Below the pieces are notes generated by a model. That model had not been told where the DNA came from and did not search any database. It saw only the letters and a list, made by a program, of their open reading frames with translations. Below, one piece after another: positions 1 to 64,000 of a stretch of DNA of 64,000 nt (position 1 is its first letter; each line of letters starts with the position of its first letter). Where the stretch lies: positions 62,001 through 126,000 of the forward strand of contig VWRR01000014.1 of the NCBI GenBank assembly GCA_013995675.1. The letters run 5' to 3'. The stretch is from Cyanidiococcus yangmingshanensis. Lineage: Eukaryota > Rhodophyta > Bangiophyceae > Cyanidiales > Cyanidiaceae. Position numbers and translations under genes: made by a program.

Positions 1-1383
1 GGTGAGAGTGGCTGTAATGCAGCATGCGCCAGTTATCGCAAAATGGCCATCTCCGGATTCCTCTAATTTATCCCAGAGGAGGCCGAGCAACTGCCGGTCA
101 ACGTACTCAAAAGTCTCTGATAAGCGTTCGCAAAATCCGCTTGGTCCGATTTCCCCGAATAGGTCGCTGTGATGACCATTTGAGGAGCAGCGCTGACGTA
201 TAGACCTGAGCAGTATACTTTGAAGCAGCTCGCAGCAGGTCGAACCCTCATGACCATCCAAAAGGCAAACAGTGAATGAGTCCTCGGAGTCTGAATCGCA
301 GCAAGCATCATCTCGTTCTTGTTCTTGCTCTGTTTGGCCTGATTGGGTCTCAGCAAATGCAATCGAGCCCGAGCCCGCACTCAGGGATTTCGAAGTGGCA
401 GGATTGCTCTCGAAACATCTTCGGGACTCAGAACAGGCTTCTCTAGTTGGTTGCAGGTGTGTATCTTTGCAGTAAAAGTCATGAAACAGTCTCTCGCGCT
501 CCACCTGCCAGAAATCCTCATTAGGCTCATTCACCCCTAATGATGCAACTGACCATATTCTCCCAAAGAAAACTGCGTTGTGCTGGGAATGTTCAATTGA
601 TGGCGCCTGCGAGGACTCGGACATACACATGCTATATGAAAAATCTTGCGAGAACGGATGAGTTCGAGAAGCAACCACCGCTTCAATCTCGGCCCTTTCG
701 GAAAAGTCGGAGCTGGCTGTTCTCGTGTGTCCTGATGATGCATTCAGGCTTGCAGCATAAGCGGTATTCCACCTGGAAACCAATTGTTCTTCAGTTCTTC
801 CGGCTTGCGAAGTGGCTTGTGCGGCGAGAGCTTCCGTAGTTGCCGACGGCGCAGCATCAGATGCGTCGCTACCATACAACAGTATTCGATGGCTCCGAAA
901 AAAATGACGAAAATTGTCTTGATTATGCTCAGAAGATTGTGGATTTGGATCGCAGAGGAGAGCCGTGCGGTACATGCTCCGGTTACATCGGAAAACCCCG
1001 TATCCAAACTCAGAACGGTCGTCACCGTGCTCTCGCGACTGATGCGTCGCTCGCGCAATAGTCCTGGCCGACGTTTCCTCCTCGAGACGCTCGTTTTCTT
1101 CAAAAAACAAGCTGCTAGAGCTGGAGCAACCGCTTCGAGCTTCTGCGCCTTCTGCGACACTGCAAGAGCTACCCAGTTTGCTCAAGGTGCTCATTTGCGG
1201 TCCTTCACAGGCTTCACACGAGCAAGCAGATCGCCCGTCCGTAGCTTCAATGTCCGCGCCAAAATGCTTGGCCTGATTCCCATGAGAGCGCAAGCGAGGC
1301 TCCAAAAGTTTCTGAGAAACCGTGGATCCCGTTGAACCCCGCTTGGATCTATTGTCAGCAGCTGGTGGTCTCCAGGTCGGCAT
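1..1383 (-). CDS. PP2C-family protein phosphatase, N-terminal part, cut by window edge
   Basis: An uninterrupted reading frame runs on the minus strand from an ATG at 1383 to the left edge (461 codons) and continues outside the window. Metal-dependent Ser/Thr phosphatases of this family carry a DGHGG motif whose Asp binds the catalytic metals, followed by an SGACCVTA-like strand. Here LLDGHEG lies near residue 375 and ITGACCITATL is the last visible segment, in the right order and at the right spacing. The first 370 residues are Ser-, Glu- and Gln-rich, with acidic stretches and SSSSS runs, so the catalytic domain is preceded by a long regulatory-looking extension. An in-frame TAG lies shortly upstream of the start. 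The family call is firm; substrate and compartment are unknown. Forward-strand frames here (for example 784-1335) are antisense shadows. Confidence 0.8.
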   Translation of the reverse strand, partial: MPTWRPPAADNRSKRGSTGSTVSQKLLEPRLRSHGNQAKHFGADIEATDGRSACSCEACEGPQMSTLSKLGSSCSVAEGAEARSGCSSSSSLFFEENERLEEETSARTIARATHQSREHGDDRSEFGYGVFRCNRSMYRTALLCDPNPQSSEHNQDNFRHFFRSHRILLYGSDASDAAPSATTEALAAQATSQAGRTEEQLVSRWNTAYAASLNASSGHTRTASSDFSERAEIEAVVASRTHPFSQDFSYSMCMSESSQAPSIEHSQHNAVFFGRIWSVASLGVNEPNEDFWQVERERLFHDFYCKDTHLQPTREACSESRRCFESNPATSKSLSAGSGSIAFAETQSGQTEQEQERDDACCDSDSEDSFTVCLLDGHEGSTCCELLQSILLRSIRQRCSSNGHHSDLFGEIGPSGFCERLSETFEYVDRQLLGLLWDKLEESGDGHFAITGACCITATLT

Positions 1384-2072
1384 ACACAGCCACTGCTTCG
1401 CTGTGGCTTGTGCCTCCGTGCAGCTTGTCAGCCTAAAGATCCAGAAACAAGTCTTCTAGCTTTAGTCGTTAACGAAACAGAACTAAATGTCGCAGCAATG
1501 TATTAGCTGAGCTTTCCGTTGGATCGATGATCCGCGCCATTGCCAGCTTTCATGGTTTATGGTTTCCCTAAAAGCGATGAGGAATTCTGTGAACCCTGTC
1601 CCCGTGGTGGCTATTTGCGCAGTTCATGAATTCACTTGAAGCTCTACCAAAGAGTTGCGTTAGGAACTTTGGTCCTCCTCTGGAGACTCTCAGAAACCTT
1701 CAGAAACAAAGCTAAAGTTCACCTTGTACGCTCTCTACGAGTGTGTTTGCAGAAGGGGCACACTGATAGAAAGCGACTCTAAAAGTCTTGCTCTCGCTTC
1801 ATGCATTCGTCTTCCGATCACTTTTTTCTCCAGCACACTATTTGGGAGACAGATGAGTTTGTCTCAGCAAGATGAGAACGCAATCTTTGGCCGCCACCAA
1901 GAGACATTGTAATAAAATAACCAAAGCGCTCTCTTGATCCCTTGCAGCGTTTGCTTTTCTCAAACAAATGTCCCGTTTCGAGTGACCGCAGTTTATAGAA
2001 TCAGCATAATTCCCTTCAAGAGCGAGATGTTGGACAGCCTACTCCTACACCGAAGAACCCCAAGACAAATGC
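1384..2072. other. Intergenic, no gene recognised
   Basis: Short open frames occur on both strands but none has a recognisable motif. The segment holds the upstream region of the PP2C gene (start 1383, minus strand). A 62-codon forward frame at 1724-1912 has no supporting feature. Confidence 0.4.
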
Positions 2073-2455
2073 TCACTGAGATAACGTAAAATCCAGCGCA
2101 TCTCTGTGCCAGTGGGAATCTAGTGTGCCATCCAATATCTTTTTGATCAAAATAGTGCGGTAATTAGTCAAGTCACTTAGGTTCCTGAAGGGCAACAAAT
2201 AGACGTCCTCGGGTGAAAAAGCCAGGGTTTCCTGGGTTGACTCCAGTTCCAATTTATGCACTTTCAAGCACCGAACGCAACAGATCTTGAGGAAGGTTGG
2301 GTTTGATAGAACGGGAGAGACTCACTGACTAGAACTAACGCTTTCAAAGTACGCATTACTTGAGAGGAGCACACAAACAAATGCCTCGTTAAAGACGAAA
2401 TAGCCCCGCTGGCAACGGGGCCGCTCGAGACTTCTTGGTACGACGCCTCGATCAT
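2073..2455 (-). CDS. Possible small protein, read in two frames
   Basis: Two adjoining minus-strand frames look like protein. The upstream one (2455 to about 2300) starts MIEASYQEVSSG. The downstream one (about 2300 to 2073) contains LAFSPEDVYLLPF and ends DALDFTLSQ before a stop. Joining them needs a frame change near 2300, either two +1 steps or one -1. If real it is a protein of about 125 residues transcribed divergently from XPF, whose ATG is 100 bases away, so both would share a promoter. I recognise no family. It could be chance open frames. Confidence 0.25.
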
Positions 2456-2554
2456 CTGGATGGGTCATCCGAAACCGGCCAATTTTCCACTAAAGTTGCT
2501 AGCAATTGCTGTTTAAGGTTGCAAAGATAGTATGCCGCAGCAGGACCTCGAAAA

Positions 2555-5500
2555 ATGTTACCCTACGTGAAGACTGCAGTGACAGAAGTTTTGTCCGGAA
2601 ACAGTAGCCTGACGGTGTTTGCAAGGGGTCTCGACTTAGAGGCGCTCGTAGCAGTAGTTGCGGCGAATAAGCTCACTCACAGCGAAGAGAGGCCAATGCT
2701 AGCGCTGAACTTCCCCAAACCTGTCTTTCAGCGTTTCTGCCAAACTCTGGCTGCGCATCCCGCCAAGTTTCCTCTCCATCTGCTGCCAAGGCACATAAGC
2801 TCGAGTCTGTCGGCGGTTGAACGCAACGAGGTGTACCGTTGCGGTGGGGTTGTGTCCGCGACGCCGAGAACCTTCGCTGTTGATATTCTGCAAGCCATTT
2901 CGAAGCTCCGGGACCCTGCTGAGACGAATCTGAAGCCAGTCAATTACCTTGGGGTTCTCCTGTTCAACGCTCACGAGATCACGGACTGTCGTAGCGAGGC
3001 TTTTGTTGTGCGCCTTTTCCAGGAATATGTCTGCATCCGCGATTTGCAGAACACTTTTATCTTCGCCTTCAGTGATTCGGCACAAGTGCTCAGTCGTGGT
3101 TTTCATACAGCAGAGAAACTCATGCGCCTGCTTGGTCTCGAAAGATTGCTGCTTTTTCCACGATTTCACGTCGACGTTATTACGTCACTCGAATACGACC
3201 AAAATCCTTGTGATCGCCTCGAACCGACTCATCTGACAGACGCTCCTATCCAGGGAGGAACGATAGAACTTTTGGAAATACACCAACCAATGACAGCTTT
3301 GATGAATGCTATTTACGACGAAATCTGGGCACTGATACGAGTGTGTTTTTCGGAACTGAGAAAAAGTGCTCCCGGGCTGGACTTGGATGAAAGTGATCTA
3401 CGAGGTTCGCGCTCCAACACGAATCTTTTGCAGACTGCGCAGCGCCTCTCACAGGCTTGGCGTCATTTGAATTCACGGGCTAGACAGCTGTTGCTAGATA
3501 TCCAATGCCTTTATAGAATTCTCATCTGCCTCTTGAACGATGATTGCGTGACCTTTTTGAGCTATCTGGAGTCAATCAGAGAGGTTCACGGATCGGGGAG
3601 CTACTGGTTGATGATGGAACGAGCACAGAACATGTATCTTTTATCCAAGGAGCGCGTTTTTCATGGATCACTTCAGCACGAAGAGCATGTGCAAGAGGTC
3701 TTGCGATCCTTGAGCACACGTCAATCGAGCGCCAAAGTTCGCGATCTACTCGAAATTTCCAAAAAGCTGGATTTGACGCCTGAGCCAAACAGTAAATGGA
3801 TGCTCTTGCGCGATTTATTGGACGAAATAATCAATTCGATGAGAAACGCTGGAAACCCAAGTGGTAGCGCGTACTTACCAGGTTTCCGTATTCTTGTTCT
3901 CGGGAGGGAACCTAACACGATGAAGTTTCTTTCAGACTTTTTGGGCGGTGGAGAGAGCCCAAAGTGTGCTCTTCTTCGAAAATTCATCCGATACCTGGAA
4001 GTGCAGGGCGCTATGCGCAATTTGCACAGACCCAGCACATCCAGAAATCCGGAAGCTTTAGCTCTCGATGCAACTGAGAATGGGAACCAGTCGTCTTCGT
4101 CTTCGAGCTCGGATCATAGTGACGCAGTTGAAGATTCAGACAGCTGTGCGAAAGGCCAGCGAACTGGCGCCTCCTGGAGAGTGAATCCACACGAAGACTC
4201 ATCCGAAGGGCTCCGAGAAATGCCGCCCCTGGACACCGATTCGTATGCCTCGAACGATCGAGACTATCGCCCTTGGTCACAACAGGATACGAATCTGAGC
4301 ACGAATGAAAGTGCTCTTAAGTTTGAAATTTTACTCAAGGCGTACGGCAGAGGAAACGCAAATACGCGCACAGGAAATCTTATCGGGCCATCCACAGTTT
4401 TGCCGTTCCTGATGGAGATACAACCATGTGCGGTCATTTTATTGGATCCAACTCTGCAGCATGTGCGAGAAATCGAAGTGTATCAAGCTGCATATTCTAG
4501 ATATTCGAAAATTCGTATGTATACTATTTTTTATGAAGACTCCTTCGAGTATGAACAGTACCGCAAAACTGTCGCTGACGAGCAGCAGGCTTTTCAAACG
4601 TTGATTCGACACAAGGCTTCAATGGCTGTTCGACTTGATCAAAGTCTGGAACCTTCGCGTGCTGGCGATTGTTCTCGAATGATGACCCGGTGGCAACAAT
4701 CGGATTCGCACATGCTTGCGGAACAAAGTTCAGAGTCGATCTAGGCACTCACGAATTCTGGTAGATATACGTGAGTTTCGCTCATCTATTCCAGGTTCCT
4801 CTGTACCAGCATGGATTCGAACTGCGGCCACGAACACTGAAAGCTGGAGATTATGTGCTCTCTCCGGATATTTGCGTCGAACGCAAAACTATATCGGATC
4901 TGATCAGCTCACTAGCCTCCGGTCGCTTGTACATGCAATGCCAGGCTATGTGCCAAAAGTACCGTTATCCGATATTAATGATTGAATTAAGCGAAGACGA
5001 TGTTACGGGACAGATGTCAACCTTCGAAGGACTGGGTTTATACGTATCTTACTATTCTGATGAAACATCCATGCAGTACAAGCATGCGAACGGGATAGGA
5101 AAACTGTGCCTGCTCACCATACATTTTCCACGTTTACGATTGATCTGGTGTCGTGGTCCGCAGGCAGCGGCGGAAGCATTCCAGACACTGAAACACGGAG
5201 AGGTTGAACCGGAAGAAGAAGCATCTGCAGACCCCGCAGTGGAGGCGAAAGATGGCACAAACAATCCGGTGGGCACCGATAACATGTCTATGATGAATCC
5301 GAGAGACAACTTCGCTCTTCGCCCATTCGACATGCTTCGCTGTTTGCCCGCTGTGGAGAATGCAAATGTCTTTGCTCTTATGCGCCATTTTCGGAATTTA
5401 TCGGAATTCGCAAACGCAGAAACAGAGGATATCGCAGGGATTCTCGGGTCAGCGCTTGCCAAGCGCATTACGTCGTTCATTTCCCTAGAGTTCTCCGGAC

Positions 5501-5556
5501 CGCTAACGATGTCTAACCTCGAGAATCAAGTAGCTCATGAATTTAATAAATCCTGA
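2555..5556 (+). CDS. ERCC4: XPF/Rad1 structure-specific endonuclease
   Basis: XPF pairs with ERCC1 to cut DNA 5' of lesions in nucleotide excision repair and in interstrand crosslink repair. Residues 1-700 (2555-4744) match the helicase-like N-terminal half, with a Ser/Asp/Glu-rich linker near 4090-4270. The nuclease domain follows: VDIREFR, then LKAGDYVL, then VERKTISDLI, which carries the catalytic ERKxxxD signature. The C-terminus (about 5310-5500) has tandem helix-hairpin-helix sequence. The length of about 1000 residues is normal. The reading frame changes by +1 twice: between about 4716 and 4744, where the first frame ends in TAG, and at about 4785-4797 between FRSSIP and LYQHGFEL. Both fall at the entrance to the nuclease domain, and the middle frame encodes the conserved VDIREFR. 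Identity is certain; whether the frame changes are real is not. Confidence 0.92.
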
Positions 5557-5569
5557 ACCCCGAGTGTTC

Positions 5570-6055
5570 TTAATTCTTGAACTGGTTGCACGCAGATGAC
5601 AGTTCCGAAAATTTGGTCGCTTCAACGAGTGCTTTTTGAAGCGTTCCCTCAATTTCCCAAGAAACTCTGAGTGCCTTTGTGAACAGGGAAGCCGCTCTCT
5701 GAATGTGGCGTGATTGAAAAAAGGGGCTAGCATGCTGAGATTTCGATGGACAAGATTCTTTGTGAACTGTCGGGCGAGTCGGACATCCTCGTATAGTCGT
5801 CGACTCTACCGAAGTTTCCACCGCTGCACTTAAAACGGACGGCAGCAAACCACGTTGAAAACCACGCCTCTGCTCAAGAGCAAGCTCAAAATAGCCTTCT
5901 CGGAGAAAGTGCTCAAGATCTTCACGGAGATCCAAAATTTCATCCAAGAGATCGAGACAGGAGAAGAAGGTTTTGTTCTGTTGCTGAACGGACAGAGAGT
6001 CCAGCGAAGAGTTCGTTCGCGGACTGCCTTCGAAAGGAGGCTGAAGGGCGTCCAT
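5570..6055 (-). CDS. Hypothetical 161-residue protein
   Basis: A complete frame from ATG 6055 to a stop at 5570, convergent with XPF: only 13 bases separate the two stops, which supports a real gene. Residues 25-65 contain LDLLDEILDLREDLEHFL followed by REGYFELAL. This recalls a segment of the Golgi tethering subunit COG8, which has a similar run of Leu-rich helix then RNGYYEEAL, but COG8 is several hundred residues long and the rest shows no resemblance I can see. The C-terminal half is basic and Ser-rich and ends with a short amphipathic helix. Treat the COG8 similarity as a hint only. Confidence 0.45.
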   Translation of the reverse strand: MDALQPPFEGSPRTNSSLDSLSVQQQNKTFFSCLDLLDEILDLREDLEHFLREGYFELALEQRRGFQRGLLPSVLSAAVETSVESTTIRGCPTRPTVHKESCPSKSQHASPFFQSRHIQRAASLFTKALRVSWEIEGTLQKALVEATKFSELSSACNQFKN

Positions 6056-6662
6056 AGCAGTTTCTGAATTATTATTTCAAACTAGCGATAGAAAGAAACC
6101 TCATAACCAGCAAGTCAACTGGTCACTTTTTATGCAACAACTGAAAGCTTGCAAAACATTTGCTAGCGATGATGCGAACACTCGAATCCTGAGACGGCGA
6201 TATTTGTGGCTTTTTTGACGGCTTCGTGGGTGGTGTTCGCTTGCCCGAACTCGTTTTGGATACCCACAGAAGACTTTGGGGCCTCTACAAAGACAGGCTC
6301 GTAAAACGTTAAGCACATTCTCTCAGAGGAGCATTTCTGAATACTTCATGGCAGCTTCGATTATTCCCCTCAAGAGCGTAGTTTCGAGCTGGAGAATCTT
6401 TGCGTTGCTCACACGTTCATATGACGTGCTTTGAAGAGCACAATCGAAACTTGGCTCTTAAGGATATTTTGGCTCGTTGCAGCGTGTTAGTGTAGCGTAT
6501 ACAGAGGTAATTGAACCTAGCAGATATGGTAAGTGCTTCAACGGTCTCTGAGCTTCTTTTTCTGAGCGTAGTATGTAAATTTTCCTAGCTTTTATTTCAT
6601 CATGTGGGGTAACTCTCCAACGAAAAAATAAAGCGTTGCACTGGTTTTACTCGGCGCACTGA
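6056..6662. other. Intergenic, one possible splice donor
   Basis: No convincing coding frame. A sequence ATG-GTAAGT sits at 6527-6535 and would be a strong splice donor directly after a start codon. No acceptor further down gave an open frame from that ATG, so I do not call a gene. Confidence 0.3.
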
Positions 6663-7715
6663 GAATACCTCGAAAAAGAGCTCGACCAAGTAAGAAGCGA
6701 GAGCCTGGTCCGCGGGAAGACTGTCCTAGTAGCGTCCGGCCTTCGAGAAGATGCTGAATATAACATCATGCAAAAAAACGAAGCTCTCGGCAAAAGTCGG
6801 CACGGGCAACCGTCTGCATCAAACACTGGAAAAACGATTGGGCGAAACAAGTTGCGCTACTGGAGGACCATCCGTATTTCCAGTGTTTGATGACCGACAA
6901 TGCATGGGATCTTCGAACTCCGGTAATTTTTCCATGAAACTCAGGTGTATCTGTGCAAACATTTACAAGGAAAATCTCTGGACGCGCTCTCATACGCGGT
7001 TCAATGCAAAACACATCAAACTACGCGAAAAAAGTTATCCGCTTTTCAGAAATGAGATACGCGTGGATACCATTTCACTATGTTCCAACAGGTATCGCAA
7101 CGCTGACGTAGAGGAGCATCCGCGAGGCTTGAACAGATGTACAGCTTGATCAGAATCGAACTGATCAACGCTGGAACTCCCTTACAGCCAAGCAATAGTG
7201 ATGAGCGAAAAATCTGGAACGTAAACGGCTCTACCATGCACAAGACTTTCGAGGCCATCCTTGTGGACGCCCCCTCCGATAGCGCTAATCCTGGTGGATT
7301 TCAAAGTGGCATTCCGGAAAAAGTGAAGTTCTCCGTCCGCACAAGCTTTATGCACAGGAGAGGTCACGCTGACTGCTAGTCTCGGGGATTCAAACCATGG
7401 TGCGGCGCAAACAACGAGCGCGCGGCGACGAATTTTTAGCATTAGCCGTAGGCGTCCTCCGAAGTGTCTGTGTCTCCTGCTGGTAGAGGAACGGGAGGAA
7501 TTTTTGTGATGACAACACTGGAAACCAGTTCGGAAGATCTTTCCGCTGAAGTGCCCTTGAGGCCTGTTGAAGCGACCGTAACTGTTGAGAACCTACTACA
7601 CATAGAGTGCGAACATCAGGTGGCGTTGGTGCGGAAAGTTGCAAGGCACCTGGAAGACCAACTTCGCGCGGAGGCTGACAGAAACAAAAAACTGTTGGAA
7701 CGATTGGTGGAGTAG
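6663..7715 (+). CDS. Possible multi-frame gene, family unknown
   Basis: No single long frame spans this stretch, but protein-like segments follow one another in the forward direction: EYLEKELDQVRSESLV from 6663, a Trp-rich segment with KHWKNDWAKQ near 6830, VYLCKHLQGKSLDALSY near 6955, the 80-codon frame 7137-7379 containing FEAILVDAPSDSANPGG, and the 83-codon frame 7464-7715 ending with a coiled-coil-like LEDQLRAEADRNKKLLERL. Most passages between segments can be made by +1 steps, the pattern seen in the recognised genes nearby. No start codon or family is evident, and with this many frame changes part of the reconstruction may be accidental. Confidence 0.3.
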
Positions 7716-8315
7716 GTTTCTCGAAACTTTCATCAATTCAGCTGGATAGATCTTAAGCGAGCTGCGATCTTGAACTTCCGAAGTTGTGGCCGCGAGAGCC
7801 GTTCTGCTTGAAATCACTGCCGTTTTGATATTATCGCCCGAAACGGCGCCATGCCGAAACCCGCTATGCAGAAAAGGCTGAGCAGAAAAGAGAAGTCTGA
7901 TGCTCGATCGGACTGATGAGCTCCATCCTCTAGACTGCAATCTTGCGAGTTCAAGCCTGGATGAGCACGACGTTGTTTATGAAACTCCCTGGGCAACACC
8001 AGGACTATCTTCAGTGCGCGCTTGACCCATCGCTCCATTTGGGCTCTTGCATAGTAGAACTATTCTAGAGCCGTTGAAAAGATCAGCAGTCATTTGACAC
8101 AGGAACATACGTGTAGCGCGGTTCAATCTATTACGGAAATCCGCACGAATGAAGAACCTCACACCAGATAGCATTTCGGTACAAGTGCGAGGCGCTTTGC
8201 TCAATGAAGTGCCAGCATCGCTAAGGTGCGAGAACGGAACGACCTGAAGCTTCCGTCAGTGTTTCAGTGCCATCCTAAGAATTTTTAGTGATTTCTTTCA
8301 AAAGATCCAGCAAAT
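7716..8315. other. Intergenic, nothing recognised
   Basis: Short frames on both strands only. The segment lies between the putative multi-frame gene on the plus strand and the stop of the cysteine synthase gene on the minus strand. Confidence 0.4.
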
Positions 8316-9359
8316 CTACGTAACAAACGCCTTCCGCAGCGCAGCTGCTACGTCTGGCTTTGCGCTCTCTAATGTCCACGGCGGTGCTGGCAGATTCCTC
8401 TGTTGAAGATAACTCGGATTAAACATTTTTTTCTGATATCGACTGCCGCTGTCACACAGTATGGTCACTATGGTATGACCAGGCCCAAGGCTTTCTGCGA
8501 CCCGGATCGCTCCGGCAATGTTGATGCCGCTCGAGAGACCTACATTCAGGCCTTCGCACTGGACCAGATCGAATGCCTCTCGAAGGGCATCCGCGTCGCT
8601 GATTTCAAAACACATATCAGGTCTGAAGCCTTCCAAGTTCCCTGTGATGCGGCTTTGGCCAATGCCTTCAGTAATCGACTCGCCTGCGGCCTTCAGTTCC
8701 CCGTCCTGATAGTACCGCACGAGTGCTGCTCCCTGAGGGTCCGTGAGGGCAATTTTCACATCCGGGTTTTTTGAGCGCAAAAATGAACCCACGCCCGCTA
8801 GCGTCCCCCCGGTTCCAACAGCGCTGTTGAACGCATCCACATGTCCGTCGAGCTGAGCCCATATTTCGGGCCCGGTAGTCTCCTCATGCGCTCGACGGTT
8901 CGCAGGATTGTCAAACTGGTTCGCCCAAAAAGCACCGAGCTCTTTTGCGATCCTCTCACTCAGACGAACATAATTATTGGGGTTTCGATACGGTGCAGCT
9001 GGGACCTCAACAAGTTCAGCTCCACAAGCGCGTAGAAATTCTTTCTTTTCTTCAGATTGTGTTTCAGGGATCACGATTATCGTGCGATAGCCCCGAGAAT
9101 TGCCGACAAGGGTCAAGCCGATCCCCGTGTTACCCGCAGTGCCTTCAACAACGATGGAGCCTGGCTTCAATAAACCTTTCTGCTCAGCGTCGACTATGAG
9201 ATAAAGAGCGGCCCGATCTTTCACGGACCCTCCGGGTTCCATAAATTCTGCTTTTCCATATATGTTGCATCCTGTGCGTTCCGAAGCTCTCCTTAACTTG
9301 ATCAGTGGAGTGTTCCCTATGGCCTCCGCAAACGACCCGTAAACATTCTGCGAAAGCAT
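8316..9359 (-). CDS. Cysteine synthase (O-acetylserine sulfhydrylase-like, PLP enzyme)
   Basis: A complete frame of about 347 residues from ATG 9359. The enzyme makes cysteine from O-acetylserine and sulfide using pyridoxal phosphate. Residues 10-50 hold GNTPLIKL and GGSVKDRAA, whose Lys forms the internal aldimine. EGTAGNTGIGL is the substrate-binding loop, SAVGTGGTLAGVG the phosphate-binding Gly-rich loop, and ILCDSGSRY the segment holding the Ser near the PLP ring nitrogen. The EGTAGNTG variant and the C-terminal tail point to the fungal/algal subgroup (yeast YGR012W-like) more than to plant CysK. There is no heme-binding or CBS domain, so it is not cystathionine beta-synthase. No clear organelle targeting sequence precedes the core. 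Confidence 0.9.
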   Translation of the reverse strand: MLSQNVYGSFAEAIGNTPLIKLRRASERTGCNIYGKAEFMEPGGSVKDRAALYLIVDAEQKGLLKPGSIVVEGTAGNTGIGLTLVGNSRGYRTIIVIPETQSEEKKEFLRACGAELVEVPAAPYRNPNNYVRLSERIAKELGAFWANQFDNPANRRAHEETTGPEIWAQLDGHVDAFNSAVGTGGTLAGVGSFLRSKNPDVKIALTDPQGAALVRYYQDGELKAAGESITEGIGQSRITGNLEGFRPDMCFEISDADALREAFDLVQCEGLNVGLSSGINIAGAIRVAESLGPGHTIVTILCDSGSRYQKKMFNPSYLQQRNLPAPPWTLESAKPDVAAALRKAFVT

Positions 9360-10335
9360 CAACGAGGAACTCGTTTGCTCGAGAAAGTCAGAGCTTCGTG
9401 GACTTAAAGCTGCCCCGCAGGGCTAGCGGAATGCATGACACAGCTCACGGTCTTTCTGCAAACGAATCGCAGTGCATGTGGGCCGGCGGTGCGCTTCAGC
9501 AGATCGCTGGGTCGCCTTTTCGAGATCCTCGAATTTACGGTCCTCGTAGGTTTGTTGCCTGTCTGATCGAAAGTTCCTATTTAGTAGAGCACGAAACACG
9601 AATTTCACTGAACACGACTGTATTCAATTTCTAAAGAATGAGTCGAAAATAGTAAATGTTGTGCTATTCCAAATAGATGCGATGCGAACGGATTCTTTCT
9701 CTTCAGAGTCACCACTGTGCGTGCTTTCCGGCGGTGCAGACGAATGCTAGGAATTATCAAAGGGCAGCGGTTGTTTCCGATGACGTAGTCGAACAACGAT
9801 GCCAAGCAGACGATACGGGCGCCGCAAGGCGAAAATGGATCCCGTGAGCAAGGGTAGTGCCGAAACGCTGTACCGTGTCGACCTTCATCACAATACAGTT
9901 TTGGAACAAAATTCATTGGATCATTCGCTTGAGCGTGGTATCTCAGTTCGTCCGCGTCACGTGACACTCGTAAAAAGGCGATAGTACGATTACACAGTCG
10001 CAGAGATAACCAGGAACAAGATCAAGACAAAAGGAGCAGACTTGTGAATCTCGACGAATTTCATGGGACCAAGAAAACAATGAAACTACGAAAACATAAC
10101 GAACCAAAAAGAAACAGGACAAGCGTCACTTTTGGAAATAAAGAACCCTCGCCAGCTCTGGCCTGTCCGGCGCCAGATGCGCTGCACTTGACAGATGACC
10201 GATAACGCAGGCCACCTCAGAGCGCCGCCATCGTATTTGTAGTACGTCGTTTCATACGCCGCCGCTGTAGTTGCTGCAGGCGCGTTAGTGCAGACAAGTG
10301 GTTCAACGTGTACAACATACCTAAGCCGATAAGAG
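9360..10335. other. Divergent intergenic region of cysteine synthase and B12D-like genes
   Basis: Contains a GTCACGTGAC palindrome at 9956-9965. A 61-codon forward frame at 9799-9984 (starting MPSRRYGRRKAK) and a 120-codon minus frame at 9605-9967 overlap each other; neither has a recognisable feature. Confidence 0.4.
9956..9965. promoter_or_regulatory. E-box/G-box palindrome GTCACGTGAC
   Basis: A perfect 10-base palindrome with a CACGTG core, the binding site class of bHLH and bZIP factors. It lies between the divergent cysteine synthase and B12D-like genes, 371 bases before the latter's ATG. The same decamer occurs before uS11 and between eIF3l and eIF3a. Confidence 0.5.
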
Positions 10336-10743
10336 ATGGCAACGACTGGATGGACCTCATTTCGCAGAACCTGGCTGAAAACGGAGGTGATGCCGCTGTT
10401 AGGCGCGGTTGGCCTCGGTGTGGTTGTGGCAGTGTACCACTTCTCTCGCAAAGTCTTGAACTCACCAAACATTACGTTTAACCGTCAGGATCGGAGCTTT
10501 GGCGGCGCCGCTCGTTACAACCAACTCGACCAGACAAAAGTGGAACGCGATCAGCACGGGCTTATGTCCTTTGCTATTGACAAATCAGAAAGTATATTCC
10601 ATGACGACAGGCGAATTTACCTGGCGAAACGTCTGCCAAATCCATCTTATTCTCCCAGCTTGCCCACAGAAACAACGATCAAGGCCGGAGTATCACCGGA
10701 AAACTCCGGTGAGCCAGGTCCTCTCGGCGAACAGCCAGAATAG
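10336..10743 (+). CDS. B12D / MLRQ (NDUFA4)-like small mitochondrial membrane protein
   Basis: A complete frame of 135 residues. Residues 14-75 match the B12D/MLRQ family: a charged lead (LKTEVMP), one hydrophobic helix (LLGAVGLGVVVAVYHFSR), then NSPNITFNRQDR, the counterpart of the NPDV..N(K/R)xNR motif. These proteins associate with the mitochondrial inner membrane respiratory complexes (complex I or IV depending on lineage). The 60-residue Pro/Ser-rich tail after the conserved core is longer than usual. The start is an ATG directly before the conserved region. Role here is inferred from family only. Confidence 0.65.
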   Translation: MATTGWTSFRRTWLKTEVMPLLGAVGLGVVVAVYHFSRKVLNSPNITFNRQDRSFGGAARYNQLDQTKVERDQHGLMSFAIDKSESIFHDDRRIYLAKRLPNPSYSPSLPTETTIKAGVSPENSGEPGPLGEQPE

Positions 10744-11709
10744 CATAAAACTGAGTGCATAATAAAAACCTGTTTGTATCAACGTTCGAACTAGCCTCCG
10801 GTCGGTCTATATTCCTTAATGTAAATAGCACTTTTCCCGAGATACTCGCCATTGCGCATGTGCTAAGGATCCTCAGTCCGCGTCTTTGTGATAAACGACT
10901 ATCACTGAGAAGCTATATACTTCAAAGCATCTGGTTCGCTAGAATGAATCCGCCTTTGCCTGGGAAAGTTGACTATTGTGCAGAGATAAAAACTTTATGA
11001 ATATGACGCCGGATCTGTGAAAACCTCAAAATACGAATGCAGCTTAACGAAAGTGATCTTCGCACCATCCCCGGGACCAATATATTATCGCTACGATCAT
11101 AGGCCCGCAAGTGCATGAAAGTTGGCTAGTGAATTTGGCTGCAAAGTTGCCGCGCCAGCCAGTGCGCCGTCGTTTTCGCTCGAGCCTGCATGGGATCTTG
11201 GGGTGTCGCGACACGCTGCGCGTCGCAACGTCACATCGCGCCGCCTCGCGAATCGAGGCCCCGTGTCCCGAGGCGCCGTCGTTGCGTCTCGTCACGCCGC
11301 GAGCCAGCGCTCGTCGCCTGAGCTGCGCCGTCGCGTCGCCACGCTCGCATGCTAGGCGGGTCCGCGATCGACCGCCTCGCCGGCGGCGACGCTCACTACC
11401 GCACAGTTTCCAGCTTCACGAACATTTATTTGCGTTAGCTGCGCTGCACGCACATGAGGGGCTCTACTCATAGAGTATAGAAATTGGCATGCATCTGCAT
11501 CTGCTTTAAAGTAGAGATTTTTTTAGAGATTTCGCCAGGCGTCTACCCTCACTAGGACGTGGAAGCCAATAGGGTTCGGCGCCGTAAGTTGTGGCCACTG
11601 CCCTTGAGGGTCTCGCGGTTTCGGTGGCTGCCGCGTTCCTCGTTGGCTGGCTCGTTGGGTAGGTCGTGTTGGCTAGTTTAGAAGAACAGATCCTGTGAGC
11701 GCCTCGGAA
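10744..11709. other. Upstream region of the cyclin gene with a CpG-rich block
   Basis: No gene recognised. From about 11190 to 11400 the sequence becomes strongly CpG-rich with many TCGCG units and a perfect 12-base palindrome GTGTCGCGACAC at 11203-11214. Open frames here (for example 11111-11473) are Arg/Ala-rich products of that composition, not genes. Confidence 0.45.
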
Positions 11710-12915
11710 ATGGGGAAATACGAAGGCGTCGGCTTGGTGTGGTCCTCGCAAGAGAGGACCGCCTTGAGGCTGCCTTGGACCGAAGGCGGCGCTCTCGGGG
11801 AAACTTTTCATACGCCAGAGATCTCCGAGTCAAGTGGGCGAGGTACACCAGGGGAGCTTTCCTGGACACAGCTGGTATCGAATACCGACAGAGGCAGCAT
11901 TTTCGTGAACTGTAGTCGAGCGACCTCGGGGGACGAATGTAGCCCTGTCTCCGTGCAGCTGGACCATGCACACGGCCCTTCAGCTGCGCAAGACGTTGCA
12001 GATCGTTTTCTGAACGTAATCTCGAATGTTCACATTGGCGATCCTTTGGCATTTTCGTCTTGGAATGCGTCAAACTCAGAGAGCCTCGCTGAAGATCTGA
12101 TGAAGAAGGAGAGAGAGCTCTTGTCACCGGCGCTTTCTCTGGTTTCCTGGAGTGCCGATAGTGGTAACGATCGGGAGACCGATGACCTCATTCGTGCCGC
12201 GCTAAGCACCGTTCTACTCAAATGGGTTACAGAGAACGAACAGGATATGTTGGTGGAGGGCAAACTGCACGACGCCTCACCTTTTCATGCCAGTCGGATC
12301 CCAAATATATCGGTGGAAGCGTATTTTGAAAGAATATACACGTTCGCTTTCTGCAGCAAGGCGTGCTACGTCATCGCGCTGCTGTATTTGGACCGCTTAA
12401 GCCGACGGAATGCGAGTCTGCGGATGACAAGCTTTACGGCTCATCGTCTCATCATTACGGCAGTAATGCTGGCAGCCAAGTTTTTCGATGACATATTCTA
12501 CAACAATGCGTATTACGCAAAGGTGGGAGGTCTGCCGCTGCGCGAGATGAATGCGCTCGAGGTTCGGATGCTGCGAGAGCTGGCCTACCAACTGAATGTT
12601 TCGCTTGAGGAATTTCACGCCTTCGAGCGTGTGCTTCTATGCAAGGCAATCCGAGCGGCACCAGATCTGGGCAAGCGGCTGGAAGATTCTGGCTTTCCTC
12701 TGCAGCGTTCCCTTTGGCGCCCAATTTGTAACGCATCACCTTTGTCTGCAAGCTCCGCAATGGTTCACGACAAGGAGCTTGAGGAGAATCTGAAGGCTCA
12801 AGGCACCGCAACATGGCCCTCCAATCTCGCAGTGTCATTCCCTAGATCAAACCACCCATGGGAGGTTGCTTTTCCATGCCAAGAAAGGACGCGGGTGTCG
12901 TATAAACATTCATAG
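11710..12915 (+). CDS. Cyclin, P/U (PHO80-like) type
   Basis: A complete frame of 401 residues from ATG 11710. Residues 165-310 form a cyclin box: ISVEAYFERIYTFAFCS, then YVIALLYLDRLSRRN, then LRMTSFTAHRLIITAVMLAA, then KFFDDIFYNNAYYAKVGG and LREMNALEVRMLRELAYQL. The DDIFYNN.YYAKVGG.. segment marks the PHO80/Pcl and plant P-type cyclins, which partner Pho85/CDK-like kinases in phosphate and cell-cycle control. The N-terminal 160 and C-terminal 90 residues are low-complexity and unconserved. It is convergent with the glutamine amidotransferase gene, with 6 bases between the stop codons. Confidence 0.85.
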   Translation: MGKYEGVGLVWSSQERTALRLPWTEGGALGETFHTPEISESSGRGTPGELSWTQLVSNTDRGSIFVNCSRATSGDECSPVSVQLDHAHGPSAAQDVADRFLNVISNVHIGDPLAFSSWNASNSESLAEDLMKKERELLSPALSLVSWSADSGNDRETDDLIRAALSTVLLKWVTENEQDMLVEGKLHDASPFHASRIPNISVEAYFERIYTFAFCSKACYVIALLYLDRLSRRNASLRMTSFTAHRLIITAVMLAAKFFDDIFYNNAYYAKVGGLPLREMNALEVRMLRELAYQLNVSLEEFHAFERVLLCKAIRAAPDLGKRLEDSGFPLQRSLWRPICNASPLSASSAMVHDKELEENLKAQGTATWPSNLAVSFPRSNHPWEVAFPCQERTRVSYKHS

Positions 12916-12921
12916 GGCAGA

Positions 12922-13716
12922 CTAAGGTGACGCATGCAAGCTGAGGGATTCAAAGATGGTCGAGGCAGAAAGAGCGAAGCGTAAAAGAGAGGCTCCGATT
13001 TCAAGACTGTCTGCTGGCAGTTCCAGACTAGTCACTGCCTTCTGATAGTCCTCACAGCAAAGTTTGCCATTCTCCAGGCTTGAGTCGAGGAGCGCTCGCA
13101 TTAGTTCCAAATTAGAGCCGAATTCAGGATGGCCTTGAAGGCATAGGATATGCTCGTTGGGCACGCAGAAAGCCTCGACAGGACAGGACTCGCTGCTGGC
13201 GAGCAGCACTGCACCCGGTGGCAGGATTTTCACCTCATCAAAATGAAAGTATACCAGCCGAATGTTATCTCTGTTCAAAGTTTGATCTGAAAGCGACTGG
13301 AAAATTCGACGACCTGGGGCTGTCAGCTGGGCTGAAACGCAACCAACCTCGGGTCCTCTGGCCATAGGTCCACACTTGCCCCCGAGCGCCTCCGCAACAA
13401 TTTGGTGGCCAAAACATATTCCAATTACTGGAGCCTTACCATGGATGCTTCGCAGATTATTTTTCAGGGTGAGAATCCAATCCTCATCAGTGTAAGCTGA
13501 AGAAAAAGAGCCGCTGACAACTATCGCGCACGGGATAGAATCCTCTAGGGATGGAAACTCACCGAGAAAAGCGTTGTAACGATCAAAGACTACACCCTTC
13601 GCACCTGCAAGTTCAAAGAGTCTCGTAAATGCCTCGAAAAAACCTTTGTAACCTGTTCGCTGCTGAACAGCAGCCGGCAAGGGTTGGCAGTCCACAATAG
13701 CTATGTGGGTCGTCAT
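12922..13716 (-). CDS. Class I glutamine amidotransferase-like protein
   Basis: A complete frame of 264 residues from ATG 13716. The triad of class I glutaminase domains is visible: the nucleophile Cys in GICFGHQIVAEALGG (about residue 105) and His-Glu in LQGHPEFGSN (about residue 200). There is no synthase domain, so it is not GMP synthase or anthranilate synthase. It resembles the stand-alone family of yeast YLR126C and plant gamma-glutamyl peptidases, which act on glutathione conjugates. Substrate is not predictable from sequence. Convergent and nearly touching the cyclin gene. Confidence 0.8.
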   Translation of the reverse strand: MTTHIAIVDCQPLPAAVQQRTGYKGFFEAFTRLFELAGAKGVVFDRYNAFLGEFPSLEDSIPCAIVVSGSFSSAYTDEDWILTLKNNLRSIHGKAPVIGICFGHQIVAEALGGKCGPMARGPEVGCVSAQLTAPGRRIFQSLSDQTLNRDNIRLVYFHFDEVKILPPGAVLLASSESCPVEAFCVPNEHILCLQGHPEFGSNLELMRALLDSSLENGKLCCEDYQKAVTSLELPADSLEIGASLLRFALSASTIFESLSLHASP

Positions 13717-13868
13717 GAGACACACAAGAGATTTCTAACTCTGTGAGATCGATTTCGGCATGCCGCTAGTCGATTGCTCTTGAGGGCGAACCCTTCCCCG
13801 GGGAGTTGAGTTATAATCGGCACTCCTCGAAACCTAGGGCACAGCATCGGCAGGAAAATTGTCAATCA

Positions 13869-15184
13869 CTAGACGCGCATCGGTGATGGTGACTCTGCAA
13901 GGAATGGCTTGGAAGTACTTGATTGCTCGACTTGCAGATGCTTCCTGAGATAAGAGAGGAATTCATTCATTGCATAAAATCGGCGATTTGCAGCTTCTTT
14001 ATACCACAATTCCTCCTTTGTCAAGTAGCCCAAGGGAGAGGTCTGCAAAACTCTGGATTCCTGGAAACTGGACGCAGCTTCACCTACTGGCATTTCTCTG
14101 AGAAGAGTTGGGTTGTCTTCAAAGATACCAGTTTGGACGCTGCGCATCAATCTTGTCAGCTAGCAGATGACCTGAACGTAATCAATAGGATGCAGCGAAT
14201 GTATTTGGTGACTCAAGTCGACAACGAATCTTTTCCCGGGCCGCTTGCGGGAACCCAGAGTTCCGCTTTCGTGCGAATTGTAGCTTGCGTAGCGCAAGCG
14301 AAGCATTACTTGGGAGGGAATCTCTTCGATCTTTCATTCGAATGCAAAACTTCTAGGCCTAGCCTCTCGCCAAATTCGAATCGCTGCTTCGGGCATGTCG
14401 AAGCCTGCAGCGCAAGCTTTTCGGAGGTATCTTCCTGCTTCTTCAGAGACAATGCCCGTCCGAATTGGGTTTTTGGTGATATGAGCACCTGAGCTTCGTC
14501 TTGCAGATTATGCTGGGAAACTCTTGCTTTGGAGGGAGCACAAACTGAACGGGCTCTATTGCGCAGCCGCGGTCACCTTCATACGCTGAAGCAAGCCAAC
14601 AGTCCCCCAGCCCAAACCATCCCTCGTGGCTCTTCAAAGAAGAGTCGTTCTGAAACGCAGTGTCCAGTCAACACACGCTCCTCACAATTCGAAGACGTGC
14701 TGGCATTAGCAATGTGCCTAGAATCAGCCTACAAAGGCTCCGTTTCATTTAGAGGGGGAGATGCATCTTACGCTTCTTTTGGCAAAATGAGCGACCGATC
14801 AGGAACAGATTCAAACGAACATATGCGAGATTTATTTCGCAATATGGTCTGCCGAAACGGATCTGCTCTTGAGAACGCTGCCACTTTCGATGCAAAACGG
14901 CTAGAAAGACACACCGGTTTGCCCCAGATTGTCGAAAGCCAACGATTATTAGGACGAGCACTTTGACTGTGGATGATGAGATAAGTTTCGTAACTCCGAT
15001 GAGGCCGGCCTGGTCTACAGGATGCGTAAGGGCTAACCCTTGAGCGGCAGAACCGGTCTGATCGACAATACGAGCCCAGCCCGTCCTCTTTTTCCAGGAA
15101 TCGTCGCTCTGCACTCAACTCGGACGCGCTGTAACGCACTTGGGCCCCTAGCGAGACTTTCTTGCCACTTGAATAAGTTTTCAT
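13869..15184 (-). CDS. Unassigned multi-frame gene with a 54-base intron
   Basis: The first frame runs from ATG 15184 to 14772 (starting MKTYSSGKKVSLGAQVRYS). It then meets a sequence at 14771-14718 that starts GTAAGA, ends CTAG and is exactly 54 bases, a well-formed short intron. Removing it keeps the frame open and gives AHIANASTSSN. Further segments include VSERLFFEEPRGMVWAGG, TGIVSEEAGRYLRKACAAGF, MPEAAIRIWREARP, FVVDLSHQIHSLHPIDYVQV and the last frame 14150-13869 with LGYLTKEELWYKEA. Two further frame changes, both +1, lie between about 14640 and 14500. Two in-frame stops (TGA near 14330, TAG near 14162) remain unexplained. I do not recognise the family. It may be a decayed gene or a badly read one. 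Confidence 0.4.
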
Positions 15185-15237
15185 TTCGCGCTTAGATAGT
15201 GCTTGTGTCAGAGTGAACGCTTAGATCGAGTCCGACA

Positions 15238-16311
15238 ATGCACCGAGAACGAGCTGGGTTCGCTGCGAGCAATGTAACCGTCCGTATAACGAGATCCTTT
15301 CGCTTTGATTCGCATAGAATTCACTCTAACTATGGAGCAGATTGCTCTTGTGGAGTGGTTCGAGCTGCGAGTAGTCAGTGTCCACGATTCAAGCCGTGCT
15401 CATCGCCTACAACGACCAGTTTCAGCCGAAGCCGCTCGAAAGTCACGACAGGTCGCTTTCGTGCGAGACACTACCTGTGGCTCCGGGGAGATGTGACAGC
15501 GGGCCACACAGCCCCCAAATCCCAAAAGCTGAAGCAGCATGTACCAAAAGCGATAATATTCGACTGTGACGGTGTTCTTGTCGAGTCCGAGGAGCTGCAT
15601 CGCATAACCTACAACGAGACATTCTTGTCAGAAGGGTTGTCGCACATCCAATGGTCACAAGACTACTACGAAGTTTTGCAGAATAAAATAGGGGGTGGCA
15701 AGGAAAAATACTGGTATCACTTCGATAAAGACGGATGGCCGTCAGCAGAACAGTGTGGATTTGACACGAGCTCGCATTCCGGGCGAGAGGCTTTCGTCCA
15801 ACATCTGCACGCTGTCAAGTCATTGAGGTACGCCGAGAGAATCCAGAAAGATGAGACGATCTCGCTGCGTCCAGGAGTCGGCGAAATCATTGATGCAGCT
15901 CATACACGAGGCATTCGTTTAGCGATTTGTTCGGCATCGAATCGGGAATCAGTGCATGCGGTTCTGCAACGAATACTGGGTGCACAGCCGCATGCCGCAC
16001 CCAAGTCCGATTCACGGCTAGACAAGTTCGAATTTATCATTGCTGGTGATTCTGTGCCTAGGAAGAAGCCTGATCCTATGATATATCAAGTGGCAATGGA
16101 GCGGCTGGGCTTAGGACCCTCTGACTGCCTAGTGATCGAGGACAGTGCAATTGGCCTTCGAGCTGCGCTTGGGGCTGGCATACGATGTGTGATAACTTAC
16201 ACCTGGTACACTAGGTCCCAGTCGTTTGATGGCGCGACTGCAGTCTTTGGGGAACTGCAGGGAGTGTCCCTGGAGGATATTCTAGACGCAGTCACAGTGT
16301 CGTCGAGATAG
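15238..16311 (+). CDS. CbbY-type HAD phosphatase, probably plastid-targeted
   Basis: A complete frame of 357 residues. HAD motifs in order: IFDCDGVLVESEELH (nucleophile and acid Asp, about residue 105), LAICSASNRESV (motif II), RKKPDPMIYQVAMERLG (motif III Lys) and CLVIEDSAIGLRAALGAG (motif IV acidic pair). Plant and algal CbbY removes phosphate from xylulose-1,5-bisphosphate, a misfire product that inhibits Rubisco. The first 95 residues are Arg/Ser-rich with almost no acids and precede the catalytic core, as expected for a plastid transit peptide. Other CbbY-like sugar phosphatases cannot be excluded. Confidence 0.85.
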   Translation: MHRERAGFAASNVTVRITRSFRFDSHRIHSNYGADCSCGVVRAASSQCPRFKPCSSPTTTSFSRSRSKVTTGRFRARHYLWLRGDVTAGHTAPKSQKLKQHVPKAIIFDCDGVLVESEELHRITYNETFLSEGLSHIQWSQDYYEVLQNKIGGGKEKYWYHFDKDGWPSAEQCGFDTSSHSGREAFVQHLHAVKSLRYAERIQKDETISLRPGVGEIIDAAHTRGIRLAICSASNRESVHAVLQRILGAQPHAAPKSDSRLDKFEFIIAGDSVPRKKPDPMIYQVAMERLGLGPSDCLVIEDSAIGLRAALGAGIRCVITYTWYTRSQSFDGATAVFGELQGVSLEDILDAVTVSSR

Positions 16312-16672
16312 TGCTGTCCCGTGGACGCTCACCCGAATTTCAGGGAACTCGCTAGACGTAGAGGCAGAAACCGAACATTGAGCCTCGTTTTCCTGCACTG
16401 GCCATTGAAATGATTCTGCACGTGAATGTGATGGCGCCCGTACGTGCGAAAGTGCAGCAAGCCCTCCATGGGAGCCAAACAACGGCGCCCCCGGGGGGAC
16501 GATGACTGCGTAGATGAGCGCCTGTTCGACCAGCTCGATTGCTGCGTCGTGAGATTGGCCTTAAAACAAAGATGGATTTTCTTTTTCGAGATTTAAGACG
16601 TCGTAACGGCTAATGATTAGCAACGGTTCAAGAAAACCAGACCCAAATGAAAAGCTTTGGCTTTACGCGAGC
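16312..16672. other. Intergenic, nothing recognised
   Basis: A 66-codon minus frame at 16282-16482 overlaps the CbbY gene end and is a shadow. No structural or regulatory feature seen. Confidence 0.35.
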
Positions 16673-17040
16673 CTAGAGACGATCATCCAGCCAACGATGA
16701 TGTTCGTGGGTCGTCACGACGACTTTCAGCCAGCAAAGTCGCATGAAGACAGCCGACGCCAGCGCTGTTACTCTGTATTGGACATGATCTAAACTCTTTC
16801 CCTGAACGACTCCTATGCGTGATAAATGAGAGTTCATGAATCTGATCATTGTCAACGTTGCCCTCATCTATACCAGCATGGCTTGCACTCATCAGCTTAG
16901 GGATATCGGACCGTAGACTGCCTTCATGAGCATAAGCACACCAGTAGCATCCCAATTGCGTTGCCTGCAGGCAAAATTTGATCCCCGGGGCGTCTGAAAA
17001 TTTCCTGATCTGTCGTATCGCGCTCTTGCGTGCTACGCAT
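16673..17040 (-). CDS. Possible small protein, read with two +1 steps
   Basis: Three minus-strand frames abut in order. The first starts at ATG 17040 (MRSTQERDTTDQEIF, then GDQILPAGNAIGMLL). The second covers about 16940-16830 (LRSDIPKLMSASHAGI). The third ends at 16673 (IGVVQGKSLDHVQYRVTALA, stop after HHRWLDDRL). Each passage is a +1 step. The product would be about 120 residues and convergent with CbbY. No family recognised. Confidence 0.3.
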
Positions 17041-18242
17041 TCATGAGCACTGGTTCCCTGTGAGGATTGAGAAAAAAGTAAAGTAGGATTTCAGTAAAGC
17101 ACTCTTTTCAAACCGAAAACCTATTCCAGGATTTTGAGGATTCATACTTTAGCACCGACTCAACGTATTCCACAGTTCATCAAAAATCGCGAACGAAATT
17201 TCGCTGATTCAAATTCCCTCTCCGCAGCAGCAATACGGCAGGACAGAATATTTCGAGGAACTCGAAACTCCCAGCAGCATCACGCAACTCCCTAGACCGT
17301 TTCGATCGTTTTACGCCTTACAAAAGCGTCGAAGCGCCCGGGGGCGCGTAGGTCGAAGCTCGAAAAGTTAGAAATAAACAGCTTGCGATCTATACGGAAA
17401 GCATGCTCTCGCCTTTGTGTCTCTAGAGAAACGTTTTTCTATGTGCGTCATGATTCTACTCCGCCGAAGAAACAGCCATGGACTCAGCTTCGTATTGGCT
17501 CCAGCAGAGTGGCGTGCATAGCGGCATCGTTCCGAGCAATGGATCAAAAGCGACAATACTTGGATTCAGTCTTTTCGAAACAAACCCAAATGCGTGCATT
17601 CGCACTAATGCATGACGTGCTCGAGATGCCATTCGCAACCATGCTCGTTCCTTGCCACGATTTGGCTCTCCAGGCCGGTCATCCTTGAGATGTGTTGAAC
17701 CTCAATATCGTACTACTTCGATTTGATAACGCTTTGATGTTGAACATAAAGCGAGCCGTATAGAGCTCGTCGCAAGCTTTTACAGTCGGCCGATGCATAC
17801 AGGGCTTGAAGATATCCTTCTGCAACGCCAAGTGGTCCAGAGGATCGCTTTTGCTATACACGCAGAGTCACACCTGCAGCCTGCTTCTGTCCCGGATCGC
17901 CGTCTGGCTGAACGCTCACGAACCCCCAGACCTATATAGAAGCTCTGCTGGGAGCCTCATCGAGGAATACCGCAGACATAGAATGCTTTTAACGAATTTG
18001 CAGTGTTGTCTTATGGCAGGAGCGCCAACGAGTAAATGATGTTTACTCCACACTCATCTCCAGAGCGACCGCCGTTTCACGTCCAGACAGAGCTGATGTA
18101 ATCCAAGTTTGGTGAAGACCTGAGTTTTCGAGCGCCGCCGCAGATCAAAGTAAGAACTGCACTCCTGTATTAAACAGCAGCGTTCCTCTCTCTCAAGGCA
18201 GATTCAACTGGACTTAGCTTACGGAGGGTTGTTTACACCATG
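17041..18242. other. Intergenic, nothing firm
   Basis: Frames at 17383-17688 and 17806-18039 on the plus strand lack any recognisable motif. A segment near 17838-17885 folds into two short stems resembling D and anticodon arms but lacks a T arm, so no tRNA is called. Confidence 0.3.
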
Positions 18243-19834
18243 CTATCGGGATGGTAACGTTGGTGTCCGAACGGGGCTCTGATTCGTCCCTGCTACGTCC
18301 TCACGAGGGGTTTCGCTCGTGCTGGGGTACGACGGCGGTAGATACTCTCCTGGAGGCACACCTCCTAGCTGATTAATCGCATTATAGTGTACTACTCTGC
18401 CTTGATATCGAAATGGTGTTCTGTAGACTGAGTACGAGCCTCGATTCCCAAATTCACGCTTGTAATCGATTTTCAAATACGCATTTTCGAAATGCGGGGT
18501 TGCGGGAACAAACGTCCCCGATCGATATTGCTCGATTAGCTCGATCACGAGCTTTCTCAGACACAAAGACAATAAAAGCAAAGCCTCGCGATGGCCGATA
18601 ATCAACCTTGTGGACAGGTCCAAAGCGGGAAAACTCCGCACGTATGAGCTCCTCTGTGCTTCCTGGAGGAAGGCCACCAACCCATATCGTGCAAGCGAAT
18701 GGCAAATCATCCGAAGCCTTCACCGACGATGCCATTCCCATATTTGAAGATGCCATCGCAGCATTCATTCCATACATCGGCTGAGCCGGTACGAAGGGCT
18801 GTGCACCGTAGCGTCCATGCATCGCCCGCATTGCATCACCGGCCACCAGAGGTTGTGGGCCAGGAGCACCGACTAGGGGATACGGGAGTACAGGAACCAT
18901 ATTGGAGCGATGAAAGTTACCAAAGTAAGGCATTGGCTGCGGCGATGGCACGAATGAATAGGGCAGCGCCCCTTGCGATGCGGCCGGACGACCCTCCTCG
19001 TGCTCGAAGGAGCCACTTGTTATCATCGGATGAACAAAGTTCTCGTTCAAAGGATAGTCAGCTCGCGAAGGCAGCGGGAGCCAGTGCAAGATATTGCTAT
19101 CCAGGTACCTGAGCAAGTCCTGCTGGATCCAGATGTGGCTCGTGCTCAGACCATTCGTCGAGAGCCTTGCGGCTTCCCCCTCTTCACCAGCAGGGAAATG
19201 TCGCAGTTTCAGTCGAAATATCTGAATGAACGGGAACATTGCTAGGTATTTCAATGCGGCGTTGGAGGGTGCTTCTGCACCCGATGCGGCGCGCGGCGTA
19301 TCTGAGACGTGTATAGAGCCCACGATAACAACCTGAACGTCCAGTGAATGCCCTTCTGAAGCATCCGCAAGAGTGACCACATCTAAATCGCAAGAACTGA
19401 TTCTCATGTCGCTGTACACTGCCGGGAGCGAGTTCCGAATCACTGCCTGCAGCTGCCCTATTGCCTCATCGTCAGCCCGTTGATTCGAATCGGACTTGAA
19501 CTCCGCGAGACGAAATTCTGACGAAGGACTCTGAGTTTCATCGGCTTCCAGAAAAAGGATACTTCATACCGTTCCGGCTGAATGAAGCAGCATTGCCAAG
19601 GCCCTCCTCCGTAAACCCTGCCACGTCCTGTTGCGACTCTCCAGCGTGATCACAAACCCGAATCGGAATCCACGGTAACGTTACTCCGCGGAAAACACGC
19701 TCGCATGTGAGCTGGCCGGAGGCACTGAGATAGAATCGATGACAACTTTCCAATTGCCTGCTCATTGCCGCGTAATAGGTCTGCAGGAAGGCTCCAACCT
19801 GCCTTTTGCAGGTAACACGAGCTTCCTCACCCAT
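18243..19834 (-). CDS. G3BP-like RNA-binding protein (NTF2 domain plus RRM)
   Basis: The N-terminal part (19834 to about 19100) matches an NTF2-like domain: VGAFLQTYYAAMSRQLESCH and FYLSASG near the start, and LDVQVVIVGSIH, FIQIFRLKLR and IWIQQDLLRYLDS toward its end. A Pro/Met/Ala-rich linker follows. An RRM then starts with CTIWVGGLPPGSTEELIRAE (RNP2) and has RGFAFIVFVSEKA (RNP1), closing with FENAYLKIDYKRE. NTF2-linker-RRM order is that of G3BP/Bre5-type proteins, which organise stress granules and bind ubiquitin proteases. The frame changes by +1 twice: near 19558 after SRNGMK, and near 18553 inside the second RRM helix (SEK then LVIELIEQYR). Both fall where the protein should be continuous. 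Confidence 0.85.
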
Positions 19835-19849
19835 TTGCAACTCCAAGAC

Positions 19850-21543
19850 AGAAATGAACTCGCCTCTGATCTAACTCCGTTACTCGGAGCAGCTCCGAGT
19901 CTCTGTGACTTTGGAAGCAGCTTCGGTTTGCCCTGCTGACGAGCGCTGCTGACTTCGAAACTTCGTTGAAGTGAGTGACTCTCAGAATAAAAAGTTACAA
20001 GTAATCATTCGGTTGAATGTGACCGAAGCTGTCGGAACCGCATCTCGTGACACATAGCACAGCGCGGCGGCGGATGGGAGCTGCCAAGGATACCGTTTCG
20101 GACTGTCGTACGATTTTGGCTGAGAAGTCGTAGAACACCTGCTCGCAAGTGGTTGACGCTGAGCCTAGCCACTCGGTCACATGAGTGTCGTTTTCTTGAC
20201 TGTTCCGCTCCGAAAATTACTGAGGTACGCAGAGAAATGAAAGAAAAGTTTCTCTGTGCTTCCGTGACAGCAAATTTTCAAAGTTCCGTTCGGTGATCCG
20301 TTGTAGAATCCAACGAACTCGACTGCGTTCCTTGGCGTCGGCGTCTATCGTGTTCGTCCGATCGTACCATTCGGAATCGCATCTCTTTTAAGGTTGGCTA
20401 AATATGTAATTGAAAGCATTGTTTCCTCAAACTTGGTTTAAGGTACCCACTGACTTTCTGGAATCTTCTCGGTGCTGAGGTTATGAAAGTAGCCGCAAGG
20501 GACGCCAGTCGCCATGCTATGCACTATCTTTTCCTGAGCCGTATGATTTGGAAAAACGTCTAATCCTTTCTCGATGTGTTGAGTGGCTCAAGATGAAGAA
20601 ATGAAAGGGCCCTTTTTCTAGATACATAGGCTGAAACTTTCACGTGTGTAGCCCATGTTCGTGATCAAACTAGAATATGCGATCGTAGGCAGCGCGCTCG
20701 GAGATAGTATTCGATTCAGTTAAGTTTAGTCTCGAAAAACGTGAGAAGAACAACTATTTGGGCAAGCTTCTAGATTCTGCATCTGAAAAAACTTTGCACA
20801 TATGATGATGGTGAGTTGCGTTCAAAAAACCATCGTAAACGCTCTAGGTATCTGTGCTAAGAGAAAAACTCGACGTTGCCTGCAGCTACGATTCGCCTGC
20901 TCAACATCACTCGCTCGTAGAATTTGTCATACAGGGACCACCAAACCTCGGAGTCCTCTGCTCGATATGTCGAATGTTGTAATATGGAGGTTTTCCAAGG
21001 GATTCTGCGTGCCATCCGAGCTGATCGCCTTGAAAGTAGCTTAAAGAGTATCGTAAATACTCTGAAACGCACTGTCTGGAGACTACGGAGACCACACAGT
21101 TGTGTTTCATGGAATCAACCTAGACTTTTATTTAACCGCTGTGGTTACGAAACCGGTTATAGGTTTGAAAGGGTTACCTCCAAAATATGTGAACGGTTGC
21201 GTCTGTAGCGCTTATCTCTTCCTCAGCTCAAGTTCTATTACTTGGGCAGCATGGAGCAACCGGCGAGGTCCCTCTTCTCAAACCGAGCACCATAACCAAC
21301 TGCTCACAAAAGAGAACCTCATCGCGGCCGAATAACGCGGTTTACCTATTCCGTTTCGCGCGTCCTAGCTTTTCGTAGAGTGTTGTCACCGTGTGAGACG
21401 CCTTTCTAAGCGGACAACGATGAGCTCAGCTGCCCGCGCCAGAAACGCAATTCGCTATTACGAGTCTCACATCTGTTCCCGCTCAGGGACGCGAAACAGA
21501 AAACCTATTTTCTCACCGGTGAGAATTGCGTTCGAAGTGTTAA
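19850..21543. other. Long region without a firm gene
   Basis: Only short frames occur. On the plus strand 20924-21208 and 21102-21335 are linked by a +1 step and look partly protein-like (MEVFQGILRAIRADRLESS; LTAVVTKPVIGLKGLPPKY, ending LLTKENLIAAE). On the minus strand 21072-20857 also looks protein-like (AEDSEVWWSLYDKFYERVM). They overlap, so at most one is real. No family seen. A TTCACGTGTG sequence lies near 20639. Confidence 0.3.
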
Positions 21544-22551
21544 ATGGACCAAGATATCAGTGAAAACCTTGCAAAAGAGTCACCTCGCCACAGACAGGAA
21601 AAAGAGTCTGTCATGACTGGGGAGTTCCTGCTAGCAGGTCGCGGGCCAGAGCTAACGCCACCAGAGGGGTCTACACCGTCTAAACGCCCACGACCGAGTC
21701 AAATTTTATGCGAGGAGCCCTCGACGGAGTTGGTTCATTCTTGGATAGGCCCTGCTGCAGACCAAAACCCCTACTCAACCCCTCGGCGATTTCGCGCCTC
21801 CGGCGCAAGGTTGCTGACGAGAACCGCGTATTCGGAGGTTCGCAAAAACATGAAGTCTGAGCGTGTGAGTCGGAAGCTTTTCATGAAGGAGCTCGACGAA
21901 GCTGTCTCTGAGTTTGAGCAAACTGAGAGGCTTTTGCGCTCGCATGAATACGAGTTTCAGCAAGGCTTAGCGCTTTTGAATCAGTATGGTAGTATTTCCG
22001 CGAGTACGAGCCCTGGAATGGGACTGCACAGCCAGGATGCAAACAGAGTGCTTGCTAACTCGGCTCCTCATCGGCAGGCGTCCATGGAACTCAGTGCTGC
22101 CCAATCTACTTCTGGTGTTGGACTGGCGTCTTTGGGATTCGAGTCTACTCAAACAGAGCTTGAAAGGCTAGTTTCCGAATCCCGAGCAGCATTCGGGCAA
22201 ATACAGCAAGTTCTAGAGTCTCTAGCACAGATGATGGACGGCATTAAGACACTTTCAAAGTCCATGAACGAGTTTTCTCGGGACGCCGTGGGTGAGAGGC
22301 CGCCCGGCACACATGAGGATCGTTCAGTGCCTGAATCAGAAGCCTCGCGATGCACTGCCTCTGTCCGTGAGCGTGCAAGCCTCGTCGCAGTCTCGAAAGA
22401 TAACGAGACCGACCGGCGCTTGGTCCAGCATCGATCCATTACTTTGGTGGGGTTAATCAAGTTCGGCGGTATTCTGGCCCTCTGCTCTGTTCCGCTTTAT
22501 TTCGTGCTCTTATGGATACTTCTCGAAGAGGCGACCTATCGGTTGCTATGA
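21544..22551 (+). CDS. Hypothetical coiled-coil, tail-anchored membrane protein
   Basis: A complete frame of 335 residues from ATG 21544. The first 100 residues are polar and Pro/Ser-rich (PPEGSTPSKRPRPSQI). Residues 105-150 form a charged heptad-like stretch (FMKELDEAVSEFEQTERLL). A second helical segment lies around 195-240 (LERLVSESRAAFGQIQQVL). The C-terminus has one hydrophobic helix (LIKFGGILALCSVPLYFVLL) followed by a short tail, so the protein should be anchored by its C-terminus facing the cytosol. This architecture is shared by SNARE-related and nuclear-envelope adaptor proteins, but no diagnostic motif is visible. Function unknown. Confidence 0.7.
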   Translation: MDQDISENLAKESPRHRQEKESVMTGEFLLAGRGPELTPPEGSTPSKRPRPSQILCEEPSTELVHSWIGPAADQNPYSTPRRFRASGARLLTRTAYSEVRKNMKSERVSRKLFMKELDEAVSEFEQTERLLRSHEYEFQQGLALLNQYGSISASTSPGMGLHSQDANRVLANSAPHRQASMELSAAQSTSGVGLASLGFESTQTELERLVSESRAAFGQIQQVLESLAQMMDGIKTLSKSMNEFSRDAVGERPPGTHEDRSVPESEASRCTASVRERASLVAVSKDNETDRRLVQHRSITLVGLIKFGGILALCSVPLYFVLLWILLEEATYRLL

Positions 22552-23297
22552 GCACCTCAATACTGGGATCTTGGAAAGATTTGGCTGCTTCGGAGAAATA
22601 ATCTTGCAACGTGGTGAACGATCGCCATGACTTCCGGCTGGATTGCCTCTAGGAATCCACTGGTGTGCCGGGCAGGCTACAAACCAAGTAGAGAAAAAAG
22701 AAAAGCGTTTCTTGACTCGAACGGAACGGAGAGAATAGCGCAGGGGTTGATCGAAATGAAAAGAACCGAGCCAAAGTTCGGGGACGGGGCATCAAGCATC
22801 TGTCATCAAACGGCCGATTTAGCAAATGTGGAATGCGATGGTATGCTGATCACGTGCTTTTGATTTGGCGGCAAATACCAAAAAGGCATTCCAGACAAAT
22901 TCGGCCCACCCAAAGGAACTCTAGCCAGCATAGGTTCCTTTTCCCGCAATTCCACTCGTTTGAAAGATCACGTAGCCGTCTTCGAGGACAATGCGCTTAA
23001 ACTGGCCATGGTAGAGTCGTATTCTCGCAGCAGAAGCGTGCGTTCTCGACCCTGACTTTGTCGATACGTAGCGTTGGAGGCTCTTTGGTATAATGTCCTC
23101 TTTCGTCGGGATGCGAACGCCCGGAAACCTGCATCCTTAGTTTAGCGTGTCTCGTCAGTATGGAAAATTCTGATATTCCATCAAGTCTATTAAAAATCAG
23201 AACGAACTTTACAAAAACACTGATGACCACCAATCACAGGAGCAGCGACAAAACTGTCGACTCAAAACTCGACGTTCCAGAGACACAGAACAACCAT
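22552..23297. other. Intergenic, nothing firm
   Basis: One 78-codon forward frame (22627-22863) has ordinary composition but no recognisable feature. The forward frame at 23160-23681 is antisense to the MLF-like gene. Confidence 0.35.
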
Positions 23298-23936
23298 TTA
23301 CAGGTCATCGCCATCTGGGCACTCCTCAATGCGCGGCCCTCTCCGCGGTTGTCCTTCCAACGCTTTCGGTGGAGCGCCATAATTTGTGATCGACCGGCTC
23401 TCACCGGTGCTCGAGTCGCGAACTGTTCTGGTCTCCTCGACGGTGCCGTCGGGACCCCGTCTCGTCGTCACGGTTTCCTCATAGACGCTGCCGTCGGGCC
23501 TTTGGCGCCGAATGGTTCGGGTGGATTGTGCGAATCCCTGGTGAACGCCCTCCGACAAAAGGTTGTCACCGGCCTCAAAAGAGTCAAAGTGCTGTCCCAG
23601 GTTCCGAAAAACCGAGTCTATTTCAGACATGACACCACGCATCACGGAAAAAGGATCTCCAAAGTTAGCTTCGTTCCATAAACTGAGAGCACTTCGGTCG
23701 TCGTAGTCACGATGGCTGCGTTCAGAGCCATCCCCAAAGCCTCCGTGTGCCCAGCGCTGGACATCGGTCTCGTCAGGTGGTTCTTCAATGATCGGTCGCG
23801 AGCTACTCTCTACTCCGTATCCCAAGTGAGTATCGTCATAAAACTCGGCAGAATACGTCATATTCTCCGAACTTTTAGAACTGTCGCTCTTATTTGACGA
23901 GTCACGAGCTCTGAACCACTTTCCAAAGTGGGGCAT
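23298..23936 (-). CDS. MLF/HAX1-like protein
   Basis: A complete frame of 212 residues from ATG 23936; the open frame extends 48 codons further to a TTG without a better ATG. Residues 95-130 (FGDPFSVMRGVMSEIDSVFR) and the C-terminal half with repeated TxRRxxPDGxVxEE units (TIRRQRPDGSVYEETVTTRR, RGPDGTVEETRTVRDSSTGE) resemble myeloid leukemia factor and HAX-1 family proteins, which are poorly understood adaptors. The protein is strongly acidic and predicted largely disordered. The family assignment rests on short motifs. Confidence 0.5.
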   Translation of the reverse strand: MPHFGKWFRARDSSNKSDSSKSSENMTYSAEFYDDTHLGYGVESSSRPIIEEPPDETDVQRWAHGGFGDGSERSHRDYDDRSALSLWNEANFGDPFSVMRGVMSEIDSVFRNLGQHFDSFEAGDNLLSEGVHQGFAQSTRTIRRQRPDGSVYEETVTTRRGPDGTVEETRTVRDSSTGESRSITNYGAPPKALEGQPRRGPRIEECPDGDDL

Positions 23937-24563
23937 TTTCGAACACAGGTTGTAGAGCGAGAACGAAGCATCGCGAATTCGTGACGATTGACACCATTGC
24001 TCGGGCAGGGCTGGTGGCGCGTCAGGTCGGTATTGTCCAGTTTTATTTCTTCTCAAGGTCTCTGGCTGCCTAGCTGGCAACCAAAGGATAAGCCCTTCGT
24101 GCTCGCTCTTTGTATTTCATCTAAAGGTCCATTTCAAGCGTTCGTAAACGTTGAAATGATGAAAAGTTGATTCGCGATGGACCCGCTTGGAGAAAATACG
24201 ATCGAGAACCGCTCCTCTATACCTTTCGCATTGGGCGTTGGGATACGACGAAGAACAGATTGAACTCGGCCTTATTCATCCCAGCGCTGCGTTTCCACAC
24301 GTTGAATCGTGAAAAAATTCACAGCTCGGGATCTCGGACACATTTTGCAATAAGGAACCCGTCCGTAGAACGCATGCTGCGCTCAAAGTTTTTTAGGACC
24401 CGTCGCTTGCAGCGACCTGTCGCGCCTGCGCGAACATTCGGCGCATCCGTGCCGGTCACGTGACAAGGCGCGGCCCGCGGCGTCCCATCGGCGGAGCCTC
24501 CACAAACTTCGCTTGTTACATCTTCATTTCAGAATTGCACGGCGTTTCGTAGAACGAACTGGA
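23937..24563. other. Divergent promoter region of MLF-like and uS11 genes
   Basis: GC-rich and CpG-rich in its right third, containing the GTCACGTGAC palindrome at 24455-24464. A forward frame at 24167-24463 is not recognisable. Confidence 0.45.
24455..24464. promoter_or_regulatory. E-box/G-box palindrome upstream of uS11
   Basis: Perfect GTCACGTGAC palindrome about 100 bases before the uS11 ATG, in a CpG-rich stretch. Identical to the core of the element between eIF3l and eIF3a. Confidence 0.55.
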
Positions 24564-25016
24564 ATGGCCTCAAAAAAGCGTCAGGCTGTAGTGCGTGAGG
24601 ATGAAACTCTGGGGCCGCAGTTGCGCGAAGGCGAAGAATGCTTTGCTGTGTGCCACCTTTACGCGTCGTTTAACGACACGTTCATCCACGTGACTGATCT
24701 CTCTGGTCGAGAGACTTTTGTCCGCCGCTCTGGCGGCATGGAAGTTAAAGCCGATAGGGACGAGTCGTCTCCGTACGCAGCCATGATCGCGACGCAGAAA
24801 GTAGCTGAGCGCTGCAAAGAGTTGGGCATCACCGCAGTTCACATCAAAGTGCGCGGGACTGGAGGCTCAAGAGCAAAAACGTTCGGACCAGGAGCGCAGG
24901 CAGCCATCCGTGCCTTGGCCCGCAGTGGTCTTAAAATAGGTCGGCTGGAAGATGTGACGCCTATTCCGCATGACGGAACAAGAAGAAAAGGTGGTCGACG
25001 CGGTCGAAGGCTTTAA
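24564..25016 (+). CDS. RPS14: Small-subunit ribosomal protein uS11 (RPS14)
   Basis: A complete frame of 150 residues from ATG 24564; the frame is open 17 codons further upstream, but only from a non-ATG codon. uS11 binds the 18S rRNA platform next to the mRNA exit channel. Conserved segments are all present: [80 protein letters not shown] and the basic C-terminus [15 protein letters not shown]. Length and sequence are those of a cytosolic eukaryotic protein. No intron is present. Confidence 0.97.
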
Positions 25017-26758
25017 GTTGCTGGCTGGTGCTCGGCCGTTTGGGGTAAGAGATCTCTGGGTCGGACAGACACCGTTTGGCTTTGCGCAGTGCGCTGGGTA
25101 CACGAGTCGCATCTGAGCCAGAGCCAAGCTGTGCTGATACACGTGCTCTGTGTGGATAGGTCTTGCGTGTACGACAAAATCAGTGACTGTGCCTCTTGCA
25201 GGACCTCGTGTGAACGAAGTACTCTGGTCCGACAGTGCGGTTGGCCTGCCCGATCAAACAAGTAAAAGCAATTATAGCCTTGCGATTTCCGCAATTCAGA
25301 CGCAGAGCTGAGCGCAAATCAGCAAAGGCTGCAACTTTGTCTTTGGAGTTCCAGGGAGAGAACCTGTCCTGCCTTTTCTTATAAACTGCCCGAAACAGGC
25401 CTCAACATGATGAGAATTTCTTGTTCGGCTGGCCGCTTTTTAGGTTCGAATGAATCGAATCAGACAATGAATCCAAAATATCAGTCTTCCAGAGCCGTTT
25501 TCGAAATTCCTACAGAGTCGTGATATAGCGCGAGACGCGGGACCTCAATTTCGCCTTTGAGAATACCGCGCTTGAACTGACCACCGAAAGCATGAAGGTG
25601 CTGTAATTTCCGCAACCATGGACCGATCCGCAGTAAAGACTGATGCCAATAGGATCGCTTTTTCCTCGTAAACGAGCGCTTTGAGTGATTGGGACACCCA
25701 ATGAGTATTTCAATTTGGAGGACGAATCCACGCAGTTGAATGAAAACTGGATTCCTAAAGACAGTAACGATTTTTTTGAGGGTAATGAACGCTGATTTTG
25801 ATGCGAACCAAAGCAGCAGTGAGTGCTCTCCTTATCGCAACGGATTGATTGCAGTTGCTGACCTCAGCTAGGAACGGCATCGCTGACAGCGTTCATCGTA
25901 CTGTAGGGCGATGGTTGCCTTTCGGACCAACTTATCGGCGGGATATGCATGGTCTCGTCGGATGCGAGGAGCCTATCGCTAAAAGAGTTCGAGAGTGCGC
26001 GCTCTTCCGAGAGCGCTTCAACTTGTTCGCAAGCATGCTTTCCACGAAGAGCAGGTAGTCGATTTCTGTACAGAATAGGCGAGCCATAGGCCCCGATGTT
26101 CTCACGAAATATCCGCCTTTATTTCGCTTTTGCGCACCATAATTTGAGTTCTCATTGCATCTAAAAGTTACCACGGGCATCGGCTTCGAACCAGACTTGA
26201 TACGAGACCCAGATTCTCTGCAGATCCTGCAAAAATCGGCCGCTCTGCGATGGGCAAGCGTTAAAATTTTCGCGGGTTGTATTCATGCCTCCTTAGTACG
26301 AGAACCTCAAAATAGATGATTCTGTTCCCGAATCGACCCCATCGCTAGAGAGGATGCGTGCTCAAGCCTTTTTGGCGGGACCAATGCTTTGAATGCGCTC
26401 GTCTGCCGTGCCCGATCTGCCAGTGCGTATCACCTTTGGTCGAACGGTGTTGAGCTACCGGGAATCGAAGACATGAGACTCGCGCGGGTTTGGCGCAGCC
26501 TTTGGTCACGCCGCACGAGATCGGATTCGGACGGCATTGCTTGGAGGACGAGCTCAAGCTGCGTACGGGGACACTCACGTATGGACGCGCCTATAATGCT
26601 GTGTTTCACGCACCTCAGTGGAGCACTCAGCACGAGTTTGAAACCTCAACAGCAAAAATCGTTTGGCGAGGTACAGAAAGCGATACCGACATCCTCGCTA
26701 GACAATAGGCGTACGCGAGCACGGATAAGAGCGGGCTCGGCCTTTCTGCCCGGCAGCG
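25017..26758. other. Long intergenic region, nothing firm
   Basis: About 1.7 kb with only short frames on both strands (for example 25510-25731 minus, 26389-26961 plus), none with recognisable motifs. The sequence near 26180-26196 reads like a tRNA B box on the minus strand, but its T stem does not pair and no D arm precedes it. Confidence 0.35.
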
Positions 26759-27843
26759 ATGACGCCCCTAATTCACACTTTAAGCGCTCGCTGTCCTTGC
26801 ACAAACACAGTTGTATTCATGAAGCTGCCAATGTCGTCTCGTGCCGACATGATTGGGACGAAGCGGTGTCTCATTATTGGTGGAACTCGTTTCACAGGAG
26901 TGTACCTTGCAAAGGTTCTTGGCGACCTGGGTCACGAGGTTGTGCTGTACAATCGAGGTAGCAGGCCGTTGCAACGTGTTCCCAATGAGTCGGACGCAGA
27001 GTTCGCAGCGCGTGCATCACAAAGCTCGAATATTATCGGTGATCCGCACCAAGCCAGACGAAGTCAAGAAGAAACTGGCTTCGGAAAAGTTTGATGCTAT
27101 TTTCGACATGAATGGCAGAGAGCTTGAAGACACCATACCATTCGCAGAGAATCTTTGCCGGGAAAATCGATCACTACATCTACATGAGTAGCGCGGGAGT
27201 TTATTTAGAGTCGCCGCTGCTGCCGCATATCGAGGGAGACCCATGTGACCCCAAGTCGCGTCACATTGGTAAGCTGAAGACGGAAGACTATTTGGACACG
27301 CGCGGCCTGCCGTGGACTGCGATCCGTCCAACTTACATTTACGGTCCTCTGAACTACAACCCGATCGAAGAATGGTTCTTTGCTCGAATAGTGGAAAATC
27401 GTCCGATTCTTATTCCCGGAGACGGGTCGCACATGACCGGCCTGGGACATGTCGCGGATCTAGCGAACGCGTTTGCGGCCGTGCTTGGGAACACTCGGGC
27501 GATTGGAAAGGTCTATAATATTCAGGACCGCAAGGCCATTACCTATAACGGTATCGCGAAAATGTGTGCAGTGGCTGCAGGATATGACCCAAACAATATT
27601 CGAATCATTCATTATGATCCGAAGCGGTTGAACCTCGGCAAGGCCAAGGCTTTTCCATTTCGACTGCAGCACTTCTTTACAAGCGTGAATCAGGCGCTCA
27701 GAGAGCTGGATTGGGATATTGACTATGATCTTTTGGACGGTCTGCGCGACTCTTATAGGAACGATTTCTTGCCTAAGAAACAATCTGGGCAGATCAACGC
27801 GGATTTCAAAACTGATGATATGATCCTTTCCCAGATTTCATGA
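26759..27843 (+). CDS. CSP41b-like plastid RNA-binding NAD-epimerase-fold protein
   Basis: From ATG 26759. An N-terminal Rossmann motif GGTRFTGVYLAKVLGDLGHE is followed by YNRGSRPL and NESDAEF, then SEKFDAIFDMNGRELEDT, YIYMSSAGVYLESPLLPH, DPKSRHIGKLKTEDYL, WTAIRPTYIYGPLNYNPIEE, LGHVADLANAF, LNLGKAKAFPFRLQHFF and the terminal TDDMILSQIS. This is the full order of chloroplast stem-loop binding protein CSP41b, an atypical short-chain dehydrogenase that binds and stabilises plastid RNAs. The reading frame steps +1 twice: at about 27041-27046 (IIGD then RTKPDEV) and at about 27150-27163 (ENL then KIDHYIY). In both places alignment with the plant protein as I know it needs exactly one base removed. 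No strong transit peptide is visible. Confidence 0.88.
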
Positions 27844-28328
27844 ATAACCAGGGGGAGAATCTGAGTGTGAAAGCTTTTTGAACATGGTACGCATCTGCAG
27901 GATGCGGCGCGATCGATCAAGCTTCTTTGCGGACCAGGTGGGCACCAACACTTCGGTGCAGCAGGCTCGACATAGCCTCTGGCGCTTTGCACCTGATCGA
28001 CGAAAACTAGGGGTTGATGCTCCGAGCTGGTCTTTGTTCGCTTTGGGTGCGCCTGCTCGTACACGTCGGCTAGCGCTTTAGCCCTGGAGAAAAATGTTCC
28101 GAGGTTCGCGATCCCCGCTCTATCCTGCATATGGCGGACAGCACGCTGTCATAAAGAATTGCACTAGGAAAGGATTACCCGGCAAAGCTTCTTTTCGCGA
28201 TGTTAGCGCTCTTTCAACTGTTGCCTGTATCCTCCCTGCAGGTCTCGAGTCGTACAAAAACAGTGAACCTTTCGTTGAAATCGTCCTGGAGTTTCCATTA
28301 CGGAGTTTAGACCAATTTTTGTGTCCGT
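27844..28328. other. Convergent intergenic region
   Basis: Lies between the stops of the CSP41b-like gene and the membrane protein gene. Frames on both strands lack features. Confidence 0.35.
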
Positions 28329-29125
28329 TTACCTGACTGGCATCGCGGCAACCTGTCTTTTGGACATTCCGAGAGAGCCTGGAGCTGCATCCGTTTGATA
28401 CGTCTGCGCAAGCAGATTTCTCAAAACGGTATACACTCTCGTTTACGAGATAGATGCAGATTGTTTGCCGCGAAAACGAATTGATAGTGGTTTCACCACG
28501 TGGCGATCGACAAGGGGTGCCAAAAGCAACGCACCTGCGATGCGAAATGGGCGAGAAAAATTGTTGAGCAACCACATGCCCGCAACGACCTTGAGAAGGT
28601 TCTGCCACTGTTAATGGTGCATTATTTGTCGTCCTCTTGAATGTAATGAGGGCAACCACAAAACTAGTCGTGTACGTGATCGCATCGAAGATACCATACG
28701 CAAGCACTGCAGCGAGTCCATAGGAGCGCAACTTTTGCAGCGCAGTTCCTCTTTCCGTAGACATGTTCCCAAACAAGCTGAAAAGGCGTTTCCAGAGACT
28801 TTGACTCGTTGCATTTTGAATTACTGAAGCGCCTTGGCTCTGCTGAGTTGTACTGCGGTCCGTCTTGACGCTGTTGCAAGCGACGCTGCTCCAACTGCTC
28901 TAGGTACGAGAGCGGACGTGCGGTTGAAGCGCCAGCATTCTTGTCAAACTCTGGCGATCGCCGTGTGGACTCGAGCCACTTCATGTATTGGTCACTCTGC
29001 CCCGTGCAGGAGAGCCGCCACGAAGTCCGCTTTCTCTTTCGGGAAGCGTCTTCTCTTAAGCTGCGTTCCCGTGTGAAGATCTCCCTTTCTTGACACCTTC
29101 TGCCTTCAATGCCTCGCCTCTCCAT
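28329..29125 (-). CDS. Conserved two-to-three-helix membrane protein of photosynthetic type
   Basis: The N-terminal frame starts at ATG 29125 (MERRGIEGRRCQEREI; another ATG at 29188 would overlap the upstream gene by 14 bases). It is polar and Gln/Arg-rich through RPLSYLEQLEQRRLQQRQ. The frame steps +1 near 28775-28790 into ERGTALQKLRSYGLAAVLAY and GIFDAITYTTSFVVAL. It steps +1 again near 28597, between TVAEP and LKVVAGMWLLNNFSRPFRIA plus GALLLAPLVDR. This LRSYGLAAVLxYGxFD...NNxxRPFRxAGAxxLAP pattern belongs to an uncharacterised integral membrane family in plants and algae, as I recall it. After LAPLVDR the same frame has a TAA near 28447 and continues VYTVLRNLLAQTYQTDAAP to a stop at 28329, so the C-terminus is uncertain. 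Confidence 0.55.
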
Positions 29126-29174
29126 TACTAGAAAGTCTCTCGAATTTAGAGAAGTAAAACTATGAGTGGTTATG

Positions 29175-30245
29175 CTAAATATGAACATTTCGCTGTGCAA
29201 AGTACTTGCGACTCGCTGACTTGAGCGGAATATTCAAATAGCGCCTCCATTGTGTCCATAATTGTGCGCATGCGTCGAAGCGACCGCTTCGGGCAGTACA
29301 TCGCGAGCGCGGATCACTGAAAACCCATCTTAAAGATATGGCTTGTTCTTTTAGAAAGGTTGAAAGTTGCGCCGCATAGGGTAACACCCGAGTACGCCAG
29401 ATTGCTCCGCGTCCCGTTTCCTCTCCAGAAAAGTCCTTGCCTGGCTGCACAGACCAGAGCCTCACATGAAGGTGTGGCGTGGGGTCCGGTGCAATACCTC
29501 GTCTTCGCAACGACTCAGCGCGACGTCGACAGCGCATTCTTTTGTTTGCAAAGTAGTCATTGACTTGGCGCAGAGTAAGACCACTTAGAAGTGCGAGCTC
29601 TCGTTTCTCCTTCTCAGAAGGATAGGGGTGGTCGAAATGGGCGACGAACCAGTCGTGCAAGTAAGAACGCGTTGTGCCGAGCAAACCTATCTGCCAGTGC
29701 GAGTGTGACCCGATGCCTCCCTGGTTTGGGCAATGATTGCTCGAGACGATGTCGCTGCTAGCACTATGAGAGGATCGATATTCCACTGAGACAGAAGTCG
29801 TTCGTTCGTCTGCCTGACGGGTGGTCAGCCCGGCTTTGTCAGCACCAGAACCACAAGTCTGCGTTCGTCGCAATGTGAACATATGGCAATCACGAGCTTC
29901 CAGGTTGCTCAAGTAGCGCACAGCAGCGGCGATTGTATCGAGTATTGCGCGTACCTGCAAAGTCGCCAACATCGGAGCTGAGTCTTCGGTCGCGAACGCC
30001 ATGACCTCTTTGCCGATTAGTTCAGAGAAGAATGGATTTGTGCGCAATATAGCCAGTAACTGGTGGAATGTGATCGGCAAACCAACAGCACAAACGTTCG
30101 CTCGTTGAACGGATGTCGCAACTGGAATTTTTCGAACGTCTTCAGGGTGCTCGTCGACTCCTGAACATCGTCGGCGTAAGCAAAGCTTCTTGCAGAGGCT
30201 GCTGGATCGTTCCTTCCTGTGGCTCATATGGCTCAAGTTGAACAT
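29175..30245 (-). CDS. TALE-class homeodomain transcription factor
   Basis: A frame of 356 residues from ATG 30245 (open further up to a TTG at 30407). Near residue 205 is a homeodomain: YLHDWFVAHFDHPYPSEKEK has the three-residue loop extension (HPYPSE) that defines TALE proteins, followed by RELALLSGLTLRQVNDYF. Helix 3 reads VNDYFANKRMRCRRR where the family normally has VxNWFINxRxR, so the near-invariant Trp is Tyr. An upstream helical segment, FHQLLAILRTNPFFSELIG, may be a divergent KNOX/BEL-type dimerisation region. In algae such factors control diploid-phase development. The gene ends 49 bases before the membrane protein gene on the same strand. Confidence 0.8.
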   Translation of the reverse strand: MFNLSHMSHRKERSSSLCKKLCLRRRCSGVDEHPEDVRKIPVATSVQRANVCAVGLPITFHQLLAILRTNPFFSELIGKEVMAFATEDSAPMLATLQVRAILDTIAAAVRYLSNLEARDCHMFTLRRTQTCGSGADKAGLTTRQADERTTSVSVEYRSSHSASSDIVSSNHCPNQGGIGSHSHWQIGLLGTTRSYLHDWFVAHFDHPYPSEKEKRELALLSGLTLRQVNDYFANKRMRCRRRAESLRRRGIAPDPTPHLHVRLWSVQPGKDFSGEETGRGAIWRTRVLPYAAQLSTFLKEQAISLRWVFSDPRSRCTARSGRFDACAQLWTQWRRYLNIPLKSASRKYFAQRNVHI

Positions 30246-30693
30246 CCACCATCCCAGGGATGAACCGCAGCTCGACTTAGTTGCGGAATCGTGTGTGACT
30301 GTCCCGATCGTGAGCAGTATCGTGGATACATTCCGCGTGTATGAGTTGCGAGGCGCTATACCAACCTCGCTCAGGAGATGGCATTCACGATCGTGAAACG
30401 AGGACAATCACGCGCCGCTGGCAAGCACCTTGAACGGTTTTTGGCCACGTGGCACAGCACAACAGTTAGACTAGGTCACCTGACGTCAACCTGCCGCGCT
30501 TCCTGACGCCCAGTTGTGCCCACCATACGCGCTGCTGGTGGCTACTCCCTGACAAGCGGCGTCGAGGTGATAAAAGTTTGCGTTGTACTCCACTAGTTCT
30601 CGGGTTTTGTGAGCCGTCACGCAGAGAGATCAAGGATAGCGCCTCCTGTCGAGAGCGTGTTCAGTTTGGCTCTGTGCGGCGAAACCCTGAGAG
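30246..30693. promoter_or_regulatory. Divergent promoter region of TALE and SirB genes
   Basis: Contains GCCACGTGGC at 30444-30453, a perfect plant-type G-box palindrome, and TGACGTCA at 30481-30488, a CRE/bZIP palindrome. Both lie about 200-250 bases from either ATG. Confidence 0.5.
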
Positions 30694-31215
30694 ATGATGT
30701 TTTCAAACTTTGTTCCCCGTGTGACTGGAAAGAAAGTGAGGAGGCCGTGTGGTAAGCACTTTTTCGTGTGTTGTATGGGCGCTGCGGACAAACAGGTGGA
30801 AGCTGCGCTCTGGCGGCTAGCGCAGTCCAAGTACGCACTCTTGGTAGTGGATCATGGGAGCCGCCGAAAAGAAGCAAACGATGCACTTTTCGACGTGATT
30901 AAGTTTCTTCAGAGAAGAGCTCCGCCTGAGTTAATCATTCACGGGGCTCATATGGAAATGGCACCGCCGACGCTGGCCCAAGGTTTCCAAGCTTGCGTCG
31001 ATGATGGTGCCCGGCACGTCGTTGTTGTGCCATACTTCTTGGCGCCTGGCAGACATTCAATCACTGATATCCCAAATATGGCAGCAGAGGCCGCATCGAA
31101 ACACAGAGGCGTGACTTTCTCCGTGGCTGCTCCACTTGGTGTTCATGAGAGCATTGGCGACGTCGTTTTCGAACGGGCACTAGAGACGTCGAAAGTCGAC
31201 ACATCTGAGCAGTAG
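30694..31215 (+). CDS. SIRB: Sirohydrochlorin ferrochelatase, SirB/CbiX short type
   Basis: A complete frame of 173 residues from ATG 30694. SirB inserts iron into sirohydrochlorin, the last step in making siroheme for plastid nitrite and sulfite reductases. The core starts at residue 48: LLVVDHGSRRKEANDALF holds the metal-ligating His, then IIHGAHMEMAPPTLAQGF with the second active-site His region, then ARHVVVVPYFLAPGRHSITD and VAAPLGVHESIGDVV. This is the single-domain, half-length form found in plants and algae. The first 45 residues are basic and lack acids (FVPRVTGKKVRRPCGK), consistent with a plastid transit peptide. Confidence 0.88.
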   Translation: MMFSNFVPRVTGKKVRRPCGKHFFVCCMGAADKQVEAALWRLAQSKYALLVVDHGSRRKEANDALFDVIKFLQRRAPPELIIHGAHMEMAPPTLAQGFQACVDDGARHVVVVPYFLAPGRHSITDIPNMAAEAASKHRGVTFSVAAPLGVHESIGDVVFERALETSKVDTSEQ

Positions 31216-31638
31216 AAAACTTGATGTAGCTTTCCCGATGAAGTACTCGTGGTCAGCCTGCAGTTCGGGACAAGCGTGAGTGATCCACCTCATTGGGGCG
31301 AGCAGACAGCATCGACTGACCTTTGGACGATTGAAGAGTGTCCTGAATAGCCTCTAATAGCTCTCTATTCGCGGCGTATTCCAGGAGTTTTGATATTCAC
31401 GAGGAAAGCCACCTTTTCTGTTCTCGTTGGCGCGTATCATCAAGGATTTCTGTTTAGGACCTAGGTGGCCGAAGCGAGGCTGCACTCATGCTGGCCAGCT
31501 CTTTCGTACGGTGACCAGATGCCTAAAAAACGTTCTCAGTTTCTGCATGCATATCACGAAGGAGGCAGTTTTTCGGAGCTTGCTCCCGTCGGATGTCTCC
31601 CGTTTTCGCTGAATGCGTGACAAACTTGCATAGGCGGA
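31216..31638. other. Intergenic, nothing recognised
   Basis: Short frames only (for example 31427-31612 plus). No motif or structure seen. Confidence 0.35.
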
Positions 31639-31933
31639 ATGGCCGCAAAAAACGCGGAAGCATATGAGTCGACAGAAGTTTTGTTCTGTCGACTTTATCA
31701 AAGCGGTATACAACAGACATGGTCCCGTTTTGAACTGGTGTTGCAGCGTGTCGAATGCAGTTCGAAGGAGTTCCAGTCCGAAGAAGCCACATGGTTTGCT
31801 AGAACTAGTCTTCGAGCCGGGTTTTGTCGTGATGAAACGGGAACAGCTCACGTCAATGAAGGCTACTCTTCATGACTCAGCGAAAACGCTCACTCGTATT
31901 GAAAAAGGTATAAAATTCAGCAACCTAATATGA
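31639..31933 (+). CDS. Possible small protein with one +1 step
   Basis: Frame one runs from ATG 31639 (MAAKNAEAYESTEVLFCRLY, then FELVLQRVECSSKEF). Frame two, one base further on, gives PHGLLELVFEPGFVVMKREQ and ends IEKGIKFSNLI at 31933. The product would be about 97 residues. Both halves have ordinary codon-like composition and no family is evident. Confidence 0.3.
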
Positions 31934-32107
31934 GTTCAGAATGCGAGCGATCATCTGCACGATCATCGCCACATGGTTACCAAGTTGCTGCGAGTTTCAG
32001 ATTTTCTGTTGATATGACGATACATGTGACACAACTACAGCCCCTTTATGGCAAATGCGTAGATTCGGCCATAGAGATTTCCCCCGTTCTGAGCCGGTCG
32101 CTCCTTG

Positions 32108-33904
32108 TTATTCGCTGATTTCCATGGTGAATGTGAGCGCATCAGCGCCGTCTCCATAAAACTGCATCGGACCAACGATGCGAAACTCATCGGACAAGCT
32201 CCAGTTCTGTCGATCCTTTTTGAAAGTCTGAAATACGGGCCCAGCCATATCTACGACTGATTTGCTGATAACAGGAGTATCGTGGCCTTTGCGCCGCTCC
32301 ATTCTCATCATGGCTGTGAGTGGCACCCCACCAACTCGCCAAAGCTCCGGCGCCTGAGTCAAACCGATCGCCCGAGCCAAATATCCGGTGTGTCCATTCT
32401 CTATCAGGCCACCCGCAACAATGCCAAGCACGTAGCAGTAGTTGCAATCGAAATTCGAGGGGAGGCCGCAGCGCCCCTCGTACCCAAGGAAATGAGTGAC
32501 TGCAGAGAACTTGCCTCGAAAAGTGCCCTCTTGCTTCCGCTTTTCCAGTTCCTTCTCTACCATTTCGGCGAGGAGGCGCTCTGATTCGATCTTACTCACC
32601 TGAACGTTGCCATGAGGGTCCCGGTCCATGCAAAGTTGAACCGCAAACGCAGGTGGAAGAGCGCCAAGCAAGTCAGCGGATTCTTTGCTCAGTTTGCGCG
32701 CGATTTCTCGAATAACGCGAACCGATTCATCTACATCACCAAGCGCATTTGCCTCATCTGCTTCTTCCGCCATTCCCATCGATGAGGCATCTGCAGCCGT
32801 ACCATTCACGCTCGCTTTCTGGGCAAGCACTTCATTCAATTCGTTGATAAGACTCTTGATATCAGGCATGAACTCGACGAGACCCTCGGGCAGGATGATG
32901 ACCCCGTGATTCTTGCCTAGCGCCGATCGCTCACATACGAGATCTGCAATCATATCAACCACCATGGGTAGTGTTTGCTTGTGTGCTGCAACCTCTTCGC
33001 TAATGATGGCCATGTTTGGATGGGTCTGGAGAGCAACCTCGAGGGTTATATGCGAGGCTGACCGACCCATTAGGCGGCAAAAGTGGTACACTTTCTGCGC
33101 TGAGACCGCATCGAATGCGAGGTTCGAGACCAGTTCCGCATAGAGTTTGCAAGCAGTATCGAAACCGAAACTGGCCTCTATGTAAGCATTTCGTAGGTCG
33201 CCGTCAATCGTCTTTGGAACACCTATAACACAAGTCTTGCCTCTCTTCTTCGCAATATATTCCGCCAACACGCAGGCATTCGTGTTCGAATCATCTCCCC
33301 CGACAATGACAAGTCCATCCAGATTCAAGCGCTCGCAGGTAGAAAATGCAGCGGCCAGCTGTTCCTGAGTCTCAATCTTTGTTCTCCCAGAACCGAGCAA
33401 ATGGAAACCTCCTTGGTTACGAAACCGGAATAGATTTTCCTCCGTAATATCCTTATATTTTCCCTCTATTAATCCAGATGGTCCACCCAAGAAGCCAAAC
33501 AGAGCACTGGAAACGTTTCGGGTCGCTAAGAAATCATATAAACCGGCAACAACATTATGACCGCCTGACGCCGGCCCTCCAGAAAAGAGAATACCGACGC
33601 GTAGCGGTTTCCCTATAGTGACCGGGCCCTCGCCATCATGAAAGCCGATCTCGACCATGGGTTTGTGGTGTACATGCGGAAACATCGCGCTGATCTGCTT
33701 GTCATCGTCGATGGCTTTCAGGGGCGCTGAGGCGCGGTGCACCGTGAAGGCTCCTCGCAGCACCGGCGGGCATCTTGGCCGATACAAGAGACGTTCTAAG
33801 GCCAAGGGCGTGTGCTTCTCCAAGCGGATGCCCAGTATCTTCCGGGAAGAGTCAACAACGTCCTTCTCTTTCTCGAAGGGAAGTGTCGCGAGCGTGAGGG
33901 GCAT
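32108..33904 (-). CDS. Pyrophosphate-dependent 6-phosphofructokinase (PFP)
   Basis: A complete frame of 598 residues from ATG 33904. It interconverts fructose 6-phosphate and fructose 1,6-bisphosphate with PPi as phosphoryl donor, in the cytosol. Motifs: GILFSGGPASGGHNVVAGL (PPi loop), LVIVGGDDSNTNACVLAEYI where GGDD instead of GGDG marks PPi rather than ATP use, GVPKTIDGDLRN with the catalytic Asp and PKT signature, FDTACKLYAELVSN, and MGRSASHITLEVALQ with the sugar-binding MGR. LGYEGRCGLPSNFDCNY is the characteristic C-terminal segment of the long plant/protist PFP class. A Met/Ala-rich insert at about residues 375-400 is unusual. No frame problem. Confidence 0.95.
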   Translation of the reverse strand: MPLTLATLPFEKEKDVVDSSRKILGIRLEKHTPLALERLLYRPRCPPVLRGAFTVHRASAPLKAIDDDKQISAMFPHVHHKPMVEIGFHDGEGPVTIGKPLRVGILFSGGPASGGHNVVAGLYDFLATRNVSSALFGFLGGPSGLIEGKYKDITEENLFRFRNQGGFHLLGSGRTKIETQEQLAAAFSTCERLNLDGLVIVGGDDSNTNACVLAEYIAKKRGKTCVIGVPKTIDGDLRNAYIEASFGFDTACKLYAELVSNLAFDAVSAQKVYHFCRLMGRSASHITLEVALQTHPNMAIISEEVAAHKQTLPMVVDMIADLVCERSALGKNHGVIILPEGLVEFMPDIKSLINELNEVLAQKASVNGTAADASSMGMAEEADEANALGDVDESVRVIREIARKLSKESADLLGALPPAFAVQLCMDRDPHGNVQVSKIESERLLAEMVEKELEKRKQEGTFRGKFSAVTHFLGYEGRCGLPSNFDCNYCYVLGIVAGGLIENGHTGYLARAIGLTQAPELWRVGGVPLTAMMRMERRKGHDTPVISKSVVDMAGPVFQTFKKDRQNWSLSDEFRIVGPMQFYGDGADALTFTMEISE

Positions 33905-34849
33905 TTTGTCCAATAAAGAGATCGAACAAGAGAACAATGCCGACCGTTGTAACCTTTCACAGAGGTCTGAACTGAACTAGAGGTACTTTTGTGTGCAATT
34001 TCGAGTAATCTGAGACCAGATCTAACAATAGAAGAATGCAGAAAACGATGAAATGAGAGATCTGCAGAAAAGAGTGAGACGAAACCCGTACTCGTTGTCG
34101 AAACGATCGCAGTACTTGACCGAAGAACCAACGCGCTGAAACGTGATCCAAGACCAGTCGATGCTCGAGCGACCTCAGAGACGTCCACAAAGAAAGCAAG
34201 AATCTATGAGGCTGCAGCAGTCCGTCCAAACGCAAGGAACACCACTGCCTCCAGTATGCAGGTCGTTCTCCAAACCCAACGGCTAGAATCTTTTGCACCG
34301 TCGAATTCGCGGCGTTCAATGCGACGCCTCTGTCAACGGCATGATGGCTGGTCGCTGACACGCACCCGGCGTCGAGGTTCGTTTCCGAGGATGGGCACAC
34401 CGCAGCCAAATCGGCCGTCTCTGGGATCGCGACGCAATGCGATGTCGCCAGGGCGCCTGCATCAGTGATTTCGTTTCGTAATTGGGGTATCTGCCAGACG
34501 AGCCAAAGCATGCAACCTGGATGCTGAATCAATCTCTGCGAGTCGAATGCAGGCGGTTTAAATCAAGACGCTTGAGTCAAATGTTTGCCTCAGAAGGGTT
34601 CATCAGTGTCGAATAGAACCGATTGCTTCTCGCGCTGTTGACCGACTGCCGCTCTTGCGTTGAGGAGCATTGAGCACTCTCTTGAACCGGAGTTGGACAT
34701 CACGCTGGATTTTAAGTCCAGGATGTAATGGATGAGGGTTTCGGTTCACGCACGGTGGATAACTGTTCAGAATAGTAGGCGTCGGTGACAGAAATCCAGA
34801 GCTATAGGAGGCCCGAACGCGTGTGTTCCACACGATGCGGGGCGAGGCA
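33905..34849. other. Intergenic, nothing firm
   Basis: Upstream region of PFP. The minus frames at 33796-34188 and 33957-34532 overlap each other and are compositionally ordinary, with no motif. Confidence 0.35.
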
Positions 34850-35462
34850 AGGTCTTTCTGGCCTATTCTGGTCATCTCGCATGCACATTGCTAGGGAGCA
34901 GAGCAGGGTATGGCGTGAAGAACATTCCAGTGATGCCTTCGCTGTTGTCGAAAAAACGTTCACCAGCATTCACACAGAAACTGCGTGATTATCCCGGACA
35001 TCAGCAGTTTGTGGGATATCGGAACAAGGGTGGGCGACTCAACCCATCGATTGGCTAAATTTGGCTCGAGACGCTCCCAGCGCTGTTTGATGATCAGTCG
35101 CGAGCGTTGGCCAATACGCGGTACGTTGAATTCTCTGGAAAACGTTCTTGCGTACTACCGCAAAAAGCGAGTTCTACCCTCATCACTGCCGTGGTCCACC
35201 AATATCGCTGGGACATGTCCCCGAAAAACGCGTTAACTCGGGGAACTTGATGGACCCAACCAATGACCTTGTGACCAGGCTCGACGAACAAGGAGCAAAA
35301 CTGCTGTTCGCGGCTCTTATGGCTTCACTGGAACCGAGAAGACACAACTCGGCACACTGATCGTAACCTTCATCCGAAATTTTTATTTGGACCCGCAGAC
35401 GATTCCCAGAGCGAAACTTCAGAGAAACCCCGATGCTTCAGGCAAAGCCCTCAAACAGATCT
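34850..35462 (+). CDS. Possible multi-frame gene, family unknown
   Basis: Protein-like segments succeed one another: YGVKNIPVMPSLLSKKRSPA and RDYPGHQQFVGYRNKGGRL from 34909, then after an in-frame TAA at about 35057 LETLPALFDDQSRALANTRY and ITAVVHQYRWDM. In other frames follow MDPTNDLVTRLDEQGAKLLF near 35250 and QLGTLIVTFIRNFYLDPQTI near 35350, ending SGKALKQI with a TGA at 35461-35463. The order and composition suggest one protein of about 200 residues whose frame is broken several times. Not all passages can be single +1 steps. No family recognised. Confidence 0.3.
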
Positions 35463-36006
35463 GATGCACCTCGCAAGAGCGAGACGCTTCTGCAACGCTA
35501 GATCCTGGTTTCGTCTGCGTTTGATGCAAGCTAAAATATTTCAGAATAGAAGTTTTCAAAGAGTTACCATAAAACGTATGAATCAAACTGATGTGCTACC
35601 AAAAAGGTCCCCGAGTGGACTCAAACGCACTCTTCCCTTTCCGAAGCCGCCTCACAAACAAGAACACCTTCGTAGCAGCCTTTCGGAATCAATCGCCGAA
35701 GACAACCGTCCCCCTACTTCTGGACAATCCGAAGTTTCCGCAGAAAATTGGCTGGCTGGCAAGCGCCTTCCGCCATAGCTTGAAACACCTAGGCAAAGCA
35801 GAGGTTTGCAGTGCGAGTCAACAAGACGCAGCCGATGAGTGTGCTGGAGCGAGATTTCGCTCATCTCGCGCCCAACGTACCGCTGGCTTCGGCCCGGCAA
35901 CCACATCGAAGCATTTTGGCCCAGGACGATCTCGAGTCTCTGGTTTGTGTGGCTGGTCTGCGAACGAAACAGAGCAGTGTTAAAGTGTTCGAACGCTCCT
36001 TGTTCC

Positions 36007-39000
36007 ATGGCGTCGGAAGGATCCCCCGCAATGGAAGACATTGTGCCCCAAGTTTCCAGTGAGCAAACTGGAGGAGCTGGTGAAACCAATCACGGGGCAC
36101 AGCTCGTAAAAGCACCTCAGTCGCCGAGCTCTGACGTGACACCAGCGAACAACATTATCGGAGCTTTCCCTGCCACTGGCTTCATTACGGAACTGGAGCT
36201 GGAGTTCGACAGAGTAGAGCACCTTTTGGAGGAAAGCCCCCTCCGGGCCCTTCTGAAATACTTGCGGCAGCGAGGAGCCAAAACGCAAAGCGATGAAGCA
36301 GCGAAGCGCCTGGCGGCGGCCATAACCGTCCGGAGGTTAAAACTTGAAGTCCGTGACTCCCACGGTGCATTGCTGGGCTCAACCTCGTATGTGGACTACG
36401 AAAAACACGGAAATCAGGCTCAATTCCGTAGACAACGACTTCGCTTCTTTCTGCACACGACCGATCACCAAACTTCGCACCAATGGGTTCACGTCCACAT
36501 CATTGGGCGAGCGACACCGCTCAAGAGATACTCCTCGTATGTTCTTCCGGTAGAGCCTGCGGCTTCAGCTGGCGCTGAATACAGTCACCACGGAAATCGT
36601 GTCTCGGGCAACGGTTCCGTAAGGGAGCAGTATTTCGCGAGCCTGCCTGTTGATGATAGCGCCGCTTTGGCACCAGTGCCATTTCCGCCGACATTGCTTC
36701 AAGCGAGTTCCAATCGGATATCCAAGTCAGAAGCGAACCCTCGGGAGCATGCTGCTGAACTCGCGAATGCAGGGACGACGGACGGAACAGAGGGTCTCTC
36801 GCAGCCGCATGGAGTCTCACGACATCACACAATGTATCGGATGCGCCTTCATTTGGGACATTGTCATCTTTCACTGAAATCGCTCTTGGAATGTTCGGAC
36901 GAATCCATTCACTGCGTGGTTCACGGTGCAGGACGATACGCACGGTTGTTCCTTCGCAGCAGAGTAACCCCCTTACCATTCTGTTCCTTCTCGTTGCCGG
37001 CTCGCTTGCCCAATTTTCCTTACGGAAGCTACTCTTTCCGAATACACGTACATGACGTTTCGATCCTGCAAGCGAGCCAGAATAAATGGGTTTCGATGAA
37101 TCCCATAGCATATGTTTACGCGCTTGGCGAAACGCAACATACACAAGTCTGTCGCTGGTCATTCACAGCCATCTTCGATCGGATGTTGTTTTTCAGCAAA
37201 ACCATGGGCCAAGACGAAATTCAAGACGAGATCATCACGATTGCTGTCTGGAACTGGAATTTTTGGCGGCCTTCTCAACTAATCGGGTCCTACAATTTTG
37301 ATTTTCTGCATCTATGGAATCAGAAAGATCACAGTATTCATTGGAAATGGCTGCCGCTGACGACTGCGGGTGGCGAACGCAACGAGCTAGTTGGATACAT
37401 TCGTATCTCGGCCGTTGTCTACGGGCCAGGCATCATGCCCGTCAACGAAAGAGCCACCGAGGCACTTTCTGTGGTTGCTTCAGAGGGACGCGCTCCACGC
37501 TTACTCAAAAATCTTGTTGTGCAGCGACCAACGTTGTCTATGGAGAGTTGGTGCCTCCATATCGCAATCTTGGGGATCGAGTTAGCCCCATCATGGGAAG
37601 CGAGTGGCCACACCGACGGCAAACCCGCAAAGGATATACGAACTCGTTCAGGGCGTCTAAATATGCCTGCAATGAACACTGAAAAGCTCGGGAAAGTGCT
37701 GCATAGGACAGGTGGGCATACCATGTCGTCACAGAAAAGAATTTATTTTGAAATTCTTTTTATAAGAGGTACGAAAAGAGCATCTGTTGCCTCTGATGTC
37801 GTCAGTGTTTCCTCTGGCCCAAGAGTCGAAACTTTCGATGGGATTTTGCCTTCCCATTCCGTTAACGAGTGACGGGGATGCGAGCTTTGAAGATATCATC
37901 CTCTGCATCCGTGAATCCCCAAGCAAACGAGCCATCGCGGAGATACACCTGTCCCTGAGCTACTTGTTACAACGAGGCTGCACGGCAACAATCTTATTCC
38001 ACGACGCTGCACAGCTGAATCACCTTGGAGAAGTACATAGTCATCACCATGGACCGAGTAATTTGGGAGCCCAAGAGCAGTCCCTCTTGAAAATATTGGA
38101 GACGAGAGCCCATGAACGCTTTCATCTGTGGATGGCAATGGCTTGAAAACTGGCTTCGAAAGAAGCCCGATGGTCACACCCGCGAACGTCGTGTCCTGGA
38201 AATGCGGCCGCGTTATATCCAACTCTATGAATCGCCAACGAAATATGTGGGACGGGTGCTGATTGCCGCGCGCATGTGGCCCTACTCGGCTCACTGCAAA
38301 ACTGTCCCACTTTGGTATCATCATTTGAATTGGGACGACGAATTCACGGCAACTCAACGTGCACCACATCGACTCAAATACGTCCTCTATATGCGATTGC
38401 AGCAGATCACTGAGCTAGATGTCCCGGATTCAAGCCATGTCAAAGCACACCTCACGATTGGTCATCGCTGCGTTGCCACGACAGACGACTCCACAGTGAA
38501 GGAACATGTCGCTCGGATGGGCCCTTTCACTGCAGTGCATCCGCTCGAGGCTGTCACAAAGAACGGTATTACGAGTATTGAGTTGGAGTTAGAACAAGAC
38601 TGGGACAATGTGCCGGACATTTTTCTGCATCTCTACCACAGAGACGATCCGAATGCCCCCGAAAAGCATTTCTCATTGCTTCGACTTCCAGCGTCGCTAC
38701 TTCATGCCCTCCCGAGGGACAATTTGTGTCGCTCTTGGCTTTTAGACAAACCAAACGATAACGACTCGCGCTCGAGCTCCCTAGCCGGCACTGCCCATCT
38801 CTATATATGTTTGCGCCACGCGGAGACAAAAGAACTCATTTCATCAGAGGAGGCGCGACATTCGCCCGATACTTCGAGAGCAACTGGAGCAGGCGCGCAC
38901 CCGCGTCAGCTATCTGAGCCAGCGGCTGCTCAAGAGTACTGGGTTGACTGCAATATCATCCGTTGCCGAAACTTGCCTGCCTTGGATCCAACTGGCTTTT

Positions 39001-42000
39001 CTGATCCATTCCTGGTTGTGCGCTTTGGCTCTGCACGAACGTACGGCACCAGACTCTGCCATCAAACGTGCGACCCGAGCTTCTTTGAGAGGCTGTGCGT
39101 AGGTCCAGTGCATCTCCATCATAACGAGGTACTTCCACCAGTGTCAGTGAAGGTCTTCGATTGGGACGCTGACCCGGAGACATTTGATCCACGCAAGCTC
39201 GAAAAAGCGCAATACCTATGCAGAACCGACTGTTGATCTGAAAGGCTTGACGTCAGCGGAGCCGACCTGGTTCGATATGTTCATCTCGAATCCAGTGGTG
39301 CTTCATGGTTCAATGCTGGCAAGTTTCTCGTTGCGGAGCGCGACTGTAGAGGTTCCGCACTGGCCTCTGACCCGCTCCGCCGAGGAGAGCACCCCAAATG
39401 TCGCTCAATATCATGCGACAACACGGCTGATACCGGTCAGCAATCACGATGTACCAGCACCTGAGGCGCGCCACGCTCACGCACCAATATATGCAGGAAT
39501 GCCCACATGGATTCTTCCACGAGAATGTGAGGCGAATACATGCCAGGCCAATCGCTACCTTCTCGTGAGTCTCCTGTCCGTGCATCACCTCGGTTTGCAC
39601 GAGTTTGGCCTCGATCCGAGTGCAGAATCGCTCACATTGCGCCTGTACTTGAACATTCGCGATGGGACATATCGATCGGCGCCCTTCCGTGTCAGCAATG
39701 GAACGGTCTATTCCGCTGATCGAAATACCGTGATTGACACGATTCTCATGAGGTTACCCTCCAGCTTAGACAACCTTACATCCTTGCACATCATCCTGGA
39801 GAGCGCAGACGGAGGCAAGTTCTTTGCGAGTGCCAATATTTCTCCAGAAGAGTGGGCCGAAAAGCAGCTGCTTACCGGCGGGCTTCAGCAGTACGGTTTA
39901 GAATCCCTCGAGAATGCAATGCGAACCCGCAATGCGAAACGCAAACGGGGCAAACCAGCTGAACACACGAAGCCAACACCAACGCCATTCGACGCCGAGC
40001 GGGATCATAAGCTCGTGGATCTGGCAACGGTACGTCGACGGCTTCACGAACACTGGCACCATGATATTCGCGGCTCTGCGCTTGCCCTCTGGGCAGCGCT
40101 TGTCAATTACCTCGTTGAAACCGCTCCAGAGTTCGCGCTCCGATTCGGTATGGAGGAGACGGAATTTCCACCGTCACTCTTGACTCCATGGCTGCTGCGC
40201 TTTTTCCGTCTTGTTCATCATCGCGGCCTCGTGGCAGCTCTGGAGCACTATGAGCGGGCTTCACACTCTGAGCATCATGGGGAGCATGCACTCCGTCATG
40301 GCAGTGCATCCCATGAGCATCACAAAATCACACCGCAGCATATTCATGAAGAACTTGAGAAGCATCTCCGGTCGTGTACGATTTTCAGCGAAACTCTTCT
40401 CCGACACGGCTTGACTCGGCATAGACGGCACGGTATACACCTATTTTCCAAGACGCAACGGCACCAGAGTGCAGGATCCAAACCAACGCTCGCGTCAAGG
40501 ACCCGGTCTGAATCTACACCTAAGGCGATGCTTCGAATGTGGTTTTCTCGTCACAAGCAAAACACAAAAGCAGCTCCGCAACAAACTCCTAGCACTGCAC
40601 GCGTTTCATCCTTGAGCACTGACCCTGCTCCAGAGACTGAAACCAGAGCGAGCATGAACAACGACTCATCAAAAGAGCGACAGCCAGAAGTATCCGGGAA
40701 GGAGAGGCAACCTTCGCAAGGGCTGGCGCGCAAGTCATTGTCAGCGGAAACCACCGTCGCGGAGCTTGCCGCTGTCGCTGCCGAGAGAACTTCGTCGGCA
40801 TTTCTCAAGTCTAACTGGATTCCAACACTTCGTCGCCGAGGTCGAATGCGAACGCGCAGGCACGAGGCAGAGGACCGTCTCTCACTGTTGTTCCACGAAT
40901 CGAAGCGGTACCAGGACCCAGTGCCAGTGGGCAAATTGGCACTAGATCTTCGTCTCCTGGAGGCAGACCCCGGCATGACTGCTGAGGATGCGAGCACCTC
41001 TGCATCACCACTGCGTGTAGAGCGAGTACAGGATGTTCAGCAGTTCCGGGCGGAGCACCACAAGTTTCTGCGCGACCGATTTCAACCACGCATGGATGTG
41101 ATTGTACGGCTTCATGTCTTCAATGCTCGTGGTCTTCGAGCCCCCAGCGGTGACCCCAACATCTACCTGAAGATTGAACTCAACAGAGGGGAGCAGACCC
41201 AGTCAACCAAGAGATCGCCGGTGCGACACTCCTTGCATCCAGATCTGTTCCAGTCTTTTGAGTTTACCGGCGTGCGCTTACCTGGATCTAGTCTCGTTAT
41301 TAGAGTCAAGCATTTCTCTGGACCAGAATTTGAGGTTCCGAATGCAGCGGTTCTCCTTCCCAGGTACGAAAACTGGACATTTGGCCCCTTTGTCCACCAG
41401 GCTATCAGCAAGGATCTACGGATCGACCTCGTGCGAACTCGAGTCGGCCACGGTGTACTTCTCGGGGAAACGGAGATTGACCTCGATCAGCGATGGTATT
41501 CTGAGAACGATTCCTTTTCGCGACTGGAGCCCCCGATTGAGACGCGGCGACTGTTCGTCCCGAATCGAGTAATTCACCGCGGAGAGATAACTCTTCGACT
41601 GGAGCTGTTAAGTGCAGCGGAGGCGGCGACTCGCCCTTTCCGTCGTTTGGAGCCACCAGCGCCGCGTCAGTACGAGCTTCGTCTTGTGATATGGCGAGTA
41701 ATGGGCTGCAAAAAGGAGGGAACCGAAAAACCAAATCAGAAACTTGCGAGTGACGATGCATACGGATCAGCGGATGCCGACAGTGGTAACTTGGCGCCGC
41801 AGGCGAATTCCGGCTCCAGTCTGAATGCCAGCGCCGACGCAACGGTGCCACTGCAGGATCTTGAAGTGCATGCTCAGCTTGGAAACGATATCTCTTCAGA
41901 GATGCGCACTTCAGTCGTCCACAACTGTGATGACGGTAGTGCCAATTTTAACTACCGCCTGATTTGGCGGCCGCTACATTGGCCAAACCCTGACCTTGTA

Positions 42001-42549
42001 CCCAGATTGCGACTTCATGTCTGGGACGTCCGCAAGCCGAGTGGATTTCCCCTGATTGGCCAACTGGTTCCATCGGAACCAGAGCTGCTGGCAACAGTCA
42101 CACTGGATCTGAGCTCGATCTTCGAGGAGGCCCGCCACAGCCATGAGCGGATTCATCGACCACGACAGTGGATCTTGATGCATCGTGTGGGAACCGCGTG
42201 TGCTACCACCGTGCCTCGTATTGCGGTTTCTCTAGATCTTCTGAGCAAAGAACAAGCAATGCAGCATCCCGAGGGCTCCCAAATTGGTCAGAGTGGCCTA
42301 CCGGAACCCTTGCAGCCTGTGCCCTTTTCGGCATTTGCCCCGCAGAGATACGTTCGCTATCGAATCGCCCGCCTGTGGCAGGATGGGTTCTGGTACGCTG
42401 TACAAGTGGCGCTTCTAATTCCAGGGGGAATCGCTTTGCTCAAAACTCTTGCTTCGATTCCCCTTTTACTGTACCTGTTTGGAGCTGTGACAGGCACGCT
42501 GCTCGTGCTGCGAATGCGTCGAATCGAGCGAGAGCTTGAATTCGTTTGA
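36007..42549 (+). CDS. Ferlin-like multi-C2-domain, C-terminally anchored protein
   Basis: About 2180 residues from ATG 36007. Several C2-like beta-sandwich stretches are visible, for example ITVRRLKLEVRDSHGALLGS near 36330, ILFIRGTKR at 37750, CNIIRCRNLPALDPTGFSDP near 38950, VIVRLHVFNARGLRAPSGDP near 41100 with GDPNIYLKIEL, and YELRLVIWRVMGCKKEG near 41670. The C-terminus has one membrane segment (GGIALLKTLASIPLLLYLFG) and a short tail. Serial C2 domains with a C-terminal anchor define ferlins, calcium-dependent membrane fusion and repair proteins. A His-rich stretch lies at 40200-40330. The frame steps +1 three times, near 37835-37850, 38128-38146 and 39215-39235; the downstream 3.3 kb is unbroken. 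Confidence 0.85.
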
Positions 42550-42867
42550 GCGCGTTCGAACCAGCAGAAGTGAGCTGTTCTTCCTCGTGCTCGTCTCACC
42601 ACGAGGAAGACCAGGGCTCTCCTGATCATCACGAGCACGGACTGGCGCGAGAATCGCTCTTGCTCGACTCGAGAATGCGATATTGCCGTTGGATCGGAAC
42701 ATGCGTGGACGAGACCCAATCGCCGGCCCAAGTAATTCGCGCATCGCAGCTCAATGAGCGCTCGACGGTAAACTCTCTTCTCGCCTCTATTCGATGTTTT
42801 CCTTTTGAATTTTTAGGATCTTTTCCTCGTTGGTTTGGAAAGACTGATGCTGGATCAGAACCAAACG

Positions 42868-43154
42868 TCAGGCTTGGAAGACGACTGTTCCAATCCTTCT
42901 TATTGACGAGATTATTGCCTGAGCCAAGGCACGTGCTTCATCATCGCTCGGTTGGATAATGTGGCACATGCGTCAATCAACATCACGAGATCGCCTCTGG
43001 CAAGCCCATTCGGTAAAAGCTCTACAACGGATTGGATAGGCAAAAGAGACGAGAGGCGCGACATGATGAGCTCTGAGATGCGATATTTTTGCGAGATAGC
43101 ATGAGCCTTTATCTGGCCGGCGGCGAGCAAAAGCGTGCTTTTTCGATCGAACAT
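42868..43154 (-). CDS. Possible small conserved-looking protein
   Basis: From ATG 43154 the minus strand reads MFDRKSTLLLAAGQIKAHAI, then RISELIMSRLSSLLPIQSVV and LARGDLVMLIDACA. A frame change near 42960 (two +1 steps or one -1) leads into IQPSDDEARALAQAIISSIR and a stop at 42868. The predicted protein of about 95 residues is helical and convergent with the ferlin gene. I cannot name the family. Confidence 0.35.
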
Positions 43155-43627
43155 CACCCTATAAAGATGATTGTCATTGCATCCGGCATGACCCGCTGAG
43201 GCCTCGGTGATCCCACGACGGGCGAATCGCCCGATGCGATGCCTCGTCGAAACACGGTCAGCCCCGAGACTTCGTTTCGTAAACGACCATTCAACCACGC
43301 CCGATGACTAATCCCAAGACAAAGCCGTCAGTTGAAAGAAGCTTCCTAGAAGACTTTTGAGCGCTTTGAAAAGATCATACCGATGGACCAACCGGGTTGC
43401 ATCAGCAACACCATGCACGGGCGTCGTGTGCGATCAGCATGCAGCGGAACGACGCTACTGGAGGCGGGCCCTCCAGCGTGACGCCCGGGGCGCCCCACAC
43501 GTTGGATCGCCCGCTTGGCCGGGCGCGATGCCTCCACGGCCGTTCGACGCCATCCGTTCCGGAATAAATTCTACGCAATGAGTTAGACGTCTTGAACGTC
43601 CACGGTGTACAGCTAGCTGCGTAGCGT
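43155..43627. other. Upstream region of the DYRK gene
   Basis: CpG-rich from about 43440 to 43560 with GC-rich palindromic runs such as GGGCGCCCC. No gene seen. Confidence 0.4.
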
Positions 43628-45670
43628 ATGTCCCATGGAGAACAAACGAATACTTTCCACAGCAGAGACTGGCTTCATCGAGTTGGAGCGGTATCATACG
43701 TGGACAGGATGCAGGAGCTTCGCTCGCGATTTCCGCCTCGCTTGAGTCCGCCTATTGAATTGCTGACTCTAGACCTGGTGCGTACGTACGGTCGGGTATC
43801 TTCCTCGTTTCGGTATGATCCCGCACTAAACCCACGAAGAACGTTAACGAGGCCTGATCAGCCACGCTATAACGAGGGCTATGATAACGAAAATCACGAC
43901 TATATTCTTCGTGTACACGACTGTATTCGTTCACCGAACGGCGACGTCTATGAAGTGCTCGACCTTTTAGGTGTGGGTACTTTTGGCCAGGTGGTTAAGT
44001 GCATCCAAGTCGGGCGTAGCCAGGCCGTGGCACTGAAAGTGGTGAAGAACCAAGAGGCGTATTTGCGCCAGGCTTTGATGGAGGTCTACGTGCTGCAGAT
44101 GCTCCACCGGACTTTTCCGGCAGAGCGTGTGCAGCATATTGTTCGATTGCTGCAACACTTTCAATATCATCACCATCTATGCCTCGTTCTTGAGAAACTA
44201 GGTATGTCGCTATTTGATCTGCTCAAGCAAAATCGTTTTCGAGGCCTCGGTTTGTTCGTGGTTCGATCAGTGCTTCAGCAACTACTCCCGACCCTGGATT
44301 TGCTGACACAAGCGGGCATCATCCACTGCGACCTGAAACCCGAGAATCTCTTGCTATGTCGAAATGATCGTATAGAAGTGAAACTCATCGATTTCGGCTC
44401 GGCTTGCCAGGAGAATCACGTAGTCTACTCGTATGTCCAGTCGCGCTTCTACCGTTCACCTGAGGTCCTACTAGGCCTTCCATATGGTACGAAAATTGAT
44501 ATTTGGTCTCTGGGGTGCATCGTCGGAGAGCTCTTTCTCGGTCTGCCTCTCTTTCCTGGACATGATGATCAAAATATGGTTCAGCGCATGGTCGATATGC
44601 TCGGTATGCCTCCCGCGTGGATGATTCAGAGCGGGAAGCAGAGCCATCGCTTCTTTCTGAGCGGAAATGTTCGGGGTATGAATCCAGAAGCGCTCCACGG
44701 AAGCGGGCCACTACCATGGAAACAATACTTTAAGCATCGAAAACTAGAGGATATTATCTTGAAATATCCGATGAAGGCGAATGTCGATGAGCGTGAGGAA
44801 CTTGCTCAGCGTTGGGCGTTGCTCAGTCTCCTTCGAGGTATGTTGGAATGGGATCCATCTCGTCGGTGGACCAGCACAGAGTGTTTACTTCATCCGTTTG
44901 TGTGTGGTCGGGGTATGGGAGAGAAGGAGATCTGGCTACCGCCTCGATTTCGATCCTCGAACATCGATATTCGTCTGTGTTCGCGCGATCTCACTGCACC
45001 GAATGAGGGAGAAGCTGGTCTAGCAGTCGACGTGCCGCTGGATTCCGATCCAAAAGCGAGTGCCATGTCCTGGCACATGCTGTCAAGTAGCGCTCCGGAT
45101 CGAGTTCTACAAGAGGATGCTGCCGGCACATCGGAAGGGATGCGATTGGACGTGCAACCTTCTGGTAAGGAGACTCGGCCTGAGGTGGCCGCACCAGCTA
45201 CAGCGACTTTGTCGTTGTGGGAGACGGGTCCATCCGTGGGCCTTCCGCAACAACGACAGCAGCAGCAACCGATGCGAGATGTTCCGTATCCTTCTCGGAG
45301 ACGGACGGAGATGCGCGCGAATCCGGGAATGGATCCAGTTCCTGAAGCATCTTCGGCTGCGGCGGAGGCACATGATCCAGCTGCTGCCGCGATCCTCAGC
45401 GATGCCGCGTGGAATCCGTTTCCAATAGACGACGCCGTTGAACTTGTAAGTGCCCAGAGAATGGAACAGCAAACCGATATGACCATGGATCCGTTCATTG
45501 CTGAAGAGGATCATGATATCGTACCTCCAGCAGTGCCCAAGGCGCCAACAACCGCCCTGGATTCGAGCGCCTTAATTGCATCAAGTGTACCAGAACGGGG
45601 AGTTGTCTCCAGAAACGTTCGGGTTTGGGACGCCAACAGACCAAACCGCTCCCGATTGTCGCGACCCTAA
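43628..45670 (+). CDS. DYRK-family protein kinase (YAK1/DYRK-like)
   Basis: A complete frame of 680 residues from ATG 43628. Kinase domain at about residues 105-425: VLDLLGVGTFGQVVKCIQVG (Gly loop), ALKVVKNQEAYLRQALMEV (catalytic Lys and Glu), IIHCDLKPENLLL (HCD form of the HRD loop, typical of DYRKs), LIDFGSACQ, and the activation loop YSYVQSRFYRSPEVLLGLPY whose YxY pair is autophosphorylated on the second Tyr in this family. DYRKs govern growth arrest, stress response and splicing. The C-terminal 250 residues are low-complexity and rich in Ala, Pro and Gln. Its TAA stop (45668-45670) overlaps the stop of UTP25 on the other strand. Confidence 0.95.
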   Translation: MSHGEQTNTFHSRDWLHRVGAVSYVDRMQELRSRFPPRLSPPIELLTLDLVRTYGRVSSSFRYDPALNPRRTLTRPDQPRYNEGYDNENHDYILRVHDCIRSPNGDVYEVLDLLGVGTFGQVVKCIQVGRSQAVALKVVKNQEAYLRQALMEVYVLQMLHRTFPAERVQHIVRLLQHFQYHHHLCLVLEKLGMSLFDLLKQNRFRGLGLFVVRSVLQQLLPTLDLLTQAGIIHCDLKPENLLLCRNDRIEVKLIDFGSACQENHVVYSYVQSRFYRSPEVLLGLPYGTKIDIWSLGCIVGELFLGLPLFPGHDDQNMVQRMVDMLGMPPAWMIQSGKQSHRFFLSGNVRGMNPEALHGSGPLPWKQYFKHRKLEDIILKYPMKANVDEREELAQRWALLSLLRGMLEWDPSRRWTSTECLLHPFVCGRGMGEKEIWLPPRFRSSNIDIRLCSRDLTAPNEGEAGLAVDVPLDSDPKASAMSWHMLSSSAPDRVLQEDAAGTSEGMRLDVQPSGKETRPEVAAPATATLSLWETGPSVGLPQQRQQQQPMRDVPYPSRRRTEMRANPGMDPVPEASSAAAEAHDPAAAAILSDAAWNPFPIDDAVELVSAQRMEQQTDMTMDPFIAEEDHDIVPPAVPKAPTTALDSSALIASSVPERGVVSRNVRVWDANRPNRSRLSRP

Positions 45671-47862
45671 GGACGGGGCTCCTCTACCGCAGAGAACTCA
45701 AACTCTCGGCGCAGTAAATTGGTGGCAGTGTACGAAAAGTTTCGCGACCCAATGATCCGATGGAGGGCGAGGGCGTCGTTTGGCAGGACGAAAAGCGTGT
45801 ATGCCTGGCGGAAACTCGATTCCGAGGCCTCTAGACTCTCGACGATCTCAGTGTAGAATGGCGCATACTGCGGAACACTGTAGAAGAAGACACTGCGCGC
45901 GCCCCGGAGACGGTACCGACGATAGAAATGAAACCGCTCCGTGATTAGCAGGAAGCGAACTCGCCCTTCGAAGAAAGCCAGACGGTGTCTGCTAATGTCT
46001 TGGGGTTTGGTATATTCGGAGCACGCCGCATAGCGAATTGCCGAGGGTGGAAACACGCTCTTCTCCGCGTATTTGCGGAAGAGATTGCGCACCCGAACAA
46101 AATCAAAGTACGAAGGAATGCAGAGCAAGATATGCGTCTGCGTGCTTTTGACTACTTTCGGCAACCAACTCTGGGAAAACTCTTGAAAACGAAGCTCTTC
46201 CACTTGGGCGCTCGTGAACGTCGTCGTGCTCTGTCCCAACGGGTCGCTTATCCCGACGTTGGGTACCGCGACTCGCCGGAAAACATGGCGAACCCGAACT
46301 CGAGGATGATCTGCTTTGGTATGTTCGATCACAGGTATTAAGTCCGAGAGCACCCCTGGGTATCGAGTGCCAAGTATCTTCAGCGTACCACTAACGTTCT
46401 GGAGGCCGTCAGGTCTTGCCACACGAAACCAGGCGTGCATCTGGGGTGCGTCGAATGCAGACAGTATGATGTCTTGTCGATAGGCAGCCGCGTTGCCGTC
46501 GAGAAACCGTTGCTCCACCCTCGAAAAGTCGGTTTTCTTTGGAATGTGCGTCGGCATACGATTGACAGCCTCCTGAAAGAGTTGCAGTGCATAGTCCCAG
46601 TTTTGCATGAGAATGACGTGTGCGCGCAGAATCGCCGCGATTTCAATGCTGGAAAGTGGATCGGCTGCACCACTATCGGGACCGCCTTTGTCAGGATCAT
46701 CGAGCACTCGCTGCAACCCAAGCGGGGATGCTATGATAATGTCCGAATCGAGAAAATCGGCAAAAAAATGCACTGATCTTCGAGCTAGACGAATACCGAG
46801 GCGAAAATCATCGTCTATGTTGCCCTTAAAAGTGGCTCGATAATCACGGGGTCGTGATCTCCAGTGCCGCGCTCGCGGCGTGTCGGTACCTGGGTCTGGT
46901 GACGGCTCCACTGGCGGCACAATCAAAGAGGTTGGCTCTTCGGATACGGTACCATCATCCGAGCTAGGGCCGAATTCATCTTCGAAACGCTGGGCGTTGC
47001 CTACTTGACGAGGTTCCAAGCATGCAAGCATCGCATGAATAAACGCGTATGCAACGTGTCGCGTGGGTGCCAATAGCAGCGTACGGGCACGATTCAGACC
47101 GCGATCACGATACTGATCCCAGTCATCATCTACTATCGATGCGTTTGCTCGTTGAGCGAGCTCAACATCATGATGGTGCTCGTGAGCCTGCGCTCGGATG
47201 ATGTGCGAGCAGATAAAAGCCGCAAGTACCTGCAACAAAAGCTGCTCCTCATCAACACTCGCCATGCAGCCATACAGAATATCTGCCTTGGTTGCAAGTG
47301 CTCTACCAAAGAGCAGCCCGCGGCGCATTAGAGCGTCGGCGGATGCATAGCGAAAAGCCGGCGCCGAGGAGCCAAGCATACTCGCCAGACGTCTCTGCAG
47401 CGCTGGAACTGGTGCCACGATATCAGCCACGTGGTGGATACAGGCTCTGGCCTCCTCGTAGCGCCTTTCCGTGCGTTCCACCTCTATATGGGAGACGCAG
47501 ACATCGATCGCCTCAGGATGGCTTTTCGACCGCGCACTTGATGCTGCGTTCGCGTTCAAGTCGGGCACGATTTCCGCACACTTTTGCCAACGAAGTGAGA
47601 CTTCCGAATCAAGGCCCCACGTTGGTGTGGACAAGTGCAGTCGCTCGGTCTCTAGGATAAAAAGCTCCGGCGAGTCTTTTGCAAGCGTTCGCGTGTCGGT
47701 CTGACAGGATAGGGCTCCGTCTCTTACTTGGGACGCGTCCATAACCCCAGGAGCGGCGCACTCCGCTGATCCGTTGTCAACCTGCGTCTCGTCCGCTGAG
47801 GGCTGCTCGGCAGGCAGTGGCCAGTGCGTCCGTGTAAAAACTCTTCGACGTTTCTTTTCCAT
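45667..47862 (-). CDS. UTP25: UTP25, U3 snoRNA-associated small-subunit processome protein
   Basis: A complete frame of about 731 residues from ATG 47862 (MEKKRRRVFTRTHWPLPAEQ); the frame is open 51 codons further to a GTG. UTP25 (DEF in animals) is a nucleolar factor needed for early 18S rRNA processing, with a degenerate RNA-helicase fold. Family features: TRHVAYAFIHAML, FFADFLDSDIIIASPLGLQR, IEIAAILRAHVILMQNWDYA, ARPDGLQNVSGTLKILGTRY, ILLCIPSYFDFVRVRNLFRK, FFEGRVRFLLITERFHFYRR, YRLRGARSVFFYSVPQYAPF and FYTEIVESLEASESS. The N-terminal 150 residues are unconserved. It converges on the DYRK gene with overlapping stop codons. Confidence 0.92.
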   Translation of the reverse strand: MEKKRRRVFTRTHWPLPAEQPSADETQVDNGSAECAAPGVMDASQVRDGALSCQTDTRTLAKDSPELFILETERLHLSTPTWGLDSEVSLRWQKCAEIVPDLNANAASSARSKSHPEAIDVCVSHIEVERTERRYEEARACIHHVADIVAPVPALQRRLASMLGSSAPAFRYASADALMRRGLLFGRALATKADILYGCMASVDEEQLLLQVLAAFICSHIIRAQAHEHHHDVELAQRANASIVDDDWDQYRDRGLNRARTLLLAPTRHVAYAFIHAMLACLEPRQVGNAQRFEDEFGPSSDDGTVSEEPTSLIVPPVEPSPDPGTDTPRARHWRSRPRDYRATFKGNIDDDFRLGIRLARRSVHFFADFLDSDIIIASPLGLQRVLDDPDKGGPDSGAADPLSSIEIAAILRAHVILMQNWDYALQLFQEAVNRMPTHIPKKTDFSRVEQRFLDGNAAAYRQDIILSAFDAPQMHAWFRVARPDGLQNVSGTLKILGTRYPGVLSDLIPVIEHTKADHPRVRVRHVFRRVAVPNVGISDPLGQSTTTFTSAQVEELRFQEFSQSWLPKVVKSTQTHILLCIPSYFDFVRVRNLFRKYAEKSVFPPSAIRYAACSEYTKPQDISRHRLAFFEGRVRFLLITERFHFYRRYRLRGARSVFFYSVPQYAPFYTEIVESLEASESSFRQAYTLFVLPNDALALHRIIGSRNFSYTATNLLRREFEFSAVEEPRP

Positions 47863-48262
47863 TACTATATGCTCGAAACCTTCGCCACCGATCCAAAACT
47901 TTTTGCTTGTTGAAAGAGAACAACCTTCTAACCCAGAATGTCCAATGCTTGCCAACGTCGCCGGATCCAGGGTCGTTGCGGCGATCACCAGAACGAGATC
48001 GAGCAACGTTGCCACTATCTATGTTGAGGATAGGAAAGAATCGCCACAACAAAACTAGTCATAAATGGTGACGGAACGACATGGCGACCAGGTTTTGTCC
48101 ATTGGCGATGGGATTTTGTGAAAATGCGGGAGTAGCAGCTAAAAATAGAAGAATCGATGCTGCTGCCATTCGAGGTGGTTCTCCCTAAAGTCTGCCTGTG
48201 TGTGTTTCTCAAATGAGAGACGTCCTTGACGTCCCTCCCATCTTTTGAAAACCGCATTCAGG

Positions 48263-49200
48263 TCCAAACACGATTGCGATGAAAGTAAGTTCACATGCGC
48301 ATTGCTCAAGACCCTCGCCTGCAGCCGCAGCCCACCTTTGAGAGTACGCGAGACTGACTTGACCCTTCACTTTCTTTTATCCGAGAGTAGTTCGCTCGGG
48401 TTCTCGGATCAGGAACGAGCACGGACCATTCACTGTCATCAGAGCAGTCATGATTCTGCGGTAGCGTCTCAAGCTGATCAAGCTGTAGGCATTCTGACTT
48501 TTTCGCATCTTCGTGTGAAGCACTTGTCGGCATAGCTGTTCGGCTCTAGGACGAAGAGAGTGTACGTGTCTTCTGTCTGATTCCGAATCACAGTACTTAA
48601 AAATACAACCTTGCGAGATCTGACGCGAGCCCCAGTCCATGCGAGGAACGCTGCCATCTCGAAAAACAGAGACGCTGTACGTATCAAGCCATAGGCGAGA
48701 TATTCCGAAACTAAACATCGCGAATTTACCATCCGCTTTAAAACATACAGGTCATAAGGCATGGGCCGATTTTTGAGAAGCGTGTCATTGGCACTGGATA
48801 TGAACCTGCGAATACAAAACACTTTCGGTCGCACGGAGAGCGTATCGCTCGGAATGATGTGCGGCGAACGACACTGTAAATGCGACGGCAAGACTTGAGA
48901 AAACTCACAGAGCGCAGAGCAAGTGCTCCACTGCCTATGCACGATTCACGATCACGGAGCAAAGAATCCGAGCCACTCGAAAAGCATCTGGACCGCGCGT
49001 TCGGCACCAAACGCGACGACCTGTGAGCATGGAACCTCATCGCGCTTGATGTAAAGGCAAGTACCGGCTCGACCAGATGCGTGTTCATCGCCTGCGATCG
49101 ACAAGATATGGATGGAATTCGGTTACCCTTAGGGCCATCATAAACATGAGCTGTGGATCCCATTCGATCCGGGTCCGAAATCATCATGGAAGATGCCCTC
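48263..49200 (-). CDS. Possible multi-frame gene, family unknown
   Basis: Minus-strand protein-like segments in order: EGIFHDDFGPGSNGIHSSCL at 49200, HILSIAGDEHASGRAGTCLY and VVAFGAERAVQMLFEWLGFF at about 49110-48950, PSHLQCRSPHIIPSDTLSVR then DTLLKNRPMPYDLYVL at about 48880-48740, ASLFFEMAAFLAWTG and VVFLSTVIRNQTEDTYTLFV at about 48680-48550, then a +1 step into MPTSASHEDAKKSECLQLDQ ending near 48308. A second frame over 48718-48550 also looks protein-like, so the path is not unique. If real it is a protein of roughly 300 residues transcribed divergently from eIF5. No family recognised. Confidence 0.3.
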
Positions 49201-50134
49201 GGAACGCCATCTTCTGACGTTTTCGCCCTCAGGGCTCAATTTTACAAGGCGTTCACTTTCACTTCATTCCTGAATCGATCGATATCATGACCGCAACACC
49301 TATCCTGCAACGCAATAAACTTGTAGCGTTTCCCTCAGCCGACGGCGACATTTATCGAAGCGTTTGCATTTCACTGAGAACTTACCGAACCCGCTCTGAG
49401 CGCAATATCGAGCACGACGTTTGAGATGACTCGAACCTCTCCTTCGACGCTGTATCTCTCGCTAGGTGCCGGTCCCAAAGGCGATACAAGGCATCGCACG
49501 CTCGCAATGCTTTACAATCCTCAGAATGCTCTCAAAAATCTCTCAGAATAAATCATGTTCTCTACAAGACGCCACGGTCGAGGCTCCCACATGCTGGCGA
49601 CGCCACTGCTGGAAATGACATGCGTGACTAGGGTCAGCGGATCGACGCGTACCAGGTCTCGGCCAATCGACACGATGGTGATCGGGGCGCGCCCTTCTCC
49701 GCAGACGTCGTCAGGCGAGGGCCCGGCCCGGAGGCCGCACTCGGCCGTGACGTCATCGTTCGACGCCTGGACCCGCCGTGACGCCGTGTGGGGCCTCCGC
49801 TACACTGCATTGTGCGTGTGGCGCTCGACAAGAACTCGTCACAGGTCTCTGCACTTTGACGACTCTCTAGAGGGTGCTCGAAAACCTGTTCAATACAAGC
49901 ACTTGAACCGCGAGGCGCTGTATGAACGCGTTGACTGCGGGACTGAGCCACTGCGACAATAGAAACTGGAGAACTCGTGTAACGAACCAAGCTCTCGAGA
50001 AACGAGTGCGTGTCCTGAAAGTGTCACGGTATCGGTGGCGACTCACATGGACTTGCACCTGAACCTCTGGTGTAGAGTTTTGTACGCGAGTTGCAGTTCT
50101 GACGTGTAGAACGCGTGCTGTTCTGAGTCTCGCC
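49201..50134. promoter_or_regulatory. Upstream region of eIF5
   Basis: A CpG-rich block at 49670-49800 contains TGACGTCA at 49748-49755, a CRE-type bZIP palindrome, about 380 bases before the eIF5 ATG. The open frames here (49555-49962 plus, 49634-49990 minus) reflect composition and have no recognisable motif. Confidence 0.4.
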
Positions 50135-51139
50135 ATGGAGTTTGGCGGATCTGGTTCTGGACTGGTCAACATCGGTGGCGGTAGTGACGATGCTCACTAC
50201 CGCTACAAGATGCCCCGCATCTTGGGGAAAATTGAGGGCAGAGGCAACGGCATTAAGACCCGAATTGTGAACTGCTCGCAGATTGCAAAGGCGCTCCATC
50301 GTCCGCCCGGCTATGTCTGCAAGTTTTTCGGCTGCGAACTGGGTGCGCAGACGAAAATCAATGACGACGAAGACGTCTACATTGTGAACGGAGCGCATGA
50401 CCAAAAGCTCCTTTCGGATACACTGGATAAGTTCGTTCGCATGTATGTGCTATGTCCCAGCTGTAACATGCCCGAGACTGATCTTGTTTTGGATAAGCGC
50501 GGGAATATATACCATGTGTGCAATGCGTGCGGTGCTCAGCATCTAGTGGACATGAGTCATCGCGTCGTGACGTACATGCTGAATAATCCTCCGGATGGGG
50601 GCAAACCGAAAAAATCAGGCAAGTCGAAAAAGGAACGGAAAGAATCAAAGAAGAAAAAAGGTAGCGAGAAAAACGCTGACGAGGAAAACGACTTTGACGA
50701 TGAACCTGACTCTGGACGCGACAGCAAAGTGAAGAAGAAGAAATCCAGCAAACGCCTAGAGGGAGAAACGGAGGAGGAATACCGCGAGCGTCGTGCTACG
50801 GAGAAAGCTGCGCGTCGGCAGGAGCGTGCCGCGCGGAAAGCAGCCGAGGCATCCCGTTCAGAAAACGGGGGTGTGGAGCTCGTCGCGCCTACAGATCTAG
50901 GCGCCCTGGCACAAGAAGCGGAGGCGGCGAGCGCTGCACTGCGCCAGCGGCATCGTCACACCGACACCAAAAGCCGTGTCAATCCTGAGTTTAATGGTTC
51001 TGAGCACGGTGGCGGAAAGAGCTCACCGCGATCTGGTCGTCAAAGCACATCTGTGAATGAATCAGATGAGGGAGCAGATGGCAACGATGCATCGGATCAG
51101 GTACATGAGAACGGCGTTCATGACTCCCTAGACGACGAC

Positions 51140-51179
<40 letters not shown>

Positions 51180-51925
51180 GGGGTGCCGAAACCAACGAAG
51201 AAAGTGCTCGGGCCAGAGAGACCGCCCAGAAAGCGGCAGCGCTTCTGGCTCGCAACAAGAGTGGCCTCGATGGCAATTGTCAGGAAACGGAACTGGCTCA
51301 GGCAACTGAAACAATCAGCAATCTTCACGTTGCAGGCGCTGGCGGCGATGATGGTCAGGGAGATGAAAAACAACGCGAGGAGGCACAAAGTCAGAATCGT
51401 CTGGAGAGTTGGCTACGCCAGGGACACAAGTCGGGGACGATGATCGCGTCCGAGGCTTGCTCCCTGTTCGCGAACGACCGCACTAAAGCGGCGAGGGCGA
51501 TCTTCCGCGCTGTCGTCGTCCATGCTGCGCATCCAGATTGCAAAATCGGAGAATCGCCAGCACATCATGCAATGCGCGCAGTTGCCGCTCTGAAGGCGCT
51601 CTCCCTTGGTCGCGAACAGCAGCTGGAGTTGCTGGATGCGCTTACAGAACTGGCATCAACAGAGCAAGAGGGCGCAGACAACTCAGCAACCTCGAAAACG
51701 ATGGCGACGACGACCTGGTTGCGCACTCGCCTGAACTCGATACCACATATCCTGAAACTCTTCTATGATGAAGATATTCTGGATGAGCATGTGATCATCG
51801 AATGGTACTCGGATAGGAGTGCCAAGTCCGCGGACGTTGCGAGCGAGAGGGCTCGAGAAGCCGCCAAACCTTTGGTAGAGTGGTTGCAACAGTCAAGCGC
51901 GGAGGAGGACAGCTCAGAGGAGTAG
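50135..51925 (+). CDS. EIF5: Translation initiation factor eIF5
   Basis: A complete frame of 596 residues from ATG 50135. eIF5 is the GTPase-activating protein for eIF2 in the 43S/48S complex. The N-terminal domain is intact: YRYKMPRILGKIEGRGNGIK, NCSQIAKALHRPPGYVCKFF and FGCELGAQTKIN. A C4 zinc finger follows (CPSCNMPETDLVLDKRGN, then CNACGAQ). Residues 150-330 are a Lys/Glu-rich linker that includes a run of 16 Asp (51131-51178). The C-terminal W2/MIF4G-type domain occupies about residues 420-590 and ends with the aromatic-acidic EDILDEHVIIEWYSD and VEWLQQSSAEEDSSEE. The family is about 400-450 residues, so the linker is expanded. First of four initiation factor genes in a row. Confidence 0.97.
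51131..51178 (+). repeat. GAY trinucleotide repeat encoding 16 Asp in eIF5
   Basis: Three GAC then thirteen GAT codons without interruption. The purity of the GAT tract suggests recent expansion and likely length variation between strains. Confidence 0.9.
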
Positions 51926-52137
51926 AGGGATGCAGAACTCATGATAAGGGACTCGCGAACCTGTTCTGCGGGGAACGTAAACCGACAATGATAAACTTCA
52001 ATGGTGACGGTAATGAACTTGCGTCGGTGCGACAATTCCATTTCGGTCATCGATAGAACCGTTCGTTTTCTGCATGGCTCAGTGATTCGTCTCCAGCGCT
52101 CGATTTTATGGAGGGTATTCGTACCCGCGGATATTAC

Positions 52138-54336
52138 TCAGAGGCCACGATCGACACTGGAGAGGCGCTCGGTAAGGGAGCGCGGCCGGGCGGCAAGCAT
52201 GGCACTCGCTTCGGCGACATGTTGTGCTCGTGCGATCCGTTCGCTCTCGAAGCGCTCCTCCTCTTCCCGTGCTCTGCGCTGCTGCATTTCGCGCTGAAGA
52301 CGTGCTTGCTCTCTCTGGGCAAACGAGGCCGCAGCGGCCACAAGGCGCTCGCGTTGAACGCGACGGTACAAGCTGACTTGTTCTCCAAGCCGCGATATGT
52401 TGCGCAGAAAATACTCTTCTGGGCGCTTACCCGTCCGTGTTTCCAAAACATCCACCATACCAATGTCATCGACAAGAAATTCCATGTCATTCGTGTTGAT
52501 GAACTCGCCATCAACCGCCGGCATCAAAGACGGAGCAACAGAGGCCGTTGCCGCAATAGCCCGCTGCTTCAATAGTGCTCGGTATTTGAGGCAGAGCAAT
52601 GCGGCGAGCACTTGCTCACTGCCCTGATCGGAGTCATCTCCGAGCTCCATGTACTGTGCCAGTTTCTGAACATCAATCGTTCGATAGATGCGAAGATAGG
52701 AGCTCAGTTGAGCTGGGAGGCCGGATTCACTTTGAGCAACATGGCGGAGGAATTCCTCGCGACAGGTAGTCGCTATTGAGGGCGAGGCGAATTTCGGACA
52801 GGCGTGGTTGTAGAGTTCCTCGAAAGCATTCAAATCGCCCTGTCGTATCCGCGTAATGCGGTCGCCCAGCTTCTCTCGCAACCAGTTGTTCATGGAGTCA
52901 TCGAGACGATTCTGACCGAGACACTGAGCGAGCGCAAGAATTGCCAGCATTTGGTCAATACGTTTGTTCACATGCTCATATTGGAACGAACGCGTGTGTA
53001 TGTGTCGTGTCCGGGTAATATGTAAGATTGTGGGTTGTAGAGAGCGAATCGCATCGTCGTAGCGCCGCAACATCAAAGCGCTGAAGCCGATGTAGTAATA
53101 GAGCGCGACATGGCACGCCGTTACATGGGTATGAAGTCTTAAGCTCAAATCCGGTGCTGGCACCGCCCCGCTCCCGACACTGGTCATCTCACCGCTGCCG
53201 CCAACGCTGCTAAGCGTGTTACGCACATTCTGTTGAAATGTGTTTGCGAGCCCGCCGCCTGATTCGATTTCGAACAAAGAGGGAGGTTCGAGCGAAGAGA
53301 GTGCCATACAGAAATCGCCAGTGGCGCTCTGCAAACGCAACAATCCAATCATAGCAAAGTAGCCCAAATAGCGGTAGACCAAGGAGTGAACCGCCAGTTG
53401 ACGCGTTTGTGCATCCACAGGGCTGTTCTCATCGATATCAGCAGCGCTCTCGTCGTCGTTCTCGTCATCATCGTCATCATCGTCCTCGAGTGCGTTTTCG
53501 TCGTCGTTGTCGTTACCAACGGTGCCCTCTATGCCGTTTGTCTTCCCAAATGCATGTTCGGCAGTCGGAAGCACGGGTTCAGTTGTTAATGCGTCGTTCG
53601 CTGTGGATGCAGGCGGACGAATAGCAGACGCATCCGCGGGCGATGGCGATGCGCCTTCCCCCGACCTGGGACGACTCATCGAGCCCCGCAACCAATCGAC
53701 AACACCACTCTTTTCAACCAGTGCATGGAGAACTTCAAGTGTTGTGCGCACATTCCAGGCTGAGTCGGTGTCGAGCTCAACCGCGTCATCGCCTGATCGT
53801 CCGTCATGGCCACGCGCTCTGTACTGATGATACTCCTCGAACTGGTAGAGAAACTCATCGATCAGATCCCAGAGCCAGGAGGGTGGCAATGCAACGTCCC
53901 GAAGATGCCCATGCAAGAAGTGATCAAAGATCGCCAAATAGTTCATCCAAGACTCAGTGCGTTGAACAGGTGTCGGATGCAGCCTGGTGTGCACGTGTCG
54001 AAAGCCAAGCTCCTGGTAGAGCAGGACAAAGAGATCGAGATTGGTCCAGCTTCGCAACTGCGCCGATTCAGCTGCGTCTACCTCTCCCGAGGCGTGCCTC
54101 TCCCGAGCAACAGCTTCGGAACTCGTCAAAAGACTTCGCACAGTGGGAGCACTAGGCAGCACGCTGCTTTTGTAGAAGCGCTCAGCGATGCGCGTGAAAC
54201 CGCTCTCATAGAGACCGTGCACCGCAACGCTGTCACCTTCGATAAACTTGCCGTAAAAGTTCAGTATATATTGCGCAACTTGATCAGGAACAGAGTAATC
54301 CACCGTGTTGGTCGCAGATTCCACCATTGTGATCAT
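52138..54336 (-). CDS. EIF3L: Translation initiation factor 3 subunit L (eIF3l)
   Basis: A complete frame of 732 residues. eIF3l is a PCI-domain subunit of the eIF3 scaffold that recruits mRNA and the ternary complex to the 40S subunit. Family features: VPDQVAQYILNFYGKFIEG, the GLYESGFTRIAERFYKSS helix, LDLFVLLYQELGFRHVHTRL, SWMNYLAIFDHFL, VYRYLGYFAMIGLLRLQSAT, HVTACHVALYYYIGFSALML, RRYDDAIRSLQPTILHITRT and LAILALAQCLGQNRLDDSMN. A linker at about residues 235-305 holds a long Asp/Glu run (about 53450-53500). The C-terminal 80 residues form an Arg/Glu-rich coiled coil (QREQARLQREMQQRR). Divergent from eIF3a; the interval between the two ATGs holds the CACGTG palindrome. Confidence 0.93.
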   Translation of the reverse strand: MITMVESATNTVDYSVPDQVAQYILNFYGKFIEGDSVAVHGLYESGFTRIAERFYKSSVLPSAPTVRSLLTSSEAVARERHASGEVDAAESAQLRSWTNLDLFVLLYQELGFRHVHTRLHPTPVQRTESWMNYLAIFDHFLHGHLRDVALPPSWLWDLIDEFLYQFEEYHQYRARGHDGRSGDDAVELDTDSAWNVRTTLEVLHALVEKSGVVDWLRGSMSRPRSGEGASPSPADASAIRPPASTANDALTTEPVLPTAEHAFGKTNGIEGTVGNDNDDENALEDDDDDDDENDDESAADIDENSPVDAQTRQLAVHSLVYRYLGYFAMIGLLRLQSATGDFCMALSSLEPPSLFEIESGGGLANTFQQNVRNTLSSVGGSGEMTSVGSGAVPAPDLSLRLHTHVTACHVALYYYIGFSALMLRRYDDAIRSLQPTILHITRTRHIHTRSFQYEHVNKRIDQMLAILALAQCLGQNRLDDSMNNWLREKLGDRITRIRQGDLNAFEELYNHACPKFASPSIATTCREEFLRHVAQSESGLPAQLSSYLRIYRTIDVQKLAQYMELGDDSDQGSEQVLAALLCLKYRALLKQRAIAATASVAPSLMPAVDGEFINTNDMEFLVDDIGMVDVLETRTGKRPEEYFLRNISRLGEQVSLYRRVQRERLVAAAASFAQREQARLQREMQQRRAREEEERFESERIARAQHVAEASAMLAARPRSLTERLSSVDRGL

Positions 54337-54875
54337 GCGCAGACCCGACTATATCAAGACAGACCCCGAAGCGATAAAACGCCGGATCGAAATTAGCTTG
54401 TATGATGCCACTGATCAAGCGCGTGGCCCAAGCCGATGGCTCGCTTGCGGCGGCGCACCCCCGAGCGTCGCGCAGCACGACGGGGACGGCGCAACTCCCG
54501 CCCGTTGGCCCAGAGATGCAGCGTACGATTCTGCTGCACCGCGCTCAACGAAAATCATCTGACATGCTGAATGCCGAGTCGAAGCTTGATTCACTTTACG
54601 GAATCGTGTTGACACTCCCATGCACGCGCTTCCCGTAACGCGAACGTCACTACTGGCGGCGTTGGCGCTGAGACCACAGACACAGGCTGCAAGCGATCAG
54701 ACGCGGCGTGGCCCGCCCAGGAGTGCACATGACGCATGGCTGCATGTCGGAGTGTCACGTGACACTACAAGGGTTACGCCGGCGCTCGGCTTCAGGCACC
54801 GCCACGCTGTACGACAACCAGGACGAGTAGGGGTGTGTCTTGTTTGGGACGAAAGAAGCGACTTCCTCGTGTTTC
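54337..54875. promoter_or_regulatory. Divergent promoter of eIF3l and eIF3a
   Basis: A 539-base interval between the two divergent start codons with no gene of its own. It contains the 14-base palindrome described separately. Confidence 0.6.
54752..54765. promoter_or_regulatory. 14-base palindrome GTGTCACGTGACAC
   Basis: A perfect palindrome with a CACGTG core, 111 bases before the eIF3a ATG and about 415 bases before that of eIF3l. Its inner decamer is identical to the element upstream of uS11. Likely site for a bHLH (Cbf1/Pho4/Myc-like) or G-box bZIP factor; this is inference. Confidence 0.6.
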
Positions 54876-57800
54876 ATGAGTGGAGCTCACCAGGGTAGGC
54901 ACGGCGGTATGGGCCGCGGTAGTGGTGGTGGTGGTTTTGGTGGATCGCGTGGACGGGGTCAACGTTTTGGATCGCGCTATGGACGAGCGATTTTGAAGCC
55001 CGAAAACGCATTGAATCGCGCCGAGCAGCTTCTCGCTGTGGGACAAAAGTCTGCTGCACACGAATCTTTGTACACGTTGATTACTGAACATACGCCGATT
55101 AACGTGGGCGGTCGGGAGGCACAGGCGATTGTGGCCCAAGCACAGGCTCAAGCGCAAGCAGCAGCACAGGTGGCTGCTAGCGCGGCCGCTGCTGCTCAGG
55201 AGCAGGACGAGGGGAGTGCGCGGAGCACCGCAGCTGCCGCTGCCGCTGCTGCCGCCGCTGCTGCCGCTGCAGCGAACGCCATCCAGTCTTCAACCTCTGG
55301 CTGGAGCAAAGTGTACGAGGGTATCATGCTGAGGCTGGTGGAACTGAGCGTGGAGTTGCGACGACCGCTTGCACTCAAAGAGTCGCTCCATCGATATCGT
55401 GCTCTTTGTGGAGTAGCCAATACGGCCTCTCTGGAGACAGTGGTCTTCCATGCCGTAGAGTGCACGGAGGCGGCCGTGGATGCAGCGAGGTCATTGGCGC
55501 TGGAGAGTTTTCAAGCGAATACGGTTTCTCAGGGCACCGTTCCAGGCGTCGCTGGAGAGACGGAAATGGCCGAGAGTGAAGTGACACCAGAAGAGACCGA
55601 AGACAGTGACTGCAGAAGAGGTCACAGAAGGCGATGAACGCTGGCACCGCAACCGACGAGGACATGCAACCCGTCTGGGGTGCCGAAGTGCCCGAAACGC
55701 TGCTTCTCGAGGCGAGTGGTATGCTTGCTTCGCGCACAAGAATCGAACGACAGCTGCTTGCGCCAACGCTTATGTTTGCCTGGGAAGTTTTTCGAACGTC
55801 GCTGGATATCCTCAAAAATAACCTGAAGGTTGAGAAGACATACCATGAAGTTGCGGAACGAGCGTTCCACTTCACGGCCAAGTTTAATCGGACAACAGAA
55901 TTTCGGCGGTTGTGCGATATTCTTCGTCAGCACATGGTTGCCCTCATGCGTACGATCATGCGCTCGAGCCCGAGCGAAATCGAGCAGGCTCACTGGGCAA
56001 CGATCCAACGCATGCTACAGATACGTTTTCTGCAGGCTGATCAAGGAATGGCAACCGGTCACTGGCAGGAGGCGTACCGCACCATGGAAGATATTCACGA
56101 CCTCGTGCGGATATGCGCACGCAGGTCGGAGCCGAGCGTTTCTAGTTGGTTACTACGAACGACTCGCCTCGGTCTTTGGGATATCGGATAACCATCTTCT
56201 ACATGCTTTGGCGTTGTATCAACTGTATCAAGTTCATCGCGGGACGGAGGCAGAGAAGGTGACCAGTGATTCGAGCCTGGATGTGCGTGATATGCAAGGG
56301 GTTCGTGACCTGGATTCGTCGACACGAACTGCAGTGCGATTGGTGTTGGCGACGCTATGCGTTCCACCGGTTGAGCTCTCCGGACAAGGCAGTATCATGG
56401 AAGTCTTCGCTGATGCAGCAACCTTGTCTAGTATAGAGCAGGCCCGCCAGAACAAAATGTTAGCTCTACTAGATTGGTCGAATGCAAATTCACCAGGAGC
56501 GGCAATGAAATGGAACCGCATGGTATCGCACCCGAGTAGAGCATGGCTCATTGAGCAGATCATATTGAGTGATGCTGATGAACTATGCCCGGCAGCATTA
56601 AGAAACTTGCTATATGAATTTGTGGAACCCTCACTGCTTCACTGGCGGCGGCCCGGAAAGGCTCTAGCACGCACACCGTGGTCCCTTGCGTCGACAGTTC
56701 AGCAGTGGTTGAAGGCAACCTGTGACTTGGTGGGCAACGAAGCTCCCTTGTTGGACGTGAAACCAGCAATCAGTGGCGACGGTGGCAGCCTTATGGATGG
56801 CGCGGAAACTCCACCGGTGAGCGCCTCCACACCAGGGCAGAGCCCAGGAAACTTGGATAGTTATCTGATGCCGCTGAGTCGAGCCGTCATTGCAGAACTG
56901 TTGTTGCGTATTGCGCAGCATTACGAGACTTTTCTGTTATCGGAGCTCCGCGCTATGATGAGTTTCTTGCCACCGGAACAGACCCAGTTGATTGCGTTGG
57001 AGTATATAAGAGCAGGGCTCGTTCCTTTCCGTTTAGACTTTCGAGATGGAGTTCTGCGCTACGTTCGCCCGGTCATTGAACAGGATGACCTCGGTGATGT
57101 CCTTGCACGCCTTGCGACGCGATTGCACCTGGCTGCAACAATCATTGCGGAGCGTACTCCCGTTGCCGACGAGAATGAGGTTCATGTTTTGAATGTGAAA
57201 GGGTCGGCCCTTCCATTCGAGCATTTGGAGAGCGAGCAGACACGACGCCTCACCCAGTTGGAGGGCATGAATGCCTTCCTCAAGAAGCTGGACGAACTAG
57301 CTCTGCAGATAGAGCAGGACGAAAAGCGGCAAGCGCAGTTGGAGGCAGCGCGACTAGCAGAAGAAGAGAAACGTCGCATTGCTGAAGAGACTCGCCGCCG
57401 AGAGCTTGAAATGATCCGTAAGGAAATGGAAGAGAAAGAACAGGCCGAGCTGCGTCGCCTGAAGGCCGAGATGGAGGCACGCAAGCGTGCGGGCCTTTCA
57501 GCTACAGTCGCAGCGGCTGGTTTGTCTCTTCCTCCCATGGGCGGAGGGATGACCACACCTTCTGCCACTAGTGCGGCAGGAGTGGTTACACCTGGGATGG
57601 AGAATGTCGCGGGTATGACACCGGCGGGCAGCGCATGGGGCCGTGGCGGTCTCAGCGCCTCGGCACTGCTCTCAGGGGCTGGCTCGGCTCTGGCACCACC
57701 TGGCGCAACTGGCGACCTGGCGTTGGGAGCTGGTCTCGAAACCGCGGGCCATGTGGCTGTCGGTGCAGATGCAATGGATTCGGAAGGCGATCGGCTGAGT

Positions 57801-58816
57801 CGTCAGGAGCTGCTCCTGCAACAACAGCAAGAGCGGATCACCCAACGCAAGGCGTTGGAACAGAAAGTCCTCAACCTAGCTCGTCGCATGGATTACATGG
57901 ATCGCGCGCTTCATGAGAAGCAAGCCTCTCACCTCGAGCAAGTACACGCTGATATGGTTCGTGAACTGATTGAGCAACGGCGCGCTGCTGCAGAGCGTCG
58001 CCTGAGTCAGCTCCGAGAGCAGTGCGAAAATGATTTGGCAAACCGATCGCGGCTCTCTGCAGTGTTTACGAACCCACATTACCAACGAGCATTAGAGCAA
58101 GTCCGTCAAGAGGCAATCGCACGAGCGAATGCTGAATGGGAACAACGTCAACGGCCCTCAGCACCGAAACAGAAGGAACGAGATGCAGCGGCGGACAAGG
58201 ACACGCCCGACATGGGTGAAGCGAGTGCCATCGCTGCGCCCGCCAGAGATGCAAAAGCAAATGGTGCGACAGCAGATGTGCCGAAGACAGCTGATGCGGA
58301 ACCAGAACAGGCACAACCTGCGATGGTGCCTCCCACGAAGAAAACGACGCCCCCTGCAACAGTGTCGCTGGCCAGCGCTGTCGAAACGGGAAGGTGCAGG
58401 CGACGGTTCGAATACAGTACTGATCAGGAACGCACCCGTGGTCCAAACTTCAGATTCGATAGAAACGTCAAAGAGCATTAGACCTCCTCTGGTAGCAAGA
58501 GAGGCTAATGACACATCTGGCGCTCCGGTGCCTACCGAGATACCACCATCCAACGGTGCCTCTATGGCACCTTCGATGACACCTGCAGGGCCGCCGGCAA
58601 GCACTAGACCGACTGCAATGGACGGATCCAGTACGAAACGCGGCTACATCCCGCCACACCTTCGAAGACAGCAACCGCGCCCAATGACAACAGGAGGACA
58701 CGGACAAGAGCGGCTCACCGGACACTGCGGCTGGCGCTCGCCGTGGATTCGGCTTTACAAGCGCAAACGCGCGGCCATTCTTCCTAAATATGAATGTTTC
58801 CCGATCGTCACTTTAA
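54876..58816 (+). CDS. EIF3A: Translation initiation factor 3 subunit A (eIF3a)
   Basis: About 1312 residues from ATG 54876. eIF3a is the largest eIF3 scaffold subunit. Landmarks: KPENALNRAEQLLAVGQKSA, IMLRLVELSVELRRPL, FAWEVFRTSLDILKNNLKVE, REHHEVAERAFHF-type helix read here as YHEVAERAFHFTAKFNRTTE, LLHALALYQLYQVHRG, the PCI/spectrin region to VLNVKGSALPFEHL, then a long Glu/Arg coiled coil (EEEKRRIAEETRRRELEMIR). The C-terminus has RGYIPPHLRRQQPRP. A Gly/Arg-rich start and a 14-residue-plus Ala run near 55220-55275 are unusual. The frame changes by +1 five times: near 55605 and 55633 in an acidic linker (a single -1 would also fit there), 56131-56149 (EPS then LVGYYERL, fixed by conserved sequence), 58390 and 58692. 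The final frame ends at 58816, overlapping the eIF2-beta stop. Confidence 0.93.
55218..55275 (+). repeat. GCN repeat encoding poly-Ala in eIF3a
   Basis: A run of mixed GCA/GCT/GCC/GCG codons giving uninterrupted Ala residues, preceded by a Gln/Ala-rich stretch at 55135-55195. Confidence 0.8.
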
Positions 58817-59808
58817 GCAGCATCGCGTCGAAGTGATCTCCGCTCGGTCTGCGCCATGAATCCCTGTCGAATGGGCGCCACTGAACGTGACGAACCGCAA
58901 TTTTCGCACTTCATAAAGTACAGCCGCGTGTGGGCGTCCCGCATCAACACGGTCTCGGGGCTCCTGCAACTGGCACACATCACGTACTCTCGAATGTAAC
59001 GCCGCAGAACTCCCTCGAACCCCGCTGGCTGAAACCTTCCTTTCAAGACGAAGCGCGCATTCTCCTGCATGTTGCCTGTCGTGCCGAGCTCAGCGGCCAT
59101 ATAGGCGGCCAGATGCTCCGGCTGTCTCCGCAATGACTGGCATATCTCTCCGAAATTAAGGAAAACAGTCCGTTTGGAGCCCTCTCGGGCAATTTGCGGG
59201 GGCCTCAAAGATAGACGACGGCGACCCTCGACGTTGCCACCGAGGCCGGGATGCCTCCCGTGCAGCATGTCGAAAATACGACGCAGCAGCTCCTCGTACG
59301 TGTAGTCACGATCTGTGCCCTGCCACGGCTCAGATAATTCGCCGTGATTCTCTTGAGCGAGCACGTTGGACTCTGGTCCTTGGTCCAAGGCCGAGTTGGA
59401 CGAAGCATCTTGAGCTGCTGCGAGCGCTTCGTCTGACTCGATCTGGAAACGTACGTGCCGTTGTTCACTCGTTGGCTCTTGACGTTCGGACGGCGTCGCC
59501 GTACCCTCCAAAACGGGCGCCTGCACTTGATCTCCACCGCTTGTACCAAGCTCAAGTGGTTTCTTTTTCTTCTTTTTCTTCATTGAGGGATCGAAAAGAA
59601 GCGGCTCAGTGATACTCAGCGGGACTTCGTCCGGGACGGCGTCTCCGTGTTCACGAGCCGGCCGTTCGGGCTCCGATCCTGACGCTCCAAGCCCATCTGT
59701 TCGAGGTGTCTCTCTTTCCCTCAGGAGACGACATGCACAAGAGGATGAGCAGATAATCAGCACAAATATGGAGACGAACCCGTTAGAGACAAGTCTTCGC
59801 GAGCACAC
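58813..59808 (-). CDS. EIF2S2: Translation initiation factor eIF2 subunit beta
   Basis: The frame is open from 59808 (GTG) to a TAA at 58813, 331 codons. eIF2-beta is part of the eIF2 ternary complex that brings initiator tRNA. Features: ITEPLLFDPSMKKKKKKKP (one Lys box, family members often have three), YTYEELLRRIFDML, VFLNFGEICQSLRRQPEHLA, YMAAELGTTGNMQENARFVL, KGRFQPAGFEGVLRRYIREY and the C4 finger CASCRSPETVL...CENCGSSRSV. The only internal ATG (59583) is the Met of the Lys box, so the true start must lie upstream. A GTGAGT donor-like sequence at 59808 suggests a first exon on the minus strand above 59810, joined by an intron ending near 59720. That exon would be antisense to the TPR gene and is unproven. 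Confidence 0.92.
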   Translation of the reverse strand: MCSRRLVSNGFVSIFVLIICSSSCACRLLRERETPRTDGLGASGSEPERPAREHGDAVPDEVPLSITEPLLFDPSMKKKKKKKPLELGTSGGDQVQAPVLEGTATPSERQEPTSEQRHVRFQIESDEALAAAQDASSNSALDQGPESNVLAQENHGELSEPWQGTDRDYTYEELLRRIFDMLHGRHPGLGGNVEGRRRLSLRPPQIAREGSKRTVFLNFGEICQSLRRQPEHLAAYMAAELGTTGNMQENARFVLKGRFQPAGFEGVLRRYIREYVMCASCRSPETVLMRDAHTRLYFMKCENCGSSRSVAPIRQGFMAQTERRSLRRDAA

Positions 59809-60001
59809 TCACCCTGGACACCCGAACGCGGCTGCAGCGGCCTGGCCAACGCGACGCGCGGGGACGCCCGGGCTAGATACGTCCGCGCCTGATGGTCTCG
59901 GCACTCCGTCCGGGTCCCATGTTCAAACTTGCGTTTTGATCGGAAAGAGTACGTTCTGGAACAGCTGAGATGCTGGATTGAGATCATTTTCATGTTCGGA
60001 A

Positions 60002-60647
60002 ATGATGGAATCATGCGAATGGAGAGAGGGCTGGCAGGAAGCCGCCTCTTTCGATGAGCTACTCGAAAAGACAGCCTATACGAACTCGGAAACGGGTGGC
60101 GTCGACATCTCGAAGCTGGCCACAGAGTTAGACCTTGAGTTTGATTTTCATCCTCTGTATCATGAAAAAGATTCACTCACAAGATGAAGAAGAGGCGGAA
60201 TCGGCACGCGTAAGTGGAAATGAAGCTTATCAAGCGCGTTTTCTCTACGTCGCCTGGCAAGAGTACACGCGAGCACTCCTGTGCAGTCACCAGGACGCCA
60301 CCGCATATGCGAACCGAGCACAGGTGGGTCTGCAGCTGGCACGATGTCACCGCGAACGATCTCCTTCTGTTGCTGACGACTGGCTTTGCCAAGTGCTTCG
60401 AGATACGCAACAGGCGTGGCTGTGTCTCGGTGGCGTACTCACATCAGCGGGCCAACCTGATTGGACATTCATACCCGAGCCAAAGGCTGTGAAAAGCCCC
60501 AGACAAGTCACTTTGCCATGGAAGGTCTGCTTGCGATTTGCGGATGCTGCACGCAGGCTGGGGCGTCTCGAGGAGGCCCGAGAGGCAATGGCGGCCGCCG
60601 GACGTCTCAAGCCTCGACCGCCTGGAAAAAGCACCCACTCAACGTAG
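60002..60647 (+). CDS. TPR-repeat protein
   Basis: From ATG 60002 the first frame encodes an acidic N-terminus (SFDELLEKTAYTNSETGGVD, ATELDLEFDFHPLYHEKDS) and ends at TGA 60185-60187. One base further on, from about 60175, the frame reads QDEEEAESARVSGNEAYQAR, a TPR-like pair (YVAWQEYTRALLCSHQDATA with YANRA), a second helical pair (LRDTQQAWLCLGGV) and a third near the end (FADAARRLGRLEEAREAMAA). GNEAY...EYTRAL...AYANRA is the classic start of co-chaperone TPR domains. The +1 step lies at 60172-60184. Which chaperone or complex it serves is unknown. Confidence 0.65.
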
Positions 60648-61290
60648 ACCATGCTGAGATGTTGGGGGCGCGCGGAGACAACGCATCGAGGCACTTGCTT
60701 TTATTGGTAGGTGGTGGTCTGGGCCCCCTCGACCTGTTCAGAGGATTCGACGATGATTTGCATCAGATTGAAAACCACATTCGGAAATATTCGCATGAAG
60801 CGGCGGTTTGAGGGGCGACCGCTGGACGCTTCGCGTTTGCAGCGCGCAAACTACTTAAAGAGTGCTAAGCTGGATTGGAAAACGCACCCGGTGTGACGGT
60901 TGCTTCTGGAGAACCGTGACTCCGACTGGGGCGGGCTGCACATCACGAGCTTGTGCGCAGTGTATGAAAGCAATATGATCCCCTTGCGTTTTGCCTCGCA
61001 ACCTCGACAATGAACGAACACCGAGCGTTCGGCACACACGGACGGTCATCACTCAGAGAGGCGAACCCATTTGGGGTCATAGATTGATTCAGAAAACCGC
61101 AAAAACTCCTGTTCACGTTTGGGCGCAGTCAGTGAAAGAATCGCTCCAAGTGCAAAAGGTGAATGAAGGCCACGAGAACTGGATTAGATATCATCATGGT
61201 GCGAGGGATGTCACCATTGGTAGTTCCGTCTAGGTAGCCAGCCGGATCATTTGCGGAGGCTGCGTGCCAGCCACTCAGGCGCCGCCCTGC
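60648..61290. other. Intergenic, nothing firm
   Basis: Short frames on both strands only (for example 60991-61233 plus). No recognisable motif. Confidence 0.35.
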
Positions 61291-61976
61291 GCGCAGTACC
61301 GCTCCGTACCGATACGACGTGCTGTACGAGGAGCTTAACGCTTCGCGTGATCCAACTCTAGCTCCAAGGACGCGGCTTTACAGAAATACTTACTCGCGAA
61401 AATGATGAAGGAAACGCTCACCGAACAAGCGTAAGAGCCTCTTGTCTGTCCCGCTTTGTCTGGAAACTGAGAGACCCTCGGCTTTTGATTGGGATGCACA
61501 CAGTGTGTGTTCGCGTCACGGAGCAGTTCTGCCGCGGTCACGGTAACTTTTATCCAGCAGCGGCACTGCTAGACAACCTCGTATCTTTCGTCAGTGAGGT
61601 CTTTGGCGCTGGTCATGGCTCTCACGGTACAGAGCACCTGTTCCTGTCTTCGACAGCACTGGACGCTTACGAGCGAAGCGCTTGCTCCGCCACCACAACT
61701 CGAGAGCAGGGTTGCGGACTCTTTCCGCCAAAAAGCTTAGATAACAAGGGCCTGGAACCAGCTCGGAAAGTGCTCGCGAGCAACTTTACACCGTTAACAA
61801 TTTCCGCAGAGCTGTTGCAAGCTCGTTTTCGTGAGGTGATACGACCGCCATGCAAAGTGCAGCTTCGCATCGAACGCTATTTGGAAGATAAGGAAGGACT
61901 CGTGGCCTTTGTTGACGCTAGAGTCGCCTCCCGCCTGGTGGCAGATGCAAGCGTGCTTCTTCGAAAAGCAAGTTGA
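61291..61976 (+). CDS. Unassigned protein, at least two exons or frames
   Basis: The last frame (61485-61976) is clear and ends at TGA: CVRVTEQFCRGHGNFYPAAA, LLDNLVSFVSEVFGAGHG, LASNFTPLTISAELLQARFR, VQLRIERYLEDKEGLVAFVD and VASRLVADASVLLRKAS. The beta-rich ending and the GHGNFYPAAALLDN segment faintly recall hotdog-fold thioesterases, but the evidence is weak. Upstream, YRYDVLYEELNASRDPTLAP at about 61310-61370 looks like the same protein in another frame. A donor GTAAGA at 61431 and an acceptor CACACAG ending at 61503 would define a 73-base intron joining part of it. The donor matches that of the 54-base intron at 14771. Start not determined. Confidence 0.4.
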
Positions 61977-62240
61977 ATGAGGCTGTTGTTCACAGCCATG
62001 GCTTCGAGTCGATGAGTCCACAAGGGTCGTTGTATACGAAGGCTTCCATCACGCGCCCTCGCTTATCAATTCAGCATCGTTCGCATACCGAAACCACGTT
62101 TTCAAGAGACGCTAGCGGTCTAGGTATGGTTTCGAAAAGAGCTCTCTTGGCGCCGCAGCGCAGCGTGGAGGACGCCGACAACTCATCGGTGCACTGCTGA
62201 CGGCTTGCCTGTCCCGAGCTCGGAACGAGCGATGCTAAAA

Positions 62241-63176
62241 CTAGAGAATCGGAAGCCGCCGATTACGATACCAACCCAGAAAAGCGAGCATGGCGCTCAG
62301 AGTGAACCAGGTAATGCTGTAGTTGGCATGCGTTTCGGGAGAGATATAAAACTGGCACAAGTCATGGCTAGTCGGTCGGTATACCGACAGGCTGGCAAGT
62401 GGGTCTTTCGGATGCGTCGCGTCGCTTTGGACAGGCGATTGCTCATCGAGCTCTTCGAGCAACAAGCGCCCGCCGAGGTCCTTGCTATCCAGTCGAAACC
62501 ATTTGTGATCCTGCGGTCGATTGCGAGGCATGAAGAAGGACGACTTCTCTTGCTGCTGTGGAACTGCACGCAGCTCGGTCTGCCCACCCGACGGAGTGGT
62601 GGTATTCTCAGCAAAGGCCCTCACGTTCTTCCAATAGTCCGCGACTTGCTCCCTAGGTATCCAACCTCGGTTGACCAGCACCGGCCACCAGGCCAAACCA
62701 CTATCGTCCACAGGGGCTGCTACGGGTCCCAAACCCTCAACTTGCAAGGGCGTGACCACAAAGTAACCGAAAGGGTTTGCACCCGATCGACTGTGTTCTG
62801 AAACATAGCGCGGACAGGGACGGGGCCCAACTAGGCGGGTCTCCTCGTGGACCCAGTCTCCACGCAGGTCCAGAACTCGATAGGCCTGCAGTTCGACTTG
62901 TCGCAAGTCCTGCAGCAAAAGCGTGTTATCGCCGGGCGGCAAGGCGAACTGTCGGTTGCAGACCTCTATGGCCTTGATTTTCTCGAAACGACGTCTGAAC
63001 TGCCATACCCCGAGTCCGCACGCAATGCCTGCCGGCACAAAAGATAGTAACCGTTGCCACAAGGGATGCAGCGCCATCACTGTCACCAACTGGGATTCGT
63101 CGAACGCGCCGCAGCGCGTTGCGCTCATGTCGAGGATCCGTGACGCGTTCGATTCCGAACGCGGATCCCCACTCAT
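62241..63176 (-). CDS. SURF1: SURF1 cytochrome c oxidase assembly factor
   Basis: A complete frame of 311 residues from ATG 63176. SURF1 helps build the heme a/copper core of complex IV in the mitochondrial inner membrane. It has the family's two terminal membrane helices, LLSFVPAGIACGLGVWQFRR (the GxWQxxR signature) and YSITWFTLSAMLAFLGWYRN, with the intermembrane-space loop between: YRVLDLRGDWVHEETRLVGP, NPFGYFVVTPLQV, PVLVNRGWIPREQVADYW (the VNRGW signature) and the final HANYSITWF. The 35 residues before the first helix may target the mitochondrion. Confidence 0.93.
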   Translation of the reverse strand: MSGDPRSESNASRILDMSATRCGAFDESQLVTVMALHPLWQRLLSFVPAGIACGLGVWQFRRRFEKIKAIEVCNRQFALPPGDNTLLLQDLRQVELQAYRVLDLRGDWVHEETRLVGPRPCPRYVSEHSRSGANPFGYFVVTPLQVEGLGPVAAPVDDSGLAWWPVLVNRGWIPREQVADYWKNVRAFAENTTTPSGGQTELRAVPQQQEKSSFFMPRNRPQDHKWFRLDSKDLGGRLLLEELDEQSPVQSDATHPKDPLASLSVYRPTSHDLCQFYISPETHANYSITWFTLSAMLAFLGWYRNRRLPIL

Positions 63177-63918
63177 GTGGCCTTTCTTTTCTCACTCATT
63201 TGCTGTAACCTGTGTCCATGCGCTGCAACAAAAACGATTGGCCAAGAACGATCTTCAATCTTGGCCAGTGGATGCTGCATCCTGAAACATACATCTGTCT
63301 TGCAATCGCCAAAAATAGAGCTCATGTGGGGATTCAGCGCAGATCCGGGACAGTCTATTCGGCGTCGAGATTTCGAGGACGCGCGCTTGTCGACGCCTCG
63401 CTTCGTTGATTAGGGCGGCTCGTGAAAAAGGCAATCCGCTTCCGTTGCGGCATCGATAAGCAACCGCAGATAAAATGATGCATCTGCTGGGGCTCGAAAC
63501 AATCGGTGCTTTGCTGAACCCGATGGAGAAGGTTCCCAGCAAGTGCTGGTGTGCCAACCCGAATCAGTCGATGACCTCAGATACAGAGCAGCTGGCGGAG
63601 CATGCCCCTTGAGAAACGAATGAAACCAGGAGAGGCTTTCCGTCGAGACTGACGACTGCGACACGTGCGCAGCGCGTGAGCGTCTGCAGTGATGTCCGGG
63701 GTCGCCCTCGTCGATTTCGCAACGCGGCGGCGATGCGTCGGTGCCACACACACAGACAACAATCGTGCGGGTGCTTTGGCTTGAGCGCGCTCCCATCCAT
63801 CGCCAAACCTGCGACCGCTGGGATTCAGTCTGGGCTTTTCCATCATCGTTTCGCAACGCGGCACCGCGATAAACGCTTCGGTCTCCCCTCTGGTTTTCCT
63901 TGGTGTCGTGCTCCGCAT
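63177..63918. other. Right-hand region, no firm gene
   Basis: Several overlapping frames on both strands (63410-63982 and 63577 to the edge on the minus strand, 63676-63930 plus) compete; none shows a motif. The sequence lies upstream of SURF1. Confidence 0.35.
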
Positions 63919-64000
63919 GGCTCCCGCTAAAGCGGATGAGCAAGTCGTGCCAGAGCTGGGCTCTGAGCGAACCGCGGAGCATAACCTCGACGTAACTCCG
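63919..64000 (+). CDS. Possible start of a gene cut by the right edge
   Basis: From ATG 63919 the forward strand reads MAPAKADEQVVPELGSERTA and stays open to the edge, with ordinary protein-like composition. A minus-strand frame is also open across the edge here, so either, or neither, may be real. Confidence 0.25.

Follow-up and report, generated by a model that had tools for sequence, protein, structure and literature searches.

Reading frames in the genes of the window

The window, by which we denote the whole stretch of 64,000 nucleotides that was analysed, spans positions 62001–126000 of contig 6 (530,042 bases) in a red-algal assembly that comprises 12,072,675 bases (12.07 Mb) in 20 contigs. 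Contig 6 starts with AATGGGGGG telomere repeats, the units of which are clean and too few to judge indel errors, and the GC content is 53.6% over 356 kb of the assembly. Published assemblies of Cyanidiococcus yangmingshanensis are described as having 12.0 to 12.1 Mb, 20 contigs, 54.6% GC and the telomere unit AATGGGGGG, which is also given for the 16.5 Mb genome of Cyanidioschyzon merolae (PMC9812998, PMC13353863). Three minus-strand genes of the window are unbroken, as the initial annotation had stated, each carrying its family domains in one open frame: a phosphofructokinase-family (PFP) gene with a PFK domain (32108..33937), UTP25 with UTP25 domains (45667..48015), and eIF3l of the Paf67 family with a Paf67 domain (52138..54336).

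Other genes of the window had been reported to change frame, at 17 sites in total. Ten of these were placed by a frame-aware aligner that compares the DNA with intact relatives and charges equal costs for +1 and −1: two in an XPF/ERCC4-like gene, five in eIF3a, and three in a gene for a ferlin-like C2 protein. Measured against the closest intact relatives all ten are +1, a uniformity of direction that would arise by chance with a two-sided probability of about 0.002. The XPF gene (2555..5556, plus strand) runs through three frames with breaks in the brackets 4722–4735 and 4796–4801 (4724 and 4800 with P0070, 60% identity; 4739 and 4800 with P0071, 53% identity), and the ERCC4 domain is found in its last piece. 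The ferlin-like gene (36007..42549, plus strand), in which C2 domains were detected and which appears as four pieces in the whole-genome search, breaks at about 37808–37819, 38135–38139 and 39230–39231 (37810, 38135 and 39231 with P0074; 37819, 38135 and 39231 with P0075); alignment of P0074 over all 2177 of its 2177 residues yields exactly three +1 changes and zero stops. In eIF3a (54876..58816, plus strand), whose matching relatives include solved eIF3a chains and whose eIF3a_PCI_TPR-like domain is spread across three pieces, P0002 places the breaks at 55605, 55642, 56123, 58368–58375 and 58687. The suggestion that the first pair could also be read as one −1 is borne out with the more distant P0003 and P0004, which further on make only one break visible (56129, +1), whereas the closest relative P0002 requires two +1 changes.

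The frame changes of these three genes are thus truly in the sequence. P0002, P0070, P0071, P0074 and P0075 are single proteins that align along nearly their full length and lack the extra bases. Residue conservation resumes after every placed break, weakly so in eIF3a from the fourth break to the fifth, and because conserved residues lie downstream of each break, XPF, eIF3a and ferlin are not old pseudogenes. Three protein searches, with about 8000 candidates scored in each, gave no intact same-species copy of any of the three among the matches listed.

For two further genes the proposed breaks are supported, albeit less strongly. A CSP41b-like epimerase gene (26759..27843, plus strand) was read in three frames with two +1 changes, near 27043 and 27157 according to the initial annotation; its frame-joined protein contains one Epimerase domain (residues 39–254) that covers all three pieces and scores 62.9 bits versus 39.3 for the last piece alone. 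In an RRM (G3BP-like) gene (18243..19834, minus strand; RRM_1) a codon model calls both breaks as insertions, near 18510 and 19552, and joining the frames extends the RRM match from model position 55 to 62 only. Three-frame reading is the basis of the changes proposed at 28780 and 28597 in a putative membrane protein (28120..29200, minus strand), for which a Pfam search of the pieces and the joined frames gave no match, and of one near 60178 in a TPR-like gene (60135..60647, plus strand), which with its frames joined gave TPR matches below threshold only.

Direction of the breaks across the genome

The initial annotation held that every change goes +1, which fails beyond the window. CPSF73, on contig 6 outside the window, aligns without gaps to solved CPSF3 across a −1 break that sits at a run of six T, and TCP1-alpha on contig 1 aligns equally gaplessly to solved TCP1-alpha across a −1 that accompanies two +1 breaks; the pieces of TCP1-alpha from the chaperonin family search give the same directions (+1, +1, −1). 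As judged from these sequences, the deletions are real. Consequently, "all +1" describes the sample in the window. For two other genes, a RibF-like −1 candidate on contig 1 and a fused pseudouridine glycosidase/kinase gene, the PDB match stopped short of the break.

Whole-genome searches for three housekeeping families (chaperonin, PF00118; HSP70, PF00012; class I tRNA-synthetase, PF00133) returned 24 loci, which were counted by hand and whose frame-change directions were derived by hand from the coordinates. Fourteen loci are whole in one frame and six are split with a frame change: TCP1-alpha; an HSP70 gene on contig 7 with one +1 that falls within the HSP70 motif INEPTA...LAYGLDKA; an HSP70-like gene on contig 1 with one net −1 or +2 and one +1; and three tRNA-synthetases, one on contig 12 and two on contig 5, with a net +1 each. 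Of the others, a chaperonin on contig 12 is interrupted by about 290 bases that may be an intron, a chaperonin on contig 18 and a synthetase on contig 1 keep one frame with stops inside, and at the last locus a synthetase was matched just in part.

A model of codon periodicity was fitted to 344 kb of contigs 6, 1 and 12, the window included, and run on the same sequence, where it called 42 insertions and 14 deletions: 33 and 12 on contig 6, nine and two on contig 1, and none in the 40 kb sample of contig 12. This is a bias and not a rule. The model is without a direction bias of its own: It recognised 68 of 81 planted insertions as such and took one for a deletion, and it recognised 64 of 81 planted deletions and took none for an insertion, while 17 planted changes were missed and 12 yielded several events. 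Among 27 unaltered control genes with short flanks, the model made two false calls, an insertion and a deletion. Once the ten sites placed by homology are included and a false call is removed, the tally stands at 50 insertions and 11 deletions within 175.6 kb of decoded genes (binomial p 5e-7), a count that mixes two kinds of evidence, leaves out decoded genes under 300 bases, and contains XPF, eIF3a and ferlin, which were picked as broken. The strands are alike, with 29 insertions and five deletions on plus and 21 and six on minus. Three deletion calls were taken out or replaced for this tally: 15472 lies in a single unbroken frame (15238–16311) of the open reading frame list, and 55611 and 58386 correspond to a +1 pair and a +1, respectively, by homology to P0002.

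Applied to 114 kb of E. coli K-12 as a control, the model called 14 insertions and 18 deletions and hence no insertion excess. The raw event rate in the alga is no higher than in this control (56 in about 174 kb versus 32 in 114 kb), because the model can join neighbouring genes: an annotated CDS end is no more than 20 bases away from 25 of the 32 E. coli events and no more than 100 from 31, and one event falls inside gloB; when the model had been trained differently, 8 of 29 E. coli events failed a 60-base junction filter. Among the algal events, 17 of 56 lie within 60 bases and 27 of 56 within 100 bases of possible junctions, which were defined without gene annotation. Filtering leaves insertion-to-deletion counts of 38:13 at 30 bases (p 0.0006), 28:11 at 60 (p 0.009) and 18:11 at 100 (p 0.26), so that the excess is no longer significant at the widest margin. 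Since the model joins neighbouring genes and junction filtering shrinks the counts, the 39 of 119 model-decoded genes that carry events should be read as a maximum, and homology is as important a basis for the direction bias as the codon model. The same figures, together with the roughly 36 introns described for the genus Cyanidiococcus (PMC9812998) and the gap in the contig 12 chaperonin, speak for very short introns or gene junctions that have been mistaken for frame changes. However, the placed ferlin and XPF breaks align without added residues, therefore only one base is extra, and those of CPSF73 and TCP1-alpha lie inside single conserved domains, which makes introns or junctions a very improbable account of the breaks.

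Sequence context of the sites and decoding

If ribosomes skipped one base of an mRNA that carries the extra bases, either by programmed shifting or by non-triplet decoding as in Euplotes, both the strong +1 bias in conserved genes and the protein conservation kept past each break would follow. Such decoding has precedents: In Euplotes, many conserved nuclear genes likewise need a +1 (or +2) ribosomal frameshift, which occurs at internal stop codons (PMC10235951). In the alga, by contrast, none of the ten placed breaks is at a stop, and −1 breaks are present. Downstream of the placed sites, the old frame reaches its next stop after 5, 62, 10, 60, 23, 35, 50, 21, 2 and 2 codons, with a mean of 27 as compared with 22.5 expected. 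A stop-triggered mechanism is excluded for these sites.

Programmed +1 frameshifting of single genes is known from antizyme and Ty1. The alga resembles these cases in direction but differs from them in that many genes are affected, several sites occur per gene, and no slippery codon pair or heptamer is common to the sites. No 5-mer is found in more than three of the ten placed sites and no 7-mer in more than four of the 50 insertion sites; these word counts agree with the earlier remark that no common heptamer is seen, and for the ten placed sites such a heptamer is excluded. CAG occurs near seven of the ten placed sites as a raw count, and no word is common to all ten. Ribosome skipping would furthermore have to cope with up to five breaks in one essential gene, eIF3a, and a second mechanism would be needed for the −1 breaks; we consider it highly unlikely. 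Removal of the extra bases from RNA would equally be compatible with the +1 bias and with proteins that look conserved over the breaks, but no motif is seen and the −1 genes would need base addition too, for which reason we regard it as more improbable still. The initial proposal of +1 recoding or RNA base removal thus loses ground, because −1 breaks occur, the placed sites lie off stop codons, and a common motif is missing. Likewise hardly to be expected is a genome that itself contains an extra base in roughly every 3 kb of coding sequence and tolerates it by efficient, motif-free ribosomal frame maintenance or by two-way RNA correction. If it were true, the triplet rule would be broken in a plant-lineage nucleus. 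A literature search on Cyanidioschyzon merolae and ribosomal frameshifting yielded nothing on frameshifting in algae, as far as titles and the beginnings of abstracts tell, and one on Cyanidiophyceae, frameshift and PacBio found nothing.

Genuine mutations that arose recently in the sequenced clone and broke these genes would also be predicted to hit random sites in both directions. Yet a simultaneous loss of eIF3a, XPF, HSP70, TCP1-alpha and CPSF73 is hardly possible, and in three housekeeping families 6 of the 24 members could hardly go at once; this reading is accordingly among the least credible.

Probable consensus error and its consequences

The explanation that we favour is an artefact: A long-read consensus with a tendency to insert bases would leave extra bases in the assembly and none in the living genome. 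This is very probably the origin of the extra bases, and the evidence for it, albeit indirect, makes an artefact almost certain rather than proven. The breaks placed by homology are mostly single extra bases and in some cases missing bases. Breaks lie on several contigs and affect housekeeping genes, among them the essential HSP70 and, with three breaks, TCP1-alpha. As anticipated for long-read error, both indel types occur regardless of gene function (42:14 in the model; −1 in CPSF73 and TCP1-alpha; split families on several contigs) and the relatives P0002, P0070, P0071, P0074 and P0075 are free of the extra bases. Insertion-biased consensus error, already put forward in the initial annotation, explains why insertions prevail over a smaller number of deletions, why the sites are scattered and have no motif, and why genes are hit whatever their function; what did not survive of that proposal is the exclusive +1 direction beyond the window. 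Accurate reads would be expected to lack the extra bases. Similar cases are described in PMC12007338, in which single-base indels of long-read assemblies break conserved genes while relatives are intact, and insertions are not bound to a particular homopolymer. In the Nanopore case reported there deletions in homopolymers dominate, whereas in the alga insertions dominate and show no homopolymer enrichment: Within 12 bases, 9 of the 50 insertion sites have a homopolymer of at least four bases, compared with a fraction of 0.19 at random positions.

Several observations count against an artefact. Correction with Illumina/Pilon is stated for two published Cyanidiococcus assemblies (PMC9812998, PMC13353863) and a third was built from HiFi reads (PMC13200283), therefore consensus errors should be rare in them. 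For 8.1.23 F7, 92.4% complete BUSCOs are given (PMC9812998), a value that does not sit well with the disruption of at least a quarter of the genes, except if gene models spanned the breaks; in view of this discrepancy the analysed sequence may belong to a different assembly or release. Consensus errors are predicted to strike as often outside coding sequence as inside it. Three pairs of near-identical repeats (1.9 kb and 0.6 kb on contig 12, 4.4 kb on contig 11) contain no single-base indels in 6.9 kb aligned (13.9 kb for both copies), where about 4.8 are expected at 0.35 per kb; the probability of zero at the model's rate is 0.008, and a lower or uneven rate would make the result less unexpected. 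Further points of this kind are the eventless 40 kb of contig 12, the raw event rate like that of E. coli, the missing homopolymer enrichment, the mild clustering of breaks (15 pairs under 500 bases versus 8 expected, p 0.006, in part from unequal ascertainment), and the fact that the listed matches hold no intact same-species copy. Among non-coding RNA genes, of which rRNA was meant as a translation-independent control, two patterns for 18S rRNA gave no match and Rfam at gathering thresholds gave zero matches in 344 kb, while a tRNA search gave 16.

The frame breaks are most likely sequencing or assembly errors, and thereby neither a real biological feature nor a new kind of gene decoding. 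If they are artefacts, many gene models of this assembly are truncated or split, with 39 of 119 as the upper figure from the codon model and at least 6 of 24 family members, and any claims of gene loss, pseudogenes, bicistronic transcripts or recoding that draw on this assembly therefore need checking.

Repeat copies on contigs 11 and 12

An inverted repeat pair of 4.4 kb on contig 11 of the C. yangmingshanensis assembly G000 (within C11:99001-105000 and 183636-189635; cut-out stretches L030, positions 1572-6000, and L031) carries a chaperonin gene. When aligned with each other, the copies are 99.1% identical over 4.4 kb and differ by 33 substitutions and one 6-base gap, with no single-base indel across the aligned 4.4 kb. 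The inverted repeats of 1.9 kb and 0.6 kb on contig 12 (G000:C12:200001-240000; stretches L026, L028, and L029) are 99.9% and 99.5% identical, respectively, and both are gap-free. In this region, where the codon model decodes only sparse coding sequence, it called no frame breaks.

Individual genes and rRNA

On the minus strand of the window, a Homeobox_KN (TALE) gene (29175-30407) is unbroken. The tRNA synthetase gene on contig 1 (G000:C1:376532-378394) contains one in-frame TAA, yet all its pieces share one frame; multiple breaks summing to three could account for this stop. A search of the whole assembly for 18S rRNA, using two near-universal patterns and tolerating as many as two mismatches, found nothing; rDNA may be absent, or have been left out of this copy of the assembly.

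Words near insertion sites

Of the 50 insertion sites on contigs 6 and 1, 9 have the word TGCAG no more than 20 bases away, against 3.4 expected; the comparison is uncorrected for the many words tested.
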